Assembly: GCA_903813345.2 (NCBI GenBank)
Contig: CAIIXF020000036.1
Coordinates: 1-64,000, forward strand
Length of the DNA: 64,000 nucleotides
Source of the DNA: Owenia fusiformis
Taxonomy: Eukaryota; Annelida; Polychaeta; Sabellida; Oweniidae
Direction: 5' to 3'
Below, piece after piece: positions 1 to 64,000 of the stretch (the first letter of the stretch is position 1; each line of letters starts with the position of its first letter). The position numbers and the translations under genes were made by a program. The notes below the pieces were generated by a model. The model ran no database searches. It saw nothing but the letters and a program-made list of their open reading frames with translations, and was not told the DNA's origin.

Positions 1-3000
1 GCTCCTAGACTTACATCCAGATCCTGTGTAGCATCGTAGTCAGTGTAGCTAGCGTAGCCCCCGTATGCATACTCCTAGGTTTACCTCCAGACTCTGTGTA
101 GCAGCGTAGTCAGTGTAGCTATCGTAGCCCCAGAATGCATGCTCCTAGGCTTACCTCTATACACTCTTTAGTCGCATAGCCAATGTAGCTAGCTTAGCCC
201 CTGAATACATGCTCCTAGGCTTACATCCAGATCCTGTGTAGCAGCGTAGACAGTGTAGCTAGCGTAGCCCCAGAATGCATGCTCCTAGGGTTACCTCCAG
301 AACCTCTGTAGTCGCGTAGCCAGTGTAGCTAGCTTAGCTACTGCATTCATGCTCCTTTTAGCTTACCTCTATACACTCTGTAGTTGAATAGCCAGTGTAG
401 CTAGCGTAGCCCCTGAATGCATGCTCCTAGGCTTACATCCAGATCCTGTGTAGCATCGTAGTCAGTGTAGCTTGCGTAGCCTCCGAATACATGCTCCTAG
501 GCTTACCTCCAGAATCTGTGTAGCAGCGTAGTCAGTGTAGCTAGCGTAGCCACAGAATGTATGCTCCTAGACTTACCTCTATACACTCTGTAGTCGCTTA
601 CCCCCAGAACCTCTGTAGTCGTGTAGCCGGTGTGGCTAACGTAGCCACAGAATGCATGCTCCTAGGCTTACCTGCAGACCATATGTAGCTGCGTAGCCAG
701 TGTAGTTAGCGTAACCATCGTATGCATGCTCCCAGGGTTACCTCTATACCCTTTGTAGTCCCGTAGCCAATGTAGCTAACGTAGCCACCGAATGCATGCT
801 CCTAGGCTTACCCCAGAATCTCTGTGTAGCAGAGTAGTCAGTGTAGCTAGCGGGGCCACAGAATGCATGCTCCTAGGCTTACCTACAGACTCTGTAGCTA
901 CATAGCCAGTGTGGTTAGCGTAGCCATCGTATGCATGCTCCCAGGGTTACCTCTTTGCCCTCTGTAGTCGTGTAGCAAGGGTAGCTAACGTATCCACCGA
1001 ATGCATTCTCCTTGGCTTACCTCCAGACTCTATGTAGTCGCGTAGCCAGTGTAGCTAGCGTAGCCACCGTATGCATGCTCCCAGGATTACCTCTATACCC
1101 TCTGCATTCGCATAGCCAGTGTAGCTAAGGTAGCCACCGAATGCATGCTCCTAGGCTTACATCCATATCCTGTGTAGCAGCGTAGTCAGTGTAGCTAGCG
1201 TAGCCCCAGAATGCATGCTCCTAGGCTTACCTCCAGAACCACTGTAGTCGCGTAGCCAGTGTGGTTAACGTAGCCACAGAATGAATGCTGCAAGGCTTAC
1301 CTCGAGACCATTTGTAGCTGCGTAGCCAGTGTAGCTAGCTTAGCTACCACATTCATGCTCCTTAGCTTACCTCTATACACTCTGTAGTCGCATAGCCAAT
1401 GTAGCTAGCGCAGCCCCTGAATACATGCTCCTAGGCTTACATCCAGACTCTGTGTAGCAGCGTAGTAAGTGTAGCTAGCGTAGCCCAAGAATGCATGCTC
1501 CTAGGCTTACCTCTATACACTCTGTAGTCGCATAGCCCGTGTAGCTAGCGTAGCCCCTGAATGCGTGCTCCTTGGCTTACATCCAGACTCTGTATATCAG
1601 CATAGCCAGTGTAGCTATTGTAGCCACCGTATGCATGCTCCTAGGGTTACCTCTATACCCTCTGTAGTCGCGTAGCCAGTGTAGCTAACGTAGCCCCCGA
1701 ATGCATGCTCCTGGGCTTACCTCCAGACTCTGTGTAGCAGCGTAGTCAGTGTAGCTAGCGTAGATCCTGAATACATGCTCCTAGGCTTACCCCCAGAACC
1801 TCTGTGTAGTCGTGTAGCCAGTGTGGTTAACGAAGCCACAGAATGCATGCTCCTAGGCTTACCTGCAGACCCTATGTAGCCGCGTAGTCAGTGTAGGTAG
1901 CGTATCGACCGTATGCATGCTCCCAGGGTTACTTCTATACCCTCTGAAGTCGTGTAGCCAGTGTAGCTAACGTAGCCACCGAATGCATGCTCCCAGGGTT
2001 ACCTCTGTAGTCGTGTAGCCAGTTTACCTTACGTAGCCACCGAATGATTGCTCCTAGGCTTACGTCCAGACTCTGTGTAGTCGTGTAGCCAGTGTAGCTA
2101 ACGTAGCCACCGAATTCATGCTCCTAGGCTTACCTCTAGACTCTTTGTAGCAGCGTAGTCAGTGTAGCTAGCGTAGCCCCCGAATGAATGCTCCTAGGCT
2201 TACCCCCAGAACCTCTGTAGTCGCGTAGCCAGTGTGGCCTACGTAGCTACAGTGTGCATGCTCCTAGGCTTACATCCAGATCCTGTGTAGCAGCGTAGTC
2301 AGTGTAGCTTAGCTTACCTCCAGACTCTGTGTAGTCGTGTATCCAGTGTAGCTTGCGTAGCTACTGAATGCATGCTCCTAGGCTTACGTCCAGACCCTAT
2401 GTAGCCACGTAGCCAGTGTAGCTAGCGTTGCCACAGTATTCATGCTCCCATTGTTACCCTCTGTAGTCGCGTAGCCAGTGTAGCTAACGTAGCGCCTGAA
2501 TGCATGCTCCTAGGCTTACATCCAGATCCTGTGTAAGCAGTGTAGTCAGTGTAGCTAGCGTAGCCCCAGAATGCATGCTCCTAGGCTTACCTGCAGACCC
2601 TTTGTAGTCGCATATCCAGAGTAGCTAACGTAGCCACCGAATGCATGCTCCTAGGCTTACCTTCAGACTCTGTATAGCAGCGTAGCCAGTGTAGCTAGCG
2701 TAGCCACCGTATGCATGCTCCTAGGGTTACCTCTATACCCTCTGTTGTCGCATAGCCAGTGTAGCTAACGTAGCCCACGAATGCATGCTCCTAGGTTTAC
2801 CTCCAAACTCTGTGTAGCAGCGTAGCCAGTGTAGCTAACGTAGACCCGAATGCATGCTCCTAGGCTTACCTCCAGACTCTGTGTAGCAGCGTAGTCAGTG
2901 TAGCTAACGTAGATCCTGAATACATGCTCCTAGGCTTACCCCAAAAACCTCTGTGTAGTCGTGTAGCCAGTGTGGTTAACGAAGCCACAGAATGCATGCT

Positions 3001-6000
3001 CCTAGCCTTACCTGAAGACCCTATGTAGCCGCATAGCCAGTGTAGTTAGCGTAGCCACCGTATGCATGCTCCCAGGGTAACCTCTATACCCTCTGTAGTC
3101 GTGTAGCCAGTTTACCTAACGTAGCCACCGAATGATTGCTCCTAGGCTTACCTCCAGACTCTGTGTAGCGGCGTAGTCAGTGTAGCTAGGGTACCAACAG
3201 AATGCATGCTCCTAGGCTTACCTGCAGACCCTATGTAGGTGCGTAGCCAGTGTAGTTAGCGTAGCCCCCGTATGCATGCTCCCAGGGTAACTCTATACCC
3301 TCTGTAGTCGTGTAGCCAGTGTAGCTAACATAGCCACCGAATGTTTGGTTCTAGGCTTACCTCCAGACTCTGTTTAGTCGCGTAGCCAGTGTAGCTAACG
3401 TAGCCTCCGAATGCATGCTCCTAGGCTTACCTCCAGACTCTGTGTAGCGGCGTAGTCAGTGTAGCTAGGGTACCAACAGAATGCATGCTCCTAGGCTTAC
3501 CTGCAGACCCTATGTAGGTGCGTAGCCAGTGTAGTTAGCGTAGCCCCCGTATGCATGCTCCCAGGGTACCTCTATACCCTCTGTAGTCGTGTAGCCAGTG
3601 TAGCTTGCGTAGCCACTGCATGCATGCTCCTAGGCTTACCTCCAGACCCTATATAGCCACGTAGTCAGTGTAGCTAGCGGAGCCCCTGAATGCATGCTCT
3701 TAGGCTTACCCCCAGAACCTCTGTAGTCGTGTAGCAAGTGTAGCTAGCGTATCCACCGAATGCATGCTCCTAGGCTTTCCTCTAGACTCTGTGTAGCCGC
3801 ATAGCCAGTGTAGCTTGCGTAGCCACTGCATGTATGCTCCTAGGCTTACCTCCAGACCCTATGTAGCCACGTAGTCAGTGTAGCTAGCGTAGCCCCCGAA
3901 TGCGGGCTCTTAGGCTTACCCCTAGAACCTCTGTAGTCGCGTAGCCAGTGTGGCTAACGTAGCCACATAATGCATGCTCTTAGGCTTACATGCAGACCCT
4001 AGGTAGCCGTGTAGCCAGTGTAGATACAGTAGCCACCGAATGCATGCTCCTAAGCTTACCTCCAGACTCTCTGTATCAGCAGAGCCAGTGTAGCTAGCGT
4101 AGCCACCGTATGCATGCTCCTAGGGTTACCTCTTTACCCTCTGTAGTTGTGTAGCCAGTGTAGCTAACGTAGCCGCCGTTTGCATGCTCCTAGGGTTACC
4201 TCTATACCCTCTGTAGTAGCGTAGCCAGTGTAGCTAGCGTAGCCACCGTATGCATGCTCCCAGGGTTACCTCTATACCTTCTGTAGTCGTGTAACCAGTG
4301 TAGCTAACGTAGCCACCGAATGCATTCTCCTTGGCTTACCTCCAGACTCTATGTAGTCGCGTAGCCAGTGTAGCTAGCGTAGCCACCGTATGCATGCTCC
4401 CAGGATTACCTCTATACCCTCTAACGTAGCCACCGAATGCATGCTCCTAGGCTTACATCCATATCCTGTGTAGCAGCGTAGTCAGTGTAGCTAGCGTAGC
4501 CCCAGAATGCATGCTCCTAGGCTTACCTCCAGACTCTGTGTAGCATCGTAATCAGTGTAGCTAGCGTAGCCACAGATTGCATGCTCCTAGGCTTACCTGC
4601 AGACCCTATGTAGCCGCGTAGCCAGTGTAGTTAGCGTAGCCACCGTATGCATGCTCCCAGGGTTACCTCTTTACCCTCTGTAGTTGTGTAGCCAGTGTAG
4701 CTAACGTAGCCGCCGTATGCATGCTCCCAGGGTTACCTCTATACGTATCCAGTGTAGCTACTGTATGCATGCTCCCAGGGTTACTTCTATACCCTTTGTA
4801 GTCCCGTAGCCAATGTAGCTAACGTAGCCACCGAATGCATGCTCCTAGGCTCACCCCCAGAATCTCTGTGTAGCAGAGTAGTCAGTGTAGCTAGCGGGGC
4901 CACAGAATGCATGCTCTAAGGCTTACCTCCAGACTCTGTGTAGCTACATAGCCAGTGTAGTTAGCGTAGCCATCGTATGCATGCTCCCAGGGTTACCTCT
5001 TTGCCCTCTGTAGTCGTGTAGCAAGGGTAGCTAACGTATCCACCGAATGCATGCTCCTAGGCTTACCTCCAGACCCTATGTAGCCACGTAGTCAGTGTAG
5101 CTAGCGTAGCCCCCGAATGCGGGCTCTTAGGCTTACCCCCAGAACCTCTGTGTATCAGCGTAGCCAGTGTAGCTAGCGTAGCCACCGTATGCATGCTCCT
5201 AGGGTTACCTCTTTACCCTCTGTAGTTGTGTAGCCAGTGTAGCTAACGTAGCCGCCGTATGCATGCTCCCAGGGTTACCTCTATACCTTCTGTAGTCGTG
5301 TAACCAGTGTAGCTTACGTAGCCACCGAATGCATTCTCCTTGGCTTACCTCCAGACTGTGTGTAGTCGCGTAGCCAGTGTAGCTAGCGTAGCCACCGTAT
5401 GCATGCTCCTAGGGTTACCTCTATACCCTCTGTTGTCGCATAGCCAGTGTAGCTAACGTAGCCCACGAATGCATGCTCCTAGGTTTACCTCCAAACTCTG
5501 TGTAGCAGCGTAGCCAGTGTAGCTAACGTAGACCCGAATGCATGCTCCTAGGCTTACCTCCAGACTCTGTGTAGCAGCGTAGTCAGTGTAGCTAACGTAG
5601 ATCCTGAATACATGCTCCTAGGCTTACCCCAAGAACCTCTGTGTAGTCGTGTAGCCAGTGTGGTTAACAAAGCCACAGAATGCATGCTCCTAGCCTTACC
5701 TGAAGACCCTATGTAGCCGCATAGCCAGTGTAGTTAGCGTAGCCACCGTATGCATGCTCCCAGGGTAACCTCTATACCCTCTGTAGTCGTGTAGCCAGTT
5801 TACCTAACGTAGCCACCGAATGATTGCTCCTAGGCTTACCTGCAGACTCTGTGTAGCGGCGTAGTCAGTGTAGCTAGGGTACCAACAGAATGCATGCTCC
5901 TAGGCTTACCTGCAGACCCTATATAGGTGCGTAGCCAGTGTAGTTAGGGTAGCCCCCGTATGCATGCTCCCAGGGTACCTCTATACCCTCTGTAGTCGTG

Positions 6001-6328
6001 TAGCCAGTGTAGCTAACATAGCCACCGAATGTTTGGTTCTAGGCTTACCTCCAGACTCAGTTTAGTCGCGTAGCCAGTGTAGCTAACGTAGCCTCCGAAT
6101 GCATGCTCCTAGGCTTACCTCCAGACTCTGTGTAGCGGCGTAGTCAGTGTAGCTAGGGTACCAACAGAATGCATGCTCCTAGGCTTACCTGCAGACCCTA
6201 TGTAGGTGCGTAGCCAGTGTAGTTAGCGTAGCCCCCGTATGCATGCTCCCAGGGTACCTTTATACCCTCTGTAGTCGTGTAGCCAGTGTTGCTAACATAG
6301 CCACCGAATGTTTGGTTCTAGGCTTACC

Positions 6329-6367
6329 AGGGTTACCTTTTTACCCTCTTTACCCTCTTTACCCCCC
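6329..6367 (+). repeat. Aberrant HOR junction with short ACCCTCTTT repeats
   Basis: After TTCTAGGCTTACC the sequence reads AGGGTTACCTTTTTACCC, then repeats the 9-mer ACCCTCTTT and runs into ACCCCCCGAATGAATGC. Downstream it equals the sequence that follows 2182, at an offset of 4186 bp. It is therefore the breakpoint of the 4.2-kb partial duplication, and the short repeat was generated from the monomer's own TTACCCTCT. No other copy of this junction is present in the window. Confidence 0.85.
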
Positions 6368-9300
6368 GAATGAATGCTCCTAGGCTTACCCCCAGAACCT
6401 CTGTAGTCGCGTAGCCAGTGTGGCCTACGTAGCTACAGTGTGCATGCTCCTAGGCTTACATCCAGATCCTGTGTAGCAGCGTAGTCAGTGTAGCTTAGCT
6501 TACCTCCAGACTCTGTGTAGTCGTGTATCCAGTGTAGCTTGCGTAGCTACTGAATGCATGCTCCTAGGCTTACGTCCAGACCCTATGTAGCCACGTAGCC
6601 AGTGTAGCTAGCGTTGCCACAGTATTCATGCTCCCATTGTTACCCTCTGTAGTCGCGTAGCCAGTGTAGCTAACGTAGCGCCTGAATGCATGCTCCTAGG
6701 CTTACATCCAGATCCTGTGTAAGCAGTGTAGTCAGTGTAGCTAGCGTAGCCCCAGAATGCATGCTCCTAGGCTTACCTGCAGACCCTTTGTAGTCGCATA
6801 TCCAGAGTAGCTAACGTAGCCACCGAATGCATGCTCCTAGGCTTACCTTCAGACTCTGTATAGCAGCGTAGCCAGTGTAGCTAGCGTAGCCACCGTATGC
6901 ATGCTCCTAGGGTTACCTCTATACCCTCTGTTGTCGCATAGCCAGTGTAGCTAACGTAGCCCACGAATGCATGCTCCTAGGTTTACCTCCAAACTCTGTG
7001 TAGCAGCGTAGCCAGTGTAGCTAACGTAGACCCGAATGCATGCTCCTAGGCTTACCTCCAGACTCTGTGTAGCAGCGTAGTCAGTGTAGCTAACGTAGAT
7101 CCTGAATACATGCTCCTAGGCTTACCCCAAAAACCTCTGTGTAGTCGTGTAGCCAGTGTGGTTAACGAAGCCACAGAATGCATGCTCCTAGCCTTACCTG
7201 AAGACCCTATGTAGCCGCATAGCCAGTGTAGTTAGCGTAGCCACCGTATGCATGCTCCCAGGGTAACCTCTATACCCTCTGTAGTCGTGTAGCCAGTTTA
7301 CCTAACGTAGCCACCGAATGATTGCTCCTAGGCTTACCTCCAGACTCTGTGTAGCGGCGTAGTCAGTGTAGCTAGGGTACCAACAGAATGCATGCTCCTA
7401 GGCTTACCTGCAGACCCTATGTAGGTGCGTAGCCAGTGTAGTTAGCGTAGCCCCCGTATGCATGCTCCCAGGGTAACTCTATACCCTCTGTAGTCGTGTA
7501 GCCAGTGTAGCTAACATAGCCACCGAATGTTTGGTTCTAGGCTTACCTCCAGACTCTGTTTAGTCGCGTAGCCAGTGTAGCTAACGTAGCCTCCGAATGC
7601 ATGCTCCTAGGCTTACCTCCAGACTCTGTGTAGCGGCGTAGTCAGTGTAGCTAGGGTACCAACAGAATGCATGCTCCTAGGCTTACCTGCAGACCCTATG
7701 TAGGTGCGTAGCCAGTGTAGTTAGCGTAGCCCCCGTATGCATGCTCCCAGGGTACCTCTATACCCTCTGTAGTCGTGTAGCCAGTGTAGCTTGCGTAGCC
7801 ACTGCATGCATGCTCCTAGGCTTACCTCCAGACCCTATATAGCCACGTAGTCAGTGTAGCTAGCGGAGCCCCTGAATGCATGCTCTTAGGCTTACCCCCA
7901 GAACCTCTGTAGTCGTGTAGCAAGTGTAGCTAGCGTATCCACCGAATGCATGCTCCTAGGCTTTCCTCTAGACTCTGTGTAGCCGCATAGCCAGTGTAGC
8001 TTGCGTAGCCACTGCATGTATGCTCCTAGGCTTACCTCCAGACCCTATGTAGCCACGTAGTCAGTGTAGCTAGCGTAGCCCCCGAATGCGGGCTCTTAGG
8101 CTTACCCCTAGAACCTCTGTAGTCGCGTAGCCAGTGTGGCTAACGTAGCCACATAATGCATGCTCTTAGGCTTACATGCAGACCCTAGGTAGCCGTGTAG
8201 CCAGTGTAGATACAGTAGCCACCGAATGCATGCTCCTAAGCTTACCTCCAGACTCTCTGTATCAGCAGAGCCAGTGTAGCTAGCGTAGCCACCGTATGCA
8301 TGCTCCTAGGGTTACCTCTTTACCCTCTGTAGTTGTGTAGCCAGTGTAGCTAACGTAGCCGCCGTTTGCATGCTCCTAGGGTTACCTCTATACCCTCTGT
8401 AGTAGCGTAGCCAGTGTAGCTAGCGTAGCCACCGTATGCATGCTCCCAGGGTTACCTCTATACCTTCTGTAGTCGTGTAACCAGTGTAGCTAACGTAGCC
8501 ACCGAATGCATTCTCCTTGGCTTACCTCCAGACTCTATGTAGTCGCGTAGCCAGTGTAGCTAGCGTAGCCACCGTATGCATGCTCCCAGGATTACCTCTA
8601 TACCCTCTAACGTAGCCACAGAATGCATGCTCCTAGGCTTACCTCCAGACTCTGTGTAGCTACATAGCCAGTGTAGTTAGCGTAGCCATCGTATGCATGC
8701 TCCCAGGGTTACCTCTTTGCCCTCTGTAGTCGTGTAGCAAGGGTAGCTAACGTATCCACCGAATGCATGCTCCTAGGCTTACCTCCAGACCCTATGTAGC
8801 CACGTAGTCAGTGTAGCTAGCGTAGCCCCCGAATGCGGGCTCTTAGGCTTACCCCCAGAACCTCTGTGTATCAGCGTAGCCAGTGTAGCTAGCGTAGCCA
8901 CCATATGCATGCTCCTAGGGTTACCTCTTTACCCTCTGTAGTTGTGTAGCCAGTGTAGCTAACGTAGCCGCCGTATGCATGCTCCCAGGGTTACCTCTAT
9001 ACCTTCTGTAGTCGTGTAACCAGTGTAGCTTACGTAGCCACCGAATGCATTCTCCTTGGCTTACCTCCAGACTGTGTGTAGTCGCGTAGCCAGTGTAGCT
9101 AGCGTAGCCACCGTATGCATGCTCCTAGGGTTACCTCTATACCCTCTGTTGTCGCATAGCCAGTGTAGCTAACGTAGCCCACGAATGCATGCTCCTAGGT
9201 TTACCTCCAAACTCTGTGTAGCAGCGTAGCCAGTGTAGCTAACTTAGACCCGAATGCATGCTCCTAGGCTTACCTCCAGACTCTGTGTAGCAGCGTAGTC

Positions 9301-10069
9301 AGTGTAGCTAACGTAGATCCTGAATACATGCTCCTAGGCTTACCCCAAGAACCTCTGTGTAGTCGTGTAGCCAGTGTGGTTAACAAAGCCACAGAATGCA
9401 TGCTCCTAGCCTTACCTGAAGACCCTATGTAGCCGCATAGCCAGTGTAGTTAGCGTAGCCACCGTATGCATGCTCCCAGGGTAACCTCTATACCCTCTGT
9501 AGTCGTGTAGCCAGTTTACCTAACGTAGCCATCGAATGATTGCTCCTAGGCTTACCTGCAGACTCTGTGTAGCGGCGTAGTCAGTGTAGCTAGGGTACCA
9601 ACAGAATGCATGCTCCTAGGCTTACCTGCAGACCCTATATAGGTGCGTAGCCAGTTTAGTTAGCGTAGCCCCCGTATGCATGCTCCCAGGGTACCTCTAT
9701 ACCCTCTGTAGTCGTGTAGCCAGTGTAGCTAACATAGCCACCGAATGTTTGGTTCTAGGCTTACCTCCAGACTCAGTTTAGTCGCGTAGCCAGTGTAGCT
9801 AACGTAGCCTCCGAATGCATGCTCCTAGGCTTACCTCCAGACTCTGTGTAGCGGCGTAGTCAGTGTAGCTAGGGTACCAACAGAATGCATGCTCCTAGGC
9901 TTACCTGCAGACCCTATGTAGGTGCGTAGCCAGTGTAGTTAGCGTAGCCCCCGTATGCATGCTCCCAGGGTACCTTTATACCCTCTGTAGTCGTGTAGCC
10001 AGTGTTGCTAACATAGCCACCGAATGTTTGGTTCTAGGCTTACCTCCAGACTCTGTTTAGTCGCGTAGC

Positions 10070-12150
10070 CAGTGTAGTTAGCGTAGCCACTGTATGCACG
10101 CTCCCAGGGTTACCTCTATACCCTCTGTAGTCGTTTAGCCAGTGTAGCTAACGTTGCCACCGAATGATTGCTCCTAGTCTTACCTCCAATCTCTGTGTAG
10201 TCGCGTAGCCAGTGTAGCTGTGTAGCTACTGCATGCATGCTCCTAGGCTTACCTCCAGACTCTGTGTAGCGGCGTAGTCAGTGTAGCTAGGGTACCAACA
10301 GAATGCATGCTCCTAGGCTTACCTGCAGACCATATGTAGCTGCGTAGCCAGTGTAGTTAGCGTAAACATCGTATGCATGCTCCCAGGGTTACCTCTAAAC
10401 CCTCTGTAGTCGTGTAGCCAGTTTACCTAACGTAGCCACCGAATGATTGCTCCTAGGCTTACCTCAAGACTCTGTGTAGTCGTGTAGCCAGTGTAGCTAA
10501 CGTAGCCTCCGAATGCATGCTCCTAGGCTTACCTCCAGACTCTGTGTAGCGGCGTAGTCAGTGTAGCTAACGTAGATCCTGAATACATGCTCCTAGGCTT
10601 ACCCCCAGAACCTCTGTGTAGTCGTGTAGCCAGTGTGGTTAACGAAGCCACAGAATGCATGCTCCTAGCCTTACCTGCAGACTCTATGTAGCCGCGTAGC
10701 CAGTGTAGTTAGCGTAGCCACCGTATGCATGCTCCCAGGGTTACCTCTAAACCCTCTGTAGTCGTGTAGCCAGTTTACCTAACGCAGCCACCGAATGATT
10801 GCTCCTAGGCTTACCTCAAGACTCTGTGTAGTCGTGTAGCCAGTGAAGCTAACGTAGCCTCCGAATGCATGCTCCTAGGCTTACCTCCAGACTCTGTGTA
10901 GCGGCGTAGTCAGTGTAGCTAGGGTACCAACAGAATGCATGCTCCTAGGCTTACCTGCAGACCCTATGTAAGTGCGTAGCCAGTGTAGTTAGCGTAGCCC
11001 CCGTATGCATGCTCCCAGGGTACCTCTATACCCTCTGTAGTCGTGAGCCAGTGTAACTAACGTAGCCACCGAATGTTTGGTTCTAGGCTTACCTCCAGAC
11101 TCTGTTTAGTCGCGTAGCCAGTGTAGCTTGCGTAGCCACTGCATGCATCCTCCTAGGCTTACCTCCAGACCCTATATAGCCACGTAGTCAGTGTAGCTAG
11201 CGGAGCCCCCGATTGCATGCTCTTGGGCTTACCCCCAGAACCTCTGTAGTCGTGTAGCCGGTGTGGCTAACTGTGTAGCCGGTGTGGCTAACTGTGGCTA
11301 CGTTAGTAGCCACAGAATGCATGCTCCTAGGCTTACCTGCAGACCCTATGTAGCTGCGTAGACAGTGTAGTTAGCGTAACCATCGTATGCATGCTCCCAG
11401 GGTTACCTCTATACGTATCCAGTGTAGCTACTGTATGCATGCTCCCAGGGTTACTTCTATACACTTCGTAGTCCCGTAGCCAATGTAGCTAACGTAGCCA
11501 CCGAATGCATGCTCCTAGGCTTACCCCCAGAATCTCTGTGTAGCAGAGTAGTCAGTGTAGCTAGCGGGGCCACAGAATGCATGCTCCTAGGCTTACCTCC
11601 AGTCTCTGTGTAGCTACATAGCCAGTGTAGTTAGCGTAGCCATCGTATGCATGCTCCCAGGGTTACCTCTTTGCCCTCTGTAGTCGTGTAGCAAGGGTAG
11701 CTAACGTATCCACCGAATGCATGCTCCTAGGCTTACCTCCAGACCCTATGTAGCCACGTAGTCAGTGTAGCTAGCGTAGCCCCCGAATGCGGCTCTTAGG
11801 CTTACCCCCAGAACCTCTGTGTATCAGCGTAGCCAGTGTAGCTAGCGTAGCCACCGTATGCATGCTCCTAGGGTTACCTCTTTACCCTCTGTAGTTGTGT
11901 AGCCAGTGTAGCTAACGTATCCGCCGTATGCATGCTCCTAGGGTTACCTCTATACCCTCTGTAGTAGCGTAGCCAGTGTAGCCACCGTATGCATGCTCCC
12001 AGGGTTACCTCTATACCTTCTGTAGTCGTGTAACCAGTGTAGCTTACGTAGCCACCGAATCCATTCTCCTTGGCTTACCTCCAGACTGTGTGTAGTCGCG
12101 TAGCCAGTGTAGCTAGCGTAGCCACCGTATGCATGCTCCCAGGGTTACCT
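10070..12150 (+). repeat. R block, first copy
   Basis: About 2.08 kb, ending at the phasing marker. The GCACGCTCCC variant at 10096 lies 2055 bp before the marker; in the second R copy (about 35771-37883) the same variant at 35829 is also 2055 bp before its marker. The third copy is about 45015-47632 with the transposon. All three contain the template-switch hairpin. The entry points differ: the first R is entered from E-type sequence, the other two from Q', so R is an inherited module joined to two different left partners. Confidence 0.85.
11293..11314 (+). other. Template-switch micro-inversion making a perfect hairpin, copy 1
   Basis: TGTGGCTA, a six-base loop CGTTAG, then TAGCCACA: a perfect 8-bp stem. 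TGTGGCTACGTTAG is the reverse complement of CTAACGTAGCCACA, a normal part of nearby monomers (for example near 3955). Just before it, GTGTAGCCGGTGTGGCTAAC is present twice in tandem. This pattern fits a replication template switch that copied a few bases of the opposite strand and then returned. Confidence 0.85.
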
Positions 12151-12360
12151 CGGTAACCAGAGAATGCATTCTGCGTGGCTTACCTCCAGACCCTGTGTAG
12201 CAGTGTAGTCAGTATAGCCCCAGAATGCATGCACCTAGGCTTACCCTCAGAACCTCTGTAGTCGCGTAGCCAGTGTGCATGCTCCTAGGCTTACATACAG
12301 ATCCTGTGTAGCAGCGTAGTCAGTGCAGCTAACGTAGCCACAGAATGATTGCTCCTAGGC

Positions 12361-12500
12361 TTACCTCCAGACTCTGTGTAGTTGCGTAGCCAGTGTAGCT
12401 TGCATAGCCACTGCATGCATGTTCCTAGGCTTACCTCCAGACTCTGTGTAGTTGCGTAGCCAGTGTAGCTTGCATAGCCACTGCATGCATGTTCCTAGGC
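12361..12500 (+). repeat. Two identical adjacent 70-bp monomers (type example)
   Basis: Positions 12361-12430 and 12431-12500 are identical 70-bp units, which fixes the monomer length. Such exact neighbours are rare here; most adjacent monomers differ clearly. The same doublet recurs after the phasing marker in the HORs starting at 28905, 37884, 47633 and 55789, so it predates their amplification. In a typical monomer phased at GCTCCTAGG, GTAG occurs near positions 28, 36, 45 and 54, an internal spacing of 8-9 bp. This suggests the monomer core grew from a ~9-bp unit of the form YAGYGTAGY. Confidence 0.93.
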
Positions 12501-15164
12501 TTACCTCCAGACTCTGTGTAGCAGCGTAGTCAGTGTAGCTAGCGTAGCCACCATATGCATGCTCCCAGGGTTACCTCTATACCCTCTGTAGTCGCATAGC
12601 CAGTGCAGCTAACGTAGCCACCGAATGCAGGCCCTTAGGCTAACCTCCAGACTCTGTGTAGCAGCGTAATCACTGTAGCTAGCGTAGCCACAGAATGCAT
12701 GCTCTTAGGCTTACCTGCAGACCCTATGTAGCCGCGTAGCCAGTGTAGTTAGCGTAGCCACCGTATGCATGCTCCCAGGGTTACCTCTATATCCTCTGTA
12801 GTCGTGTAGCCAGTGTAGCTAACGTAGCCAACGAATGTTTGCTCCTAGGCTTACCTCCAGACTCTGTGTAGTCGCGTTGCCAGTGTCGCTTGCGTAGCCA
12901 CTGCATGCATGCCCCTAGGCTTACCTCCAGAACCTATGAAGCCACGTAGCCAGTGTAGCTAGCGTAGCCACCATATGCATGCTCCAAGGGTTACCTCTAT
13001 ACCCTCTGTAGTTCCATAGCCAGTGTAGCTAACGTAGCCACCGAATGCATGCTCCTAGGCTTACATCCATATCCTGTGTAGCAGCGTAGTCAGCGTAGCT
13101 AGCTTAGCTACCGCATTCATGCTCCTCAGCTTACCTCTATACACTCTGTAGTCGCATAGCCAGTGAAGCTAGCGTAGCCCCTGAATGCATGCTCCTAGAC
13201 TTACATCCAGATCCTGTGTAGCATCGTAGTCAGTGTAGCTAGCGTAGCCCCCGTATGCATACTCCTAGGCTTACCTCCAGACTCTGTGTAGCAGCGTAGT
13301 CAGTGTAGCTATCGTAGCCCCAGAATGCATGCTCCTAGGCTTACCTCTATACACTCTGTAGTCGCATAGCCAATGTAGCTAGCTTAGCCCCTGAATACAT
13401 GCTCCTAGGCTTACATCCAGATCCTGTGTAGCAGCGTAGACAGTGTAGCTAGCGTAGCCCCAGAATGCATGCTCCTAGGGTTACCTCCAGAACCTCTGTA
13501 GTCGCGTAGCCAGTGTAGCTAGCTTAGCTACTGCATTCATGCTCCTAGGCTTACATCCAGATCCTGTGTAGCAGCGTAGACAGTGTAGCTAGCGTAGCCC
13601 CAGAATGCATGCTCCTAGGGTTACCTCCAGAACCTCTGTAGTCGCGTAGCCAGTGTAGCTAGCTTAGCTACTGCATTCATAGCCCCTGAATGCGTGCTCC
13701 TTGGCTTACATCCAGACTCTGTATATCAGCATAGCCAGTGTAGCTATTGTAGCCACCGTATGCATGCTCCTAGGGTTACCTCCATACCCTCTGTAGTCGC
13801 GTAGCCAGTGTAGCTAACGTAGCCCCCGAATGCATGCTCCTGGGCTTACCTCCAGACTCTGTGTAGCAGCGTAGTCAGTGTAGCTAGCGTAGATCCTGAA
13901 TACATTCTCCTAGGCTTACCCCCAGAACCTCTGTGTAGTCGTGTAGCCAGTGTGGTTAACGAAGCCACAGAATGCATGCTCCTAGGCTTACCTGCAGACC
14001 CTATGTAGCCGCGTAGCCAGTGTAGGTAGCGTATCGACGGTTTGCATGCTCCCAGGGTTACTTCTATACCCTCTGAAGTCGTGTAGCCAGTGTAGCTAAC
14101 GTAGCCACCGAATGCATGCTCCCAGGGTTACCTCTGTAGTCGTGTAGTCAGTTTACCTAACGTAGCCACCGAATGATTGCTCCTAGGCTTACGTCCAGAC
14201 TCTGTGTAGTCGTGTAGCCAGTGTAGCTAACGTAGCCACCGAATTCATGCTCCTAGGCTTACCTCTAGACTCTTTGTAGCAGCGTAGTCAGTGTAGCTAG
14301 CGTAGCCCCCGAATGAATGCTCCTAGGCTTACCCCCAGAACCTCTGTAGTCGCGTAGCCAGTGTGGCCTACGTAGCTACAGTGTGCATGCTCCTAGGCTT
14401 ACATCCAGATCCTGTGTAGCAGCGTAGTCAGTGTAGCTTAGCTTACCTCTATACATTTTGTAGTTGCATAGCCAATGTAGCTAGCGGAGCCCCTGAATAC
14501 ATGCTCCTAGGCTTACATCCAGACTCTGTGTAGCAGCGTAGTCAGTGTAGCTAGCGTAGCCCCAGAATGCATGCTCCTAGGCTTACCACCAGAACCTCTG
14601 TAGTCGCGTAGCCAGTGTGGTTAACGTATCCACAGAATGCATGCTCCTAGGCTTACCTGCAGACCCAATGTAGCCGCGTAGCCAGTGTAGTTAGTGTAGC
14701 CACTGTATGCATGCTCCCAGGGTTACCTCTATACCCTCTGTAGTCGTGTAGCCAGTGTAGCTAACGCTGCCACCGAATGATTGCTCCTAGGCTTACCTCC
14801 AGACTCTGTGTAGTCGTGTATCCAGTGTAGCTTGCGTAGCTACTGAATGCATGCTCCTAGGCTTACGTCCAGACCCTATGTAGCCACGTAGCCAGTGTAG
14901 CTAGCGTTGCCACAGTATTCATGCTCCCATTGTTACCCTCTGTAGTCGCGTAGCCAGTGTAGCTAACGTAGCGCCTGAATGCATGCTCCTAGGCTTACAT
15001 CCAGATCCTGTGTAAGCAGTGTAGTCAGTGTAGCTAGCGTAGCCCCAGAATGCATGCTCCTAGGCTTACCTGCAGACCCTTTGTAGTCGCATATCCAGAG
15101 TAGCTAACGTAGCCACCGAATGCATGCTCCTAGGCTTACCTTCAGACTCTGTATAGCAGCGTAG

Positions 15165-17275
15165 CCAGTGTAGCTAGCGTAGCCACCGTATGCATGCTCC
15201 TAGGGTTACCTCTATACCCTCTGTTGTCGCATAGCCAGTGTAGCTAACGTAGCCCACGAATGCATGCTCCTAGGTTTACCTCCAAACTCTGTGTAGCAGC
15301 GTAGCCAGTGTAGCTAACGTAGACCCGAATGCATGCTCCTAGGCTTACCTCCAGACTCTGTGTAGCAGCGTAGTCAGTGTAGCTAACGTAGATCCTGAAT
15401 ACATGCTCCTAGGCTTACCCCAAAAACCTCTGTGTAGTCGTGTAGCCAGTGTGGTTAACGAAGCCACAGAATGCATGCTCCTAGCCTTACCTGAAGACCC
15501 TATGTAGCCGCATAGCCAGTGTAGTTAGCGTAGCCACCGTATGCATGCTCCCAGGGTAACCTCTATACCCTCTGTAGTCGTGTAGCCAGTTTACCTAACG
15601 TAGCCACCGAATGATTGCTCCTAGGCTTACCTCCAGACTCTGTGTAGCGGCGTAGTCAGTGTAGCTAGGGTACCAACAGAATGCATGCTCCTAGGCTTAC
15701 CTGCAGACCCTATGTAGGTGCGTAGCCAGTGTAGTTAGCGTAGCCCCCGTATGCATGCTCCCAGGGTAACTCTATACCCTCTGTAGTCGTGTAGCCAGTG
15801 TAGCTAACATAGCCACCGAATGTTTGGTTCTAGGCTTACCTCCAGACTCTGTTTAGTCGCGTAGCCAGTGTAGCTAACGTAGCCTCCGAATGCATGCTCC
15901 TAGGCTTACCTCCAGACTCTGTGTAGCGGCGTAGTCAGTGTAGCTAGGGTACCAACAGAATGCATGCTCCTAGGCTTACCTGCAGACCCTATGTAGGTGC
16001 GTAGCCAGTGTAGTTAGCGTAGCCCCCGTATGCATGCTCCCAGGGTACCTCTATACCCTCTGTAGTCGTGTAGCCAGTGTAGCTAACATAGCCACCGAAT
16101 GTTTGGTTCTAGGCTTACCTCCAGACTCTGTTTAGTCGCGTAGCCAGTGTAGCTTGCGTAGCCACTGCATGCATGCTCCTAGGCTTACCTCCAGACCCTA
16201 TATAGCCACGTAGTCAGTGTAGCTAGCGGAGCCCCTGAATGCATGCTCTTAGGCTTACCCCCAGAACCTCTGTAGTCGTGTAGCAAGTGTAGCTAGCGTA
16301 TCCACCGAATGCATGCTCCTAGGCTTTCCTCTAGACTCTGTGTAGCCGCATAGCCAGTGTAGCTTGCGTAGCCACTGCATGTATGCTCCTAGGCTTACCT
16401 CCAGACCCTATGTAGCCACGTAGTCAGTGTAGCTAGCGTAGCCCCCGAATGCGGGCTCTTAGGCTTACCCCTAGAACCTCTGTAGTCGCGTAGCCAGTGT
16501 GGCTAACGTAGCCACATAATGCATGCTCTTAGGCTTACATGCAGACCCTAGGTAGCCGTGTAGCCAGTGTAGATACAGTAGCCACCGAATGCATGCTCCT
16601 AAGCTTACCTCCAGACTCTCTGTATCAGCAGAGCCAGTGTAGCTAGCGTAGCCACCGTATGCATGCTCCTAGGGTTACCTCTTTACCCTCTGTAGTTGTG
16701 TAGCCAGTGTAGCTAACGTAGCCGCCGTTTGCATGCTCCTAGGGTTACCTCTATACCCTCTGTAGTAGCGTAGCCAGTGTAGCTAGCGTAGCCACCGTAT
16801 GCATGCTCCCAGGGTTACCTCTATACCTTCTGTAGTCGTGTAACCAGTGTAGCTAACGTAGCCACCGAATGCATTCTCCTTGGCTTACCTCCAGACTCTA
16901 TGTAGTCGCGTAGCCAGTGTAGCTAGCGTAGCCACCGTATGCATGCTCCCAGGATTACCTCTATACCCTCTAACGTAGCCACCGAATGCATGCTCCTAGG
17001 CTTACATCCATATCCTGTGTAGCAGCGTAGTCAGTGTAGCTAGCGTAGCCCCAGAATGCATGCTCCTAGGCTTACCTCCAGACTCTGTGTAGCATTGTAA
17101 TCAGTGTAGCTAGCGTAGCCACAGATTGCATGCTCCTAGGCTTACCTGCAGACCCTATGTAGCCGCGTAGCCAGTGTAGTTAGCGTAGCCACCGTATGCA
17201 TGCTCCCAGGGTTACCTCTTTACCCTCTGTAGTTGTGTAGCCAGTGTAGCTAACGTAGCCGCCGTATGCATGCTC
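15165..17275 (+). repeat. Internal duplication inside the HOR, left copy
   Basis: About 2.1 kb that recurs 2.82 kb downstream inside the same HOR. Shared landmarks include CTCTGTTGTCGCATAGCC, GTTTACCTCCAAACTC, AACGTAGACCCGAATG, TGTTTGGTTCTAGG and GCCGCCGTTTGCATG. The boundaries are approximate (tens of bp) because the flanks are related monomers. The same pair is present in copies 2, 5 and 6; copy 3 lost most of the left member and copy 4 lost most of the right member. Confidence 0.78.
15631..16188 (+). repeat. Local tandem duplication of a four-monomer block (279 bp)
   Basis: CTCCAGACTCTGTGTAGCGG occurs at 15631 and again at 15910, 279 bp apart. Four monomers of different families follow each in the same order, including TAGCTAGGGTACCAACAG, GTAGGTGCGTAGCCAG and AACATAGCCACCGAATG. 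This is an intermediate level of organisation between the 70-bp monomer and the 8.16-kb unit. The same pair recurs in the other HORs and in both members of the internal duplication. Confidence 0.8.
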
Positions 17276-17983
17276 CCAGGGTTACCTCTATACGTATCCA
17301 GTGCAGCTACTGTATGCATGCTCCCAGGGTTACTTCTATACCCTTTGTAGTCCCGTAGCCAATGTAGCTAACGTAGCCACCGAATGCATGCTCCTAGGCT
17401 CACCCCCAGAATCTCTGTGTAGCAGAGTAGTCAGTGTAGCTAGCGGGGCCACAGAATGCATGCTCCTAGGCTTACCTCCAGACTCTGTGTAGCTACATAG
17501 CCAGTGTAGTTAGCGTAGCCATCGTATGCATGCTCCCAGGGTTACCTCTTTGCCCTCTGTAGTCGTGTAGCAAGGGTAGCTAACGTATCCACCGAATGCA
17601 TGCTCCTAGGCTTACCTCCAGACCCTATGTAGCCACGTAGTCAGTGTAGCTAGCGTAGCCCCCGAATGCGGGCTCTTAGGCTTACCCCCAGAACCTCTGT
17701 GTATCAGCGTAGCCAGTGTAGCTAGCGTAGCCACCGTATGCATGCTCCTAGGGTTACCTCTTTACCCTCTGTAGTTGTGTAGCCAGTGTAGCTAACGTAG
17801 CCGCCGTATGCATGCTCCTAGGGTTACCTCTATACCCTCTGTAGTAGCGTAGCCAGTGTAGCCACCGTATGCATGCTCCCAGGGTTACCTCTATACCTTC
17901 TGTAGTCGTGTAACCAGTGTAGCTTACGTAGCCACCGAATGCATTCTCCTTGGCTTACCTTCAGACTGTGTGTAGTCTCGTAG

Positions 17984-20095
17984 CCAGTGTAGCTAGCGTA
18001 GCCACCGTATGCATGCTCCTAGGGTTACCTCTATACCCTCTGTTGTCGCATAGCCAGTGTAGCTAACGTAGCCCACGAATGCATGCTCCTAGGTTTACCT
18101 CCAAACTCTGTGTAGCAGCGTAGCCAGTGTAGCTAACGTAGACCCGAATGCATGCTCCTAGGCTTACCTCCAGACTCTGTGTAGCAGCGTAGTCAGTGTA
18201 GCTAACGTAGATCCTGAATACATGCTCCTAGGCTTACCCCAAGAACCTCTGTGTAGTCGTGTAGCCAGTGTGGTTAACAAAGCCACAGAATGCATGCTCC
18301 TAGCCTTACCTGAAGACCCTATGTAGCCGCATAGCCAGTGTAGTTAGCGTAGCCACCGTATGCATGCTCCCAGGGTAACCTCTATACCCTCTGTAGTCGT
18401 GTAGCCAGTTTACCTAACGTAGCCACCGAATGATTGCTCCTAGGCTTACCTGCAGACTCTGTGTAGCGGCGTAGTCAGTGTAGCTAGGGTACCAACAGAA
18501 TGCATGCTCCTAGGCTTACCTGCAGACCCTATATAGGTGCGTAGCCAGTGTAGTTAGCGTAGCCCCCGTATGCATGCTCCCAGGGTACCTCTATACCCTC
18601 TGTAGTCGTGTAGCCAGTGTAGCTAACATAGCCACCGAATGTTTGGTTCTAGGCTTACGTCCAGACTCTGTTTAGTCGCGTAGCCAGTGTAGCTAACGTA
18701 GCCTCCGAATGCATGATCCTAGGCTTACCTCCAGACTCTGTGTAGCGGCGTAGTCAGTGTAGCTAGGGTACCAACAGAATGCATGCTCCTAGGCTTACCT
18801 GCAGACCCTATGTAGATGCGTAGCCAGTGTAGTTAGCGTAGCCCCCGTATGCATGCTCCCAGGGTACCTCTATACCCTCTGTAGTCGTGTAGCCAGTGTT
18901 GCTAACATAGCCACCGAATGTTTGGTTCTAGGCTTACCTCCAGACTCTGTTTAGTCGCGTAGCCAGTGTAGCTTGCGTAGCCACTGCATGCATGCTCCTA
19001 GGCTTACCTCCAGACCCTATATAGCCACGTAGTCAGTGTAGCTAGCGGAGCCCCCGAATGCATGCTCTTAGGCTTACCCCCAGAACCTCTGTAGTCGTGT
19101 AGCAAGTGTAGCTAGCGTATCCACCGAATGCATGCTCCTAGGCTTTCCTCTAGACTCTGTGTAGCCGCATAGCCAGTGTAGCTTGCGTAGCCACTGCATG
19201 TATGCTCCTAGGCTTACCTCCAGACCCTATGTAGCCACGTAGTCAGTGTAGCTAGCGTAGCCCCCGAATGCGGGCTCTTAGGCTTACCCCTAGAACCTCT
19301 GTAGTCGCGTAGCCAGTGTGGCTAACGTAGCCACATAATGCATGCTCTTAGGCTTACATGCAGACCCTAGGTAGCCGTGTAGCCAGTGTAGATACAGTAG
19401 CCACCGAATGCATGCTCCTAAGCTTACCTCCAGACTCTGTGTATCAGCAGAGCCAGTGTAGCTAGCGTAGCCACCGTATGCATGCTCCTAGGGTTACCTC
19501 TTTACCCTCTGTAGTTGTGTAGCCAGTGTAGCTAACGTAGCCGCCGTTTGCATGCTCCTAGGGTTACCTCTATACCCTCTGTAGTAGCGTAGCCAGTGTA
19601 GCTAGCGTAGCCACCGTATGCATGCTCCCAGGGTTACCTCTATACCTTCTGTAGTCGTGTAACCAGTGTAGCTAACGTAGCCACCGAATGCATTCTCCTT
19701 GGCTTACCTCCAGACTCTATGTAGTCGCGTAGCCAGTGTAGCTAGCGTAGCCACCGTATGCATGCTCCCAGGATTACCTCTATACCCTCTAACGTAGCCA
19801 CCGAATGCATGCTCCTAGGCTTACATCCATATCCTGTGTAGCAGCGTAGTCAGTGTAGCTAGCGTAGCCCCAGAATGCATGCTCCTAGGCTTACCTCCAG
19901 ACTCTGTGTAGCATCGTAATCAGTGTAGCTAGCGTAGCCACAGATTGCATGCTCCTAGGCTTACCTGCAGACCCTATGTAGCCGCGTAGCCAGTGTAGTT
20001 AGCGTAGCCACCGTATGCATGCTCCCAGGGTTACCTCTTTACCCTCTGTAGTTGTGTAGCCAGTGTAGCTAACGTAGCCGCCGTATGCATGCTCC
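17984..20095 (+). repeat. Internal duplication inside the HOR, right copy
   Basis: Partner of 15165-17275 at an offset of 2819-2821 bp. It can be told apart by CTGTGTATCAGCAGAGCC instead of CTCTGTATCAGCAGAGCC, and by CAAAGCCACAG instead of CGAAGCCACAG. The edges are approximate. Confidence 0.78.
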
Positions 20096-20307
20096 TAGGG
20101 TTACCTCTATACCCTCTGTAGTAGCGTAGCCAGTGTAGCCACCGTATGCATGCTCCCAGGGTTACCTCTATACCTTCTGTAGTCGTGTAACCAGTGTAGC
20201 TTACGTAGCCACCGAATGCATTCTCCTTGGCTTACCTCCAGACTGTGTGTAGTCGCGGAGCCAGTGTAGCTAGCGTAGCCACCGTATGCATGCTCCCAGG
20301 GTTACCT

Positions 20308-22316
20308 CGGTAACCAGAGAATGCATTCTGCGTGGCTTACCTCCAGACCCTGTGTAGCAGTGTAGTCAGTATAGCTAGCGTAGCACCAGAATGCAAGCAC
20401 CTAGGCTTACCCTCAGAACCTCTGTAGTCGCGTAGCCAGTGTGCATGCTCCTAGGCTTACATCCAGATCCTGTGTAGCAGCGTAGTCAGTGCAGCTAACG
20501 TAGCCACAGAATGATTGCTCCTAGTCTTACCTCCAGACTCTGTGTAGTCGCGTAGCCAGTGTAGCTTGCATAGCCACTGCATGCATGCCCCTAGGCTTAC
20601 ATCCAGACTCTGTGTAGCAGCGTAGTCAGTGTAGCTAGCGTAGCCACCATATGCATGCTCCCAGGGTTACCTCTATACCCTCTGTAGTCGCATAGCCAGT
20701 GTAGCTAACGTAGCCACCCAATTCAGGCCCCCAGGCTTACCTCCAGACTCTGTGTAGCATCGTAATCAGTGTAGCTAGCGTAGCCACAGATTGCATGCTC
20801 CTAGACTTACCTGCAGACCCTATGTAGCCGCGTAGCAAGTGTAGTTAGCGTAGCCACCGTATGCATGCTCCCAGGGTTACCTCTATATCCTCTGTAGTCG
20901 TGTAGCCAGTGTAGCTAACGTAGCCAACGAATGTTTGCTCCTAGGCTTACCTCCAGACTCTGTGTAGTTGCGTTGCCAGTGTCGCTTGCGTAGCCACTGC
21001 ATGCATGCCCCTAGGCTTACATCCAGAACATCTGTAGTTGCGTAGCCAGTGTAGCTAGCTTAGCTACCGCATTCATGCTCCTTTTAGCTTACCTCTATAC
21101 ACTCTGTAGTTGCATAGCCAGTGTAGCTAGCGTAGCCACTGAATGCATGCTCCTAGGCTTACATCCAGATCCTGTGTAGCATCGTAGTCAGTGTAGCTTG
21201 CGTAGCCCCCGAATACATGCTCCTAGGCTTACCTCCAGAATCTGTGTAGCAGCGTAGTCAGTGTAGCTAGCGTAGCCACAGAATGTATGCTCCTAGACTT
21301 ACCTCTATACACTCTGTAGTCGCTTACCCCCAGAACCTCTGTAGTCGTGTAGCCGGTGTGGCTAACGTAGCCACAGAATGCATGCTCCTGGGCTTACCTG
21401 CAGACCATATGTAGCTGCGTAGCCAGTGTAGTTAGCGTAACCATCGTATGCATGCTCCCAGGGTTACCTCTATACCCTTTGTAGTCCCGTAGCCAATGTA
21501 GCTAACGTAGCCACCGAATGCATGCTCCTAGGCTTACCCCAGAATCTCTGTGTAGCAGAGTAGTCAGTGTAGCTAGCGGGGCCACAGAATGCATGCTCCT
21601 AGGCTTACCTACAGACTCTGTAGCTACATAGCCAGTGTGGTTAGCGTAGCCATCGTATGCATGCTCCCAGGGTTACCTCTTTGCCCTCTGTAGTCGTGTA
21701 GCAAGGGTAGCTAACGTATCCACCGAATGCATTCTCCTTGGCTTACCTCCAGACTTTATGTAGTCGCGTAGCCAGTGTAGCTAGCGTAGCCACCGTATGC
21801 ATGCTCCCAGGATTACCTCTATACCCTCTGCATTCGCATAGCCAGTGTAGCTAAGGTAGCCACCGAATGCATGCTCCTAGGCTTACATCCATATCCTGTG
21901 TAGCAGCGTAGTCAGTGTAGCTAGCGTAGCCCCAGAATGCATGCTCCTAGGCTTACCTCCAGAACCACTGTAGTCGCGTAGCCAGTGTGGTTAACGTAGC
22001 CACAGAATGAATGCTGCAAGGCTTACCTCGAGACCATTTGTAGCTGCGTAGCCAGTGTAGCTAGCTTAGCTACCACATTCATGCTCCTTAGCTTACCTCT
22101 ATACACTCTGTAGTCGCATAGCCAATGTAGCTAGCGCAGCCCCTGAATACATGCTCCTAGGCTTACATCCAGACTCTGTGTAGCAGCGTAGTAAGTGTAG
22201 CTAGCGTAGCCCAAGAATGCATGCTCCTAGGCTTACCTCTATACACTCTGTAGTCGCATAGCCCGTGTAGCTAGCGTAGCCCCTGAATGCGTGCTCCTTG
22301 GCTTACATCCAGACTC
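20308..22316 (+). repeat. Q block, full-length example
   Basis: The 2009 bp between the second-form marker and M. It replaces the 1569-bp P block. Distinct contents are GCTCCTTTTAGC, the truncated monomer GTAGTCGCTTACCCCCAG, GTGTAGCCGGTGTGGC, and GTAGTCCCGTAGCCAATG. A Q-like stretch also occupies about 350-1590. Shortened Q' versions that leave into R occur at 34782-35770 and 44035-45015. Confidence 0.82.
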
Positions 22317-25300
22317 TGTATATCAGCATAGCCAGTGTAGCTATTGTAGCCACCGTATGCATGCTCCTAGGGTTACCTCTATACCCTCTGTAGTCGCGTA
22401 GCCAGTGTAGCTAACGTAGCCCCCGAATGCATGCTCCTGGGCTTACCTCCAGACTCTGTGTAGCAGCGTAGTCAGTGTAGCTAGCGTAGATCCTGAATAC
22501 ATTCTCCTAGGCTTACCCCCAGAACCTCTGTGTAGTCGTGTAGCCAGTGTGGTTAACGAAGCCACAGAATGCATGCTCCTAGGCTTACCTGCAGACCCTA
22601 TGTAGCCGCGTAGCCAGTGTAGGTAGCGTATCGACGGTATGCATGCTCCCAGGGTTACTTCTATACCCTCTGAAGTCGTGTAGCCAGTGTAGCTAACGTA
22701 GCCACCGAATGCATGCTCCCAGGGTTACCTCTGTAGTCGTGTAGCCAGTTTACCTAACGTAGCCACCGAATGATTGCTCCTAGGCTTACGTCCAGACTCT
22801 GTGTAGTCGTGTAGCCAGTGTAGCTAACGTAGCCACCGAATTCATGCTCCTAGGCTTACCTCTAGACTCTTTGTAGCAGCGTAGTCAGTGTAGCTAGCGT
22901 AGCCCCCGAATGAATGCTCCTAGGCTTACCCCCAGAACCTCTGTAGTCGCGTAGCCAGTGTGGCCTACGTAGCTACAGTGTGCATGCTCCTAGGCTTACA
23001 TCCAGATCCTGTGTAGCAGCGTAGTCAGTGTAGCTTAGCTTACCTCTATACATTTTGTAGTTGCATAGCCAATGTAGCTAGCGGAGCCCCTGAATACATG
23101 CTCCTAGGCTTACATCCAGACTCTGTGTAGCAGCGTAGTCAGTGTAGCTAGCGTAGCCCCAGAATGCATGCTCCTAGGCTTACCACCAGAACCTCTGTAG
23201 TCGCGTAGCCAGTGTGGTTAACGTATCCACAGAATGCATGCTCCTAGGCTTACCTGCAGACCCAATGTAGCCGCGTAGCCAGTGTAGTTAGTGTAGCCAC
23301 TGTATGCATGCTCCCAGGGTTACCTCTATACCCTCTGTAGTCGTGTAGCCAGTGTAGCTAACGCTGCCACCGAATGATTGCTCCTAGGCTTACCTCCAGA
23401 CTCTGTGTAGTCGTGTATCCAGTGTAGCTTGCGTAGCTACTGAATGCATGCTCCTAGGCTTACGTCCAGACCCTATGTAGCCACGTAGCCAGTGTAGCTA
23501 GCGTTGCCACAGTATTCATGCTCCCATTGTTACCCTCTGTAGTCGCGTAGCCAGTGTAGCTAACGTAGCGCCTGAATGCATGCTCCTAGGCTTACATCCA
23601 GATCCTGTGTAAGCAGTGTAGTCAGTGTAGCTAGCGTAGCCCCAGAATGCATGCTCCTAGGCTTACCTGCAGACCCTTTGTAGTCGCATATCCAGAGTAG
23701 CTAACGTAGCCACCGAATGCATGCTCCTAGGCTTACCTTCAGACTCTGTATAGCAGCGTAGCCAGTGTAGCTAGCGTAGCCACCGTATGCATGCTCCTAG
23801 GGTTACCTCTATACCCTCTGTTGTTGCATAGCCAGTGTAGCTAACGTAGCCCACGAATGCATGCTCCTAGGTTTACCTCCAAACTCTGTGTAGCAGCGTA
23901 GCCAGTGTAGCTAACGTAGACCCGAATGCATGCTCCTAGGCTTACCTCCAGACTCTGTGTAGCAGCGTAGTCAGTGTAGCTAACGTAGATCCTGAATACA
24001 TGCTCCTAGGCTTACCCCAAAAACCTCTGTGTAGTCGTGTAGCCAGTGTGGTTAACGAAGCCACAGAATGCATGCTCCTAGCCTTACCTGAAGACCCTAT
24101 GTAGCCGCATAGCCAGTGTAGTTAGCGTAGCCACCGTATGCATGCTCCCAGGGTAACCTCTATACCCTCTGTAGTCGTGTAGCCAGTTTACCTAACGTAG
24201 CCACCGAATGATTGCTCCTAGGCTTACCTCCAGACTCTGTGTAGCGGCGTAGTCAGTGTAGCTAGGGTACCAACAGAATGCATGCTCCTAGGCTTACCTG
24301 CAGACCCTATGTAGGTGCGTAGCCAGTGTAGTTAGCGTAGCCCCCGTATGCATGCTCCCAGGGTAACTCTATACCCTCTGTAGTCGTGTAGCCAGTGTAG
24401 CTAACATAGCCACCGAATGTTTGGTTCTAGGCTTACCTCCAGACTCTGTTTAGTCGCGTAGCCAGTGTAGCTAACGTAGCCTCCGAATGCATGCTCCTAG
24501 GCTTACCTCCAGACTCTGTGTAGCGGCGTAGTCAGTGTAGCTAGGGTACCAACAGAATGCATGCTCCTAGGCTTACCTGCAGACCCTATGTAGGTGCGTA
24601 GCCAGTGTAGTTAGCGTAGCCCCCGTATGCATGCTCCCAGGGTACCTCTATACCCTCTGTAGTCGTGTAGCCAGTGTAGCTAACATAGCCACCGAATGTT
24701 TGGTTCTAGGCTTACCTCCAGACTCTGTTTAGTCGCGTAGCCAGTGTAGCTTGCGTAGCCACTGCATGCATGCTCCTAGGCTTACCTCCAGACCCTATAT
24801 AGCCACGTAGTCAGTGTAGCTAGCGGAGCCCCTGAATGCATGCTCTTAGGCTTACCCCCAGAACCTCTGTAGTCGTGTAGCAAGTGTAGCTAGCGTATCC
24901 ACCGAATGCATGCTCCTAGGCTTTCCTCTAGACTCTGTGTAGCCGCATAGCCAGTGTAGCTTGCGTAGCCACTGCATGTATGCTCCTAGGCTTACCTCCA
25001 GACCCTATGTAGCCACGTAGTCAGTGTAGCTAGCGTAGCCCCCGAATGCGGGCTCTTAGGCTTACCCCTAGAACCTCTGTAGTCGCGTAGCCAGTGTGGC
25101 TAACGTAGCCACATAATGCATGCTCTTAGGCTTACATGCAGACCCTAGGTAGCCGTGTAGCCAGTGTAGATACAGTAGCCACCGAATGCATGCTCCTAAG
25201 CTTACCTCCAGACTCTCTGTATCAGCAGAGCCAGTGTAGCTAGCGTAGCCACCGTATGCATGCTCCTAGGGTTACCTCTTTACCCTCTGTAGTTGTGTAG

Positions 25301-28300
25301 CCAGTGTAGCTAACGTAGCCGCCGTTTGCATGCTCCTAGGGTTACCTCTATACCCTCTGTAGTAGCGTAGCCAGTGTAGCTAGCGTAGCCACCGTATGCA
25401 TGCTCCCAGGGTTACCTCTATACCTTCTGTAGTCGTGTAACCAGTGTAGCTAACGTAGCCACCGAATGCATTCTCCTTGGCTTACCTCCAGACTCTATGT
25501 AGTCGCGTAGCCAGTGTAGCTAGCGTAGCCACCGTATGCATGCTCCCAGGATTACCTCTATACCCTCTAACGTAGCCACCGAATGCATGCTCCTAGGCTT
25601 ACATCCATATCCTGTGTAGCAGCGTAGTCAGTGTAGCTAGCGTAGCCCCAGAATGCATGCTCCTAGGCTTACCTCCAGACTCTGTGTAGCATCGTAATCA
25701 GTGTAGCTAGCGTAGCCACAGATTGCATGCTCCTAGGCTTACCTGCAGACCCTATGTAGCCGCGTAGCCAGTGTAGTTAGCGTAGCCACCGTATGCATGC
25801 TCCCAGGGTTACCTCTTTACCCTCTGTAGTTGTGTAGCCAGTGTAGCTAACGTAGCCGCCGTATGCATGCTCCCAGGGTTACCTCTATACGTATCCAGTG
25901 CAGCTACTGTATGCATGCTCCCAGGGTTACTTCTATACCCTTTGTAGTCCCGTAGCCAATGTAGCTAACGTAGCCACCGAATGCATGCTCCTAGGCTCAC
26001 CCCCAGAATCTCTGTGTAGCAGAGTAGTCAGTGTAGCTAGCGGGGCCACAGAATGCATGCTCCTAGGCTTACCTCCAGACTCTGTGTAGCTACATAGCCA
26101 GTGTAGTTAGCGTAGCCATCGTATGCATGCTCCCAGGGTTACCTCTTTGCCCTCTGTAGTCGTGTAGCAAGGGTAGCTAACGTATCCACCGAATGCATGC
26201 TCCTAGGCTTACCTCCAGACCCTATGTAGCCACGTAGTCAGTGTAGCTAGCGTAGCCCCCGAATGCGGGCTCTTAGGCTTACCCCCAGAACCTCTGTGTA
26301 TCAGCGTAGCCAGTGTAGCTAGCGTAGCCACCGTATGCATGCTCCTAGGGTTACCTCTTTACCCTCTGTAGTTGTGTAGCCAGTGTAGCTAACGTAGCCG
26401 CCGTATGCATGCTCCTAGGGTTACCTCTATACCCTCTGTAGTAGCGTAGCCAGTGTAGCCACCGTATGCATGCTCCCAGGGTTACCTCTATACCTTCTGT
26501 AGTCGTGTAACCAGTGTAGCTTACGTAGCCACCGAATGCATTCTCCTTGGCTTACCTCCAGACTGTGTGTAGTCTCGTAGCCAGTGTAGCTAGCGTAGCC
26601 ACCGTATGCATGCTCCTAGGGTTACCTCTATACCCTCTGTTGTCGCATAGCCAGTGTAGCTAACGTAGCCCACGAATGCATGCTCCTAGGTTTACCTCCA
26701 AACTCTGTGTAGCAGCGTAGCCAGTGTAGCTAACGTAGACCCGAATGCATGCTCCTAGGCTTACCTCCAGACTCTGTGTAGCAGCGTAGTCAGTGTAGCT
26801 AACGTAGATCCTGAATACATGCTCCTAGGCTTACCCCAAGAACCTCTGTGTAGTCGTGTAGCCAGTGTGGTTAACAAAGCCACAGAATGCATGCTCCTAG
26901 CCTTACCTGAAGACCCTATGTAGCCGCATAGCCAGTGTAGTTAGCGTAGCCACCGTATGCATGCTCCCAGGGTAACCTCTATACCCTCTGTAGTCGTGTA
27001 GCCAGTTTACCTAACGTAGCCACCGAATGATTGCTCCTAGGCTTACCTGCAGACTCTGTGTAGCGGCGTAGTCAGTGTAGCTAGGGTACCAACAGAATGC
27101 ATGCTCCTAGGCTTACCTGCAGACCCTATATAGGTGCATAGCCAGTGTAGTTAGCGTAGCCCCCGTATGCATGCTCCCAGGGTACCTCTATACCCTCTGT
27201 AGTCGTGTAGCCAGTGTAGCTAACATAGCCACCGAATGTTTGGTTCTAGGCTTACGTCCAGACTCTGTTTAGTCGCGTAGCCAGTGTAGCTAACGTAGCC
27301 TCCGAATGCATGATCCTAGGCTTACCTCCAGACTCTGTGTAGCGGCGTAGTCAGTGTAGCTAGGGTACCAACAGAATGCATGCTCCTAGGCTTACCTGCA
27401 GACCCTATGTAGATGCGTAGCCAGTGTAGTTAGCGTAGCCCCCGTATGCATGCTCCCAGGGTACCTCTATACCCTCTGTAGTCGTGTAGCCAGTGTTGCT
27501 AACATAGCCACCGAATGTTTGGTTCTAGGCTTACCTCCAGACTCTGTTTAGTCGCGTAGCCAGTGTAGCTTGCGTAGCCACTGCATGCATGCTCCTAGGC
27601 TTACCTCCAGACCCTATATAGCCACGTAGTCAGTGTAGCTAGCGGAGCCCCCGAATGCATGCTCTTAGGCTTACCCCCAGAACCTCTGTAGTCGTGTAGC
27701 AAGTGTAGCTAGCGTATCCACCGAATGCATGCTCCTAGGCTTTCCTCTAGACTCTGTGTAGCCGCATAGCCAGTGTAGCTTGCGTAGCCACTGCATGTAT
27801 GCTCCTAGGCTTACCTCCAGACCCTATGTAGCCACGTAGTCAGTGTAGCTAGCGTAGCCCCCGAATGCGGGCTCTTAGGCTTACCCCTAGAACCTCTGTA
27901 GTCGCGTAGCCAGTGTGGCTAACGTAGCCACATAATGCATGCTCTTAGGCTTACATGCAGACCCTAGGTAGCCGTGTAGCCAGTGTAGATACAGTAGCCA
28001 CCGAATGCATGCTCCTAAGCTTACCTCCAGACTCTGTGTATCAGCAGAGCCAGTGTAGCTAGCGTAGCCACCGTATGCATGCTCCTAGGGTTACCTCTTT
28101 ACCCTCTGTAGTTGTGTAGCCAGTGTAGCTAACGTAGCCGCCGTTTGCATGCTCCTAGGGTTACCTCTATACCCTCTGTAGTAGCGTAGCCAGTGTAGCT
28201 AGCGTAGCCACCGTATGCATGCTCCCAGGGTTACCTCTATACCTTCTGTAGTCGTGTAACCAGTGTAGCTAACGTAGCCACCGAATGCATTCTCCTTGGC

Positions 28301-28904
28301 TTACCTCCAGACTCTATGTAGTCGCGTAGCCAGTGTAGCTAGCGTAGCCACCGTATGCATGCTCCCAGGATTACCTCTATACCCTCTAACGTAGCCACCG
28401 AATGCATGCTCCTAGGCTTACATCCATATCCTGTGTAGCAGCGTAGTCAGTGTAGCTAGCGTAGCCCCAGAATGCATGCTCCTAGGCTTACCTCCAGACT
28501 CTGTGTAGCATCGTAATCAGTGTAGCTAGCGTAGCCACAGATTGCATGCTCCTAGGCTTACCTGCAGACCCTATGTAGCCGCGTAGCCAGTGTAGTTAGC
28601 GTAGCCACCGTATGCATGCTCCCAGGGTTACCTCTTTACCCTCTGTAGTTGTGTAGCCAGTGTAGCTAACGTAGCCGCCGTATGCATGCTCCTAGGGTTA
28701 CCTCTATACCCTCTGTAGTAGCGTAGCCAGTGTAGCCACCGTATGCATGCTCCCAGGGTTACCTCTATACCTTCTGTAGTCGTGTAACCAGTGTAGCTTA
28801 CGTAGCCACCGAATGCATTCTCCTTGGCTTACCTCCAGACTGTGTGTAGTCGCGGAGCCAGTGTAGCTAGCGTAGCCACCGTATGCATGCTCCCAGGGTT
28901 ACCT
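20308..28904 (+). repeat. Higher-order repeat, copy 2, with Q block (8597 bp)
   Basis: Starts at the marker in its second form, where GTATAGCTAGCGTAGCACCAG follows within the monomer. The first segment is the Q block (20308-22316), 440 bp longer than P. It includes GCTCCTTTTAGC near 21080 and a truncated monomer near 21320 (GTAGTCGCTTACCCCCAG). From M at 22317 onward it is collinear with copy 1: N at 23525, D1 near 25210, D2 near 28030. It ends at the marker at 28905. The M-to-marker portion is the same length as in copy 1, so the 440-bp length difference between the two units lies wholly in P versus Q. Confidence 0.88.
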
Positions 28905-31900
28905 CGGTAACCAGAGAATGCATTCTGCGTGGCTTACCTCCAGACCCTGTGTAGCAGTGTAGTCAGTATAGCCCCAGAATGCATGCACCTAGGCTTACCC
29001 TCAGAACCTCTGTAGTCGCGTAGCCAGTGTGCATGCTCCTAGGCTTACATACAGATCCTGTGTAGCAGCGTAGTCAGTGCAGCTACCGTAGCCACAGAAT
29101 GATTGCTCCTAGGCTTACCTCCAGACTCTGTGTAGTTGCGTAGCCAGTGTAGCTTGCATAGCCACTGCATGCATGTTCCTAGGCTTACCTCCAGACTCTG
29201 TGTAGTTGCGTAGCCAGTGTAGCTTGCATAGCCACTGCATGCATGTTCCTAGGCTTACCTCCAGACTCTGTGTAGCAGCGTAGTCAGTGTAGCTAGCGTA
29301 GCCACCATATGCATGCTCCCAGGGTTACCTCTATACCCTCTGTAGTCGCATAGCCAGTGCAGCTAACGTAGCCACCGAATGCAGGCCCTTAGGCTAACCT
29401 CCAGACTCTGTGTAGCAGCGTAATCACTGTAGCTAGCGTAGCCACAGAATGCATGCTCTTAGGCTTACCTGCAGACCCTATGTAGCCGCGTAGCCAGTGT
29501 AGTTAGCGTAGCCACCGTATGCATGCTCCCAGGGTTACCTCTATATCCTCTGTAGTCGTGTAGCCAGTGTAGCTAACGTAGCCAACGAATGTTTGCTCCT
29601 AGGCTTACCTCCAGACTCTGTGTAGTCGCGTTGCCAGTGTCGCTTGCGTAGCCACTGCATGCATGCCCCTAGGCTTACCTCCAGAACCTATGAAGCCACG
29701 TAGCCAGTGTAGCTAGCGTAGCCACCATATGCATGCTCCAAGGGTTACCTCTATACCCTCTGTAGTTCCATAGCCAGTGTAGCTAACGTAGCCACCGAAT
29801 GCATGCTCCTAGGCTTACATCCATATCCTGTGTAGCAGCGTAGTCAGCGTAGCTAGCTTAGCTACCGCATTCATGCTCCTCAGCTTACCTCTATACACTC
29901 TGTAGTCGCATAGCCAGTGAAGCTAGCGTAGCCCCTGAATGCATGCTCCTAGACTTACATCCAGATCCTGTGTAGCATCGTAGTCAGTGTAGCTAGCGTA
30001 GCCCCCGTATACATACTCCTAGGCTTACCTCCAGACTCTGTGTAGCAGCGTAGTCAGTGTAGCTATCGTAGCCCCAGAATGCATGCTCCTAGGCTTACCT
30101 CTATACACTCTGTAGTCGCATAGCCAATGTAGCTAGCTTAGCCCCTGAATACATGCTCCTAGGCTTACATCCAGATCCTGTGTAGCAGCGTAGACAGTGT
30201 AGCTAGCGTAGCCCCAGAATGCATGCTCCTAGGGTTACCTCCAGAACCTCTGTAGTCGCGTAGCCAGTGTAGCTAGCTTAGCTACTGCATTCATGCTCCT
30301 AGGCTTACATCCAGATCCTGTGTAGCAGCGTAGACAGTGTAGCTAGCGTAGCCCCAGAATGCATGCTCCTAGGGTTACCTCCAGAACCTCTGTAGTCGCG
30401 TAGCCAGTGTAGCTAGCTTAGCTACTGCATTCATAGCCCCTGAATGCGTGCTCCTTGGCTTACATCCAGACTCTGTATATCAGCATAGCCAGTGTAGCTA
30501 TTGTAGCCACCGTATGCATGCTCCTAGGGTTACCTCTATACCCTCTGTAGTCGCGTAGCCAGTGTAGCTAACGTAGCCCCCGAATGCATGCTCCTGGGCT
30601 TACCTCCAGACTCTGTGTAGCAGCGTAGTCAGTGTAGCTAGCGTAGATCCTGAATACATTCTCCTAGGCTTACCCCCAGAACCTCTGTGTAGTCGTGTAG
30701 CCAGTGTGGTTAACGAAGCCACAGAATGCATGCTCCTAGGCTTACCTGCAGACCCTATGTAGCCGCGTAGCCAGTGTAGGTAGCGTATCGACGGTATGCA
30801 TGCTCCCAGGGTTACTTCTATACCCTCTGAAGTCGTGTAGCCAGTGTAGCTAATGTAGCCACCGAATGCATGCTCCCAGGGTTACCTCTGTAGTCGTGTA
30901 GCCAGTTTACCTAACGTAGCCACCGAATGATTGCTCCTAGGCTTACGTCCAGACTCTGTGTAGTCGTGTAGCCAGTGTAGCTAACGTAGCCACCGAATTC
31001 ATGCTCCTAGGCTTACCTCTAGACTCTTTGTAGCAGCGTAGTCAGTGTAGCTAGCGTAGCCCCCGAATGAATGCTCCTAGGCTTACCCCCAGAACCTCTG
31101 TAGTCGCGTAGCCAGTGTGGCCTACGTAGCTACAGTGTGCATGCTCCTAGGCTTACATCCAGATCCTGTGTAGCAGCGTAGTCAGTGTAGCTTAGCTTAC
31201 CTCTATACATTTTGTAGTTGCATAGCCAATGTAGCTAGCGGAGCCCCTGAATACATGCTCCTAGGCTTACATCCAGACTCTGTGTAGCAGCGTAGTCAGT
31301 GTAGCTAGCGTAGCCCCAGAATGCATGCTCCTAGGCTTACCACCAGAACCTCTGTAGTCGCGTAGCCAGTGTGGTTAACGTATCCACAGAATGCATGCTC
31401 CTAGGCTTACCTGCAGACCCAATGTAGCCGCGTAGCCAGTGTAGTTAGTGTAGCCACTGTATGCATGCTCCCAGGGTTACCTCTATACCCTCTGTAGTCG
31501 TGTAGCCAGTGTAGCTAACGCTGCCACCGAATGATTGCTCCTAGGCTTACCTCCAGACTCTGTGTAGTCGTGTATCCAGTGTAGCTTGCGTAGCTACTGA
31601 ATGCATGCTCCTAGGCTTACGTCCAGACCCTATGTAGCCACGTAGCCAGTGTAGCTAGCGTTGCCACAGTATTCATGCTCCCATTGTTACCCTCTGTAGT
31701 CGCGTAGCCAGTGTAGCTAACGTAGCGCCTGAATGCATGCTCCTAGGCTTACATCCAGATCCTGTGTAAGCAGTGTAGTCAGTGTAGCTAGCGTAGCCCC
31801 AGAATGCATGCTCCTAGGCTTACCTGCAGACCCTTTGTAGTCGCATATCCAGAGTAGCTAACGTAGCCACCGAATGCATGCTCCTAGGCTTACCTTCAGA

Positions 31901-34781
31901 CTCTGTATAGCAGCGTAGCCAGTGTAGCTAGCGTAGCCACCGTATGCATGCTCCTAGGGTTACCTCTATACCCTCTAACGTAGCCACAGAATGCATGCTC
32001 CTAGGCTTACCTCCAGACTCTGTGTAGCTACATAGCCAGTGTAGTTAGCGTAGCCATCGTATGCATGCTCCCAGGGTTACCTCTTTGCCCTCTGTAGTCG
32101 TGTAGCAAGGGTAGCTAACGTATCCACCGAATGCATGCTCCTAGGCTTACCTCCAGACCCTATGTAGCCACGTAGTCAGTGTAGCTAGCGTAGCCCCCGA
32201 ATGCGGGCTCTTAGGCTTACCCCCAGAACCTCTGTGTATCAGCGTAGCCAGTGTAGCTAGCGTAGCCACCGTATGCATGCTCCTAGGGTTACCTCTTTAC
32301 CCTCTGTAGTTGTGTAGCCAGTGTAGCTAACGTAGCCGCCGTATGCATGCTCCCAGGGTTACCTCTATACCTTCTGTAGTCGTGTAACCAGTGTAGCTTA
32401 CGTAGCCACCGAATGCATTCTCCTTGGCTTACCTCCAGACTGTGTGTAGTCGCGTAGCCAGTGTAGCTAGCGTAGCCACCGTATGCATGCTCCTAGGGTT
32501 ACCTCTATACCCTCTGTTGTCGCATAGCCAGTGTAGCTAACGTAGCCCACGAATGCATGCTCCTAGGTTTACCTCCAAACTCTGTGTAGCAGCGTAGCCA
32601 GTGTAGCTAACGTAGACCCGAATGCATGCTCCTAGGCTTACCTCCAGACTCTGTGTAGCAGCGTAGTCAGTGTAGCTAACGTAGATCCTGAATACATGCT
32701 CCTAGGCTTACCCCAAGAACCTCTGTGTAGTCGTGTAGCCAGTGTGGTTAACAAAGCCACAGAATGCATGCTCCTAGCCTTACCTGAAGACCCTATGTAG
32801 CCGCATAGCCAGTGTAGTTAGCGTAGCCACCGTATGCATGCTCCCAGGGTAACCTCTATACCCTCTGTAGTCGTGTAGCCAGTTTACCTAACGTAGCCAC
32901 CGAATGATTGCTCCTAGGCTTACCTGCAGACTCTGTGTAGCGGCGTAGTCAGTGTAGCTAGGGTACCAACAGAATGCATGCTCCTAGGCTTACCTGCAGA
33001 CCCTATATAGGTGCGTAGCCAGTGTAGTTAGCGTAGCCCCCGTATGCATGCTCCCAGGGTACCTCTATACCCTCTGTAGTCGTGTAGCCAGTGTAGCTAA
33101 CATAGCCACCGAATGTTTGGTTCTAGGCTTACCTCCAGACTCAGTTTAGTCGCGTAGCCAGTGTAGCTAACGTAGCCTCCGAATGCATGCTCCTAGGCTT
33201 ACCTCCAGACTCTGTGTAGCGGCGTAGTCAGTGTAGCTAGGGTACCAACAGAATGCATGCTCCTAGGCTTACCTGCAGACCCTATGTAGGTGCGTAGCCA
33301 GTGTAGTTAGCGTAGCCCCCGTATGCATGCTCCCAGGGTACCTTTATACCCTCTGTAGTCGTGTAGCCAGTGTTGCTAACATAGCCACCGAATGTTTGGT
33401 TCTAGGCTTACCTCCAGACTCTGTTTAGTCGCGTAGCCAGTGTAGCTTGCGTAGCCACTGCATGCATGCTCCTAGGCTTACCTCCAGACCCTATATAGCC
33501 ACGTAGTCAGTGTAGCTAGCGGAGCCCCCGAATGCATGCTCTTAGGCTTACCCCCAGAACCTCTGTAGTCGTGTAGCAAGTGTAGCTAGCGTATCCACCG
33601 AATGCATGCTCCTAAACTTTCCTCTAGACTCTGTGTAGCCGCATAGCCAGTGTAGCTTGCGTAGCCACTGCATGTATGCTCCTAGGCTTACCTCCAGACC
33701 CTATGTAGCCACGTAGTCAGTGTAGCTAGCGTAGCCCCCGAATGCGGGCTCTTAGGCTTACCCCTAGAACCTCTGTAGTCGCGTAGCCAGTGTGGCTAAC
33801 GTAGCCACATAATGCATGCTCTTAGGCTTACATGCAGACCCTAGGTAGCCGTGTAGCCAGTGTAGATACAGTAGCCACCGAATGCATGCTCCTAAGCTTA
33901 CCTCCAGACTCTGTGTATCAGCAGAGCCAGTGTAGCTAGCGTAGCCACCGTATGCATGCTCCTAGGGTTACCTCTTTACCCTCTGTAGTTGTGTAGCCAG
34001 TGTAGCTAACGTAGCCGCCGTTTGCATGCTCCTAGCGTTACCTCTATACCCTCTGTAGTAGCGTAGCCAGTGTAGCTAGCGTAGCCACCGTATGCATGCT
34101 CCCAGGGTTACCTCTATACCTTCTGTAGTCGTGTAACCAGTGTAGCTAACGTAGCCACCGAATGCATTCTCCTTGGCTTACCTCCAGACTCTATGTAGTC
34201 GCGTAGCCAGTGTAGCTAGCGTAGCCACCGTATGCATGCTCCCAGGATTACCTCTATACCCTCTAACGTAGCCACCGAATGCATGCTCCTAGGCTTACAT
34301 CCATATCCTGTGTAGCAGCGTAGTCAGTGTAGCTAGCGTAGCCCCAGAATGCATGCTCCTAGGCTTACCTCCAGACTCTGTGTAGCATCGTAATCAGTGT
34401 AGCTAGCGTAGCCACAGATTGCATGCTCCTAGGCTTACCTGCAGACCCTATGTAGCCGCGTAGCCAGTGTAGTTAGCGTAGCCACCGTATGCATGCTCCC
34501 AGGGTTACCTCTTTACCCTCTGTAGTTGTGTAGCCAGTGTAGCTAACGTAGCCGCCGTATGCATGCTCCTAGGGTTACCTCTATACCCTCTGTAGTAGCG
34601 TAGCCAGTGTAGCCACCGTATGCATGCTCCCAGGGTTACCTCTATACCTTCTGTAGTCGTGTAACCAGTGTAGCTTACGTAGCCACCGAATGCATTCTCC
34701 TTGGCTTACCTCCAGACTGTGTGTAGTCGCGGAGCCAGTGTAGCTAGCGTAGCCACCGTATGCATGCTCCCAGGGTTACCT
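28905..34781 (+). repeat. Higher-order repeat, copy 3, D1 deleted (5877 bp)
   Basis: Starts with the first marker form and the P block; M is at 30474 and N at 31682. At about 31960-31980 the sequence jumps from TACCTCTATACCCTCT directly to AACGTAGCCACAGAATGC, removing D1 and part of E, about 2.28 kb relative to copy 1. The stretch that follows to about 33420 carries variants otherwise seen only in the first 12 kb (GACTCAGTTTAGTCG and GTACCTTTATACC), so it came from that type of copy. D2 follows near 33910, and the unit ends at 34782. Confidence 0.87.
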
Positions 34782-37700
34782 CGGTAACCAGAGAATGCAT
34801 TCTGCGTGGCTTACCTCCAGACCCTGTGTAGCAGTGTAGTCAGTATAGCTAGCGTAGCACCAGAATGCAAGCACCTAGGCTTACCCTCAGAACCTCTGTA
34901 GTCGCGTAGCCAGTGTGCATGCTCCTAGGCTTACATCCAGATCCTGTGTAGCAGCGTAGTCAGTGCAGCTAACGTAGCCACAGAATGATTGCTCCTAGTC
35001 TTACCTCCAGACTCTGTGTAGTCGCGTAGCCAGTGTAGCTTGCATAGCCACTGCATGCATGCCCCTAGGCTTACATCCAGACTCTGTGTAGCAGCGTAGT
35101 CAGTGTAGCTAGCGTAGCCACCATATGCATGCTCCCAGGGTTACCTCTATACCCTCTGTAGTCGCATAGCCAGTGTAGCTAACGTAGCCACCCAATTCAG
35201 GCCCCTAGGCTTACCTCCAGACTCTGTGTAGCATCGTAATCAGTGTAGCTAGCGTAGCCACAGATTGCATGCTCCTAGGCTTACCTGCAGACCCTATGTA
35301 GCCGCGTAGCAAGTGTAGTTAGCGTAGCCACCGTATGCATGCTCCCAGGGTTACCTCTATATCCTCTGTAGTCGTGTAGCCAGTGTAGCTAACGTAGCCA
35401 ACGAATGTTTGCTCCTAGGCTTACCTCCAGACTCTGTGTAGTTGCGTTGCCAGTGTCGCTTGCGTAGCCACTGCATGCATGCCCCTAGGCTTACCTCCAG
35501 AACCTCTGTAGTTGCGTAGCCAGTGTAGCTAGCTTAGCTACCGCATTCATGCTCCTTTTAGCTTACCTCTATACACTCTGTAGTTGCATAGCCAGTGTAG
35601 CTAGCGTAGCCACTGAATGCATGCTCCTAGGCTTACATCCAGATCCTGTGTAGCATCGTAGTCAGTGTAGCTTGCGTAGCCCCCGAATACATGCTCCTAG
35701 GCTTACCTCCAGAATCTGTGTAGCAGCGTAGTCAGTGTAGCTAGCGTAGCCACAGAATGTATGCTCCTAGGCTTACCTGCAGACCCTATGTAGCCGCGTA
35801 GTCAGTGTAGTTAGCGTAGCCACTGTATGCACGCTCCCAGGGTTACCTCTATACCCTCTGTAGTCGTTTAGCCAGTGTAGCTTACGTTGCCACCGAATGA
35901 TTGCTCCTAGTCTTACCTCCAATCTCTGTGTAGTCGCGTAGCCAGTGTAGCTGTGTAGCTACTGCATGCATGCTCCTAGGCTTACCTCCAGACTCTGTGT
36001 AGCGGCGTAGTCAGTGTAGCTAGGGTACCAACAGAATGCATGCTCCTAGGCTTACCTGCAGACCATATGTAGCTGCGTAGCCAATGTAGTTAGCGTAAAC
36101 ATCGTATGCATGCTCCCAGGGTTACCTCTAAACCCTCTGTAGTCGTGTAGCCAGTTTACCTAACGTAGCCACCGAATGATTGCTCCTAGGCTTACCTCAA
36201 GACTCTGTGTAGTCGTGTAGCCAGTGTAGCTAACGTAGCCTCCGAATGCATGCTCCTAGGCTTACCTCCAGACTCTGTGTAGCGGCGTAGTCAGTGTAGC
36301 TAACGTAGATCCTGAATACATGCTCCTAGGCTTACCCCCAGAACCTCTGTGTAGTCGTGTAGCCAGTGTGGTTAACGAAGCCACAGAATGCATGCTCCTA
36401 GCCTTACCTGCAGACTCTATGTAGCCGCGTAGCCAGTGTAGTTAGCGTAGCCACCGTATGCATGCTCCCAGGGTTACCTCTAAACCCTCTGTAGTCGTGT
36501 AGCCAGTTTACCTAACGTAGCCACCGAATGATTGCTCCTAGGCTTACCTCAAGACTCTGTGTAGTCGTGTAGCCAGTGAAGCTAACGTAGCCTCCGAATG
36601 CATGCTCCTAGGCTTACCTCCAGACTCTGTGTAGCGGCGTAGTCAGTGTAGCTAGGGTACCAACAGAATGCATGCTCCTAGGCTTACCTGCAGACCCTAT
36701 GTAAGTGCGTAGCCAGTGTAGTTAGCGTAGCCCCCGTATGCATGCTCCCAGGGTACCTCTATACCATCTGTAGTCGTGAGCCAGTGTAACTAACGTAGCC
36801 ACCGAATGTTTGGTTCTAGGCTTACCTCCAGACTCTGTTTAGTCGCGTAGCCAGTGTAGCTTGCGTAGCCACTGCATGCATCCTCCTAGGCTTACCTCCA
36901 GACCCTATATAGCCACGTAGTCAGTGTAGCTAGCGGAGCCCCCGATTGCATGCTCTTGGGCTTACCCCCAGAACCTCTGTAGTCGTGTAGCCGGTGTGGC
37001 TAACTGTGTAGCCGGTGTGGCTAACTGTGGCTACGTTAGTAGCCACAGAATGCATGCTCCTAGGCTTACCTGCAGACCCTATGTAGCTGCGTAGACAGTG
37101 TAGTTAGCGTAACCATCGTATGCATGCTCCCAGGGTTACCTCTATACGTATCCAGTGTAGCTACTGTATGCATGCTCCCAGGGTTACTTCTATACACTTC
37201 GTAGTCCCGTAGCCAATGTAGCTAACGTAGCCACCGAATGCATGCTCCTAGGCTTACCCCCAGAATCTCTGTGTAGCAGAGTAGTCAGTGTAGCTAGCGG
37301 GGCCACAGAATGCATGCTCCTAGGCTTACCTCCAGACTCTGTGTAGCTACATAGCCAGTGTAGTTAGCGTAGCCATCGTATGCATGCTCCCAGGGTTACC
37401 TCTTTGCCCTCTGTAGTCGTGTAGCAAGGGTAGCTAACGTATCCACCGAATGCATGCTCCTAGGCTTACCTCCAGACCCTATGTAGCCACGTAGTCAGTG
37501 TAGCTAGCGTAGCCCCCGAATGCGGCTCTTAGGCTTACCCCCAGAACCTCTGTGTATCAGCGTAGCCAGTGTAGCTAGCGTAGCCACCGTATGCATGCTC
37601 CTAGGGTTACCTCTTTACCCTCTGTAGTTGTGTAGCCAGTGTAGCTAACGTATCCGCCGTATGCATGCTCCTAGGGTTACCTCTATACCCTCTGTAGTAG

Positions 37701-37883
37701 CGTAGCCAGTGTAGCCACCGTATGCATGCTCCCAGGGTTACCTCTATACCTTCTGTAGTCGTGTAACCAGTGTAGCTTACGTAGCCACCGAATGCATTCT
37801 CCTTGCCTTACCTCCAGACTGTGTGTAGTCGCGTAGCCAGTGTAGCTAGCGTAGCCACCGTATGCATGCTCCCAGGGTTACCT
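34782..37883 (+). repeat. Short composite unit Q' + R (3102 bp), empty-site copy
   Basis: Starts with the second marker form and follows Q until about 35770. There TGTATGCTCCTAG continues into GCTTACCTGCAGACC instead of the Q continuation. The rest is the R block, with GTATGCACGCTCCC at about 35825 and the GTGGCTAACTGTGGCTACG template-switch region at 37020-37047. This unit is the uninterrupted sister of 44035-47632. At 36861-36880 it reads TTGCGTAGCCACTGCATGCA, the target site without the transposon. Confidence 0.9.
37026..37047 (+). other. Template-switch hairpin, copy 2
   Basis: Identical to the hairpin at 11293-11314 and also exactly 858 bp before its phasing marker, so it was inherited with the R block and did not arise again. 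Confidence 0.85.
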
Positions 37884-40800
37884 CGGTAACCAGAGAATGC
37901 ATTCTGCGTGGCTTACCTCCAGACCCTGTGTAGCAGTGTAGTCAGTATAGCCCCAGAATGCATGCACCTAGGCTTACCCTCAGAACCTCTGTAGTCGCGT
38001 AGCCAGTGTGCATGCTCCTAGGCTTACATACAGATCCTGTGTAGCAGCGTAGTCAGTGCAGCTAACGTAGCCACAGAATGATTGCTCCTAGGCTTACCTC
38101 CAGACTCTGTGTAGTTGCGTAGCCAGTGTAGCTTGCATAGCCACTGCATGCATGTTCCTAGGCTTACCTCCAGACTCTGTGTAGTTGCGTAGCCAGTGTA
38201 GCTTGCATAGCCACTGCATGCATGTTCCTAGGCTTACCTCCAGACTCTGTGTAGCAGCGTAGTCAGTGTAGCTAGCGTAGCCACCATATGCATGCTCCCA
38301 GGGTTACCTCTATACCCTCTGTAGTCGCATAGCCAGTGCAGCTAACGTAGCCACCGAATGCAGGCCCTTAGGCTAACCTCCAGACTCTGTGTAGCAGCGT
38401 AATCACTGTAGCTAGCGTAGCCACAGAATGCATGCTCTTAGGCTTACCTGCAGACCCTATGTAGCCGCGTAGCCAGTGTAGTTAGCGTAGCCACCGTATG
38501 CATGCTCCCAGGGTTACCTCTATATCCTCTGTAGTCGTGTAGCCAGTGTAGCTAACGTAGCCAACGAATGTTTGCTCCTAGGCTTACCTCCAGACTCTGT
38601 GTAGTCGCGTTGCCAGTGTCGCTTGCGTAGCCACTGCATGCATGCCCCTAGGCTTACCTCCAGAACCTATGAAGCCACGTAGCCAGTGTAGCTAGCGTAG
38701 CCACCATATGCATGCTCCAAGGGTTACCTCTATACCCTCTGTAGTTCCATAGCCAGTGTAGCTAACGTAGCCACCGAATGCATGCTCCTAGGCTTACATC
38801 CATATCCTGTGTAGCAGCGTAGTCAGCGTAGCTAGCTTAGCTACCGCATTCATGCTCCTCAGCTTACCTCTATACACTCTGTAGTCGCATAGCCAGTGAA
38901 GCTAGCGTAGCCCCTGAATGCATGCTCCTAGACTTACATCCAGATCCTGTGTAGCATCGTAGTCAGTGTAGCTAGCGTAGCCCCCGTATGCATACTCCTA
39001 GGCTTACCTCCTGACTCTGTGTAGCAGCGTAGTCAGTGTAGCTATCGTAGCCCCAGAATGCATGCTCCTAGGCTTACCTCTATACACTCTGTAGTCGCAT
39101 AGCCAATGTAGCTAGCTTAGCCCCTGAATACATGCTCCTAGGCTTACATCCAGATCCTGTGTAGCAGCGTAGACAGTGTAGCTAGCGTAGCCCCAGAATG
39201 CATGCTCCTAGGGTTACCTCCAGAACCTCTGTAGTCGCGTAGCCAGTGTAGCTAGCTTAGCTACTGCATTCATGCTCCTAGGCTTACATCCAGATCCTGT
39301 GTAGCAGAGTAGACAGTGTAGCTAGCGTAGCCCCAGAATGCATGCTCCTAGGGTTACCTCCAGAACCTCTGTAGTCGCGTAGCCAGTGTAGCTAGCTTAG
39401 CTACTGCATTCATAGCCCCTGAATGCGTGCTCCTTGGCTTACATCCAGACTCTGTATATCAGCATAGCCAGTGTAGCTATTGTAGCCACCGTATGCATGC
39501 TCCTAGGGTTACCTCCATACCCTCTGTAGTCGCGTAGCCAGTGTAGCTAACGTAGCCCCCGAATGCATGCTCCTGGGCTTACCTCCAGACTCTGTGTAGC
39601 AGCGTAGTCAGTGTAGCTAGCGTAGATCCTGAATACATTCTCCTAGGCTTACCCCCAGAACCTCTGTGTAGTCGTGTAGCCAGTGTGGTTAACGAAGCCA
39701 CAGAATGCATGCTCCTAGGCTTACCTGCAGACCCTATGTAGCCGCGTAGCCAGTGTAGGTAGCGTATCGACGGTATGCATGCTCCCAGGGTTACTTCTAT
39801 ACCCTCTGAAGTCGTGTAGCCAGTGTAGCTAACGTAGCCACCGAATGCATGCTCCCAGGGTTACCTCTGTAGTCGTGTAGTCAGTTTACCTAACGTAGCC
39901 ACCGAATGATTGCTCCTAGGCTTACGTCCAGACTCTGTGTAGTCGTGTAGCCAGTGTAGCTAACGTAGCCACCGAATTCATGCTCCTAGGCTTACCTCTA
40001 GACTCTTTGTAGCAGCATAGTCAGTGTAGCTAGCGTAGCCCCCGAATGAATGCTCCTAGGCTTACCCCCAGAACCTCTGTAGTCGCGTAGCCAGTGTGGC
40101 CTACGTAGCTACAGTGTGCATGCTCCTAGGCTTACATCCAGATCCTGTGTAGCAGCGTAGTCAGTGTAGCTTAGCTTACCTCTATACATTTTGTAGTTGC
40201 ATAGCCAATGTAGCTAGCGGAGCCCCTGAATACATGCTCCTAGGCTTACATCCAGACTCTGTGTAGCAGCGTAGTCAGTGTAGCTAGCGTAGCCCCAGAA
40301 TGCATGCTCCTAGGCTTACCACCAGAACCTCTGTAGTCGCGTAGCCAGTGTGGTTAACGTATCCACAGAATGCATGCTCCTAGGCTTACCTGCAGACCCA
40401 ATGTAGCCGCGTAGCCAGTGTAGTTAGTGTAGCCACTGTATGCATGCTCCCAGGGTTACCTCTATACCCTCTGTAGTCGTGTAGCCAGTGTAGCTAACGC
40501 TGCCACCGAATGATTGCTCCTAGGCTTACCTCCAGACTCTGTGTAGTCGTGTATCCAGTGTAGCTTGCGTAGCTACTGAATGCATGCTCCTAGGCTTACG
40601 TCCAGACCCTATGTAGCCACGTAGCCAGTGTAGCTAGCGTTGCCACAGTATTCATGCTCCCATTGTTACCCTCTGTAGTCGCGTAGCCAGTGTAGCTAAC
40701 GTAGCGCCTGAATGCATGCTCCTAGGCTTACATCCAGATCCTGTGTAAGCAGTGTAGTCAGTGTAGCTAGCGTAGCCCCAGAATGCATGCTCCTAGGCTT

Positions 40801-43800
40801 ACCTGCAGACCCTTTGTAGTCGCATATCCAGAGTAGCTAACGTAGCCACCGAATGCATGCTCCTAGGCTTACCTTCAGACTCTGTATAGCAGCGTAGCCA
40901 GTGTAGCTAGCGTAGCCACCGTATGCATGCTCCTAGGGTTACCTCTATACCCTCTGTTGTCGCATAGCCAGTGTAGCTAACGTAGCCCACGAATGCATGC
41001 TCCTAGGTTTACCTCCAAACTCTGTGTAGCAGCGTAGCCAGTGTAGCTAACGTAGACCCGAATGCATGCTCCTAGGCTTACCTCCAGACTCTGTGTAGCA
41101 GCGTAGTCAGTGTAGCTAACGTAGATCCTGAATACATGCTCCTAGGCTTACCCCAAAAACCTCTGTGTAGTCGTGTAGCCAGTGTGGTTAACGAAGCCAC
41201 AGAATGCATGCTCCTAGCCTTACCTGAAGACCCTATGTAGCCGCATAGCCAGTGTAGTTAGCGTAGCCACCGTATGCATGCTCCAAGGGTAACCTCTATA
41301 CCCTCTGTAGTCGTGTAGCCAGTTTACCTAACGTAGCCACCGAATGATTGCTCCTAGGCTTACCTCCAGACTCTGTGTAGCGGCGTAGTCAGTGTAGCTA
41401 GGGTACCAACAGAATGCATGCTCCTAGGCTTACCTGCAGACCCTATGTAGGTGCGTAGCCAGTGTAGTTAGCGTAGCCCCCGTATGCATGCTCCCAGGGT
41501 AACTCTATACCCTCTGTAGTCGTGTAGCCAGTGTAGCTAACATAGCCACCGAATGTTTGGTTCTAGGCTTACCTCCAGACTCTGTTTAGTCGCGTAGCCA
41601 GTGTAGCTAACGTAGCCTCCGAATGCATGCTCCTAGGCTTACCTCCAGACTCTGTGTAGCGGCGTAGTCAGTGTAGCTAGGGTACCAACAGAATGCATGC
41701 TCCTAGGCTTACCTGCAGACCCTATGTAGGTGCGTAGCCAGTGTAGTTAGCGTAGCCCCCGTATGCATGCTCCCAGGGTACCTCTATACCCTCTGTAGTC
41801 GTGTAGCCAGTGTAGCTAACATAGCCACCGAATGTTTGGTTCTAGGCTTACCTCCAGACTCTGTTTAGTCGCGTAGCCAGTGTAGCTTGCGTAGCCACTG
41901 CATGCATGCTCCTAGGCTTACCTCCAGACCCTATATAGCCACGAAGTCAGTGTAGCTAGCGGAGCCCCTGAATGCATGCTCTTAGGCTTACCCCCAGAAC
42001 CTCTGTAGTCGTGTAGCAAGTGTAGCTAGCGTATCCACCGAATGCATGCTCCTAGGCTTTCCTCTAGACTCTGTGTAGCCGCATAGCCAGTGTAGCTTGC
42101 GTAGCCACTGCATGTATGCTCCTAGGCTTACCTCCAGACCCTATGTAGCCACGTAGTCAGTGTAGCTAGCGTAGCCCCCGAATGCGGGTTCTTAGGCTTA
42201 CCCCTAGAACCTCTGTAGTCGCGTAGCCAGTGTGGCTAACGTAGCCACATAATGCATGCTCTTAGGCTTACATGCAGACCCTAGGTAGCCGTGTAGCCAG
42301 TGTAGATACAGTAGCCACCGAATGCATGCTCCTAAGCTTACCTCCAGACTCTCTGTATCAGCAGAGCCAGTGTAGCTAGCGTAGCCACCGTATGCATGCT
42401 CCTAGGGTTACCTCTTTACCCTCTGTAGTTGTGTAGCCAGTGTAGCTAACGTAGCCGCCGTTTGCATGCTCCTAGGGTTACCTCTATACCCTCTGTAGTA
42501 GCGTAGCCAGTGTAGCTAGCGTAGCCACCGTATGCATGCTCCCAGGGTTACCTCTATACCTTCTGTAGTCGTGTAACCAGTGTAGCTAACGTAGCCACCG
42601 AATGCATTCTCCTTGGCTTACCTCCAGACTCTATGTAGTCGCGTAGCCAGTGTAGCTAGCGTAGCCACCGTATGCATGCTCCCAGGATTACCTCTATACC
42701 CTCTAACGTAGCCACCGAATGCATGCTCCTAGGCTTACATCCATATCCTGTGTAGCAGCGTAGTCAGTGTAGCTAGCGTAGCCCCAGAATGCATGCTCCT
42801 AGGCTTACCTCCAGACTCTGTGTAGCATCGTAATCAGTGTAGCTAGCGTAGCCACATATTGCATGCTCCTAGGCTTACCTGCAGACCCTATGTAGCCGCG
42901 TAGCCAGTGTAGTTAGCGTAGCCACCGTATGCATGCTCCCAGGGTTACCTCTTTACCCTCTGTAGTTGTGTAGCCAGTGTAGCTAACGTAGCCGCCGTAT
43001 GCATGCTCCCAGGGTTACCTCTATACGTATCCAGTGCAGCTACTGTATGCATGCTCCCAGGGTTACTTCTATACCCTTTGTAGTCCCGTAGCCAATGTAG
43101 CTAACGTAGCCACCGAATGCATGCTCCTAGGCTCACCCCCAGAATCTCTGTGTAGCAGAGTAGTCAGTGTAGCTAGCGGGGCCACAGAATGCATGCTCCT
43201 AGGCTTACCTCCAGACTCTGTGTAGCTACATAGCCAGTGTAGTTAGCGTAGCCATCGTATGCATGCTCCCAGGGTTACCTCTTTGCCCTCTGTAGTCGTG
43301 TAGCAAGGGTAGCTAACGTATCCACCGAATGCATGCTCCTAGGCTTACCTCCAGACCCTATGTAGCCACGTAGTCAGTGTAGCTAGCGTAGCCCCCGAAT
43401 GCGGGCTCTTAGGCTTACCCCCAGAACCTCTGTGTATCAGCGTAGCCAGTGTAGCTAGCGTAGCCACCGTATGCATGCTCCTAGGGTTACCTCTTTACCC
43501 TCTGTAGTTGTGTAGCCAGTGTAGCTAACGTAGCCGCCGTATGCATGCTCCTAGGGTTACCTCTATACCCTCTGTAGTAGCGTAGCCAGTGTAGCCACCG
43601 TATGCATGCTCCCAGGGTTACCTCTATACCTTCTGTAGTCGTGTAACCAGTGTAGCTTACGTAGCCACCGAATGCATTCTCCTTGGCTTACCTCCAGACT
43701 GTGTGTAGTCTCGTAGCCAGTGTAGCTAGCGTAGCCACCGTATGCATGCTCCCAGGGTTACCTCTTTACCCTCTGTAGTTGTGTAGCCAGTGTAGCTAAC

Positions 43801-44034
43801 GTAGCCGCCGTATGCATGCTCCTAGGGTTACCTCTATACCCTCTGTAGTAGCGTAGCCAGTGTAGCCACCGTATGCATGCTCCCAGGGTTACCTCTATAC
43901 CTTCTGTAGTCGTGTAACCAGTGTAGCTTACGTAGCCACCGAATGCATTCTCCTTGGCTTACCTCCAGACTGTGTGTAGTCGCGGAGCCAGTGTAGCTAG
44001 CGTAGCCACCGTATGCATGCTCCCAGGGTTACCT
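37884..44034 (+). repeat. Higher-order repeat, copy 4, D2 deleted (6151 bp)
   Basis: Starts with the first marker form and the P block; M is at 39453, N at 40661 and D1 near 42350. Within E, at about 43735-43755, the sequence passes straight into CAGGGTTACCTCTTTACCC, which in copy 1 lies after D2 (about 20030). About 2.0 kb including D2 is therefore absent. The unit ends at the second-form marker at 44035. Together with the unit before it, it makes a 9253-bp composite (34782 to 44035). Confidence 0.87.
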
Positions 44035-46122
44035 CGGTAACCAGAGAATGCATTCTGCGTGGCTTACCTCCAGACCCTGTGTAGCAGTGTAGTCAGTATA
44101 GCTAGCGTAGCACCAGAATGCAAGCACCTAGGCTTACCCTCAGAACCTCTGTAGTCGCGTAGCCAGTGTGCATGCTCCTAGGCTTACATCCAGATCCTGT
44201 GTAGCAGCGTAGTCAGTGCAGCTAACGTAGCCACAGAATGATTGCTCCTAGTCTTACCTCCAGACTCTGTGTAGTCGCGTAGCCAGTGTAGCTTGCATAG
44301 CCACTGCATGCATGCCCCTAGGCTTACATCCAGACTCTGTGTAGCAGCGTAGTCAGTGTAGCTAGCGTAGCCACCATATGCATGCTCCCAGGGTTACCTC
44401 TATACCCTCTGTAGTCGCATAGCCAGTGTAGCTAACGTAGCCACCCAATTCAGGCCCCTAGGCTTACCTCCAGACTCTGTGTAGCATCGTAATCAGTGTA
44501 GCTAGCGTAGCCACAGATTGCATGCTCCTAGGCTTACCTGCAGACCCTATGTAGCCGCGTAGCAAGTGTAGTTAGCGTAGCCACCGTATGCATGCTCCCA
44601 GGGTTACCTCTATATCCTCTGTAGTCGTGTAGCCAGTGTAGCTAACGTAGCCAACGAATGTTTGCTCCTAGGCTTACCTCCAGACTCTGTGTAGTTGCGT
44701 TGCCAGTGTCGCTTGCGTAGCCACTGCATGCATGCCCCTAGGCTTACCTCCAGAACCTCTGTAGTTGCGTAGCCAGTGTAGCTAGCTTAGCTACCGCATT
44801 CATGCTCCTTTTAGCTTACCTCTATACACTCTGTAGTTGCATAGCCAGTGTAGCTAGCGTAGCCACTGAATGCATGCTCCTAGGCTTACATCCAGATCCT
44901 GTGTAGCATCGTAGTCAGTGTAGCTTGTGTAGCCCCCGAATACATGCTCCTAGGCTTACCTCCAGAATCTGTGTAGCAGCGTAGTCAGTGTAGCTAGCGT
45001 AGCCACAGAATGTATGCTCCTAGGCTTACCTGCAGACCCTATGTAGCCGCGTAGTCAGTGTAGTTAGCGTAGCCACTGTATGCACGCTCCCAGGGTTACC
45101 TCTATACCCTCTGTAGTCGTTTAGCCAGTGTAGCTAACGTTGCCACCGAATGATTGCTCCTAGTCTTACCTCCAATCTCTGTGTAGTCGCGTAGCCAGTG
45201 TAGCTGTGTAGCTACTGCATGCATGCTCCTAGGCTTACCTCCAGACTCTGTGTAGCGGCGTAGTCAGTGTAGCTAGGGTACCAACAGAATGCATGCTCCT
45301 AGGCTTACCTGCAGACCATATGTAGCTGCGTAGCCAGTGTAGTTAGCGTAAACATCGTATGCATGCTCCCAGGGTTACCTCTAAACCCTCTGTAGTCGTG
45401 TAGCCAGTTTACCTAACGTAGCCACCGAATGATTGCTCCTAGGCTTACCTCAAGACTCTGTGTAGTCGTGTAGCCAGTGTAGCTAACGTAGCCTCCGAAT
45501 GCATGCTCCTAGGCTTACCTCCAGACTCTGTGTAGCGGCGTAGTCAGTGTAGCTAACGTAGATCCTGAATACATGCTCCTAGGCTTACCCCCAGAACCTC
45601 TGTGTAGTCGTGTAGCCAGTGTGGTTAACGAAGCCACAGAATGCATGCTCCTAGCCTTACCTGCAGACTCTATGTAGCCGCGTAGCCAGTGTAGTTAGCG
45701 TAGCCACCGTATGCATGCTCCCAGGGTTACCTCTAAACCCTCTGTAGTCGTGTAGCCAGTTTACCTAACGTAGCCACCGAATGATTGCTCCTAGGCTTAC
45801 CTCAAGACTCTGTGTAGTCGTGTAGCCAGTGAAGCTAGCGTAGCCTCCGAATGCATGCTCCTAGGCTTACCTCCAGACTCTGTGTAGCGGCGTAGTCAGT
45901 GTAGCTAGGGTACCAACAGAATGCATGCTCCTAGGCTTACCTGCAGACCCTATGTAAGTGCGTAGCCAGTGTAGTTAGCGTAGCCCCCGTATGCATGCTC
46001 CCAGGGTACCTCTATACCCTCTGTAGTCGTGAGCCAGTGTAACTAACGTAGCCACCGAATGTTTGGTTCTAGGCTTACCTCCAGACTCTGTTTAGTCGCG
46101 TAGCCAGTGTAGCTTGCGTAGC

Positions 46123-46128
46123 CACTGC
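46123..46128 (+). repeat. Target-site duplication, left (CACTGC)
   Basis: Left copy of the 6-bp duplication. The empty site in the sister unit reads GCCACTGCATGCATCC, with CACTGC once. Confidence 0.88.
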
Positions 46129-46142
46129 CAGGCCTGTCAACT
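46129..46142 (+). repeat. Left terminal inverted repeat
   Basis: CAGGCCTGTCAACT. It pairs with the right end over 14 bp with one mismatch, at base 5 (C versus G). Confidence 0.87.
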
Positions 46143-46162
46143 GTCCCGCAATTTGCGTATTT

Positions 46163-46379
46163 GTCACGCATTTGCTGAAGAATTTGAAGTCACGCCAGTT
46201 TTTTTTGCGTGACAGAAAATGTCACGCAAAATACGCATTTTACCTGGTAATTGTCACGCAAAAATATTTCTGTAAAAATTTTTTCGAAATATGTTTACGA
46301 TACGGTAAAAATACGAACGCCGGAAAAAAACGAACGCAATTTGTTCGGATTTGTCACGCGAATTCCGTATGTGTCACGC
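46163..46379 (+). repeat. Cluster of GTCACGC motifs in the left half of the transposon
   Basis: Six direct copies of GTCACGC start at 46163, 46189, 46221, 46253, 46353 and 46373, and one inverted copy lies at 46207-46213. A degenerate copy, GTCCCGCA, is at 46143. Several copies extend to TTGTCACGCA. Spacings are 20, 26 or 32 bp in places. Repeated subterminal motifs are typical binding sites for transposases, so that role is a reasonable guess, but nothing here shows it. Confidence 0.85.
46189..46213. other. Inverted repeat GTCACGC / GCGTGAC inside the transposon
   Basis: A perfect 7-bp inverted repeat separated by 11 bp that include eight T. It could form a small hairpin, or be a paired binding site. 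Confidence 0.75.
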
Positions 46380-46406
46380 ATGTTCATTTGAAATTTTTCG
46401 TACCTA

Positions 46407-46420
46407 CCCCCCCCCCCCCC
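46407..46420 (+). repeat. Run of 14 C
   Basis: Homopolymer between the motif-rich left half and the tandem-repeat right half of the element. The exact length may be affected by sequencing error. Confidence 0.85.
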
Positions 46421-46459
46421 GTTGGCGACAACGCGAGCGTAGCGAGTGCGAAAAATTTG

Positions 46460-46585
46460 AGGTGTTCAAAGTTTGGCAAAGGTGCTCAAACTTTGGCCAA
46501 AGGTGTTTAAAAGTTGGCCAAAGGTGTTCAAAATTTGGACAAAAGTGTTCAGATTTGGACTTAGGTGTCCAACATTTTGAAGTCA
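46460..46585 (+). repeat. Six ~21-bp tandem repeats in the right half of the transposon
   Basis: Units begin at about 46461, 46481, 46502, 46523, 46544 and 46564, with a consensus near AGGTGTTCAAAGTTTGGCCA. They decay towards the right end. No counterpart exists on the left side, so the two subterminal regions are built differently. Confidence 0.85.
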
Positions 46586-46604
46586 CTCATATTAGGTGGT
46601 CCCA

Positions 46605-46618
46605 AGTTGACAGCCCTG
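46605..46618 (-). repeat. Right terminal inverted repeat
   Basis: AGTTGACAGCCCTG on the + strand, reverse complement CAGGGCTGTCAACT. Similarity to the left end stops after these 14 bp. Confidence 0.87.
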
Positions 46619-46624
46619 CACTGC
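46619..46624 (+). repeat. Target-site duplication, right (CACTGC)
   Basis: Right copy, followed directly by ATGCATCCTCC as in the empty site. Extending to 7 bp fails (C on the left, G on the right). Confidence 0.88.
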
Positions 46625-46774
46625 ATGCATCCTCCTAGGCTTACCTCCAGACCCTATATAGCCACGTAGTCAGTGTAGCTAGCGGAGCCCCCGATTGCAT
46701 GCTCTTGGGCTTACCCCCAGAACCTCTGTAGTCGTGTAGCCGGTGTGGCTAACTGTGTAGCCGGTGTGGCTAAC

Positions 46775-46796
46775 TGTGGCTACGTTAGTAGCCACA
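46775..46796 (+). other. Template-switch hairpin, copy 3
   Basis: Third identical copy, 858 bp before the marker at 47633. It lies in the R block that also carries the transposon. Confidence 0.85.
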
Positions 46797-47632
46797 GAAT
46801 GCATGCTCCTAGGCTTACCTGCAGACCCTATGTAGCTGCGTAGACAGTGTAGTTAGCGTAACCATCGTATGCATGCTCCCAGGGTTACCTCTATACGTAT
46901 CCAGTGTAGCTACTGTATGCATGCTCCCAGGGTTACTTCTATACACTTCGTAGTCCCGTAGCCAATGTAGCTAACGTAGCCACCGAATGCATGCTCCTAG
47001 GCTTACCCCCAGAATCTCTGTGTAGCAGAGTAGTCAGTGTAGCTAGCGGGGCCACAGAATGCATGCTCCTAGGCTTACCTCCAGACTCTGTGTAGCTACA
47101 TAGCCAGTGTAGTTAGCGTAGCCATCGTATGCATGCTCCCAGGGTTACCTCTTTGCCCTCTGTAGTCGTGTAGCAAGGGTAGCTAACGTATCCACCGAAT
47201 GCATGCTCCTAGGCTTACCTCCAGACCCTATGTAGCCACGTAGTCAGTGTAGCTAGCGTAGCCCCCGAATGCGGCTCTTAGGCTGACCCCCAGAACCTCT
47301 GTGTATCAGCGTAGCCAGTGTAGCTAGCGTAGCCACCGTATGCATGCTCCTAGGGTTACCTCTTTACCCTCTGTAGTTGTGTAGCCAGTGTAGCTAACGT
47401 ATCCGCCGTATGCATGCTCCTAGGGTTACCTCTATACCCTCTGTAGTAGCGTAGCTAGTGTAGCCACCGTATGCATGCTCCCAGGGTTACCTCTATACCT
47501 TCTGTAGTCGTGTAACCAGTGTAGCTTACGTAGCCACCGAATGCATTCTCCTTGGCTTACCTCCAGACTGTGTGTAGTCGCGTAGCCAGTGTAGCTAGCG
47601 TAGCCACCGTATGCATGCTCCCAGGGTTACCT

Positions 47633-50600
47633 CGGTAACCAGAGAATGCATTCTGCGTGGCTTACCTCCAGACCCTGTGTAGCAGTGTAGTCAGTATAGC
47701 CCCAGGATGCATGCACCTAGGCTTACCCTCAGAACCTCTGTAGTCGCGTAGCCAGTGTGCATGCTCCTAGGCTTACATACAGATCCTGTGTAGCAGCGTA
47801 GTCAGTGCAGCTAACGTAGCCACAGAATGATTGCTCCTAGGCTTACCTCCAGACTCTGTGTAGTTGCGTAGCCAGTGTAGCTTGCATAGCCACTGCATGC
47901 ATGTTCCTAGGCTTACCTCCAGACTCTGTGTAGTTGCGTAGCCAGTGTAGCTTGCATAGCCACTGCATGCATGTTCCTAGGCTTACCTCCAGACTCTGTG
48001 TAGCAGCGTAGTCAGTGTAGCTAGTGTAGCCACCATATGCATGCTCCCAGGGTTACCTCTATACCCTCTGTAGTCGCATAGCCAGTGCAGCTAACGTAGC
48101 CACCGAATGCAGGCCCTTAGGCTAACCTCCAGACTCTGTGTAGCAGCGTAATCACTGTAGCTAGCGTAGCCACAGAATGCATGCTCTTAGGCTTACCTGC
48201 AGACCCTATGTAGCCGCGTAGCCAGTGTAGTTAGCGTAGCCACCGTATGCATGCTCCCAGGGTTACCTCTATATCCTCTGTAGTCGTGTAGCCAGTGTAG
48301 CTAACGTAGCCAACGAATGTTTGCTCCTAGGCTTACCTCCAGACTCTGTGTAGTCGCGTTGCCAGTGTCGCTTGCGTAGCCACTGCATGCATGCCCCTAG
48401 GCTTACCTCCAGAACCTATGAAGCCACGTAGCCAGTGTAGCTAGCGTAGCCACCATATGCATGCTCCAAGGGTTACCTCTATACCCTCTGTAGTTCCATA
48501 GCCAGTGTAGCTAACGTAGCCACCGAATGCATGCTCCTAGGCTTACATCCATATCCTGTGTAGCAGCGTAGTCAGCGTAGCTAGCTTAGCTACCGCATTC
48601 ATGCTCCTCAGCTTACCTCTATACACTCTGTAGTCGCATAGCCAGTGAAGCTAGCGTAGCCCCTGAATGCATGCTCCTAGACTTACATCCAGATCCTGTG
48701 TAGCATCGTAGTCAGTGTAGCTAGCGTAGCCCCCGTATGCATACTCCTAGGCTTACCTCCAGACTCTGTGTAGCAGCGTAGTCAGTGTAGCTATCGTAGC
48801 CCCAGAATGCATGCTCATAGGCTTACCTCTATACACTCTGTAGTCGCATAGCCAATGTAGCTAGCTTAGCCCCTGAATACATGCTCCTAGGCTTACATCC
48901 AGATCCTGTGTAGCAGCGTAGACAGTGTAGCTAGCGTAGCCCCAGAATGCATGCTCCTAGGGTTACCTCCAGAACCTCTGTAGTCGCGTAGCCAGTGTAG
49001 CTAGCTTAGCTACTGCATTCATGCTCCTAGGCTTACATCCAGATCCTGTGTAGCAGCGTAGACAGTGTAGCTAGCGTAGCCCCAGAATGCATGCTCCTAG
49101 GGTTACCTCCAGAACCTCTGTAGTCGCGTAGCCAGTGTAGCTAGCTTAGCTACTGCATTCATAGCCCCTGAATGCGTGCTCCTTGGCTTACATCCAGACT
49201 CTGTATATCAGCATAGCCAGTGTAGCTATTGTAGCCACCGTATGCATGCTCCTAGGGTTACCTCCATACCCTCTGTAGTCGCGTAGCCAGTGTAGCTAAC
49301 GTAGCCCCCGAATGCATGCTCCTGGGCTTACCTCCAGACTCTGTGTAGCAGCGTAGTCAGTGTAGCTAGCGTAGATCCTGAATACATTCTCCTAGGCTTA
49401 CCCCCAGAACCTCTGTGTAGTCGTGTAGCCAGTGTGGTTAACGAAGCCACAGAATGCATGCTCCTAGGCTTACCTGCAGACCCTATGTAGCCGCGTAGCC
49501 AGTGTAGGTAGCGTATCGACGGTATGCATGCTCCCAGGATTACTTCTATACCCTCTGAAGTCGTGTAGCCAGTGTACCTAACGTAGCCACCGAATGCATG
49601 CTCCCAGGGTTACCTCTGTAGTCGTGTAGTCAGTTTACCTAACGTAGCCACCGAATGATTGCTCCTAGGCTTACGTCCAGACTCTGTGTAGTCGTGTAGC
49701 CAGTGTAGCTAACGTAGCCACCGAATTCATGCTCCTAGGCTTACCTCTAGACTCTTTGTAGCAGCGTAGTCAGTGTAGCTAGCGTAGCCCCCGAATGAAT
49801 GCTCCTAGGCTTACCCCCAGAACCTCTGTAGTCGCGTAGCCAGTGTGGCCTACGTAGCTACAGTGTGCATGCTCCTAGGCTTACATCCAGATCCTGTGTA
49901 GCAGCGTAGTCAGTGTAGCTTAGCTTACCTCTATACATTTTGTAGTTGCATAGCCAATGTAGCTAGCGGAGCCCCTGAATACATGCTCCTAGGCTTACAT
50001 CCAGACTCTGTGTAGCAGCGTAGTCAGTGTAGCTAGCGTAGCCCCAGAATGCATGCTCCTAGGCTTACCACCAGAACCTCTGTAGTCGCGTAGCCAGTGT
50101 GGTTAACGTATCCACAGAATGCATGCTCCTAGGCTTACCTGCAGACCCAATGTAGCCGCGTAGCCAGTGTAGTTAGTGTAGCCACTGTATGCATGCTCCC
50201 AGGGTTACCTCTATACCCTCTGTAGTCGTGTAGCCAGTGTAGCTAACGCTGCCACCGAATGATTGCTCCTAGGCTTACCTCCAGACTCTGTGTAGTCGTG
50301 TATCCAGTGTAGCTTGCGTAGCTACTGAATGCATGCTCCTAGGCTTACGTCCAGACCCTATGTAGCCACGTAGCCAGTGTAGCTAGCGTTGCCACAGTAT
50401 TCATGCTCCCATTGTTACCCTCTGTAGTCGCGTAGCCAGTGTAGCTAACGTAGCGCCTGAATGCATGCTCCTAGGCTTACATCCAGATCCTGTGTAAGCA
50501 GTGTAGTCAGTGTAGCTAGCGTAGCCCCAGAATGCATGCTCCTAGGCTTACCTGCAGACCCTTTGTAGTCGCATATCCAGAGTAGCTAACGTAGCCACCG

Positions 50601-53600
50601 AATGCATGCTCCTAGGCTTACCTTCAGACTCTGTATAGCAGCGTAGCCAGTGTAGCTAGCGTAGCCACCGTATGCATGCTCCTAGGGTTACCTCTATACC
50701 CTCTGTTGTTGCATAGCCAGTGTAGCTAACGTAGCCCACGAATGCATGCTCCTAGGTTTACCTCCAAACTCTGTGTAGCAGCGTAGCCAGTGTAGCTAAC
50801 GTAGACCCGAATGCATGCTCCTAGGCTTACCTCCAGACTCTGTGTAGCAGCGTAGTCAGTGTAGCTAACGTAGATCCTGAATACATGCTCCTAGGCTTAC
50901 CCCAAAAACCTCTGTGTAGTCGTGTAGCCAGTGTGGTTAACGAAGCCACAGAATGCATGCTCCTAGCCTTACCTGAAGACCCTATGTAGCCGCATAGCCA
51001 GTGTAGTTAGCGTAGCCACCGTATGCATGCTCCCAGGGTAACCTCTATACCCTCTGTAGTCGTGTAGCCAGTTTACCTAACGTAGCCACCGAATGATTGC
51101 TCCTAGGCTTACCTCCAGACTCTGTGTAGCGGCGTAGTCAGTGTAGCTAGGGTACCAACAGAATGCATGCTCCTAGGCTTACCTGCAGACCCTATGTAGG
51201 TGCGTAGCCAGTGTAGTTAGCGTAGCCCCCGTATGCATGCTCCCAGGGTAACTCTATACCCTCTGTAGTCGTGTAGCCAGTGTAGCTAACATAGCCACCG
51301 AATGTTTGGTTCTAGGCTTACCTCCAGACTCTGTTTAGTCGCGTAGCCAGTGTAGCTAACGTAGCCTCCGAATGCATGCTCCTAGGCTTACCTCCAGACT
51401 CTGTGTAGCGGCGTAGTCAGTGTAGCTAGGGTACCAACAGAATGCATGCTCCTAGGCTTACCTGCAGACCCTATGTAGGTGCGTAGCCAGTGTAGTTAGC
51501 GTAGCCCCCGTATGCATGCTCCCAGGGTACCTCTATACCCTCTGTAGTCGTGTAGCCAGTGTAGCTAACATAGCCACCGAATGTTTGGTTCTAGGCTTAC
51601 CTCCAGACTCTGTTTAGTCGCGTAGCCAGTGTAGCTTGCGTAGCCACTGCATGCATGCTCCTAGGCTTACCTCCAGACCCTATATAGCCACGTAGTCAGT
51701 GTAGCTAGCGGAGCCCCTGAATGCATGCTCTTAGGCTTACCCCCAGAACCTCTGTAGTCGTGTAGCAAGTGTAGCTAGCGTATCCACCGAATGCATGCTC
51801 CTAGGCTTTCCTCTAGACTCTGTGTAGCCGCATAGCCAGTGTAGCTTGCGTAGCCACTGCATGTATGCTCCTAGGCTTACCTCCAGACCCTATGTAGCCA
51901 CGTAGTCAGTGTAGCTAGCGTAGCCCCCGAATGCGGGCTCTTAGGCTTACCCCTAGAACCTCTGTAGTTGCGTAGCCAGTGTGGCTAACGTAGCCACATA
52001 ATGCATGCTCTTAGGCTTACATGCAGACCCTAGGTAGCCGTGTAGCCAGTGTAGATACAGTAGCCACCGAATGCATGCTCCTAAGCTTACCTCGAGACTC
52101 TCTGTATCAGCAGAGCCAGTGTAGCTAGCGTAGCCACCGTATGCATGCTCCTAGGGTTACCTCTTTACCCTCTGTAGTTGTGTAGCCAGTGTAGCTAACG
52201 TAGCCGCCGTTTGCATGCTCCTAGGGTTACCTCTATACCCTCTGTAGTAGCGTAGCCAGTGTAGCTAGCGTAGCCACCGTATGCATGCTCCCAGGGTTAC
52301 CTCTATACCTTCTGTAGTCGTGTAACCAGTGTAGCTAACGTAGCCACCGAATGCATTCTCCTTGGCTTACCTCCAGACTCTATGTAGTCGCGTAGCCAGT
52401 GTAGCTAGCGTAGCCACCGTATGCATGCTCCCAGGATTACCTCTATACCCTCTAACGTAGCCACCGAATGCATGCTCCTAGGCTTACATCCATATCCTGT
52501 GTAGCAGCGTAGTCAGTGTAGCTAGCGTAGCCCCAGAATGCATGCTCCTAGGCTTACCTCCAGACTCTGTGTAGCATCGTAATCAGTGTAGCTAGCGTAG
52601 CCACAGATTGCATGCTCCTAGGCTTACCTGCAGACCCTATGTAGCCGCGTAGCCAGTGTAGTTAGCGTAGCCACCGTATGCATGCTCCCAGGGTTACCTC
52701 TTTACCCTCTGTAGTTGTGTAGCCAGTGTAGCTAACGTAGCCGCCGTATGCATGCTCCCAGGGTTACCTCTATACGTATCCAGTGCAGCTACTGTATGCA
52801 TGCTCCCAGGGTTACTTCTATACCCTTTGTAGTCCCGTAGCCAATGTAGCTAACGTAGCCACCGAATGCATGCTCCTAGGCTCACCCCCAGAATCTCTGT
52901 GTAGCAGAGTAGTCAGTGTAGCTAGCGGGGCCACAGAATGCATGCTCCTAGGCTTACCTCCAGACTCTGTGTAGCTACATAGCCAGTGTAGTTAGCGTAG
53001 CCATCGTATGCATGCTCCCAGGGTTACCTCTTTGCCCTCTGTAGTCGTGTAGCAAGGGTAGCTAACGTATCCACCGAATGCATGCTCCTAGGCTTACCTC
53101 CAGACCCTATGTAGCCACGTAGTCAGTGTAGCTAGCGTAGCCCCCGAATGCGGGCTCTTAGGCTTATCCCCAGAACCTCTGTGTATCAGCGTAGCCAGTG
53201 TAGCTAGCGTAGCCACCGTATGCATGCTCCTAGGGTTACCTCTTTACCCTCTGTAGTTGTGTAGCCAGTGTAGCTAACGTAGCCGCCGTATGCATGCTCC
53301 TAGGGTTACCTCTATACCCTCTGTAGTAGCGTAGCCAGTGTAGCCACCGTATGCATGCTCCCAGGGTTACCTCTATACCTTCTGTAGTCGTGTAACCAGT
53401 GTAGCTTACGTAGCCACCGAATGCATTCTCCTTGGCTTACCTCCAGAATGGTGTAGTCTCGTAGCCAGTGTAGCTAGCGTAGCCACCGTATGCATGCTCC
53501 TAGGGTTACCTCTATACCCTCTGTTGTCGCATAGCCAGTGTAGCTAACGTAGCCCACGAATGCATGCTCCTAGGTTTACCTCCAAACTCTGTGTAGCAGC

Positions 53601-55788
53601 GTAGCCAGTGTAGCTAACGTAGACCCGAATGCATGCTCCTAGGCTTACCTCCAGACTCTGTGTAGCAGCGTAGTCAGTGTAGCTAACGTAGATCCTGAAT
53701 ACATGCTCCTAGGCTTACCCCAAGAACCTCTGTGTAGTCGTGTAGCCAGTGTGGTTAACAAAGCCACAGAATGCATGCTCCTAGCCTTACCTGAAGACCC
53801 TATGTAGCCGCATAGCCAGTGTAGTTAGCGTAGCCACCGTATGCATGCTCCCAGGGTAACCTCTATACCCTCTGTAGTCGTGTAGCCAGTTTACCTAACG
53901 TAGCCACCGAATGATTGCTCCTAGGCTTACCTGCAGACTCTGTGTAGCGGCGTAGTCAGTGTAGCTAGGGTACCAACAGAATGCATGCTCCTAGGCTTAC
54001 CTGCAGACCCTATATAGGTGCGTAGCCAGTGTAGTTAGCGTAGCCCCCGTATGCATGCTCCCAGGGTACCTCTATACCCTCTGTAGTCGTGTAGCCAGTG
54101 TAGCTAACATAGCCACCGAATGTTTGGTTCTAGGCTTACGTCCAGACTCTGTTTAGTCGCGTAGCCAGTGTAGCTAACGTAGCCTCCGAATGCATGATCC
54201 TAGGCTTACCTCCAGACTCTGTGTAGCGGCGTAGTCAGTGTAGCTAGGGTACCAACAGAATGCATGCTCCTAGGCTTACCTGCAGACCCTATGTAGATGC
54301 GTAGCCAGTGTAGTTAGCGTAGCCCCCGTATGCATGCTCCCAGGGTACCTCTATACCCTCTGTAGTCGTGTAGCCAGTGTTGCTAACATAGCCACCGAAT
54401 GTTTGGTTCTAGGCTTACCTCCAGACTCTGTTTAGTCGCGTAGCCAGTGTAGCTTGCGTAGCCACTGCATGCATGCTCCTAGGCTTACCTCCAGACCCTA
54501 TATAGCCACGTAGTCAGTGTAGCTAGCGGAGCCCCCGAATGCATGCCCTTAGGCTTACCCCCAGAACCTCTGTAGTCGTGTAGCAAGTGTAGCTAGCGTA
54601 TCCACCGAATGCATGCTCCTAGGCTTTCCTCTAGACTCTGTGTAGCCGCATAGCCAGTGTAGCTTGCGTAGCCACTGCATGTATGCTCCTAGGCTTACCT
54701 CCAGACCCTATGTAGCCACGTAGTCAGTGTAGCTAGCGTAGCCCCCGAATGCGGGCTCTTAGGCTTACCCCTAGAACCTCTGTAGTCGCGTAGCCAGTGT
54801 GGCTAACGTAGCCACATAATGCATGCTCTTAGGCTTACATGCAGACCCTAGGTAGCCGTGTAGCCAGTGTAGATACAGTAGCCACCGAATGCATGCTCCT
54901 AAGCTTACCTCCAGACTCTGTGTATCAGCAGAGCCAGTGTAGCTAGCGTAGCCACCGTATGCATGCTCCTAGGGTTACCTCTTTACCCTCTGTAGTTGTG
55001 TAGCCAGTGTAGCTAACGTAGCCGCCGTTTGCATGCTCCTAGGGTTACCTCTATACCCTCTGTAGTAGCGTAGCCAGTGTAGCTAGCGTAGCCACCGTAT
55101 GCATGCTCCCAGGGTTACCTCTATACCTTCTGTAGTCGTGTAACCAGTGTAGCTAACGTAGCCACCGAATGCATTCTCCTTGGCTTACCTCCAGACTCTA
55201 TGTAGTCGCGTAGCCAGTGTAGCTAGCGTAGCCACCGTATGCATGCTCCCAGGATTACCTCTATACCCTCTAACGTAGCCACCGAATGCATGCTCCTAGG
55301 CTTACATCCATATCCTGTGTAGCAGCGTAGTCAGTGTAGCTAGCGTAGCCCCAGAATGCATGCTCCTAGGCTTACCTCCAGACTCTGTGTAGCATCGTAA
55401 TCAGTGTAGCTAGCGTAGCCACAGATTGCATGCTCCTAGGCTTACCTGCAGACCCTATGTAGCCGCGTAGCCAGTGTAGTTAGCGTAGCCACCGTATGCA
55501 TGCTCCCAGGGTTACCTCTTTACCCTCTGTAGTTGTGTAGCCAGTGTAGCTAACGTAGCCGCCGTATGCATGCTCCTAGGGTTACCTCTATACCCTCTGT
55601 AGTAGCGTAGCCAGTGTAGCCACCGTATGCATGCTCCCAGGGTTACCTCTATACCTTCTGTAGTCGTGTAACCAGTGTAGCTTACGTAGCCACCGAATGC
55701 ATTCTCCTTGGCTTACCTCCAGACTGTGTGTAGTCGCGGAGCCAGTGTAGCTAGCGTAGCCACCGTATGCATGCTCCCAGGGTTACCT
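47633..55788 (+). repeat. Plain higher-order repeat, copy 5 (8156 bp)
   Basis: Starts with the first marker form; P block; M at 49202, N at 50410, D1 near 52097, D2 near 54916. Collinear with copy 1. The 1-bp shorter length fits the altered monomer near 53445, which reads CCAGAATGGTGTAGTC instead of CCAGACTGTGTGTAGTC. Shares CTGTTGTTGCATAGCC (near 50703) with copy 2 only, and CAGGATTACTTC (near 49534) with copy 6 only. Confidence 0.9.
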
Positions 55789-58700
55789 CGGTAACCAGAG
55801 AATGCATTCTGCGTGGCTTACCTCCAGACCCTGTGTAGCAGTGTAGTCAGTATAGCCCCAGAATGCATGCACCTAGGCTTACCCTCAGAACCTCTGTAGT
55901 CGCGTAGCCAGTGTGCATGCTCCTAGGCTTACATACAGATCCTGTGTAGCAGCGTAGTCAGTGCAGCTACCGTAGCCACAGAATGATTGCTCCTAGGCTT
56001 ACCTCCAGACTCTGTGTAGTTGCGTAGCCAGTGTAGCTTGCATAGCCACTGCATGCATGTTCCTAGGCTTACCTCCAGACTCTGTGTAGTTGCGTAGCCA
56101 GTGTAGCTTGCATAGCCACTGCATGCATGTTCCTAGGCTTACCTCCAGACTCTGTGTAGCAGCGTAGTCAGTGTAGCTAGCGTAGCCACCATATGCATGC
56201 TCCCAGGGTTACCTCTATACCCTCTGTAGTCGCATAGCCAGTGCAGCTAACGTAGCCACCGAATGCAGGCCCTTAGGCTAACCTCCAGACTCTGTGTAGC
56301 AGCGTAATCACTGTAGCTAGCGTAGCCACAGAATGCATGCTCTTAGGCTTACCTGCAGACCCTATGTAGCCGCGTAGCCAGTGTAGTTAGCGTAGCCACC
56401 GTATGCATGCTCCCAGGGTTACCTCTATATCCTCTGTAGTCGTGTAGCCAGTGTAGCTAACGTAGCCAACGAATGTTTGCTCCTAGGCTTACCTCCAGAC
56501 TCTGTGTAGTCGCGTTGCCAGTGTCGCTTGCGTAGCCACTGCATGCATGCCCCTAGGCTTACCTCCAGAACCTATGAAGCCACGTAGCCAGTGTAGCTAG
56601 CGTAGCCACCATATGCATGCTCCAAGGGTTACCTCTATACCCTCTGTAGTTCCATAGCCAGTGTAGCTAACGTAGCCACCGAATGCATGCTCCTAGGCTT
56701 ACATCCATATCCTGTGTAGCAGCGTAGTCAGCGTAGCTAGCTTAGCTACCGCATTCATGCTCCTCAGCTTACCTCTATACACTCTGTAGTCGCATAGCCA
56801 GTGAAGCTAGCGTAGCCCCTGAATGCATGCTCCTAGACTTACATCCAGATCCTGTGTAGCATCGTAGTCAGTGTAGCTAGCGTAGCCCCCGTATGCATAC
56901 TCCTAGGCTTACCTCCAGACTCTGTGTAGCAGCGTAGTCAGTGTAGCTATCGTAGCCCCAGAATGCATGCTCCTAGGCTTACCTCTATACACTCTGTAGT
57001 CGCATAGCCAATGTAGCTAGCTTAGCCCCTGAATACATGCTCCTAGGCTTACATCCAGATCCTGTGTAGCAGCGTAGACAGTGTAGCTAGCGTAGCCCCA
57101 GAATGCATGCTCCTAGGGTTACCTCCAGAACCTCTGTAGTCGCGTAGCCAGTGTAGCTAGCTTAGCTACTGCATTCATGCTCCTAGGCTTACATCCAGAT
57201 CCTGTGTAGCAGCGTAGACAGTGTAGCTAGCGTAGCCCCAGAATGCATGCTCCTAGGGTTACCTCCAGAACCTCTGTAGTCGCGTAGCCAGTGTAGCTAG
57301 CTTAGCTACTGCATTCATAGCCCCTGAATGCGTGCTCCTTGGCTTACATCCAGACTCTGTATATCAGCATAGCCAGTGTAGCTATTGTAGCCACCGTATG
57401 CATGCTCCTAGGGTTACCTCCATACCCTCTGTAGTCGCGTAGCCAGTGTAGCTAACGTAGCCCCCGAATGCATGCTCCTGGGCTTACCTCCAGACTCTGT
57501 GTAGCAGCGTAGTCAGTGTAGCTAGCGTAGATCCTGAATACATTCTCCTAGGCTTACCCCCAGAACCTCTGTGTAGTCGTGTAGCCAGTGTGGTTAACGA
57601 AGCCACAGAATGCATGCTCCTAGGCTTACCTGCAGACCCTATGTAGCCGCGTAGCCAGTGTAGGTAGCGTATCGACGGTATGCATGCTCCCAGGATTACT
57701 TCTATACCCTCTGAAGTCGTGTAGCCAGTGTAGCTAACGTAGCCACCGAATGCATGCTCCCAGGGTTACCTCTGTAGTCGTGTAGTCAGTTTACCTAACG
57801 TAGCCACCGAATGATTGCTCCTAGGCTTACGTCCAGACTCTGTGTAGTCGTGTAGCCAGTGTAGCTAACGTAGCCACCGAATTCATGCTCCTAGGCTTAC
57901 CTCTAGACTCTTTGTAGCAGCGTAGTCAGTGTAGCTAGCGTAGCCCCCGAATGAATGCTCCTAGGCTTACCCCCAGAACCTCTGTAGTCGCGTAGCCAGT
58001 GTGGCCTACGTAGCTACAGTGTGCATGCTCCTAGGCTTACATCCAGATCCTGTGTAGCAGCGTAGTCAGTGTAGCTTAGCTTACCTCTATACATTTTGTA
58101 GTTGCATAGCCAATGTAGCTAGCGGAGCCCCTGAATACATGCTCCTAGGCTTACATCCAGACTCTGTGTAGCAGCGTAGTCAGTGTAGCTAGCGTAGCCC
58201 CAGAATGCATGCTCCTAGGCTTACCACCAGAACCTCTGTAGTCGCGTAGCCAGTGTGGTTAACGTATCCACAGAATGCATGCTCCTAGGCTTACCTGCAG
58301 ACCCAATGTAGCCGCGTAGCCAGTGTAGTTAGTGTAGCCACTGTATGCATGCTCCCAGGGTTACCTCTATACCCTCTGTAGTCGTGTAGCCAGTGTAGCT
58401 AACGCTGCCACCGAATGATTGCTCCTAGGCTTACCTCCAGACTCTGTGTAGTCGTGTATCCAGTGTAGCTTGCGTAGCTACTGAATGCATGCTCCTAGGC
58501 TTACGTCCAGACCCTATGTAGCCACGTAGCCAGTGTAGCTAGCGTTGCCACAGTATTCATGCTCCCATTGTTACCCTCTGTAGTCGCGTAGCCAGTGTAG
58601 CTAACGTAGCGCCTGAATGCATGCTCCTAGGCTTACATCCAGATCCTGTGTAAGCAGTGTAGTCAGTGTAGCTAGCGTAGCCCCAGAATGCATGCTCCTA

Positions 58701-61700
58701 GGCTTACCTGCAGACCCTTTGTAGTCGCATATCCAGAGTAGCTAACGTAGCCACCGAATGCATGCTCCTAGGCTTACCTTCAGACTCTGTATAGCAGCGT
58801 AGCCAGTGTAGCTAGCGTAGCCACCGTATGCATGCTCCTAGGGTTACCTCTATACCCTCTGTTGTCGCATAGCCAGTGTAGCTAACGTAGCCCACGAATG
58901 CATGCTCCTAGGTTTACCTCCAAACTCTGTGTAGCAGCGTAGCCAGTGTAACTAACGTAGACCCGAATGCATGCTCCTAGGCTTACCTCCAGACTCTGTG
59001 TAGCAGCGTAGTCAGTGTAGCTAACGTAGATCCTGAATACATGCTCCTAGGCTTACCCCAAAAACCTCTGTGTAGTCGTGTAGCCAGTGTGGTTAACGAA
59101 GCCACAGAATGCATGCTCCTAGCCTTACCTGAAGACCCTATGTAGCCGCATAGCCAGTGTAGTTAGCGTAGCCACCGTATGCATGCTCCCAGGGTAACCT
59201 CTATACCCTCTGTAGTCGTGTAGCCAGTTTACCTAACGTAGCCACCGAATGATTGCTCCTAGGCTTACCTCCAGACTCTGTGTAGCGGCGTAGTCAGTGT
59301 AGCTAGGGTACCAACAGAATGCATGCTCCTAGGCTTACCTGCAGACCCTATGTAGGTGCGTAGCCAGTGTAGTTAGCGTAGCCCCCGTATGCATGCTCCC
59401 AGGGTAACTCTATACCCTCTGTAGTCGTGTAGCCAGTGTAGCTAACATAGCCACCGAATGTTTGGTTCTAGGCTTACCTCCAGACTCTGTTTAGTCGCGT
59501 AGCCAGTGTAGCTAACGTAGCCTCCGAATGCATGCTCCTAGGCTTACCTCCAGACTCTGTGTAGCGGCGTAGTCAGTGTAGCTAGGGTACCAACAGAATG
59601 CATGCTCCTAGGCTTACCTGCAGACCCTATGTAGGTGCGTAGCCAGTGTAGTTAGCGTAGCCCCCGTATGCATGCTCCCAGGGTACCTCTATACCCTCTG
59701 TAGTCGTGTAGCCAGTGTAGCTAACATAGCCACCGAATGTTTGGTTCTAGGCTTACCTCCAGACTCTGTTTAGTCGCGTAGCCAGTGTAGCTTGCGTAGC
59801 CACTGCATGCATGCTCCTAGGCTTACCTCCAGACCCTATATAGCCACGTAGTCAGTGTAGCTAGCGGAGCCCCTGAATGCATGCTCTTAGGCTTACCCCC
59901 AGAACCTCTGTAGTCGTGTAGCAAGTGTAGCTAGCGTATCCACCGAATGCATGCTCCTAGGCTTTCCTCTAGACTCTGTGTAGCCGCATAGCCAGTGTAG
60001 CTTGCGTAGCCACTGCATGTATGCTCCTAGGCTTACCTCCAGACCCTATGTAGCCACGTAGTCAGTGTAGCTAGCGTAGCCCCCGAATGCGGGCTCTTAG
60101 GCTTACCCCTAGAACCTCTGTAGTCGCGTAGCCAGTGTGGCTAACGTAGCCACATAATGCATGCTCTTAGGCTTACATGCAGACCCTAGGTAGCCGTGTA
60201 GCCAGTGTAGATACAGTAGCCACCGAATGCATGCTCCTAAGCTTACCTCCAGACTCTCTGTATCAGCAGAGCCAGTGTAGCTAGCGTAGCCACCGTATGC
60301 ATGCTCCTAGGGTTACCTCTTTACCCTCTGTAGTTGTGTAGCCAGTGTAGCTAACGTAGCCGCCGTTTGCATGCTCCTAGGGTTACCTCTATACCCTCTG
60401 TAGTAGCGTAGCCAGTGTAGCTAGCGTAGCCACCGTATGCATGCTCCCAGGGTTACCTCTATACCTTCTGTAGTCGTGTAACCAGTGTAGCTAACGTAGC
60501 CACCGAATGCATTCTCCTTGGCTTACCTCCAGACTCTATGTAGTCGCGTAGCCAGTGTAGCTAGCGTAGCCACCGTATGCATGCTCCCAGGATTACCTCT
60601 ATACCCTCTAACGTAGCCACCGAATGCATGCTCCTAGGCTTACATCCATATCCTGTGTAGCAGCGTAGTCAGTGTAGCTAGCGTAGCCCCAGAATGCATG
60701 CTCCTAGGCTTACCTCCAGACTCTGTGTAGCATTGTAATCAGTGTAGCTAGCGTAGCCACAGATTGCATGCTCCTAGGCTTACCTGCAGACCCTATGTAG
60801 CCGCGTAGCCAGTGTAGTTAGCGTAGCCACCGTATGCATGCTCCCAGGGTTACCTCTTTACCCTCTGTAGTTGTGTAGCCAGTGTAGCTAACGTAGCCGC
60901 CGTATGCATGCTCCCAGGGTTACCTCTATACGTATCCAGTGCAGCTACTGTATGCATGCTCCCAGGGTTACTTCTATACCCTTTGTAGTCCCGTAGCCAA
61001 TGTAGCTAACGTAGCCACCGAATGCATGCTCCTAGGCTCACCCCCAGAATCTCTGTGTAGCAGAGTAGTCAGTGTAGCTAGCGGGGCCACAGAATGCATG
61101 CTCCTAGGCTTACCTCCAGACTCTGTGTAGCTACATAGCCAGTGTAGTTAGCGTAGCCATCGTATGCATGCTCCCAGGGTTACCTCTTTGCCCTCTGTAG
61201 TCGTGTAGCAAGGGTAGCTAACGTATCCACCGAATGCATGCTCCTAGGCTTACCTCCAGACCCTATGTAGCCACGTAGTCAGTGTAGCTAGCGTAGCCCC
61301 CGAATGCGGGCTCTTAGGCTTACCCCCAGAACCTCTGTGTATCAGCGTAGCCAGTGTAGCTAGCGTAGCCACCGTATGCATGCTCCTAGGGTTACCTCTT
61401 TACCCTCTGTAGTTGTGTAGCCAGTGTAGCTAACGTAGCCGCCGTATGCATGCTCCTAGGGTTACCTCTATACCCTCTGTAGTAGCGTAGCCAGTGTAGC
61501 CACCGTATGCATGCTCCCAGGGTTACCTCTATACCTTCTGTAGTCGTGTAACCAGTGTAGCTTACGTAGCCACCGAATGCATTCTCCTTGGCTTACCTTC
61601 AGACTGTGTGTAGTCTCGTAGCCAGTGTAGCTAGCGTAGCCACCGTATGCATGCTCCTAGGGTTACCTCTATACCCTCTGTTGTCGCATAGCCAGTGTAG

Positions 61701-63945
61701 CTAACGTAGCCCACGAATGCATGCTCCTAGGTTTACCTCCAAACTCTGTGTAGCAGCGTAGCCAGTGTAGCTAACGTAGACCCGAATGCATGCTCCTAGG
61801 CTTACCTCCAGACTCTGTGTAGCAGCGTAGTCAGTGTAGCTAACGTAGATCCTGAATACATGCTCCTAGGCTTACCCCAAGAACCTCTGTGTAGTCGTGT
61901 AGCCAGTGTGGTTAACAAAGCCACAGAATGCATGCTCCTAGCCTTACCTGAAGACCCTATGTAGCCGCATAGCCAGTGTAGTTAGCGTAGCCACCGTATG
62001 CATGCTCCCAGGGTAACCTCTATACCCTCTGTAGTCGTGTAGCCAGTTTACCTAACGTAGCCACCGAATGATTGCTCCTAGGCTTACCTGCAGACTCTGT
62101 GTAGCGGCGTAGTCAGTGTAGCTAGGGTACCAACAGAATGCATGCTCCTAGGCTTACCTGCAGACCCTATATAGGTGCGTAGCCAGTGTAGTTAGCGTAG
62201 CCCCCGTATGCATGCTCCCAGGGTACCTCTATACCCTCTGTAGTCGTGTAGCCAGTGTAGCTAACATAGCCACCGAATGTTTGGTTCTAGGCTTACGTCC
62301 AGACTCTGTTTAGTCGCGTAGCCAGTGTAGCTAACGTAGCCTCCGAATGCATGATCCTAGGCTTACCTCCAGACTCTGTGTAGCGGCATAGTCAGTGTAG
62401 CTAGGGTACCAACAGAATGCATGCTCCTAGGCTTACCTGCAGACCCTATGTAGATGCGTAGCCAGTGTAGTTAGCGTAGCCCCCGTATGCATGCTCCCAG
62501 GGTACCTCTATACCCTCTGTAGTCGTGTAGCCAGTGTTGCTAACATAGCCACCGAATGTTTGGTTCTAGGCTTACCTCCAGACTCTGTTTAGTCGCGTAG
62601 CCAGTGTAGCTTGCGTAGCCACTGCATGCATGCTCCTAGGCTTACCTCCAGACCCTATATAGCCACGTAGTCAGTGTAGCTAGCGGAGCCCCCGAATGCA
62701 TGCTCTTAGGCTTACCCCCAGAACCTCTGTAGTCGTGTAGCAAGTGTAGCTAGCGTATCCACCGAATGCATGCTCCTAGGCTTTCCTCTAGACTCTGTGT
62801 AGCCGCATAGCCAGTGTAGCTTGCGTAGCCACTGCATGTATGCTCCTAGGCTTACCTCCAGACCCTATGTAGCCACGTAGTCAGTGTAGCTAGCGTAGCC
62901 CCCGAATGCGGGCTCTTAGGCTTACCCCTAGAACCTCTGTAGTCGCGTAGCCAGTGTGGCTAACGTAGCCACATAATGCATGCTCTTAGGCTTACATGCA
63001 GACCCTAGGTAGCCGTGTAGCCAGTGTAGATACAGTAGCCACCGAATGCATGCTCCTAAGCTTACCTCCAGACTCTGTGTATCAGCAGAGCCAGTGTAGC
63101 TAGCGTAGCCACCGTATGCATGCTCCTAGGGTTACCTCTTTACCCTCTGTAGTTGTGTAGCCAGTGTAGCTAACGTAGCCGCCGTTTGCATGCTCCTAGG
63201 GTTACCTCTATACCCACTGTAGTAGCGTAGCCAGTGTAGCTAGCGTAGCCACCGTATGCATGCTCCCAGGGTTACCTCTATACCTTCTGTAGTCGTGTAA
63301 CCAGTGTAGCTAACGTAGCCACCGAATGCATTCTCCTTGGCTTACCTCCAGACTCTATGTAGTCGCGTAGCCAGTGTAGCTAGCGTAGCCACCGTATGCA
63401 TGCTCCCAGGATTACCTCTATACCCTCTAACGTAGCCACCGAATGCATGCTCCTAGGCTTACATCCATATCCTGTGTAGCAGCGTAGTCAGTGTAGCTAG
63501 CGTAGCCCCAGAATGCATGCTCCTAGGCTTACCTCCAGACTCTGTGTAGCATCGTAATCAGTGTAGCTAGCGTAGCCACAGATTGCATGCTCCTAGGCTT
63601 ACCTGCAGACCCTATGTAGCCGCGTAGCCAGTGTAGTTAGCGTAGCCACCGTATGCATGCTCCCAGGGTTACCTCTTTACCCTCTGTAGTTGTGTAGCCA
63701 GTGTAGCTAACGTAGCCGCCGTATGCATGCTCCTAGGGTTACCTCTATACCCTCTGTAGTAGCGTAGCCAGTGTAGCCACCGTATGCATGCTCCCAGGGT
63801 TACCTCTATACCTTCTGTAGTCGTGTAACCAGTGTAGCTTACGTAGCCACCGAATGCATTCTCCTTGGCTTACCTCCAGACTGTGTGTAGTCGCGGAGCC
63901 GGTGTAGCTAGCGTAGCCACCGTATGCATGCTCCCAGGGTTACCT
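55789..63945 (+). repeat. Plain higher-order repeat, copy 6 (8157 bp)
   Basis: Starts with the first marker form; P block; M at 57358, N at 58566, D1 near 60255, D2 near 63076; ends at the marker at 63946. Its P block shares CAGCTACCGTAGCC (near 55965) with copy 3. Its E segment shares AGCATTGTAATC (near 60730) and CCTTCAGACTGTGTG (near 61595) with copy 1. Different parts of the same unit are therefore closest to different copies. Confidence 0.9.
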
Positions 63946-64000
63946 CGGTAACCAGAGAATGCATTCTGCGTGGCTTACCTCCAGACCCTGTGTAGCAGTG
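63946..64000 (+). repeat. Start of next higher-order repeat, cut by window edge
   Basis: The phasing marker is present, but the window ends before the position that separates its two forms, so I cannot tell whether a P or a Q block follows. Confidence 0.8.

What the first reader, a model, noticed from the sequence alone, without database searches (positions are those of the whole stretch)
12151..63945. Very long higher-order repeat: about 8.16 kb, about 117 monomers of 70 bp
Three full units measure 8157, 8156 and 8157 bp, and marker distances inside units repeat to the base (M to N is 1208 bp in six units). Well-known HORs such as human alpha satellite usually have far fewer monomers per unit. 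Here monomers within a unit are diverged while whole units are almost identical, so amplification acts on very long blocks.
Basis: partly seen in the sequence, partly recalled or inferred. Interest (0 to 1): 0.75.

Follow-up and report, generated by a model that had tools for sequence, protein, structure and literature searches.

The report
Mosaic higher-order satellite repeat array
This is a long non-coding satellite DNA array in which diverged 70-base repeats are grouped into kilobase-sized blocks that have been copied almost unchanged in several orders; the reported 8.16-kb unit is real but is only one of several unit lengths present.

Summary
Partly confirmed. Apart from one 490-bp insert the whole 64-kb window is a single 70-bp satellite array. 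Three intervals between copies of one marker monomer are 8157, 8156 and 8157 bp; these units differ by 7-17 mismatches and at most one 1-bp gap, while full-length monomers inside a unit average 81% identity. But only 3 of 8 marker intervals have that length; the others are 8597, 5877, 3102, 6151 and 3598 bp. The unit holds a 2117-bp block twice, so its 120 monomer pieces fall into about 66-79 types. It is a cascading, mosaic higher-order repeat, not a uniform 117-mer. From 21069 on, the window is ten tracts (1.5-8 kb) copied from sequence to their left, plus the insert and two tiny spacers. Tracts meet in monomer register, with 8-63 bp of shared sequence at nine junctions examined, which favours homology-guided copying (unequal exchange or break-induced replication) over end joining. 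Units are not most similar to their neighbours. Host and centromere identity could not be tested. By monomer count the unit exceeds the 59mer described as largest in primates; by length it does not. A good example of a known kind.

The parts
1..64000 (.). 70-bp satellite array (949 pieces in the monomer parse, partial ones and those inside the insert included); consensus GCTCCTAGGCTTACCTCCAGACCCTGTGTAGTCGCGTAGCCAGTGTAGCTAGCGTAGCCACCGAATGCAT
   Evidence: TRF 1-63426 period 70; self-match block 55508-64000; wraparound alignment; typing
12135..20291 (.). 8157-bp unit U1 (120 monomer pieces)
   Evidence: marker intervals; 7 mismatches to U8
20292..28888 (.). 8597-bp unit with B-type head (types 77 96 ...)
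28889..34765 (.). 5877-bp unit: A-type head (77 78 ...), in-phase junction at 31913-31976, one P block
34766..37867 (.). 3102-bp unit, short B type
37868..44018 (.). 6151-bp unit: A type with P1, without P2 (junction 43727-43752)
44019..47616 (.). 3598-bp unit, short B type carrying the 490-bp insert
47617..55772 (.). 8156-bp unit U7
55773..63929 (.). 8157-bp unit U8
15160..17276 (.). P1 block (2117 bp) inside U1
   Evidence: lag-2819 self-match; P1/P2 classes separated by 8 fixed differences
17979..20095 (.). P2 block, second copy of P inside U1
2177..4433 (.). first copy of a 2257-bp tandem duplication (lag 4186, 100% identical)
6363..8619 (.). second copy of the 2257-bp duplication
46129..46618 (.). 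490-bp non-satellite insert, MITE-like, with 14-bp terminal inverted repeats matching at 13 positions (read by eye)
   Evidence: the only run of >=100 unique 40-mer starts is 46090-46618
46123..46128 (.). left copy of 6-bp target-site duplication CACTGC
   Evidence: empty sites at 11137-11142 and 36870-36875
46619..46624 (.). right copy of target-site duplication CACTGC

Best explanation
A non-coding satellite array with a nested (cascading, mosaic) higher-order structure. About 8 kb of diverged 70-bp monomers supplies the founder sequence. Blocks of about 1.5-8 kb were then copied repeatedly, joined in register with the 70-bp monomer, by homology-guided events: unequal exchange between sisters or homologues, or out-of-register break-induced replication. 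The duplication of the P block came before the amplification of the 8157-bp unit, and the MITE came after the copying of its segment. Shown by sequence: the nesting, the block copies, in-phase junctions with shared sequence, the order P duplication then unit amplification, the empty sites. Inferred: that exchange or BIR is the agent, and that the array lies in centromeric or other heterochromatin of a eukaryote.
For: Parse: 8573 of 64000 bases are not copies of window sequence to their left (490 of them the insert); from 21069 on there are ten copied tracts of 1469-7950 bp, the insert and two spacers of 32 and 3 bases. Junction search (blocks >=800 bp, overlap -3 to 70): 30 places, many of them copies of one another; 2 are empty sites of the insert, 1 is a 1-bp indel, the other 27 are in monomer phase in every row printed (at most four rows per place). 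Nine hand-picked junctions: the two source sequences share exact runs of 8-63 bp. Merged to seven classes, smallest run each: median 15 against 10 for random in-phase pairs, p=0.0016; random phase-free joins share >=8 bp in 0.8%. Ten full P copies: 12-17 differences between P1 and P2 classes, 1-10 within, 8 fixed differences, 0 of 78 informative site pairs failing the four-gamete test. U8 is closer to U1, 43.6 kb away (7 mismatches), than to adjacent U7 (17 plus a gap). No stop-to-stop ORF of 150 aa or more, no Rfam match at gathering score, no tRNA.
Against: Exact matches of 10 bp or more are in phase 98.9% of the time anyway, so phase adds little beyond homology length. The nine junctions were chosen by hand from 27 places and the seven classes may not be independent; the other places were not scored for run length. 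Junctions with unmatched spacers (e.g. 8620-8634, 16085-16139, 35771-35802) are not in the set. Junction phases are not significantly in more conserved positions (p=0.16). Exchange and BIR cannot be told apart. The order of near-identical blocks depends on an assembly that could not be checked.
Confidence: 0.8

Rival explanations
1. A regular 8.16-kb, ~117-monomer HOR array, the other intervals being local variants.
For: 3 of 8 marker intervals are 8156-8157 bp and these units are near-identical; 8157 is the most frequent of the tallied 40-mer spacings.
Against: 5 of 8 intervals differ, none of them alike; lags 8156/8157 together reach 39.3% of the stated region; the unit contains a 2117-bp internal duplication.
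Confidence: 0.3
2. The block order is partly an assembly artefact of near-identical units.
For: Blocks of up to 8493 bp at 99.9% identity and a 2257-bp duplication at 100% are the kind of sequence that assemblers misplace.
Against: Examined junctions share only 8-63 bp, short for an overlap-based misjoin, and several recur in more than one unit. Units carry distinguishing SNPs (19 variant columns over five 3353-bp heads).
Confidence: 0.12
3. The array is the active centromere of its chromosome, and long-block copying reflects breakage and repair there.
For: Established knowledge: rich HORs are best known from centromeres. One survey concludes that most species do not show rich HORs (PMC10153287, section 2.9 read), so their presence is notable.
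Against: No direct test was possible. No CENP-B box by a recalled consensus; dyads fewer than in shuffles (one 3-kb segment, 15 shuffles); mean fold z-scores positive (30 segments of 140 bp). None of these excludes a centromere.
Confidence: 0.4

Closest known systems
Cascading 59mer alpha-satellite HOR, orangutan chromosome 13 (PMC11276891; passages seen)
   Same: Very long HOR unit with repeated monomer types; monomers in a copy diverge by 22.4%, copies by 0.1%; canonical and variant copies interspersed.
   Different: ~171-bp monomers (about 10 kb per unit by my multiplication), 59 monomers of 57 types, six canonical and two variant copies. Here 70-bp monomers, 120 pieces of about 66-79 types, 8.16 kb, and only 3 of 8 intervals of the main length.
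Meloidogyne satellite HORs (PMC3694981; passages seen)
   Same: Non-primate HORs with long and short variants; junctions lie in sequence shared by the joined monomers.
   Different: Short HORs of several, partly unrelated, monomers with a CENP-B-box-like motif. Here one monomer family, no such box found, and junction phases not significantly more conserved (p=0.16).
Alpha-satellite array change linked to break-induced replication (PMC11034957; passages seen)
   Same: Proposed out-of-register, homology-guided copying of long stretches of an HOR array.
   Different: There measured as copy-number change in human cells that depends on RAD52 and PIF1; here inferred from sequence only.

Membership tests
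Higher-order repeat satellite array | Monomers within a unit clearly diverged, whole units nearly identical | tested here: met
   Full-length monomers in a unit about 0.81 identical; three units 7-17 mismatches in 8157
Higher-order repeat satellite array | Unit repeated head to tail with constant monomer order | tested here: inconclusive
   U7 and U8 are adjacent and colinear, but only 3 of 8 marker intervals have the unit length
Regular (Willard-type) HOR | All monomer types in the unit different | tested here: not met
   120 pieces, 66-79 types at edit thresholds 3 to 1; P block present twice
Cascading HOR (term as in PMC11276891, passages) | Some monomer types repeated inside the canonical unit | tested here: met
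   P1/P2 duplication and a local 279-bp repeat
Alpha satellite | ~171-bp monomer | tested here: not met
   70-bp period; also 0 CENP-B box matches with a recalled consensus
Centromeric satellite | CENH3/CENP-A occupancy or cytological position at the centromere | not testable with these tools
   No host genome held; no chromatin data
MITE (insert 46129-46618) | Short, non-coding, terminal inverted repeats, target-site duplication | tested here: met
   490 bp, 14-bp TIR with 13 matches read by eye, 6-bp TSD, two empty sites; no ORF of 150 aa or more
MITE (insert 46129-46618) | Many copies elsewhere in the genome, related to an autonomous transposon | not testable with these tools
   No host genome held

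The most novel reading that the evidence does not exclude
A five-level nested satellite (about 8.75-bp subunit, 70-bp monomer, 279-bp local repeat, 2.1/2.8-kb P block, units of 3.1-8.6 kb) that spreads mainly by long-tract, non-local, in-register copying. It would have more monomers per HOR unit than any I found in my searches, and would be a readable record of break-induced-replication-like copying at a non-primate centromere.
Probability: 0.25. Interest if true: 0.6.

Novelty: new member of a known kind. Interest (0 to 1): 0.4.

Why it matters
[quoted passage not shown] An array outside alpha satellite whose blocks carry enough SNPs and junctions to read the order of copying makes the question 'unequal crossover or break-induced replication?' testable in another lineage. 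If it is just one more satellite array, it is still a clear case in which counting marker spacings overstates regularity.

Tried and rejected
Rejected: protein-coding repeat (no stop-to-stop ORF of 150 aa or more in six frames); known structured RNA or tRNA array (mean fold z +0.52 and +0.72 with RNA parameters over 30 segments of 140 bp); dyad-rich satellite (fewer dyads than shuffles in one 3-kb segment); the telomeric motifs tried (0 matches); a regular 25733-bp superperiod (its longest match is 7950 bp).

Led nowhere: host identification. No whole genome held. No exact match to satellite patterns in viral contigs or genome contigs; no match of a 1050-bp satellite stretch in plasmids or of the insert in phages; none to two insert patterns in viral contigs. 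By their descriptions these are viral, prokaryotic, phage and plasmid collections, so absence says little about eukaryotes. Literature: nine searches listed no paper whose title or abstract start pointed to this satellite; two 20- and 24-base strings were among the terms, and the four papers listed held neither. PMC11630843 was opened with a word search that found none of its six terms; PMC12692304 gave no useful passage on HORs.

Weak or mixed: junction phases in more conserved parts of the monomer (p=0.16). Transitions in CpG-like contexts: 7 of 16 in P blocks and 3 of 9 in heads, against about 21% of sites, a hint of CpG methylation at most. Four-gamete test: 0 of 78 pairs in P but 3 of 6 in heads, all through one site: one exchange or one recurrent mutation. 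Heads and P copies were taken as ungapped blocks, so their lack of indels is partly by selection; partial P copies before 10 kb were left out. MAFFT misaligned U7 with U1 and U8 (559 spurious gap columns); replaced by a one-gap comparison. The first p value for junction homology (0 of 5000) used nine junctions of which two pairs overlap; the seven-class value is the one to use.
Full report
What is there. TRF reports one 70-bp array over 1-63426, and a wraparound alignment gives 949 monomer pieces with a 70-bp consensus. A scan in 200-bp steps finds only 46201-46600 unlike the consensus, and base-level comparison puts the insert at 46129-46618. So the array is not bounded by 12151-63945; it fills the window. 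There is no stop-to-stop ORF of 150 aa or more, no Rfam match at gathering score and no tRNA.

Higher-order structure. The 949 pieces (insert included) comprise 221 distinct sequences in 112 types when clustered at up to two edits. Marker type 77 occurs nine times; the eight intervals are 8157, 8597, 5877, 3102, 6151, 3598, 8156 and 8157 bp. The three equal units differ by 7 mismatches (U1/U8), 14 plus one 1-bp gap (U7/U1) and 17 plus one 1-bp gap (U7/U8). Full-length monomers within a unit average 0.81 identity. It is not uniform: two head types (77 78... and 77 96...), units with one or two P blocks, and short B-type units alternate. Of the eleven successive 40-mer spacings tallied, 8157 (within 3 bp) is the most frequent with 4798 of 52726, closely followed by 2819 with 4661.

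The unit is nested. P1 (15160-17276 in U1) and P2 (17979-20095) are copies 2819 bp apart. Over ten full P copies the two classes differ by 12-17 bases between classes and 1-10 within, with 8 fixed differences; partial P copies before 10 kb were left out. So the P duplication predates the amplification of the 8157-bp unit. A local repeat at lag 279 bp (about four monomers) is also present. The consensus monomer divides into eight 8-9-base subunits better than any of 300 dinucleotide shuffles (score 47; shuffle mean 36.3, maximum 44), which suggests, without proving, an older 9-bp repeat.

How it was built. A left-to-right parse leaves 8573 of 64000 bases that are not copies of window sequence to their left. 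From 21069 on the sequence is ten copied tracts of 1469-7950 bp, the 490-bp insert and two spacers of 32 and 3 bases. A junction search on blocks of 800 bp or more found 30 places, many of them copies of one another. Two are the empty sites of the insert, one is a 1-bp indel, and the other 27 are in monomer phase in every row printed. At nine hand-picked junctions the source sequences share exact runs of 8-63 bp. With seven merged classes and the smallest run of each, this exceeds random in-phase pairs (median 15 against 10, p=0.0016), and random phase-free joins share 8 bp or more in only 0.8%. Because exact matches of 10 bp or more are nearly always in phase (98.9%), homology length is the informative part. 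Junctions with unmatched spacers were not scored.

Which mechanism. Shared sequence of 8-63 bp in register points to homologous exchange or break-induced replication rather than end joining. Similarity is non-local. U8 is closest to U1, 43.6 kb away, not to its neighbour U7; P1 at 58798 differs from P1 at 15160 by 1 base and from P1 at 50642 by 5. That argues against simple successive duplication of neighbours. In the P blocks 0 of 78 site pairs fail the four-gamete test. In five 3353-bp heads 3 of 6 fail, all through one site, consistent with one exchange between units or one recurrent mutation. Break-induced replication has been linked to change of human arrays (PMC11034957, passages); here it is an inference.

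The insert. It is 490 bp, with 14-bp terminal inverted repeats matching at 13 positions (by eye; the repeat scan reports the inner 9 bp) and a 6-bp target-site duplication CACTGC. The same site is empty at 11137-11142 and 36870-36875. The simplest reading is that it entered after this block had been copied. Its superfamily is not named here.

Function. A centromeric or other heterochromatic role is plausible from general knowledge of HORs but untested. No CENP-B box was found with a recalled consensus, and dyads and folds are not enriched in the samples examined. CpG observed/expected is 0.57 in the window and 1.33 in the insert.

Comparison. The orangutan 59mer is described as the largest HOR unit in primates, with 59 monomers of 57 types, 22.4% monomer divergence and 0.1% copy divergence (PMC11276891, passages). 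Here there are more monomers per unit, but each is shorter, so the unit (8.16 kb) is below 59 x 171, about 10 kb. The same paper's term 'cascading HOR', a unit with repeated monomer types, fits. [quoted passage not shown] it also reports a 9659-bp repeat unit in a fungus and calls such long units infrequent (PMC10153287, section 2.9 read). The host of this window is unknown; that it is a eukaryote, and not a primate array, is inferred from the satellite and from its not being alpha satellite.

Verdict: a real, large, nested HOR mosaic of a known kind; the stated regular 8.16-kb unit is one form among several.

Noticed in passing
46129-46618: 490-bp MITE-like insert with TSD CACTGC, a run of 14 C, repeated TGTCACGCA motifs on both strands, and a 21-bp minisatellite at 46460-46577.
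   Followed up: partly
2177-4433 and 6363-8619: 2257-bp tandem duplication at lag 4186 with 100% identity: probably the youngest block event in the window, or an assembly duplication.
   Followed up: partly
1-64000 (monomer consensus): The 70-bp monomer resolves into eight 8-9-base subunits related to CGTAGCCAG; strong spectral lines at 8.75, 6.36 and 17.5 bp.
   Followed up: partly
11252-11296, 36985-37029, 46734-46778: Short 21-bp tandem (GTGTAGCCGGTGTGGCTAACT, 2.1 copies, 100% match) in three paralogous segments.
   Followed up: no
1-64000: CpG observed/expected 0.57 in the window against 1.33 in the insert; a modest excess of transitions in CpG-like contexts.
   Followed up: partly
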